Shown here: positions 1-26,978 of the stretch, in pieces
Numbering within the stretch: the first letter of the stretch is position 1
Layout of the letters: each line of letters begins with the position of its first letter
IMG/VR virus record: IMGVR_UViG_3300032284_002728
Coordinates: 1-26,978 of that record
Strand: one strand, 5' to 3'
Length of the DNA: 26,978 bases
From: a virus
Position numbers and translations under genes: made by a program
Notes under the pieces: generated by a model
Told to the model about the DNA's origin: nothing
What the model saw: the letters and a program-made list of their open reading frames with translations, nothing else
The model's database searches: none

Positions 1-1
1 T

Positions 2-421
2 ATCTTTATTATTTAGAAATCCTTGTTTAAGAAGTTTTTGTAATTCTGAAGTTGAACCAACAAACACGGCATTATTTGTAACATTATTTGTAGTTTTGGT
101 TGCAGTTTCTTCCACATCTCGAAGTTTCTTTTGTAAATCAATCAGTTTATCAGTTACGTCACCAACACTCTTGATAAGTTGTCCAGCAACCTCATACGCT
201 CTAGGACTATCACTATCACTTGCCAATTCCATAATTCCATTAATCGCTTCCTGTCCCTTTTCAATTAATGAATATAGATTAGCTCTCGTATATTCATAGT
301 CTTTCTTAATGTCATTTTCTGTAGATTTGATAATTTCAATCTCAGATGGCTTCACATCAATATCTACAATACTACTTTCAGTATTTAATGCTTTATCAAG
401 TTCTTCAAATTTATTTTTCAT
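2..421 (-). CDS. 16: Small terminase subunit gp16 (3' end cut by window edge)
   Basis: This frame opens with ATG at 421-419 and stays open for 140 codons to the window edge, so the stop codon is not seen. The product should be the small terminase subunit, which recognises DNA and regulates the large subunit gp17 during headful packaging. Visible features are an acidic N-terminus (MKNKFEELDKALNTESS), a central DYEYTRANLYSLIEKGQEA segment, then SPRAYEVAGQLIKSVGDVTD and a helical, charged DLQKKLRDVEET stretch. This central block is characteristic of T4-like gp16. T4 gp16 is 164 residues, so probably only a few residues are missing. The start lies 8 bases after the gp15 stop with only a weak AAGA-type ribosome site. 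The position after 13-14-15 matches T4, where gp17 follows. Identification rests on motif memory plus synteny. Confidence 0.88.
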   Translation of the reverse strand, partial: MKNKFEELDKALNTESSIVDIDVKPSEIEIIKSTENDIKKDYEYTRANLYSLIEKGQEAINGIMELASDSDSPRAYEVAGQLIKSVGDVTDKLIDLQKKLRDVEETATKTTNNVTNNAVFVGSTSELQKLLKQGFLNNKD

Positions 422-429
422 ATTAAATC

Positions 430-1227
430 TTAAATATCAAGATGTTGAGTGGGACTATAAGTTTTAGCATCTGAGAAAATATCAGTTTCTTCAGTATAAC
501 TATAATTATCTCCTGGATTTGCTGTAGATGGATTTGGAGTTACAGTATATCTCATCTCTCTCTTAGCAGTTGCAATATCAGTATCAGTAAAGAAGTCAAT
601 TTGGACCTTACGAATAAGACCATCAGAAGTTGCGGCAATTGGGCCAAAGAGATATGTTTTTGCTGTAAATTGTAAAGTGTAAATTAATGCTCTTCGTGTT
701 TGAAAATCACCCTCATAATCATCTTGAAAAGAAACACTATTTAATGTAAAAGGAATATCTCTTTTTTCTCCAATTTCTGAAATTAAATCCACAGTCACCG
801 TAAAAGTTGGTTGAAAAAATGGCAAAATCTGTTCTACAATTTGTAATGCATCATCTTCCAACTTTGTAAGAATATTTAATTCTAATCCAATATTATAGGG
901 AACGGGCATGAAAACTTGCTTCAAATTTGAACCCTGAGCAGCTTTAAATGTTTGGGTTGGTACTGCTTTTCTAGTTCCATCATACTCAATTGAAGTCATC
1001 TCAAAAGACATTCTAGGCAAAGTAATCTCAATTGGTTTGTTCAGATTTGGTTGTTGCTCAATACGCGCTAAGAATTTTTGTACTGGTCCATATGCTAATG
1101 GAACTTCAATTTGACTAATTTCATTACTATTAGCATCTTGATGAAGAATATATGTATCCTTAAAAAGAGTTCCAAAAGCAACAATAGTCTTCTTTACAAT
1201 TTGATGATAAAAATATTGCCCTAGCAT
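430..1227 (-). CDS. 15: Tail sheath stabiliser / tail terminator gp15
   Basis: A 265-residue protein, close to the 272 residues of T4 gp15. In T4, gp15 forms a hexameric ring that caps the finished tail tube and sheath and joins the tail to the head-neck. The N-terminus MLGQYFYHQIVKKTIVAFG is typical of this family in T4-like phages, followed by a gp15-like 'LFKDTYILHQD' strand region. The mid region contains PRMSFEMTSIEYDGTRK and the C-terminal half contains TRRALIYTLQFTAKTYLFGP, all consistent with the family. The start ATG shares its A with the TAA stop of gp14 (TAATG). No strong ribosome site is present, so expression is probably by translational coupling to gp14. Nothing is truncated. 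The assignment is strong by sequence character and by position between gp14 and gp16. Confidence 0.93.
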   Translation of the reverse strand: MLGQYFYHQIVKKTIVAFGTLFKDTYILHQDANSNEISQIEVPLAYGPVQKFLARIEQQPNLNKPIEITLPRMSFEMTSIEYDGTRKAVPTQTFKAAQGSNLKQVFMPVPYNIGLELNILTKLEDDALQIVEQILPFFQPTFTVTVDLISEIGEKRDIPFTLNSVSFQDDYEGDFQTRRALIYTLQFTAKTYLFGPIAATSDGLIRKVQIDFFTDTDIATAKREMRYTVTPNPSTANPGDNYSYTEETDIFSDAKTYSPTQHLDI

Positions 1228-2606
1228 TAGTAAGTACCAAATGGATTAGATTCTGTAAAATCAACTATTAGACCCGCTTCAGTTTGAAGATCTTTGTTTT
1301 CTTCATATTTATTATACAAATCATAAGGTTCAAAACTTTGAACAGCATAAGTTGCAGAAGAAGCAGTTCCAACAATAAGTTCTCCTGGATAAAATACTCC
1401 ATTATTGATCGAAACTTCCAAAGTATTTGTACTTTTATTCCAAGATTTAACTCTTGCATTTGTTCCAGATTTAGATCCAACAATAACTTCGTTGAAAATA
1501 TATGTTCCAATTCCAGAAAAAATTGGTGGTGGATCTATTGTAATGGAAGGTGCAGTAGTATATCCAGATCCAGCATTTGTAATTAAAATTGATGAAACTG
1601 ATCCGTTATATGCAGTAGCAATACCAGTAGCAGTTGTTCCTCCACCAACTGTCGGAGAACTGAAAGTAACATTTGGATTTGTATAATATCCTGTGCCATT
1701 ATTTGTGAATACAATATATTCAATTCCCCTATAAGTAGTTTGAATATTTGCTACTGCTGTTGCACCAATTCCAGTTCTACTGGAAATTATTACTTGAGGT
1801 GCAACTGTATAACCATATCCCGAATTTGTTAAGTATATTTGACTTACTGAATTTGATCCTCTTGCACTAGTTGTAATTGCAACAGCACTTGCATTAGATC
1901 CTCCATTTGGTGCCGTTCCAATTGAAACAATTGGTGGAGAAAGATAATTATATCCATCATTAATTAATGAAATGCTTTGAATATATCCAGAAGAAAGTAC
2001 TGTTGTTGCTGAAGCTTGAGTTCCTGAAGAAACCATTTTTACCGTTGTAATATATCCTTGATCTTGAATGAGTTTATCAACCTCATCAATTGAAGTATCA
2101 AGAACTTCATCTTCATATTCAAAGAGTTCACAATTTAATTCATAAACATATAATTTTCCAAGTTGATAAAATGGTTTTTCGTGCTCAACAAATTTAACTT
2201 CAAATAATCTTTGACCAAGAGGAAAATATACTAAATCACCTTCTCTTGGTCTCGATGATAATACAATTTCATCAGTATTCATGGATGCTAAAAATGGAGC
2301 AATAAAGTCTTCAAATCTATCTTTAGAAATAACAATATTCAAATCATCACGAAGGCTCATTCCAAATTTTGTTAAAATATCCCCAGATCCAGAATATCCC
2401 TCATAAGTATTAACATATGCTTCTATGGCAAAATTATCATTAAATTTAGAAGAAGTAACTTCTTTAACAATAGTTTTCTTATCTACAAATTTTCTTGGTA
2501 TGTAAATAACTTCCACACCAAAAATTTTCAATTGTTCATTGATTAAATCTTGAACAAGTCTTTGTTCGCTTGGGGATCCTTGAAGAAAGTAGGGATTAAG
2601 AGCCAT
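1227..2606 (-). CDS. 14: Neck protein gp14, enlarged by internal GGxGY repeats
   Basis: A 459-residue homologue of T4 neck protein gp14 (256 residues in T4), which with gp13 closes the packaged head and provides the tail docking site. The first 185 or so residues look like the conserved domain: MALNPYFLQGSPSEQRLVQD, the FGVEVIYIPRKFV segment, and the PREGDLVYFPLG strand. The C-terminal tail (YDLYNKYEENKDLQTEA, ending NPFGTY) is also family-like. Between them, about residues 205-362, lie four tandem units of roughly 42 residues with cores DGYNYLSPP, SGYGYTVAP, NGTGYYTNP and AGSGYTTAP, followed by an SGTNARV segment near residue 375. That insertion explains most of the extra length over T4. The start is 6 bases after the gp13 stop. 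The gene overlaps gp15 by one base. Confidence 0.93.
   Translation of the reverse strand: MALNPYFLQGSPSEQRLVQDLINEQLKIFGVEVIYIPRKFVDKKTIVKEVTSSKFNDNFAIEAYVNTYEGYSGSGDILTKFGMSLRDDLNIVISKDRFEDFIAPFLASMNTDEIVLSSRPREGDLVYFPLGQRLFEVKFVEHEKPFYQLGKLYVYELNCELFEYEDEVLDTSIDEVDKLIQDQGYITTVKMVSSGTQASATTVLSSGYIQSISLINDGYNYLSPPIVSIGTAPNGGSNASAVAITTSARGSNSVSQIYLTNSGYGYTVAPQVIISSRTGIGATAVANIQTTYRGIEYIVFTNNGTGYYTNPNVTFSSPTVGGGTTATGIATAYNGSVSSILITNAGSGYTTAPSITIDPPPIFSGIGTYIFNEVIVGSKSGTNARVKSWNKSTNTLEVSINNGVFYPGELIVGTASSATYAVQSFEPYDLYNKYEENKDLQTEAGLIVDFTESNPFGTY
1520..1990 (-). repeat. Four tandem GGxGY-type repeats inside gp14
   Basis: Four units of about 125 bases (about 42 residues) follow one another inside gp14. 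Each has a short hydrophobic strand, then a [ND]xGxGY turn, a Pro, an I/V-rich strand and a Gly/Ala-rich strand. The cores lie near 1931-1968, 1808-1826, 1681-1703 and 1552-1577. The DNA copies have diverged but the protein pattern is clear. The regular spacing suggests a small beta-rich domain or a beta-solenoid-like extension; that fold is an inference. Confidence 0.8.
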
Positions 2607-2612
2607 TTTTTA

Positions 2613-3473
2613 TTACCCAATAGTATCGTATGGTGGCATTTCATAATCCATAGACATTTTACTCATAATTTCATCTATTTCCCTTTGGGCATCTTCATAT
2701 ATTTCTCTACCATTCAATTCAATCCCACCGGGAAGTTTTACTCCCTTAAATTTAATTAAATTTTGACCCCATTGCCTTTTTATTAATGCGGTCAAATATC
2801 TTTTAATGAAGCGATCGTTATATACTTTAGTAAAAGTATTTGGATCTAAAATACGGTAGCAATCAATAACAAAAAATGTATCTACTGGAGTGAATCCCCA
2901 ATCAATATCCATATATAATCTATTTTGTCTTATATTAAATCTAACTTGTTTATCGGTTGACAATAGAAAATCAATATCTTCAAGATAACTCTTAACCATA
3001 GAATACTGTAAAAGTTCAACAGAGTTGAAATAATATAAATCATTTAAAAATAACTGATATTTAATACTAAACATTCCTCCAGAAATTGTATTAGTATCAA
3101 ACTTAAATACTTTTTCAATTCCAATTACACTATCTGGAACTTGAAGATAATTTGAGTTCTCATAAAAATTGAAAGTAGTAGGTACGCCATTAATATTTGA
3201 AGTTCCTGTTGTGGTAACTATTCCAGCTCCTGTAGTTGTTACTGGACCATTACTAGTAGAAAGACCACGACCTCTATTAATATCATCTTGAGTTACTTTG
3301 TATTTCAAATACATGCGTTCTACACCGTCGTAGTGCCTTTCCTGGAACATCTGAAGGGCATCATCAACCAAATCATCTATCTGGTCATCATCTACGTTAA
3401 TCTCTAGTACAGGGTATCCTAGACGCCTTAGACAGTAATCTATAAGTTGTTGGCGACTTGCTGGTTTAGACAT
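2613..3473 (-). CDS. 13: Neck protein gp13
   Basis: A 286-residue homologue of T4 gp13 (309 residues), which forms the neck ring with gp14 and binds the portal side of the packaged head. The N-terminus is distinctive: SRQQLIDYCLRRLGYPVLEI, then an acidic DDDQIDDLVDDALQMFQERH helix and YDGVERMYLKYKVTQDD. The middle carries SVIGIEKVFKF and a YYFNSVELLQYSMVKSY segment, and the C-terminal part has FIKRYLTALIKRQWGQNLIK followed by LPGGIELNG, all expected for this family. A Thr/Gly-rich loop (about residues 72-92) is probably a flexible insertion. A good ribosome site (GGAGGA, 3482-3487) lies within the end of the preceding gene and the start overlaps that gene's stop by one base. gp14 follows after 6 bases. 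Confidence 0.95.
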   Translation of the reverse strand: MSKPASRQQLIDYCLRRLGYPVLEINVDDDQIDDLVDDALQMFQERHYDGVERMYLKYKVTQDDINRGRGLSTSNGPVTTTGAGIVTTTGTSNINGVPTTFNFYENSNYLQVPDSVIGIEKVFKFDTNTISGGMFSIKYQLFLNDLYYFNSVELLQYSMVKSYLEDIDFLLSTDKQVRFNIRQNRLYMDIDWGFTPVDTFFVIDCYRILDPNTFTKVYNDRFIKRYLTALIKRQWGQNLIKFKGVKLPGGIELNGREIYEDAQREIDEIMSKMSMDYEMPPYDTIG

Positions 3474-3883
3474 TAGTAGGTTCCTCCAATTATTGTATCT
3501 GTCCAGATAGGATTGTTTGAATTATCAGTAGTAAGAATATAACCACTAAGAGATTGATATGAATTTGTACTGGGAGAAGAATTTATAAGTCCATTATTAT
3601 CAAAGAATGCAACTCCATTTGGACCACTATAAATTCCACTTTGATAGTGTATACCATTATTAAAAGTTACACTTCCAGCAAAAGTAGAAATACCAGATAC
3701 ATTTAATGTAGATACTGCAGCAACGCCACCAACTACATTAGTAGAAACTCCAGCAAAATTAGCATAATTGGCAACACCTGCAGAATTTGCATATGTTGTA
3801 GATGCTGCTCCTCCAGTACCAGATATACTGGAAATTACCTTAATTGCGTTTTGTTGACCTACTCTTACTGTAATATCTCCCAT
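3473..3883 (-). CDS. Small fibre-like virion protein (136 aa) at the T4 wac position
   Basis: No T4 homologue is recognisable. The 136-residue product begins MGDITVRVGQQNAIKVISS, continues with a Gly/Ala/Asn-rich low-complexity part (YANSAGVANYANFAGVS), and then a phage-fibre-like strand segment with VSTLNVSGISTFAGSVTF. The C-terminal half has the tail-fibre style pattern YQSLSGYILTTDNSNNPIW. Such sequences usually form elongated trimeric, beta-rich virion parts in marine T4-like phages. It sits immediately upstream of gp13, where T4 encodes fibritin (wac), so a neck or collar fibre role is a positional inference only. The start has a strong ribosome site (GAAGGAG, 3894-3900, spacing 10) inside the end of the upstream gene and shares one base with its stop codon; the protein ends GGTY and overlaps gp13 by one base. 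Confidence 0.75.
   Translation of the reverse strand: MGDITVRVGQQNAIKVISSISGTGGAASTTYANSAGVANYANFAGVSTNVVGGVAAVSTLNVSGISTFAGSVTFNNGIHYQSGIYSGPNGVAFFDNNGLINSSPSTNSYQSLSGYILTTDNSNNPIWTDTIIGGTY
3474..3487 (-). promoter_or_regulatory. Ribosome binding site and TAATG overlap for gp13
   Basis: On the minus strand GGAGGA (3482-3487) is followed by 8 bases and the gp13 ATG at 3473-3471. The purine-rich site is embedded in the Gly-Gly codons of the preceding gene, and the stop and start share one base (TAATG). This fixes the gp13 start and implies translational coupling. Confidence 0.75.
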
Positions 3884-4224
3884 TAGTAAGTTGCTCCTTC
3901 TCTTACAAGAACCATTCCTTCAACTACTCTAGTTTTTATATAATTCAAATCTGTAACAACCACATCATAAATGTATCTACCTGGTTTTATAATAGAAGTT
4001 ACAGAAGTAGTCATTCCTATTTGAACAGTTCCTCCAGTAGGATTTGGTATAGATGTATTAAAATTATATGCAGTAGAACTACTTGTATATTTTCTCATTT
4101 GAGAACTTACACCGTATCCTGTAAGATTTAATGCAGAATTAGTACTGGAATCATCCAATATAAAAACCTGATTAAAATCAGATCCCACATTAATTACAAT
4201 ATTACTAACGTATACGGCTGCCAT
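3883..4224 (-). CDS. Small beta-rich virion protein (113 aa), first gene after a late promoter
   Basis: A 113-residue protein with no T4 counterpart that I can name. It reads like the small structural proteins seen next to gp13 in marine T4-like phages: a hydrophobic strand (VYVSNIVINVGSDF), FILDDSSTNSALNLTGY, a basic QMRKYTSSS segment, GGTVQIGMTT, and a C-terminal half with IIKPGRYIYDVVVTD followed by TRVVEGMVLVREGATY. The alternating hydrophobic pattern and the 'PGRYIYDVVV' strand suggest an immunoglobulin-like or other all-beta fold of the kind used in baseplate and tail accessory domains; this is inference. The gene begins 24 bases after a perfect TATAAATA late promoter core and is likely the first gene of the gp13-gp16 unit. 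Its last codons contain the ribosome site for the next gene. It has no signal peptide or membrane segment. Confidence 0.78.
   Translation of the reverse strand: MAAVYVSNIVINVGSDFNQVFILDDSSTNSALNLTGYGVSSQMRKYTSSSTAYNFNTSIPNPTGGTVQIGMTTSVTSIIKPGRYIYDVVVTDLNYIKTRVVEGMVLVREGATY
3884..3900 (-). promoter_or_regulatory. Ribosome binding site and TAATG overlap for the 136-aa gene
   Basis: GAAGGAG (minus strand, 3894-3900) lies 10 bases before the ATG at 3883-3881 and is encoded in the last Glu-Gly codons of the 113-aa gene. The stop TAA and start ATG share one base. It is the strongest Shine-Dalgarno match I noticed in the window and supports this start. Confidence 0.75.
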
Positions 4225-4257
4225 TTATCTGAGAGTATACCTAATTAATATTTATAC
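4225..4257 (-). promoter_or_regulatory. T4-type late promoter (TATAAATA) before the 113-aa gene
   Basis: This 33-base gap is the longest intergenic gap in the window. It holds TATAAATA on the minus strand at 4256-4249, one base after the TAA stop of the 56-aa gene and 24 bases before the ATG of the 113-aa gene. TATAAATA is the core recognised by the T4-type late sigma factor gp55, which works with no separate -35 element. Transcription would start a few bases downstream, giving a very short leader. The promoter would serve the 113-aa, 136-aa, gp13, gp14, gp15 and gp16 genes. No hairpin terminator is apparent here. Confidence 0.75.
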
Positions 4258-4428
4258 TTAGGCAATAAGTGTACCAATTACCTCTTGCTGCTTAAAATAA
4301 AGTTTTACATAAGATTTAGCAATATTTTTTAATTGCTCATTATTATTGCAATTATCTATTTCTCTAGCAATTTTTTCGTATTCAAACATTTTAGAAATAT
4401 TTTCTAATGAGATTTGATCAGGATCCAT
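4258..4428 (-). CDS. 56-aa helical protein, weakly NblA-like
   Basis: I place the start at the ATG at 4428-4426 (MDPDQISLENISKMFEYEKI), giving 56 residues. The longer frame from 4476 would add MKWVRLKLYFTNYLKK, which overlaps the upstream gene far more and looks unlike the rest. With the short start the overlap with the 68-aa gene is 11 bases. The protein is almost all helical, with two likely helices split near DNCNNNEQ: FEYEKIAREI and LKNIAKSYVKLYFKQQEVIG. Small proteins beginning MDP...FEYEK are, as I recall, common in cyanophage genomes. Its size and the SLE...helix-turn-helix pattern, with an LKNxAKSYVKLY core and a final QxxxxxL segment, also faintly resemble NblA, the cyanobacterial phycobilisome degradation adaptor that some cyanophages carry. 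That likeness is weak and unproven. It is the last gene before a late promoter. Confidence 0.72.
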   Translation of the reverse strand: MDPDQISLENISKMFEYEKIAREIDNCNNNEQLKNIAKSYVKLYFKQQEVIGTLIA

Positions 4429-4624
4429 TTTTTTCAAGTAGTTTGTAAAGTAGAGTTTTAATCTCACCCATTTCATCTTTTATTTGCTTAATTTCAAGTT
4501 TTTCTTTTTCTCTATTATTCACCATATTAACGTAACTATCATATTCATTTTTGTCACAATTAATTATAGCATTAGTTTCAGAATCACGATACAAATTTGG
4601 GTGACCCTCTACAGGTATTCTCAT
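4418..4624 (-). CDS. 68-aa hypothetical protein with C-terminal coiled coil
   Basis: A 68-residue protein of unknown function. Its N-terminal half, MRIPVEGHPNLYRDSETNAI followed by INCDKNEYDSYVNM, resembles a small conserved protein I recall from marine T4-like phages ('VEGHPNLYRD' opening). Its second half, from about residue 35, is a charged, heptad-like helix (NNREKEKLEIKQIKDEMGEI, then KTLLYKLLEKN) likely to form a coiled coil. It starts in an ATGA overlap with the stop of the 2392-aa gene and has no clear ribosome site of its own, so translation is probably coupled. Co-transcription with the large DUF4815 gene suggests a role as a minor virion part, a clamp or an assembly factor for that protein, which is inference only. 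Confidence 0.8.
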   Translation of the reverse strand: MRIPVEGHPNLYRDSETNAIINCDKNEYDSYVNMVNNREKEKLEIKQIKDEMGEIKTLLYKLLEKNGS

Positions 4625-7600
4625 AGAATTGCTATTACTCTTACAGAATCAAGTTTAGGTGCAAGTGCCTGATTAGATCCAGACATAATAATTTTAATAC
4701 GATAACCAGTAAATAAATTTAAATTATCTGCAGTAAATGTATAATTTAAATATTCTCCAACATTACTTCCACGAACATAAGCATCTGGTAATCCACTATT
4801 ATTTGCTGGATTTATAACAGTATCTCCAAATCCACTTCCAGTATTATCTTTTAGATTATTATATCCGGGGAATAATTCAAATGATTGATTTACTCCCACA
4901 GAATTGACCCTAATAAGACTATAAAGAACTCTAAAGTCGGCAGATGCATCTCTATAAGCACTTATTAAAACTTTAAGTCCTTTTGCTGGTTGATCTAAGG
5001 TAATTGGAACTGAAACATATACTGCACAATCCGGATCATATGTAAATGAATTTACTCTATTATCTTGAGAATAATTTTGAATTGGACTATTTAAACGATT
5101 ACTACGAAATTCAGTATAAGCACTATCTGTAAATATCATCGGAGACAGATTGGGATCTGTAGTTGATAACGTAATCCCAGTAGTGAAAGATTTACTTGTT
5201 GGCAAAGCACCAAGATAAGTAGTTTCATTCACTTTTGAACAAACAATTCTTGTTGAAGTTAATGGATTAACTTTATTCAATAATACCGATTGGAATCCTT
5301 GATCCACAAAGGAACTTTCGTTTCCACCCATACTTGTACCACTAATTGTTCTTATTGAACCAGTAGCACTAGTAGATGAACCAGGAGTAATTATATTATA
5401 GTAAGGAATAACTGCGTCATATTGAATATTTTCTGTTGCTTTGACTTGATCGCCACCAAGATAAGATTGGCTATTGAATGATAATTGTGGGAATCCATTA
5501 TCCGTGCTTCTATCAACATTTCCACCAGTACTAGTTATACCAACTTGCAAATAATATCCATCATTAGTTGGATATAAACTGTTAATATTGAATGTAGTGT
5601 TGATTCTCCTTAAAGAGATTCCATTTAATTCATATTTAACTACTTGTGTTTGAACTGTATGTGGTTGTATTACTGTTGAATCTATTCCACGAGTAATTGA
5701 ATTTAGACTTCCACTTCCAACTGAAGTATATGAAATAATTTCATTATCTATTTTTACATATCCTGGATTGGTTGATCCAACCGACACACCTTCAAAAGTT
5801 GCAAAAGTAGTGGTATCTCCAACAGCAATATTAATTGAAGTATCACTTGAAGAAAGATTACTTGTTAATACTGAAGGTGATGTATTGGATTGTACATTAC
5901 TCAAAGTTACATAATTACTCAGAGAATACATTCCATGATCAAAATGATCTACTCCCATAATTGCCCCAGTATAATTTCCTCCAGGAGCAGATGAAGATCT
6001 AATTAAAGTACTTCCAAGACTAACTTGAGTACCTGCATTATAATATATTAAATTATCGCCCGGAGTAAATGAGTTTCCTTGAACATTAGACAAGTATAAT
6101 GTATCAACCCCACTAATTCCAGTAACGGTAATTAATGCACCACTTCCAGTTCCACCAGCGGTTGATGTTACAATACCAATAACATCTCCGGCAACATATC
6201 CATTTCCATAGTTAATTGCAGATACTGAGGTAAGAGTTCCGCCTGCTTGAGAAATTGAAAGTGTTAATCCAGATCCACTTCCAGTAAGTGCATATGTAGA
6301 TACGTTTGTTTGATTGCTATAATTTATTCCACCAGTAGTAATTCCAAGAGTTGAAACTGAACTTCCTGTACCTACAACATATCCAAAATTATATGGTTTT
6401 GATGAGGTACTAACTTGCCTACCGGTAGTAAGAATACCAATCATTGCAGTATTAGATGGAATAACTGTTGTAATTCCAACATTTAAAGTTCTTGGGAAAG
6501 TTGCAATTGGATTTGTATGTAAAATAGGAACATAACCATTACTTTGATCAAGTGTAGGATTATAGAAAAATGCAGTTCCAGCATTAGATGTAAAGTTAGC
6601 TTTATATAACTTAAACATTAAATCTTGATATTGATTTGCAGTCCAGGTTGTGGCATTTTGTGATTTAAAAAGACTTCCTAATGAATATTGTTGCCCATAA
6701 ATTACTCCCTCAGCATTTGGTAAATTCTGACTGTTTACAGTAAATTTACCCATTTCAGCAATCCAAACTTGATATTGATCGCTGTTTGGAGATAATAATA
6801 CAATTGCATATTCATTTCCAGGAGCAAGGTAGATTGGATAATCAAATTTAACATTGGTTGCTAGAGAAGCATTTGAAGAAACATTAATTTGATCTGGAGT
6901 TAATACTACAGAATTTCCTAAAATATCACTTGTAGGAGTTCCCAATTCAACTGTTCTGATCTGTACTGTTAATGGAGCATTTCCCGAATCTTTGCTTGCA
7001 AAGAATAAATCAACAGAAGTTAAAAATGCGCCATTAACATCAGGACTTACATTATTTGCAGTACTTGATGAATTATTTCCACCCACATTAAATGATTGAG
7101 CAAGTGGATCTACGTAATATTCTGTATGAGTGATAGTTTTTAATGTTTGTTTAACATCAAGGACGCCTTCAGAATCATAAGTAGTTGTAGCGGAAGATGT
7201 CAATAAACTTCCTGGAAGTGGTTTAGAATTTGTTGAACTTGAAGTAATTACATAAGTTTTTACTCCAATCGGAATTCTTACAGGAGGTGGGGGGCTTGAA
7301 AGTGGATCTCTTAAGAAGAATGTTCCAACCAAATCTCCGTAATTGTCTGAAATCAATCTTAAGTTTTTAACATATGCTACCGCACCACTACTTTGTCCTA
7401 TTAGAATCATCCCTTGAACAAGATATCCAGAATATAATCCTTGAGCTTCTTCCGAAAGTGCATGAGTATCGATATTTAAAACTTTACTTGAAGCACTATA
7501 TGAAGATGGAATATTTTCAGACTTTACATATGGATTAATATTATATGTTGTGGTTGGAGCATTAAATGGTCCATATTTGTGATTTGAATTTGCAACTCTA

Positions 7601-10600
7601 AATTTAATTAAATTCGCATTATTATATGTTCCAATTACAGTTTCTCCAACTTGGAAAGCAGTTGAAGAACCATAATTTTGTAATGTTGAATCCGTTGCAA
7701 TTTCTACTAATTTTGGTACAAAATCAACACCAGAAGTACTATCAATAAATTGGTAGTATTGAGTTAATGGTTTTAGATTTCTAGCAGAGAATTCAGTATT
7801 TCTAGATCTCATATAAAAATCTGCACCACTAGATATTAAAATGTTTTGAGTTGAAACTGTAGTATCCCAATAAAGGGTTTCTCTATGTCCACCATTTGGC
7901 CTTACCCAAACATGATTTACCTGTTCAATTACAATTCCTGGAATTTGAATAGTTCTTACCCAATTATCACTAGATGGTGATAATGTAACATTTCCAGTAT
8001 ATTGAACTACATTAAATGGATTTACATTCTCAACTTGAGTTGCTAATGGTTGATTGATCCAACCAACTTCTTGATAGTTTAATAATACTGTGTTCTTTCT
8101 TTTTACTACATTTGTATCTAAAAGTGCAAAATCCGCTGATAAATCTAAAGTATTATCAGTTAAACTTGTTGCGGGAGCTAATTGACTTTTGAGGGAATTT
8201 CTACTAATAATTGGTATAAGTTTTTGATTATCGGAGTCAACTTGAATTGAAGAATATGTAGAATCAATATAATCTGAAGTTTTAAAATCATCAACAAAAA
8301 TACCGCTCTTAAATCTATTAACTCCTTGAGCATCAATTACTTGAAGACTTTGAGTACTTGCCTCTAAAAGTGAAAGTGATGTTGAAATTTCCAGTTCAGT
8401 CAATCTATCGTCGAGGACACCAATATCCCTCATCGTATATCTTCTATTATCATCCAACGAAATTGAAGCTTGCTTGGGATCAAACAAATATGGTGGAAGA
8501 GTAATAGTTGCAAGCTCCATTACCTCGTCAATAATTATTGGTGGTTGTGGAACATCTGAAGAAGAACCTTGTGAAAGAATAAAGTTTCCTCTTTTGTCTA
8601 AGAATAATTTATCAATTCTTCCCAAATAATAACTATAACCTATTAGTGAACTTTCGTTTGGAGTTACAATTACTTTTGGGTTTGTTCCAAAATTTCTTTG
8701 TGAAAAATCAAATGGAGAAGCAGAACTTCCAGTAAAAGGAAGTACATATGGTCTAAAATCTAAAGTATCAGATGCTCTTACTTGATTAATTCCAATATTT
8801 GGAATATCATAAGTATATCTCGAATTATCATAACTTAAAACCGTAAATAAATCACCAGTATCACTAGTAGAAACTGAATAATAATCAAATACAATAAGTA
8901 ATTGATTTGATGGTTGTGTAATTGTTTTATTTCTTACAATTTTGGAATAATCATAATATTGATCTTTTTGGCCTTTGTCTAACGTAAAATTATTTGTTAT
9001 ATTTTTATAAAGTCCATTTGTAATTGATTGAATGCTACCAGATATGTTTGACTCTTGGAATGTTACTGATTCAAAAGAAGAAAATCTATTAGAATTTAAA
9101 TATACAATTCCAATATTATTTGAACTTGGTTTTGTAACAACTCTTGCAACTGCTCCACTTGTTGATCCTACAATATTCTCTCCAATAATTGCTCCAGATG
9201 TTACATTCAAAATTGGACTGAAATTTAAAATATCTAGTGTGGGTGCAGATGTATTAACAGACTCATAAATTGCAATTATATTTGCAACGTCTGGATAATT
9301 TAAACTTATCTCTTCATCTTCAACTCTCAATCCATAAAACTGATTATAAGTTAATCCGTTAACCACAGAAGTGCTTATACCACTTCCAGACTGTGGATAT
9401 TTTGAGTTTGTAATATTAAGGATTTGACTTCTATTATAAGTTTTTACTTTACTTTGAATACTACTCTTAAGTAAAGTTGAATTTATGGAAACAATTGTTT
9501 TATTTGGAGTAATTCCACTAATAGTTACATTATTTCCACTTAGTGAAAACTTATCGGATGTTAAGTTTTCTACCGTTCCATCGGAATAAAAAATTGAATA
9601 TCTTTGATTATTATAAGCTAAGAAAAATGCACTTGTTATTCCACTAACATTTGATAAATTAAATGTAATTGTGCCAATTCCACTACTTGTGACGCTAGTA
9701 ATTTGTTGAGAAACTGCTAAATTTGATCCAGTTAAATTTACTGAAGATATTGGTGATTTTGGGAGAGTTGAATACAGGTATCCATTATTTTGATTTCTTA
9801 TAATGGGAACACCTAATGAAAATGGAGTTTGTATTGTAGTAGTAGATATTCCACCATCACATACTCCAGGAACAGTAGCAACTCCAACAACAGTTATAGA
9901 TAATCCAGTTGTTGAAATTCCTATTACTCGGTTAAAAGTTTCAGTATTAAAGCCAACTCTTTGATATCTAATAATACTGTCAGATGTAATTCCGGTAAAA
10001 GTTTTTCCGGCACAATTTATATTTGCGTTTCCTGCAGTATCATAAGAAATTGTAATATTATCAGTCGAATTAAAACCATTTGCTATAGTTTTTTCTAAAT
10101 TAACATCTGCACTAAATGGGGCTACAAATCCAGATACTGTAGTTGATTGATAAACTGATTTAATATCTTTAGTATCAAAAATTCTAATTCCACTTATCAC
10201 TCTTGTTGGAATTGTTTGCAATCCATTTATTAATAATGCCTCACCAATTTGGAATGATCCGGAAGTTTGGCGCAATAAAATAGTAGTCCCGTTTCCGGCA
10301 GCTGTTGCATATCCACTTGCTCCACTATTTACTCCCTTTACAAAAGAAGTTATAGGTAAATCAATACCAGAAACACCTTGATTTAAAGTTAATTGGGTAT
10401 AAGTCTGAAGATCGTAAAGATATAATGCCCATTTAGTTGCACTTCCAATACCAGAAGAAAATGAAGTATCGGACAGATTCATCATGTATACTCTAGCATC
10501 ACCAATTTGAATTGCTGTAGGAATTGCCCCATTAGGGCCTTTTCTTTGATTATATAAAGCAATAGTATTTTTAAATAAAGGAACTCCAGAAATATTATTA

Positions 10601-11799
10601 ATTCTTAAAGTACTTCCAAGTTGAAATGGTATATTTGTGGTGGTGATTGTTTTAGTATCTCTTGGTTTAGGAGAATCAATAATTGTTAAAGCATTTTTAG
10701 TAATATCATATCCCCTAACATAAGATAAACCAGGAGAAACTTTTACACACATCAGATTATCTGATGGTGTATTTCCTTGATCAGTTTTTTGATTATTGAA
10801 ATATATTCCATCATTTCCCAATCTATCATTTAATGAATTCTGTAAATTGACTGTAAATGGATTTACTGAGAAATTTCCTGCTTCATCATAGGTTCTTTTT
10901 GCTAAATAATCTCTTATACTTGATTCTGGAGTTGTACTTTGGACTTGTACTATTTTTCCGTTTACTACTCTTAAAAGTTCAACAAAATCAGTATCGTTTA
11001 GATCTGTTAATAATTTTTTAGTTAAGGTTAAAGTTATTTTAAATCTATCTGCTCCAGGTGCTGCATAATTGGTGAAACCTTTTGCATTATCATATAAGGT
11101 AGAATCCTCATACGCGGTTATGATTTCTTCACTAATTTGTAAACCAATTCTATATGAGGGAATATTATCATAATAATCTAATAATATAGTTTGTGCTAAT
11201 ACGTTTACAAAATATCCTCTAATAAAATAAACACCGTCAGCAATAGAAGCCGCAGATCCAATAGATGTAGCATTTGATGCTATCAAAGAAACAAGAGGAG
11301 TTCCTGCATTAATAACCCCTGAAGAATATGAAATATTATCATTTGCAGCAACCAATAATTCTCCATCTAAGAAAGAACTTATGGCAAAATTATTGCCTGA
11401 ATCAATATATTTTACATATATTGTTGGATTGATTACTTCATCATTATTTGGAAGTTGTACATATTGAACAACCGCAGTAACACCGGAAGATTGTCCTGTT
11501 AATTTTATTCCTACAAGTTTATCTAGGTATAATGTAATATCAATTCCATAAAGAGATGGATTTAATTGAACTGCATAAAAATTACCATCATATGCAATAT
11601 TACCAGGAACTATTACTGAACCATTTTTAAAAGAATTACTTCCTAACTTTTCAAGTTGATCCTGTAAAATTGATTGAAGAGTCGTTAATTCTCTAGATTG
11701 AACTGGTCTTCCCGGATTAAATAATACCTTATAGAAATTATTTGCAGAATTGAAGTCATCATAATATGGGTTAATATTAAGATTTGTCTTTTGTGTCAT
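4621..11799 (-). CDS. Giant DUF4815-type virion protein (2392 aa) at the gp9-gp12 position
   Basis: A 2392-residue structural protein. The N-terminus (NINPYYDDFNSANNFYKVLF, then PGRPVQSRELTTLQSILQDQ) is the signature start of the DUF4815 family found in marine T4-like phages. Further family-like blocks are YYLGRIDKLFLDKRGNFIL near residue 1055, ELATITLPPYLFDP, RRYTMRDIGVLDDRLTELE, and DPLAQSFNVGG near residue 1562 followed by FLTSVDLFFASKDSG. The C-terminal 170 residues, with AKGLKVLISAYRDASADFRV and a final SVRVIAIL, also look like the family end. Between these lie recurrent modules: SSGA repeats, GGINY and YGNGY repeats (about 1821 and 1861), and a KIDNEIISYT...ITRG module near 2015. In T4 this interval encodes gp9-gp12 (wedge, pin and short tail fibres), none of which is recognisable here, so a baseplate-peripheral or fibre-attachment role is likely. 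Some annotations call such proteins gp10-like; I could not confirm that. The start is 3 bases after gp8. Confidence 0.85.
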   Translation of the reverse strand: MTQKTNLNINPYYDDFNSANNFYKVLFNPGRPVQSRELTTLQSILQDQLEKLGSNSFKNGSVIVPGNIAYDGNFYAVQLNPSLYGIDITLYLDKLVGIKLTGQSSGVTAVVQYVQLPNNDEVINPTIYVKYIDSGNNFAISSFLDGELLVAANDNISYSSGVINAGTPLVSLIASNATSIGSAASIADGVYFIRGYFVNVLAQTILLDYYDNIPSYRIGLQISEEIITAYEDSTLYDNAKGFTNYAAPGADRFKITLTLTKKLLTDLNDTDFVELLRVVNGKIVQVQSTTPESSIRDYLAKRTYDEAGNFSVNPFTVNLQNSLNDRLGNDGIYFNNQKTDQGNTPSDNLMCVKVSPGLSYVRGYDITKNALTIIDSPKPRDTKTITTTNIPFQLGSTLRINNISGVPLFKNTIALYNQRKGPNGAIPTAIQIGDARVYMMNLSDTSFSSGIGSATKWALYLYDLQTYTQLTLNQGVSGIDLPITSFVKGVNSGASGYATAAGNGTTILLRQTSGSFQIGEALLINGLQTIPTRVISGIRIFDTKDIKSVYQSTTVSGFVAPFSADVNLEKTIANGFNSTDNITISYDTAGNANINCAGKTFTGITSDSIIRYQRVGFNTETFNRVIGISTTGLSITVVGVATVPGVCDGGISTTTIQTPFSLGVPIIRNQNNGYLYSTLPKSPISSVNLTGSNLAVSQQITSVTSSGIGTITFNLSNVSGITSAFFLAYNNQRYSIFYSDGTVENLTSDKFSLSGNNVTISGITPNKTIVSINSTLLKSSIQSKVKTYNRSQILNITNSKYPQSGSGISTSVVNGLTYNQFYGLRVEDEEISLNYPDVANIIAIYESVNTSAPTLDILNFSPILNVTSGAIIGENIVGSTSGAVARVVTKPSSNNIGIVYLNSNRFSSFESVTFQESNISGSIQSITNGLYKNITNNFTLDKGQKDQYYDYSKIVRNKTITQPSNQLLIVFDYYSVSTSDTGDLFTVLSYDNSRYTYDIPNIGINQVRASDTLDFRPYVLPFTGSSASPFDFSQRNFGTNPKVIVTPNESSLIGYSYYLGRIDKLFLDKRGNFILSQGSSSDVPQPPIIIDEVMELATITLPPYLFDPKQASISLDDNRRYTMRDIGVLDDRLTELEISTSLSLLEASTQSLQVIDAQGVNRFKSGIFVDDFKTSDYIDSTYSSIQVDSDNQKLIPIISRNSLKSQLAPATSLTDNTLDLSADFALLDTNVVKRKNTVLLNYQEVGWINQPLATQVENVNPFNVVQYTGNVTLSPSSDNWVRTIQIPGIVIEQVNHVWVRPNGGHRETLYWDTTVSTQNILISSGADFYMRSRNTEFSARNLKPLTQYYQFIDSTSGVDFVPKLVEIATDSTLQNYGSSTAFQVGETVIGTYNNANLIKFRVANSNHKYGPFNAPTTTYNINPYVKSENIPSSYSASSKVLNIDTHALSEEAQGLYSGYLVQGMILIGQSSGAVAYVKNLRLISDNYGDLVGTFFLRDPLSSPPPPVRIPIGVKTYVITSSSTNSKPLPGSLLTSSATTTYDSEGVLDVKQTLKTITHTEYYVDPLAQSFNVGGNNSSSTANNVSPDVNGAFLTSVDLFFASKDSGNAPLTVQIRTVELGTPTSDILGNSVVLTPDQINVSSNASLATNVKFDYPIYLAPGNEYAIVLLSPNSDQYQVWIAEMGKFTVNSQNLPNAEGVIYGQQYSLGSLFKSQNATTWTANQYQDLMFKLYKANFTSNAGTAFFYNPTLDQSNGYVPILHTNPIATFPRTLNVGITTVIPSNTAMIGILTTGRQVSTSSKPYNFGYVVGTGSSVSTLGITTGGINYSNQTNVSTYALTGSGSGLTLSISQAGGTLTSVSAINYGNGYVAGDVIGIVTSTAGGTGSGALITVTGISGVDTLYLSNVQGNSFTPGDNLIYYNAGTQVSLGSTLIRSSSAPGGNYTGAIMGVDHFDHGMYSLSNYVTLSNVQSNTSPSVLTSNLSSSDTSINIAVGDTTTFATFEGVSVGSTNPGYVKIDNEIISYTSVGSGSLNSITRGIDSTVIQPHTVQTQVVKYELNGISLRRINTTFNINSLYPTNDGYYLQVGITSTGGNVDRSTDNGFPQLSFNSQSYLGGDQVKATENIQYDAVIPYYNIITPGSSTSATGSIRTISGTSMGGNESSFVDQGFQSVLLNKVNPLTSTRIVCSKVNETTYLGALPTSKSFTTGITLSTTDPNLSPMIFTDSAYTEFRSNRLNSPIQNYSQDNRVNSFTYDPDCAVYVSVPITLDQPAKGLKVLISAYRDASADFRVLYSLIRVNSVGVNQSFELFPGYNNLKDNTGSGFGDTVINPANNSGLPDAYVRGSNVGEYLNYTFTADNLNLFTGYRIKIIMSGSNQALAPKLDSVRVIAIL
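5690..5765 (-). repeat. DNEI...RG module in the DUF4815 protein
   Basis: The encoded stretch around residue 2015 reads GYVKIDNEIISYTSVGSGSL and then a short ITRGIDST segment followed by a His. The same pattern occurs near the N-terminus of the 4001-aa protein (about 25050-25085) and in a looser form near 16060-16100. It is a recurring protein module shared by two virion genes. Confidence 0.65.
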
Positions 11800-11802
11800 T
11801 TT

Positions 11803-13353
11803 TTAGAATTCCAGGATAATTTTAACGTCTTCTTTTTGTCTAGAATTTCTTGAGATTACAGGTCTATTATCGATGTAGATAATTTCTCCAGATGATTTAT
11901 TTATATCCGGATTGGCAAGTCCATTTGTAAAGTTCATTCCCAAATTTACTAAAGAATTTCCTACTGATGTTGTAATACCAATATAGTTGGTATCAATAGC
12001 TCCGGAAAAACCTTTAGTTGTAGTAATTGGAGTTGAACTAGATTGGAAATTTAAAACTTTTCCCCCTGTAGAAATACCAACATAATCAGTTTGATCTATG
12101 GTTGTTTGGTTAAAATATAAAGTTCTATCTCTAAAATATTTTAAAACATTTGTACTTCCATCAAATGAGGCTACATATCCATTTGCTACTCCCCCAGGAA
12201 CAGTTTGAGATATAATATCTCCTACGTTTACTGTACCGGAATATGATAAAAGTTTTAAGGCATATAATGAAGAAAATGAATTACTTGCAAAATTAGAAGT
12301 TGATCCAAATGAAGTTGGATTTTTAACTATTCCAACTTGGGCAAAACTTGTATCTATTGGAAAATCTTTAGTTGAATCATCAAATCTAGCATAAATCAAT
12401 ACTTTATCCGTACCCAACTCTTTATATAGATCATACCCATGACCTTTTGATGGGGGAATGATTGGAATTAATTTAGCAGCTTGGGAGGTAGTTACTCCTA
12501 CATTAAGTGCTCCTAAATCTACAATACCATAGGTATATCCAGATCCACCTGAAGTAACTATTACGTTGTTAATTTTTCCAGAAACTACATCAACTAATGC
12601 TGTTCCTCCAGATCCATCACCCAAAATATTAACAGGTTGTCCCAATCCTCCACTATATCCACTTCCACCATTTGAAATATAAATTTTCTTGATTTGGTTA
12701 TTGTTTAATGTAGAATCTCCATTATTTCTGACCGCAGTAATTTGTGCATCTGTAGATGAACTCCAATTGTCAGGAACTGTAATATATTGGAGAGAATCAA
12801 ATTTTATAATATCACTAGGAGAAACTGTAAATAAGTATTTCCATAAGTATCCATCGCCACTTGTGCCTGCAGCAGATGGTTCTAAATCAGTAAATGTTGG
12901 TTGATCTTGTGAAGCATTTCCTGTGGTATTGATACCACTAGAACCATTATCGATACAAATATATACGCTATAATTTGAATTCATCACATAATAATTTGCA
13001 TCATATAGGCGATATGACTGTGTTATTGGAGATGGATTTAAAATGCTATAATCCTGGCGATACATTTCATATTTTGTACCTACTGCCCAATCAACCCTTC
13101 TTATAACTCTTCTTATATTAGATGAGTTAATTAACTTACCAAACATCATAGTATCATGATAAGCATTCATATAATCAATATCATCAATAGGATTTGGTGT
13201 ATTTCCATTCCAATTTGAATTTCTACCAAATCCTACCGAAGTTGCATTAGGTAAAGATAAAAATGCGTAATATGAATTTGTTGGATCTTCTACAGAGTTT
13301 ACGAAATTAGTCGCATTTGATAATCTAAATTGGTCGGTTACAATTGCAGCCAT
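11803..13353 (-). CDS. 8: Baseplate wedge protein gp8
   Basis: A 516-residue homologue of T4 gp8 (334 residues), a wedge component that sits between gp6, gp7 and gp10 in the T4 baseplate. Recognisable family parts are the N-terminus (MAAIVTDQFRLSNATNFVNS, then YYAFLSLPNA), the IDDIDYMNAYHDTMMFGKLI helix, RRVIRRVDWAVGTKYEMYRQ, a YYVMNSNYSVYICIDN segment, SGDGYLWKYLFTVSPSD, and the C-terminal GEIIYIDNRPVISRNSRQKE. The excess over T4 lies mostly between about residues 220 and 480, where two GGSGY repeats occur (about 229 and 268) along with a GGVANGYVASF segment. The gene starts 19 bases after a perfect TATAAATA, so it probably has its own late promoter, with only a weak AAAAAAGA ribosome site. 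The DUF4815 gene follows after 3 bases. Confidence 0.94.
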   Translation of the reverse strand: MAAIVTDQFRLSNATNFVNSVEDPTNSYYAFLSLPNATSVGFGRNSNWNGNTPNPIDDIDYMNAYHDTMMFGKLINSSNIRRVIRRVDWAVGTKYEMYRQDYSILNPSPITQSYRLYDANYYVMNSNYSVYICIDNGSSGINTTGNASQDQPTFTDLEPSAAGTSGDGYLWKYLFTVSPSDIIKFDSLQYITVPDNWSSSTDAQITAVRNNGDSTLNNNQIKKIYISNGGSGYSGGLGQPVNILGDGSGGTALVDVVSGKINNVIVTSGGSGYTYGIVDLGALNVGVTTSQAAKLIPIIPPSKGHGYDLYKELGTDKVLIYARFDDSTKDFPIDTSFAQVGIVKNPTSFGSTSNFASNSFSSLYALKLLSYSGTVNVGDIISQTVPGGVANGYVASFDGSTNVLKYFRDRTLYFNQTTIDQTDYVGISTGGKVLNFQSSSTPITTTKGFSGAIDTNYIGITTSVGNSLVNLGMNFTNGLANPDINKSSGEIIYIDNRPVISRNSRQKEDVKIILEF

Positions 13354-13380
13354 ATTAATAGTCTTTTTTCTATATTTATA
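13354..13380 (-). promoter_or_regulatory. T4-type late promoter (TATAAATA) before gp8
   Basis: This 27-base gap carries TATAAATA on the minus strand at 13380-13373, starting at the base right after the TAA stop of the 4001-aa gene, and 19 bases before the gp8 ATG. It matches the T4 late promoter core. The leader would be only about a dozen bases. It would drive gp8, the DUF4815 gene and the two small genes. No terminator-like hairpin is visible in the gap. Confidence 0.75.
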
Positions 13381-16300
13381 TTAGGTATATGGTTTATTTT
13401 TTACAGCACCAGTACTTCTTAATCCATATCCTCTTCTTTGAATAGTTGGGAAAGTTGTTAATCCAACATCTATTGTTGAACCACTAACTGCAATTGATAC
13501 TGGCGAAGAAGATCTAGTAAATCCAGATAGTCTACCCCAAGAAAAACTACCAATACCAATATTGCCAACTGTTGATATTCCAACAATTGAAGTATTAGAA
13601 TTTACATTACAAATAATATATGCGTTTGTACTTGCAGTTCCAGTATAGTTGAGAGAATGAATATAATATATGTTATTCAGACAAGAAGTTCCAATTCCAA
13701 CAATAGCATTATTACTACTATCAATTGAAGTCACACCATTACCAACAGTTGTGTTGTAAATATAAATTGGGTATCCTGTTGATAATCCCGCTGGGAATTG
13801 ATTTGAATTTAAATAAAATTTAAGCGCAAGTGGATTTCCAGATGTTCCAGTTGTAGTTCCAATTCCAGTTATAATTCCAGAAAATCCTTGAATTAGAGAA
13901 ATTCCAGAAATATTTTCAGTTGAAGAATTTGGCAAAGCTACAATTGCTTGTGGGGGATTTAAAACACTATATCCAAATCCAGGATTTGTAATTGTTATTG
14001 GTGTAGTTAATGCTCCATTTGAAACTGTTACCGTTGCTGTTGCAGTAGTTCCAATACCAACCCCAACAAATGGGGGTCTAGAAATTTTAACAGTAACTGT
14101 AGTTCCAATATATCCCGATCCGGGACTATTAATATTCAAGGAAGTTATTGTCCCAGAAGAACCAACGATTGCAGTTACTGCTGCAGAAACGGGATCAGAT
14201 TTTCCAGAAACAATTAATCCATTTACTGATGAAATTGTAATTCCGGTTAGATTTTGCTCATATTTAAAGAAGTTTGCGTCATCTACAAATAATTGATTAT
14301 CAGATGTTGAAAAATCTTTAATAATTTTTGCTGTCGGGTAGATTAAAGATTCTATTGAATCTCTAGATTTGTAGAAAATTTGTCCATTTATTTGGGCATC
14401 AACTTTTTGTTTTGTCCAATTAAGTGGTTTTGGATTTTGTACATCAATACCAACATCCGAATATATATTTGTTTGAATTTTATCTGCCGCCGAAACATCA
14501 AATACTTTTCTTGTATTTTGACTAGTCGTAATTCCAATCAAGTTATTGTTACTGGAAATTTGTACAAAATCTCCTGGTTTTATAGTTTCATAAACAGTTA
14601 TTTGAACACTATCAACGTTTCTTGTTCCCCTATAAAAATATATTGAAATATTATCTTGGGGTAATGGTGGCTCAGAGAATGTAAATGAAGATCCTCCATA
14701 GAATTGATAAGAATTTCCTGGAGATTGTATGACGCCATTGATGAAAATGAGTAAAACTGAATTTAAATCAATTGCAGAAGAATCTAAATTATTTCGATCT
14801 GTTTCAAAACTTAATAGAGATCCATTATAATAAAGTGGGAATCTAGTTCTCACACCATCTTGTAAATTAACTACAGAATCAATGTAATCTAAATCCCCAA
14901 AGTTCCAAGCAGCAAATGAATCATTAAATGTATCAGTTACTGTTAATTGTAAAGGTATAATCGGTGAAGATAGACCTACCGCAGTAACTAATCCAATAGG
15001 AGTGATTATATCACCTTTTTGGAAATTATACCCAGGTCTTGTAATTTGGAAGGTGGATATTTCAAACAAAGTTGATCCAATTCCAGTTGTAGAACTTGGA
15101 GCAACATTTACATTTAAAAGAAGTCCCGATCCAGTTGTAGTAGTATTTCCAACGCCCAATCTAGAAACACCGATGACTGGTAAATTTGTATAACTTGGGG
15201 ATGGAATTTGTAAAGTTGGTTTATAGTAGTTATCACCCTGAGTAACAATTGTTAAAGCTAAGGATCCTCCGGCACCAACTGATGCTGAAATAAATGCGGG
15301 GAGTGCTCCTGGAATTACTTGATGAATTGGATCTGATATTCCAATTGCAACATTTCCATAGTATCCAGATCCAAAAATTGAAGTTGATGCAATTCCGATT
15401 ATTCTTCCTACAGCATCAGTAATAATACCAATATTTGCCCCAACTAATGGAGCATATCCTAATCCTTGAGAAGATCCAAGCGATACAATAACTCCACCTC
15501 TAGGTAGTTGATTAAGATTTACATCATAATTTGATTGTACAATACTACCATTATCTGAAGTAATTCCACTAAAGATTACGCTAGTAATTCCTGTATTAGT
15601 ATTTTGTGTAATTGAAAAATTATTTCCAGTATTATTTGCTGTCGTTGGAGTTTGGTAAATATCATTTATAAATAAAACTCCATTACCACCAGTCCCCAAT
15701 CCAGTAGTATTAATTCCTTGAACTGTTAATGAATAAGTTTGACCTATTCCAGTAAAGTTACTTGATATGTCATCAAACAGTTGATTGGTGCTATAATCTT
15801 TCCTCAAATAAACTCTACCATCAAATCTAGATTTTACTGGAGGTAAATTGCTGGAATCATTTCCAAATAATAAATCTCCAATTGGCGCATCTGTAAAATG
15901 AATTTTTCCAGAGCTTATGTTGAAAGATCCCCTATAAATTCTTCCACAAGTGGAATCTAAATGAGAAGTTGCCGATGAACCAACCGCTCCTCTTAATACA
16001 TTTACTAAAGAAACATTTCCACTATTTGTAATTGGACCAGAACTAGTTGTTCCAAGTCCAACATTAATAATTTTCATATACTCATTATCTACATAAAGCA
16101 AATCATTTGGTTTAATTGAAGATATTCCACTCAAAGCAAATATTGTACTTGAAGATCCTACTGTACCACCGTTATTATATAAAGTATAATTGATGGGAGT
16201 GAAAGATATTGGATATTGAATTACGTTATCAATTGTAATAATTGATCTTTCTAATGTTTTGTTCATCTGTAGAAGATGAGCATTACCTAAACCATAAGAT

Positions 16301-19300
16301 GTAAATGTTACATATATTCCTGCGGCAGCATAATCAGGTCTTGTTGCTAATTGGAAAGTATTATTTGTTAGTTTAATTGCATATACATCTGGAGTCAGGA
16401 AACTAGTTAGAATTCCAGAAGAATTTAATGTGGAACCAATCCCAACTGCAGTATATCCAATACCACTATATGTTGAAGACGGTATATAATTCAGTTTTTC
16501 TCCAGTACTAAAGAAGTGATCTTGTATAGAAAATACTCCAGTTGTTGGATTTAATATTGTGGGATCTGAAGGATTAAATGTTTTTTGGAATATTGGAGTT
16601 CCATTATAGTTTAGATTAAAATCTAATCTATTAATTCTTGACCCATTTACTCCAGAATATTGTGCAATATTAACTGATTCTATTTCTGATCCATATTGAA
16701 GACTTGGCGGAATATTTGCAGTATCAATATCACTATATAAACATTCGGTATAAGCTAAGACTTTAATATTTCCAGTTATAGATTTGTCTGGATAAAATTT
16801 CAAACCAAGATTAAGTCCTGAAGAATCATACTCTCCACCAAAAGTACCAATTCCAGTAGTGCTTCCAATAGAAAGATATGGATATTGTAAAGTATAGATA
16901 TTGCTATTATCATGAAGAAGCATCACTTGATGTAAGACACTTGTTGATCCAACACTCACTTCAATTAAAGATTTAAGTCCAGAAATATCAAAACGATTTA
17001 CAGAAACTATACTAGATGCTGCAGATACAGTAGAATAATTGGACTGATACATTGCTGTTTTTTCAGTACCACTAATTTGCCCACTTAATTTAAATCTGTA
17101 AGTTCCAATTCCGACAGATGTAGATCCAAATCCAACATTTTTAGTTTTAACTATAACTGTATTTGAATCCGTATTTGTATAATTTAATGAAAGAACACCC
17201 GAAGATAAGGAACCGCTAAATGAACCAATTGGAACATATGATTGTGAGGAAAGAGAATTAGAATCAAAATAATATTCGGACAGATAAGTGTCATTACCAT
17301 CAGTATTTAAATAAATTTCAACAAAATTCATTGAATTTGTCAAACTATCAATAATTTGAATATTTGAGTATATTGAAGTTGTACTAGCAGCGGATACTGA
17401 TACTAATGATGTAGTTATTCCTGAATTTATTATGTTATTTGTTGAACTCAGATTTATAAATCCAATAGAAGTACTTCCAATTCCGGAGAAAGTGGTTGAA
17501 AAATTATTTTGTAGGATTTTTATATCATAATCATAATTATATGGATCTGTGGGATTAAATTCCAAATATGAATTATTTAAAGGATCAGTATAGATAGAAA
17601 CATCTCCAATTATTTGTGGTTGATTATATAAAGTACCTTTTTCTAGTTTGAATAAATTGGAATTTAAATTATCATTTAATACAATTAATTCCGTTAATTG
17701 GAATTGAGATTTAGTTGTATCTACAGCTTGAACTATAAATCTATTATAAGTTTGTGTAGATAATATTTGTAAAATTTTATTTTGATCGGATGCAGATAAT
17801 CCTAAACTTGAGAATTGTGAGCTTATGTCATCAATATTTAAAACTCTATTTGTAATACAATCAATATAACTAGTCAATTGTTTATTATTAAATTTTATAA
17901 AATTAGAAGATCCGTTGGTTGAATTGTAATCAACTACCGTATCAAAATTATTAATAGTATCAACTCTATTTTCATCAATTATATCGTATCTTACGATTGT
18001 ACTATTAATTCCCACAACAAGATGACTAGAACTTGAAGTAATTCCAACATCTGCAAAATTCTTAAGACCTGTTGTATGAAGTAAATTATTTACTGGAGTA
18101 ATTAAGTCCTTAAATTGGATTGGACTTTTTACTGTATAAGCAAGATCTTGGTAATAATCATTATCAGACGTTGATTGATTATCTTGATCTAGTTTACCAA
18201 CATCATTTGCCCATCCATAATTTTTTGGAGTTGAATAATTTACATTAAATCTTCCATAATTTTTTTGAATTTGATCTATAGTTGCTATAGTTCCTGAAGA
18301 TTTTCCTTGTATGATAACTCCAGATGATAAATTATAAGAACCAAAAACTTTTATTGTATTATTTCCATAATATGCAATAGACAAATCTACTTCATTAAAT
18401 ACTCCATTAGTACTTACTAATAATTTTTCTCCCAAGTTGAAAGATGATGAAGTTTGATTTATGGTAAATTGTGGATAATTTTGATATTTTATAATATTTG
18501 GCAGAGATTCTTGAGAAGTTTTTGCAATTCCGGGATTTGTAGTTAATCCAGAAATATTATATTCAATTTGAAATGGAATTGATGCATTTGAAGTGGCATT
18601 AGTTACTGTAAAGAATGTATAATTATAATCTGCTGAATTAAATCCCGTTCCGCTATTTCCATATTTTTGAATTCCCTCAACAAATATTTGATCTCCAATA
18701 GAAAAAATTGGAGGTGAATATGTGCTAAATCCCAATATGGGTGTGGTTAGTAAGCAGGTTACAACTCCAGATGAGGAACTATAAACGGTATTAACACTTA
18801 ATCCATTAGTATTATTAATAGATACAATTCTATTTGAAGGTCCCAATCCCTTTGGATTCTGTATGATATCTACAGAATTTATACTACTGGAACTTAGATT
18901 AGCTTTTAAAATTCCAGTATTAACTTGTTTTCCAGTTGTACCATCTACTATGATGAGATTTGGTGGATATATGTAGTAATTTCCACCATAATTTATAACT
19001 ATGTTTGAAATAGTGTTTGAATTTTTTAAAGTTATTGATGGTGAAATGTAAGCAGTTGGCTTTAATGTATTATCAGATGCATATTCAAATCCCTCATTTA
19101 TAATTGAAATATTTTTTACATTACCAATTGTTTTTGATTTTGGTGTAATAAAAGCACCGGTTCCTTGAGATGAACCTACCCCAATAAAAAGAGGTAATTT
19201 TTTATAATTTAATCCACCAGAAATAATTCTAACTTTATTAATTGCGCCATATGCAGTTGGAGAATTAGTTGAATAACTTAAGGTATTGCATTGAGATGCT

Positions 19301-22300
19301 GTATATGATAAATTTTCAGGAGTATTTACAAGAGAGATATTAAATGATGTAGAACCTATTCCAGAAATATTAAACGTTCCATTATAAACACTATCCGTAA
19401 ATAATATTTTTGACCTATTTTTAACATCAGTATCTGAAGTACTTATAAATCCAGATTTTTCTAAAGTGTAAAATAGTGAATTTGGAATTCCTGAAGTGTA
19501 CTTTAATGTTAATGAAGCATTTGTGGATACTCCAACTGTTCCAACTCCTGAAATATTAAAAGTGTTTGTATTTCCAACTGAAACAAACTCATTTGTAAAA
19601 TTATTATCATAATAAATTCTCAATTTATATCCAGATAGTGATTTATCGGATAAATTAAATACTAAATTATTATTTTTAACTGAAGATATCTGTGGATTAA
19701 TTGGACCAATACTGTGATTTGATCCTCCGCTGGAAGCAATTGAAACTATTGTAGGTGGAACCAACTGAGAATCATAATATGTTTGACACAACTGTATTGT
19801 ATTAGAGTCAATTTTATATACAAAATATGAACCAGTAGAAAGCCCTGAGGCAATTAAATCATTCGCCGAATATAATACTTTATCTCCAGTATTTAAATTA
19901 TGATTTGCGAGAAAAATATTATTATTTGATGTGTTAATTCCAGTACTACTAAATCCAATTGGATTGATTAATATTTTTTGAGATATGGGATCATATTTAA
20001 CATATACTGAAGATGAAGTTCCAATACCAACAGAAAGATTTGGTTTAACTGTTAGATCAATTACATCACCATTTGATAAATTATTCGTAGCTGCAGTAGA
20101 AACTGTTGTTTTAATTTTTTGAACATTGGAAGTTACTTGATTATAAAGACTTCTTATTGAATATAAGTAACTATTTGTTGTAGATCCAATTCCAGCAAAG
20201 TATACCTCAGACGAATTCAAATTAGTTTTTATGCCAATAGTATTTCCTGATTTATTTGTAACATAAACAACTGTAGAAATTCCAATTATTGGTAAATTAA
20301 ATGGAGTAGATCCGAAAGATGTCGATATCGAAAGTGGAGAGTATGTTGTATCTGGTATTGATAAAATAACCTGCTGATTATTTGAAAATGGATGATTTTC
20401 TAAGTAAATTGATTGTGAAGGAATTGATCTTGAATATGTTGTTACTCCAGAAAATGCAAATGTAGTAGAAGTAGAAACTCCAGCACTTACTCCATATCCA
20501 ACCGTTTCTAATGGATTAAAGAATACAATATCATTCCTTTTAGAATCAAAGAAAGAAGAATTATATTGAATTGTAAATGAATCTGGAATAAATTGTACCA
20601 CACTAGAGGTACTATATGCATAACCAGATATACTTCTATTTGCTCTTATTACATTTTGATCTTTAAAAATATTAAGAACAGATAAAATTTCATTTCCAAT
20701 AAGTATGCTACTTCCTATTGAAATATTTTGGGGTATTTGTGATAGGTAAATGTCAGTTACAATTCCAACATTAGTAGATGGAATATATTTTGCTGTAGAA
20801 GCATAGTAAGAAGTTACTCCAATATTATACAATCCATTTATTTTACCCAAATTAGTTGAAAAACCAGAAACTACTACATTGTCTGCATCTGATAGATTAT
20901 GATAAGGGGTAACAATTACTTTAATTGTGTTACCATCTTGCCAAAGTGCTAGTGAATTATTATATGTTTGAATATTTGTAAAAATACTGGTAATTCCAAC
21001 ACCATTTACACTAGAAACTACTGCACTCAATCCTCCACCATTTGTTCCAGTATTATCAAATTGAAGTTGATCTCCAACTTTATAATTTGTTCCCCCGGAA
21101 ACAACATTAAAACCATTTACAGATCCTTTAGATACTGAATTTACTATAGATTGTTGAATGACTTTATCACTAGATTCAATTATAAAATCATTAGATGCAT
21201 ATAAATCATTAAGTTTATATGGGAAAGTATTTCTAATTAATTTGGAATTTTTAAAATTAAAAGATTGATCAATTAATAAATTATCAGTAATGAAATTTGA
21301 CTTATAAGTATTTCCTATAAAATACGGGAAACTACTTACTAATAATGAACTCAGAGAAGAACTTGTAGTAACTCCAGCAAAATATGCATACACTCCATTT
21401 GGAAAATCTGGAGTTTTTGTGAATCTTCCATTATTTTGATCTAGGTCGCCCGAATTGGTAAATGTATAATCATCAGCAAAAAATCCAGCATTAAATCCTG
21501 ATGGTCTATTATAAACTGAACTATAATTTAATTGATATCCTCCGGTTAAAATTTTGATTGAAGAGGATGTATTTTGCGAATCAGAATATCCAAATGGACC
21601 ATAAATTGGATTTCCATCATATGCCCATCCAATTATTGGTGAATGTTTGGTTTGATCTCCATCATTAAAACTTTGTCTTAATTGATCAAAATATCCAGAT
21701 ACACAATATTCCAAATTATTGGGAGTATTTTTTAATATTTCATCACCATATTTAAAATTATTATTTACAGTTAAACTTCTAACATTACTGGTAAATAATG
21801 CATTTGATCCTGGAGAAATTACTTGTGCTGAAATATTTGTAGTGGTATATCCTAATCCAGAATTAACTACAATAGCTTTTACAATCTGCCCATTACTAAT
21901 AACTGGCCTTATTACTGCACCAGTTCCAGATCCATTAATAATGATGTCAGGTACAGAATAATAATTAGTTCCACCATACAAAATATTGACTGAGGTTACT
22001 TGCCCATTAATTACTACTGGACTTAGTTTTGCCCCACTTCCAGTTAAAATTGAAATATTTGGTTTTGCATGTAAGTTTATGACCTTTGATCCATAATCAG
22101 TACCAGGTTCATACAAATAAGCATCAATAATCGATCCTCTGACAATTGGAGTTGCAGTAATAACTCCGACTGCATATTTGATTGATGTTGAACCTACTCC
22201 AACAGTTGCTGAAGTCACCAAAAGAGAAATTGGTGGATAACTAAAATATTGATATCCGGATCCAATTCCAGAAAATTTTACAAAATTACTTCTTGTATAA

Positions 22301-25300
22301 TTATTAATATTTGTCCCACCAATTCCAGCATCACATAATTTAAAGTAATTATCATCAACTCTTGAAACATAATATTGATTTGTTGTAGTAAGTCCAGTAA
22401 TTGGTGTCGTCTGATAGTTATAAACAATTAAGTCTTTTTCATTAAATCCATGATTTTTAAAGTAAACTGTATTATTAATTGTAGATATTCCAACCGTTTT
22501 TACGATTAATTGTCTATTAGTATACCCACTTCCACCATTTATAACTTTAATTTCACTAATTGCATTTTGCAGAACGCCGCTTTTAAACTTATGATATCCT
22601 GAAGTATTACTAGTTGTAAAACCTATAGTATTAATTCCAGAAATTGCATTAGATTGTGAATTATATAATTGTATGGTTACATTATTAATAACCGAAACAT
22701 AATAAGTTGCGTTCTGTACAAGATATGAGTTTTGATTTACATTTGATCCACTAAAAGTTCCAATTCCTATTGGAAGATTTCCATTAGAATCATAAATTAC
22801 TGAATCCCCAGTATTTAAATTATGATTTGTAAGAAATGAAATTGTTTCATTATTAATGTCAATTCCACCATAATAAATGGACAATTGTCTGGCATCAAAT
22901 AAAATTTCCCTTCTTCTTTTAATTATAATTGGACTGAATACTGCACCAGTTCCATTACCTCCTGTCATTCCAATAGAAACTACCGTATTTAAATCAAAAG
23001 TCTGTGGATCAACAAGAACTTTTTGAACAGAACCACTTATAACAGGTTGAATTAATGCTGTAGTTCCAGAACTATTATTTACATTAATCACGGGAGGATT
23101 AATTACATCATAATTATTACCACCATTTAATATTTGTACAGAATCTAATGGCCCGTAATAGATTTTATCATTTGATTTATAATTCTCAATTTCAACACCA
23201 TTAATTAACATCCCAATTGATCCTGTTGGTGTTAATTGTCCGGTCCCGTTTTGAATATTTTGAGATAGATTAAATTTCTTTAATAATTTTTGGGAAGAAA
23301 TATAATTGTTGGATGTTCCATTTAATATAAAATTATGAGATCCAGTTCCTGGATATAATGTACTAAATCCAACATAATTAGATCCAGACCCTATAAATGA
23401 TCTAGAATTATACAATCTAATTTTATTTTGCGATGAAAGTACTTCAACATAATAGGATTGTTGTGTTAATCCTGGAATAGGTGATGATGATGGTTGGTAA
23501 TAGATTTTATCGCCGTTTACAAATGGCACATTATTTGTAAACGCAATTATTGAATATTGTTGCGAAATTGGATCATATCCTTGAAGATTTCCAGATCCAT
23601 TTGCAGAATCTATAGGAGATCCACTTGCATTTGGAATTGAATATTGAATTAAATTTTTTGCAATTGTATATGAAGGCAATCCATTTGATGCAACATATAC
23701 ATCATTAGAATTGGAATCATCTATGAATAAATTTTGAATATCTGAAATTAACGCATTATTTCCTCCGGTTATAGCAATCCCCGTGCTACTTGCTTTATTT
23801 AATTTTCTTCTTATATCATACTGTAAATTAATATTTGGAACAAATGCATCATTATTACTTACTGTTATTTGATTATTAGTAAGATCTATACTATTAACAT
23901 AAGGAATATTTGTAGATGATGATACTACTATTTGAGTTCCCCTTTTTAATATTTCAATATTATCTCCAACCTTTAAGCTTGATTTATCAATTGGACTTAA
24001 TAAAGTAAAAGTAGATCCATTAATTGCACTTACTTGATATCTTGAACTTGTATTGTATACCCAAGAATTTGCAAAAATTTGTTCGTATGTTTTATTTGAA
24101 CTTGGATTTGTTATAATTTCTCCAAGATTATTTACTGAGATTTTATCCCCTTCATTTACATTATAAACATCCGACAATTGTACAAAGTCAGAAAGTACTC
24201 CCGTAATTCTAAGATCTACTCTTTTTTTAATATCTCCATTTTCATATCCAAAAATAGTTTCATCAGACCTTATATCATCTGCAGCATTAATTGTATTGAT
24301 AATTCCAGAACAACCATAGAATTGATTAATACTTTTACTTGAATAAGTTATTCTATTTGTCCCTGAAATTAAAGTTCCCGTTTCAGAAAATCCAATTGTA
24401 GAATCTACGCTAATTATTGAAGATCCGGATAAAGTATTTTCAATAACTTTTGTTTTTCCCGGAATTGTAAAAGTTCCAACTACAGCAGAAGTATCATTAT
24501 ATCCTACAAAAAGGGAAAGTTTATAGTATACCTTTCCATTAATTGTTAAAATTTCCGCTTGAGAAACTGATGCGTATGTATTTGGGTCAGTTGATTTTGT
24601 AATAGTTTGACCAACTAATTTGCTAGCATCTCCAGAAATTAATTCAGCAATTACTTCTTCTCTTCTTGAATATTCGGCGGAAGATGGTCTAAGTAATAAA
24701 TCAGAAAGATTTACTACTGTTGGAGTTACTCCATAAAGAATATTGAATAAAATTCTAAATGATTCTTTAGTGCCTTTTGACTGATAAAAAGATTTTGCAC
24801 TTTTGATAAAATTGCCAATATTTAAATTATTAACAAATTCGGTATTTTCTAATCCTGGAGTAAATGTATATTTTATTTTCTTATAAAATTCTTTTAAAAA
24901 TAAAGAACTTAAATTATATACTAAAGCCCCAGAACTATGAGATTCTTGATTTGAAGTAGAAAAGACGAGTTCTTCTGGATTAGATGGACTATGGTAACTG
25001 GTAATTCCACTAAATCCCCTTACACATCCAGTAAAAGTATTTGCACTTATTCCTGTATATGTAATAATTTCATTATCAATTTTTACAAGACCATATTTTT
25101 GCGGATATCCTTTTGTGCTAGTGACCGTAATAATTCCTGAAGTAGAACTAATGTCTGATACTAGATTAGTATTTCCAACAACAACTTCTGGTGTTAGATT
25201 ATCTAGTTTAAGATATTGATCTAAATTATCTGCAAGATCTACTGGACCGCTTTGAAATTCCTGCGAGACATAATATTGCTTTAAAAAATCTGACGTTAGA

Positions 25301-25386
25301 GGACTTTCCTGTAAGATAAATCCTGGAAGTTGACTTTCAATTATATCTTGAATCTTAATTCTAGTATCAAAACCAGTCTGTATCAT
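13381..25386 (-). CDS. Giant baseplate protein (4001 aa) at the gp7 position, with YHYH-like domain
   Basis: A continuous 4001-residue reading frame, about four times T4 gp7 (1032 residues), in the place of gene 7 between gp6 and gp8. The first 260 residues look like the conserved head domain of the marine T4-like protein at this locus: MIQTGFDTRIKIQDIIESQL, SGPVDLADNLDQYLKLDNLT, LFLKEFYKKIKYTFTPGLEN and FYQSKGTKESFRILFNILYG. Near residues 1248-1267 HSPIIGWAYDGNPIYGPFGY matches the YHYH domain motif. The rest is rich in Gly, Ser, Thr, Asn and Ile and built from recurring modules: at least five HNLNTGD-type units, more than a dozen GGxGY-type units, SSGT units and DNEI-type units. A VLLIFINGVIQSP...FTFSEPP segment lies near 3550-3610. 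The C-terminus ends in RRGYGLRSTGAVKNK followed by PYT. A wedge-initiator role like gp7 is inferred from position; direct homology to T4 gp7 is not evident. The start has GAGGA 9 bases upstream. Confidence 0.88.
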   Translation of the reverse strand: MIQTGFDTRIKIQDIIESQLPGFILQESPLTSDFLKQYYVSQEFQSGPVDLADNLDQYLKLDNLTPEVVVGNTNLVSDISSTSGIITVTSTKGYPQKYGLVKIDNEIITYTGISANTFTGCVRGFSGITSYHSPSNPEELVFSTSNQESHSSGALVYNLSSLFLKEFYKKIKYTFTPGLENTEFVNNLNIGNFIKSAKSFYQSKGTKESFRILFNILYGVTPTVVNLSDLLLRPSSAEYSRREEVIAELISGDASKLVGQTITKSTDPNTYASVSQAEILTINGKVYYKLSLFVGYNDTSAVVGTFTIPGKTKVIENTLSGSSIISVDSTIGFSETGTLISGTNRITYSSKSINQFYGCSGIINTINAADDIRSDETIFGYENGDIKKRVDLRITGVLSDFVQLSDVYNVNEGDKISVNNLGEIITNPSSNKTYEQIFANSWVYNTSSRYQVSAINGSTFTLLSPIDKSSLKVGDNIEILKRGTQIVVSSSTNIPYVNSIDLTNNQITVSNNDAFVPNINLQYDIRRKLNKASSTGIAITGGNNALISDIQNLFIDDSNSNDVYVASNGLPSYTIAKNLIQYSIPNASGSPIDSANGSGNLQGYDPISQQYSIIAFTNNVPFVNGDKIYYQPSSSPIPGLTQQSYYVEVLSSQNKIRLYNSRSFIGSGSNYVGFSTLYPGTGSHNFILNGTSNNYISSQKLLKKFNLSQNIQNGTGQLTPTGSIGMLINGVEIENYKSNDKIYYGPLDSVQILNGGNNYDVINPPVINVNNSSGTTALIQPVISGSVQKVLVDPQTFDLNTVVSIGMTGGNGTGAVFSPIIIKRRREILFDARQLSIYYGGIDINNETISFLTNHNLNTGDSVIYDSNGNLPIGIGTFSGSNVNQNSYLVQNATYYVSVINNVTIQLYNSQSNAISGINTIGFTTSNTSGYHKFKSGVLQNAISEIKVINGGSGYTNRQLIVKTVGISTINNTVYFKNHGFNEKDLIVYNYQTTPITGLTTTNQYYVSRVDDNYFKLCDAGIGGTNINNYTRSNFVKFSGIGSGYQYFSYPPISLLVTSATVGVGSTSIKYAVGVITATPIVRGSIIDAYLYEPGTDYGSKVINLHAKPNISILTGSGAKLSPVVINGQVTSVNILYGGTNYYSVPDIIINGSGTGAVIRPVISNGQIVKAIVVNSGLGYTTTNISAQVISPGSNALFTSNVRSLTVNNNFKYGDEILKNTPNNLEYCVSGYFDQLRQSFNDGDQTKHSPIIGWAYDGNPIYGPFGYSDSQNTSSSIKILTGGYQLNYSSVYNRPSGFNAGFFADDYTFTNSGDLDQNNGRFTKTPDFPNGVYAYFAGVTTSSSLSSLLVSSFPYFIGNTYKSNFITDNLLIDQSFNFKNSKLIRNTFPYKLNDLYASNDFIIESSDKVIQQSIVNSVSKGSVNGFNVVSGGTNYKVGDQLQFDNTGTNGGGLSAVVSSVNGVGITSIFTNIQTYNNSLALWQDGNTIKVIVTPYHNLSDADNVVVSGFSTNLGKINGLYNIGVTSYYASTAKYIPSTNVGIVTDIYLSQIPQNISIGSSILIGNEILSVLNIFKDQNVIRANRSISGYAYSTSSVVQFIPDSFTIQYNSSFFDSKRNDIVFFNPLETVGYGVSAGVSTSTTFAFSGVTTYSRSIPSQSIYLENHPFSNNQQVILSIPDTTYSPLSISTSFGSTPFNLPIIGISTVVYVTNKSGNTIGIKTNLNSSEVYFAGIGSTTNSYLYSIRSLYNQVTSNVQKIKTTVSTAATNNLSNGDVIDLTVKPNLSVGIGTSSSVYVKYDPISQKILINPIGFSSTGINTSNNNIFLANHNLNTGDKVLYSANDLIASGLSTGSYFVYKIDSNTIQLCQTYYDSQLVPPTIVSIASSGGSNHSIGPINPQISSVKNNNLVFNLSDKSLSGYKLRIYYDNNFTNEFVSVGNTNTFNISGVGTVGVSTNASLTLKYTSGIPNSLFYTLEKSGFISTSDTDVKNRSKILFTDSVYNGTFNISGIGSTSFNISLVNTPENLSYTASQCNTLSYSTNSPTAYGAINKVRIISGGLNYKKLPLFIGVGSSQGTGAFITPKSKTIGNVKNISIINEGFEYASDNTLKPTAYISPSITLKNSNTISNIVINYGGNYYIYPPNLIIVDGTTGKQVNTGILKANLSSSSINSVDIIQNPKGLGPSNRIVSINNTNGLSVNTVYSSSSGVVTCLLTTPILGFSTYSPPIFSIGDQIFVEGIQKYGNSGTGFNSADYNYTFFTVTNATSNASIPFQIEYNISGLTTNPGIAKTSQESLPNIIKYQNYPQFTINQTSSSFNLGEKLLVSTNGVFNEVDLSIAYYGNNTIKVFGSYNLSSGVIIQGKSSGTIATIDQIQKNYGRFNVNYSTPKNYGWANDVGKLDQDNQSTSDNDYYQDLAYTVKSPIQFKDLITPVNNLLHTTGLKNFADVGITSSSSHLVVGINSTIVRYDIIDENRVDTINNFDTVVDYNSTNGSSNFIKFNNKQLTSYIDCITNRVLNIDDISSQFSSLGLSASDQNKILQILSTQTYNRFIVQAVDTTKSQFQLTELIVLNDNLNSNLFKLEKGTLYNQPQIIGDVSIYTDPLNNSYLEFNPTDPYNYDYDIKILQNNFSTTFSGIGSTSIGFINLSSTNNIINSGITTSLVSVSAASTTSIYSNIQIIDSLTNSMNFVEIYLNTDGNDTYLSEYYFDSNSLSSQSYVPIGSFSGSLSSGVLSLNYTNTDSNTVIVKTKNVGFGSTSVGIGTYRFKLSGQISGTEKTAMYQSNYSTVSAASSIVSVNRFDISGLKSLIEVSVGSTSVLHQVMLLHDNSNIYTLQYPYLSIGSTTGIGTFGGEYDSSGLNLGLKFYPDKSITGNIKVLAYTECLYSDIDTANIPPSLQYGSEIESVNIAQYSGVNGSRINRLDFNLNYNGTPIFQKTFNPSDPTILNPTTGVFSIQDHFFSTGEKLNYIPSSTYSGIGYTAVGIGSTLNSSGILTSFLTPDVYAIKLTNNTFQLATRPDYAAAGIYVTFTSYGLGNAHLLQMNKTLERSIITIDNVIQYPISFTPINYTLYNNGGTVGSSSTIFALSGISSIKPNDLLYVDNEYMKIINVGLGTTSSGPITNSGNVSLVNVLRGAVGSSATSHLDSTCGRIYRGSFNISSGKIHFTDAPIGDLLFGNDSSNLPPVKSRFDGRVYLRKDYSTNQLFDDISSNFTGIGQTYSLTVQGINTTGLGTGGNGVLFINDIYQTPTTANNTGNNFSITQNTNTGITSVIFSGITSDNGSIVQSNYDVNLNQLPRGGVIVSLGSSQGLGYAPLVGANIGIITDAVGRIIGIASTSIFGSGYYGNVAIGISDPIHQVIPGALPAFISASVGAGGSLALTIVTQGDNYYKPTLQIPSPSYTNLPVIGVSRLGVGNTTTTGSGLLLNVNVAPSSTTGIGSTLFEISTFQITRPGYNFQKGDIITPIGLVTAVGLSSPIIPLQLTVTDTFNDSFAAWNFGDLDYIDSVVNLQDGVRTRFPLYYNGSLLSFETDRNNLDSSAIDLNSVLLIFINGVIQSPGNSYQFYGGSSFTFSEPPLPQDNISIYFYRGTRNVDSVQITVYETIKPGDFVQISSNNNLIGITTSQNTRKVFDVSAADKIQTNIYSDVGIDVQNPKPLNWTKQKVDAQINGQIFYKSRDSIESLIYPTAKIIKDFSTSDNQLFVDDANFFKYEQNLTGITISSVNGLIVSGKSDPVSAAVTAIVGSSGTITSLNINSPGSGYIGTTVTVKISRPPFVGVGIGTTATATVTVSNGALTTPITITNPGFGYSVLNPPQAIVALPNSSTENISGISLIQGFSGIITGIGTTTGTSGNPLALKFYLNSNQFPAGLSTGYPIYIYNTTVGNGVTSIDSSNNAIVGIGTSCLNNIYYIHSLNYTGTASTNAYIICNVNSNTSIVGISTVGNIGIGSFSWGRLSGFTRSSSPVSIAVSGSTIDVGLTTFPTIQRRGYGLRSTGAVKNKPYT
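13960..14140 (-). repeat. Tandem GGxGY-type repeats near the C-terminus of the 4001-aa protein
   Basis: Two consecutive units with cores SPGSGYIGTTVTVKI (near residue 3751) and NPGFGYSVLNPPQAIV (near residue 3800), about 49 residues apart. They match the units in gp14 and gp8 in the order strand, GxGY turn, strand, Gly/Ala-rich strand. Confidence 0.65.
16280..16535 (-). repeat. HNLNTGD-type module, copy 5
   Basis: Residues about 2950-3038 of the 4001-aa protein. The unit opens with FSIQDHFFSTGEKLNY, contains DVYAIKLTNNTFQLATR, and closes at a conserved His (GNAH). It is the longest copy because of an inserted Gly/Ser-rich loop. Confidence 0.6.
18960..19235 (-). repeat. Three GGxGY-type units in the 4001-aa protein
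   Basis: Cores SGGLNYKKLP, NEGFEYASD and YGGNYYIYPP occur about every 40 residues (near 2053, 2095 and 2131). They share the pattern with the gp14 array but are more diverged. Confidence 0.6.
19705..19920 (-). repeat. HNLNTGD-type module, copy 4
   Basis: Residues about 1822-1893 of the 4001-aa protein: FLANHNLNTGDKVLYS, then SYFVYKIDSNTIQLCQT and a closing His (SNH). Confidence 0.65.
21605..21646 (-). other. YHYH-domain-like motif within the 4001-aa protein
   Basis: The encoded segment HSPIIGWAYDGNPIYGPFGY (from about residue 1248) matches the core of the YHYH domain, a family of unknown function found in bacterial and marine phage structural proteins. It is flanked on the N-terminal side by GGxGY repeats. 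Its role here is unknown. Confidence 0.65.
21845..22115 (-). repeat. Three GGxGY-type units upstream of the YHYH motif
   Basis: Cores EPGTDYGSK, YGGTNYYSVP and NSGLGYTTT occur near residues 1091, 1135 and 1175, spaced 40-44 residues. The middle unit is the clearest: VNILYGGTNYYSVPDIIING followed by a GTGAV strand. Confidence 0.65.
22240..22465 (-). repeat. HNLNTGD-type module, copy 3
   Basis: Residues about 974-1047: VYFKNHGFNEKDLIVYNY, then QYYVSRVDDNYFKLCDA. This copy lacks the closing His, where it has YQYF. Confidence 0.6.
22585..22845 (-). repeat. HNLNTGD-type module, copy 2
   Basis: Residues about 847-933: FLTNHNLNTGDSVIYD, then TYYVSVINNVTIQLYNS and closing SGYHKFKS. With copy 4 it shares the exact string NHNLNTGD. 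Confidence 0.68.
23335..23550 (-). repeat. HNLNTGD-type module, copy 1
   Basis: Residues about 612-683: AFTNNVPFVNGDKIYYQ, then SYYVEVLSSQNKIRLYNS and closing GSHNF. The opening His is replaced here, but the NGD, YYV, KIRLYNS and closing His positions agree with the other copies. Confidence 0.6.
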
Positions 25387-25400
25387 ATTAAACTATCCTC
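25387..25400 (-). promoter_or_regulatory. Ribosome binding site for the 4001-aa gene
   Basis: GAGGA (minus strand 25400-25396) lies 9 bases before the ATG at 25386-25384 and overlaps the last codons of gp6. Only one base separates the gp6 stop from this start, so the two genes are probably translationally coupled, and the site fixes the start. Confidence 0.7.
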
Positions 25401-26977
25401 GTTAATTGACCATCTTCGGCATCTGAATAACTAGAAGTACTAGTAAATGTTGTTCCAGATATATTCTGGCCAGATGCAATTACATCGTTAACCATATTTA
25501 TTGAACTTTTTGAAACATCAAAATAGATGTATAAATTATTTAATGCCACAATATCATTTGATTGTGGATATGCTTGTATTTCAATAATATTATCTGCTAA
25601 GATAGTAGAAGAAATATCAATCGCATGTATTGAAATTGTTCCAGTAGTATAATTTATAGTTCCAGCAGCCTGAACTACAATAATATAAGGTAATGCAGTA
25701 GGGTCTGTTCCAGCATTTGGATTTGGTTTTACGATCGCAAGAGTTCCCATTCCACTTCCATCAAGATTCCCTGAACTGTTTTTAATGGGAATATCTGTAA
25801 AATATACAACATCTGTAGATGTTGGTAAAACAAATCCTGTAGATTTTATATTATAACCTTCTGGATTAATATGAAATGTATTTCCATAGCACAGTTCATA
25901 TTGAACTAATTGATTTGTACGTACATTCAAATCTCTTCGCATTCTTACCCGAGTAATATTTGAAGTAATTGAGACATCAGTATTATCAATAATTTGAAGT
26001 ATTTTACTATATTTAAATCTCCCACCAAATTTATTCAAATCAATTGACTTTGCATATGTATTCAGCGAAGAGACGACTGAATTTTTCAAATCATTAACAG
26101 AACTTACTTGAGAACTATTATAGTAAACGTAAGAAGAAATTTCAACATTTAATAGTTGAAGATCTACAATCTGTTGTTTAATTCCTGATAAACTATATTG
26201 CTTTAATTTACTTAATATTTGAGACTTATCAAAATCAGATACATAAACTCCATTAGTTGGTTTAATACTAATTTGAACAACTCCATATTGTGGTGGATTT
26301 AATTCTTCTCCACCTACAATTGATACTGATTCTGTATTTGGATATATTGAAGGAATAATAGATTCATAATCACGAGCAGTTACTGCTCTATACTGAGAAG
26401 AATAAAGTTTTGGTGAAAAGTATTTGATCGAATCTATAGATTCAATATTTGCACCATTTGCAGATGAAGAATTCGTCGTTATCTTAACTGATCCAACAGG
26501 AATTACAACACCATTTAAATTATCGACCAAGCTTCCTGAATATGTAAAATTGGTAGATCCATTACCATCAAGTCCATTTGATATGATATATGCTGCAGTA
26601 ATAATTGCACCATTATCAAGGTTTTTTCCAAATATTCCGTCACCAAAAAGTAATTGATATTGCTCATCTTGAACTTCTTGAATCAAGTAAATTTCTGATT
26701 GGGAATTTACTTTAAGAATATTATCAACTAAAGAATATTCAAGTCCTAATCCACTATCTGCGGTCCCTTTCACATAAACAACAAGAGTTGAGGTATCAAT
26801 ATTCTGATTAGCAAGAATAAATTTTTGATCTAAAGATCCATCATATGTAAATTGCTGAGTTAAATATGTTCCCTCATATACTGTAATATTGTTAAAATTT
26901 GCAACTCCAGATACAATTGGAACAGTAATACTTTCAGTAATTGAAAATACATAAGATCCACCACTAGCAGTTCCGAC
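25388..26977 (-). CDS. 6: Baseplate wedge protein gp6 (N-terminus outside the window)
   Basis: The frame is open from the window edge to the TAA at 25390-25388, showing 529 residues; T4 gp6 has 660, so roughly 100 or more N-terminal residues are missing. A GTG codon at 26773-26771 could be mistaken for a start, but the frame continues upstream with family-like sequence (VYEGTYLTQQFTYD, QKFILANQNIDTSTLVVYVK). Downstream come IYLIQEVQDEQYQLLFGDGI, FGKNLDNGAIITAAYI, and KYFSPKLYSSQYRAVTARDY followed by ESIIPSIYPN. The LFGDGxFGK and AVTARDYE motifs are hallmarks of gp6 and the related gpJ-like baseplate wedge fold. In T4, gp6 dimers link neighbouring wedges into a ring around the hub. The last residues (QLTRIV) are followed after one base by the 4001-aa gene. 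Confidence 0.93.
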   Translation of the reverse strand, partial: VGTASGGSYVFSITESITVPIVSGVANFNNITVYEGTYLTQQFTYDGSLDQKFILANQNIDTSTLVVYVKGTADSGLGLEYSLVDNILKVNSQSEIYLIQEVQDEQYQLLFGDGIFGKNLDNGAIITAAYIISNGLDGNGSTNFTYSGSLVDNLNGVVIPVGSVKITTNSSSANGANIESIDSIKYFSPKLYSSQYRAVTARDYESIIPSIYPNTESVSIVGGEELNPPQYGVVQISIKPTNGVYVSDFDKSQILSKLKQYSLSGIKQQIVDLQLLNVEISSYVYYNSSQVSSVNDLKNSVVSSLNTYAKSIDLNKFGGRFKYSKILQIIDNTDVSITSNITRVRMRRDLNVRTNQLVQYELCYGNTFHINPEGYNIKSTGFVLPTSTDVVYFTDIPIKNSSGNLDGSGMGTLAIVKPNPNAGTDPTALPYIIVVQAAGTINYTTGTISIHAIDISSTILADNIIEIQAYPQSNDIVALNNLYIYFDVSKSSINMVNDVIASGQNISGTTFTSTSSYSDAEDGQLTRIV

Positions 26978-26978
26978 A

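Follow-up and report, generated by a model that had tools for sequence, protein, structure and literature searches.

How did one short glycine-rich repeat come to lie in four different virion proteins of a single phage, and what might it do there? We addressed these questions in a virus record of 26978 bases (the window, meaning the whole stretch of DNA analysed), in which every large gene is on the minus strand. The virus is cyanophage-like; the nearest named phage is Synechococcus phage S-SRM01 for gp14 (62%) and several cyanophages for gp8 (62-63%). The large genes are as follows:

430-1227, minus strand: gp15
1227-2606, minus strand: gp14
2613-3473, minus strand: gp13
4621-11799, minus strand: DUF4815/VrlC protein, 2392 amino acids (aa)
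11803-13353, minus strand: gp8
13381-25386, minus strand: 4001-aa protein
25388-26977, minus strand: gp6, 5'-incomplete

Two small genes lie between gp13 and the DUF4815/VrlC gene. Positions 4225-4620 hold no open reading frame of at least 80 aa, and S-SRM01 DNA that is 67% identical there overlaps two small annotated genes.

The repeat unit is about 40 residues long, with a long strand, a GxGYxxxP turn, a short strand, and an Ala/Thr-rich strand, the three strands being predicted; a Pro often falls four residues past the Tyr of the turn. An earlier note made from the sequence alone had described this anatomy as a strand, a GxGY turn, and two more strands, and it was recovered in all four proteins, with strand predictions that agree. 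The span first proposed (1520-22545) ends too early: units are found from about 1503 up to 23148. They are listed below, with percentages from profile-profile comparison and bits from a hidden Markov model (HMM) of gp14 units only:

1872-1988, minus: gp14 unit 1, aa 207-245 (gp14-unit HMM; predicted strands)
1740-1853, minus: gp14 unit 2, aa 252-289 (HMM; units 1 and 2 together align to T4 gp18 domain I)
1614-1727, minus: gp14 unit 3, aa 294-331 (HMM)
1503-1604, minus: gp14 unit 4, aa 335-368 (HMM)
1326-1487, minus: second part of the gp14 C-terminal barrel, aa 374-427, the array being inserted in one barrel loop
2076-2606, minus: T4-like neck domain of gp14, aa 1-177 (PF11649, E 1.4e-30, aa 3-176; T4 gp14 chains)
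12580-12699, minus: gp8 unit 1, aa 219-258 (12.4 bits; 88%)
12454-12579, minus: gp8 unit 2, aa 259-300 (5.3 bits; profile-profile score 17.8, 25%; clear in pf16 gp8)
6247-6360, minus: DUF4815/VrlC unit 1, aa 1814-1851 (79%; clear in relatives, e.g., L097)
6121-6240, minus: DUF4815/VrlC unit 2, aa 1854-1893 (63%)
23035-23148, minus: 4001-aa protein unit, aa 747-784 (93%)
22942-23031, minus: 4001-aa protein degenerate unit, aa 786-815 (score 19.0, exceeding the 99th percentile of off-site windows)
22492-22566, minus: 4001-aa protein unit, aa 941-965 (87%)
21895-22005, minus: 4001-aa protein unit, aa 1128-1164 (95%)
21781-21891, minus: 4001-aa protein unit, aa 1166-1202 (94%)
21004-21126, minus: 4001-aa protein unit, aa 1421-1461 (80%)
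19138-19248, minus: 4001-aa protein unit, aa 2047-2083 (92%)
19039-19125, minus: 4001-aa protein unit, aa 2088-2116 (51%)
18916-19017, minus: 4001-aa protein unit, aa 2124-2157 (95%)
15295-15381, minus: 4001-aa protein unit, aa 3336-3364 (51%)
15178-15273, minus: 4001-aa protein unit, aa 3372-3403 (91%)
15013-15063, minus: 4001-aa protein degenerate unit, aa 3442-3458 (62%)
14020-14154, minus: 4001-aa protein unit, aa 3745-3789, clearer than any other non-gp14 unit (29.1 bits; 97.5%)
13939-14004, minus: 4001-aa protein unit, aa 3795-3816 (94%)

The 4001-aa protein also contains a YHYH domain (PF14240, E 6e-25; aa 1243-1341, window 21364-21660), for which a role as a metal-dependent hydrolase associated with the tail has been predicted elsewhere (PMC7824862).

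An HMM built from the four window gp14 units alone scored at most 5.8 bits outside gp14 and was dropped as too narrow. We therefore relied on a broader HMM, still made of gp14 units only, gathered from 80 relatives. Against a background of 8.3 bits, the highest score among 900 local shuffles, this model scored 29.1 bits in the 4001-aa protein, with weaker matches to the same motif, and 12.4 and 5.3 bits in gp8. The earlier note had rested the unity of the family on such a model retrieving the other three proteins; gp8 and the 4001-aa protein were indeed retrieved, but the DUF4815 protein was not. The latter was reached by comparing the gp14 profile to 678 windows taken from the other three proteins, with relatives on both sides: off-site windows averaged 8.8 (standard deviation, 2.5; 99th percentile, 16.9), and the DUF4815 sites scored 24.1 and 21.5. 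Fifteen of the 17 listed sites scored at least 20, most listed sites falling between 20 and 49; the second gp8 site, at 17.8, barely exceeded the off-site 99th percentile, and the site at 1084 of the 4001-aa protein (14.6) fell under it. The six top off-site windows come from just two places, 3442 and 786 of the 4001-aa protein, which resemble degenerate units. Pair-versus-pair comparisons between genes mostly gave probabilities of 50 to 98%, with a few lower. A later profile, A2, includes window units, and its scores on the window were therefore used for coordinates only. Taken together, the gp14 HMM, the profile-profile scan, and the pair comparison place a shared profile above background in all four proteins, as the claim of a single common family had it. 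A resemblance between Gly-rich strands through chance or composition, suggested by the shortness and glycine content of the units and by the narrow four-unit HMM not clearly reaching the other proteins, is already contradicted and can be set aside as exceedingly improbable, since shuffles and off-site windows score far below the units, and the unit HMM finds no match in the T4 genome but 13 to 32 matches in each of five cyanophages.

In gp14, alignment places the array in one loop of the C-terminal barrel, with a GExxxG strand on one side and the AEVKSWD strand on the other. Copy number at this point varies widely among relatives: no units in Syn1 (292 aa) and P-RSM6 (291 aa), two in S-RIM8 (390 aa) and S-RSM4 (375 aa), four in P-SSM2, S-SRM01, and the window (459-470 aa), about seven in L046 (643 aa; locus 10001-11932), and about 10 in L063 (851 aa; locus 4675-7230). 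Across 52 sequences, every gp14 unit keeps its G, Y, and P with little or no variation. Structure comparison of the gp14 barrel returned translation-factor and baseplate rows at Z below 7. A second repeat-like barrel motif, approximately GExIxGxxSGAxAxV, seems to recur in gp14 (1326-1487), gp8 (about 11880-12300), and the DUF4815 protein, and may be another shared module.

The gp8 protein matches PF09215 (E 4.9e-13). In cyanophage gp8 a pair of units lies between the YITVP and HGYDLYKELG segments, with another, different insertion further on; the pair is seen in cyanophages and in Pseudomonas phage pf16 and is absent from T4 gp8 (334 aa). The earlier note suggested looking for versions free of repeats; both gp14 and gp8 do have versions with no units or few (the gp14 length series; T4 gp8). 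The note's proposal that repeats make up much of the extra length needs correction for gp8, where the pair covers under half because the second insertion (about aa 350-490) accounts for the rest. The DUF4815 protein matches PF16075 (E 1.6e-60), and its relatives carry plain units at both sites of the window protein.

The distribution of scores also bears on how the units arrived. Each window unit scored 118 to 220 against the same gene elsewhere and only 34 to 69 against other genes of the window; every one is nearer to its counterpart elsewhere than to any other gene of the window, which argues that the sites are old and were inherited in place. The three extra gp14 units of L063 are about equally distant from everything and are therefore not fresh tandem copies. 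The idea of a recent spread among neighbouring genes of this lineage does not survive these comparisons. Although one family in four neighbouring genes and the expanded arrays of some relatives might suggest a module still copying itself among the virion genes of this virus, for the window units same-gene relatives are always closer than other genes of their own genome, and we found no DNA repeats of note within the gp14 array; recent mobility is contradicted for the window and is very unlikely overall.

Beyond the window, units occur in a tail fibre of P-SSM2 and in the gp5 hub and long tail fibre of S-SRM01. The tail sheath of Stenotrophomonas phage Moby (L252 965-2938) has a clear pair at aa 240-314, in a loop that differs from that of T4 domain I, and a Nostoc sheath-like protein (L238 2744-4855; Phage_sheath_1C), perhaps part of a contractile injection system, has six tandem units. 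In bacteria, units were found at 64 loci of many phyla, some of them inside multicopper oxidases (L193 3296-7672, L229 2567-6079). Run lengths at these loci favour pairs, but because the search started from a pair, this preference is not counted as evidence. Reading by eye, we also noted two probable units ahead of an SGNH-hydrolase-like stretch in a T4-like phage protein (L277 1-1038). No model in Pfam or NCBIfam covers the repeat, and a literature search found no paper on it, which does not prove that none exists. Overall, the family is real, old, and widespread, and it is without a name in the libraries searched.

What fold the units adopt was approached through gp14. A full-length gp14 model was good across the array and poor across the T4-like part; AlphaFold2 modelled the array alone at pLDDT 90.9 and pTM 0.82, and each unit in that model has three strands. 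Foldseek found no match to this array in the PDB at E 0.001, and two natural pairs likewise found nothing there. In a Foldseek search of a viral structure library, the matches of model md4d135a8e59b include a non-phage protein, from Sylvanvirus (1054 aa, 27% identity). The top VIA-align rows were all domain I of the T4 sheath protein gp18 (3foa, 3j2m, 3fo8, 9ev2), at Z 5.3 to 5.9, a range (below 8) that is common in VIA-align; 71 to 75 residues aligned with a root mean square deviation of 2.7 to 3.1, and the next row had Z 2.9. Three of these rows cover gp18 residues 98-188 (NIDYTISTPGSNYAVGDKITV...GKIKKINIPTGKNYAKAK...), and one covers 99-255. When profile windows were slid along full-length gp18, scores were highest at 100-118 and 137-145, where two units would be expected to start: a mixed-unit profile reached 19.5 at aa 100-118, with no more than 8.7 outside the domain, and the gp14 profile reached 14.0 at 137-145 and 12.2 at 100-118 against 9.5. 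For seven of nine pair profiles, domain I outscored every off-domain window. Taken one at a time, the profiles match gp18 weakly (best, 44-66%). When a Morganella-type T4-like genome was searched with the unit profile, gp18 domain I was the sole match (E 0.038). In T4 itself the unit HMM matches nothing, which counts against the link to gp18.

Against the Pfam model of this domain (Gp18_dom_I, PF22639; cut-off, 27 bits), the gp14 array gave no match, and the best pair, from L097, scored 12.5 bits (E 0.15), compared with 131 bits for the T4 control. With scores below the cut-off, the units are not filed as Gp18_dom_I members. Among PDB sequences, the unit profile matched the Dpo31 tailspike at E 0.02; TAL effector rows from the same search were discarded because their scores add up numerous very small matches to a VxIxxxGGGxxA stretch. 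Each of the lines pointing to gp18 is weak singly; judged together, they make kinship between the units and gp18 domain I likely, if not proven. Runs with an odd number of units exist, and a pair is therefore not obligatory.

In T4, domain I is a protruding, inserted six-stranded barrel with no sheath-sheath contact that attaches to the baseplate and to the long tail fibres in their retracted state; its mutations G106S, S175F, and A178V inhibit fibre retraction (PMC3004832). Numbered without the first Met, all three positions fit the T4 gp18 sequence; G106 is then the glycine of the unit turn, and S175 and A178 lie near the domain end, where the Ala-rich strand of the second unit would fall. 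By this analogy, two units together would form a small six-stranded barrel of the domain I kind, and the pairs or longer runs, which sit in loops of proteins with a fold of their own, would stand out as knobs on the surface of neck, baseplate, sheath, and fibres, where they may contact other virion parts (fibres, baseplate) or the host surface. The contact function is drawn from gp18 domain I only. The suggestion of a decoration or inter-subunit contact domain is plausible on the strength of the VIA-align and gp18 profile results; the resemblance to an exposed sheath decoration domain is likely and offers a concrete, solved candidate for comparison. An old three-strand repeat, forming domain-I-like paired barrels inserted in loops as contact knobs, is on balance our favoured explanation. 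A bolder extension, which we consider improbable, is that the pairs serve contractile machines in general as a docking module, the T4 sheath copy holding retracted long tail fibres and the cyanophage neck and baseplate runs holding fibres in place of whiskers; Fibritin_C had no match in five cyanophages.

Two other roles have to be weighed. Arrays might only lengthen or stiffen a protein, with copy number nearly neutral, as the range from 0 to about 10 units in gp14 would allow, but the sequence of each site is kept across relatives, and the G, Y, and P are nearly invariant, though folding alone could account for the latter; we regard such a spacer as unlikely. Slightly less doubtful is that projecting units bind host-surface sugars weakly, as proposed for the Ig-like domains of phages. 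Units also occur in tail fibres, in many bacterial proteins, and in the protein with the SGNH-like stretch, and extra sheath domains have been proposed as adhesion aids (PMC9230969); no lectin or carbohydrate-binding family was matched in Pfam, however, and the units in multicopper oxidases suggest a more general use. If contact knobs related to gp18 domain I are the correct reading, a domain known from T4-type sheaths would be a widespread building block of contractile tails; it would explain much of why cyanophage neck and baseplate proteins are larger, and its natural copy-number variants would allow its role to be tested.

The comparison with known systems is closest for T4 gp18 domain I, where two three-strand units would correspond to a six-stranded barrel, the G-x-x-Y turn register is shared, and the domain is inserted in a loop of another domain, as in gp14 and gp8. 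In contrast, the units score below the Pfam cut-off, form longer runs, and are also found in neck, baseplate, fibre, and bacterial proteins. The Ig-like domains of phage virions are described as promiscuous modules (Fraser 2006, as cited in PMC9230969), and the units are likewise a promiscuous module on many kinds of virion protein; however, they have no Pfam Ig match, and Ig-like structures appear only at Z of 2.9 or less in VIA-align. The proteins that carry the units belong to known families: window gp14 and gp8 belong to the same families as their T4 counterparts (PF11649 and PF09215) but add units that T4 gp14 (256 aa) and T4 gp8 lack, and the DUF4815/VrlC protein is a member of PF16075 with units added.
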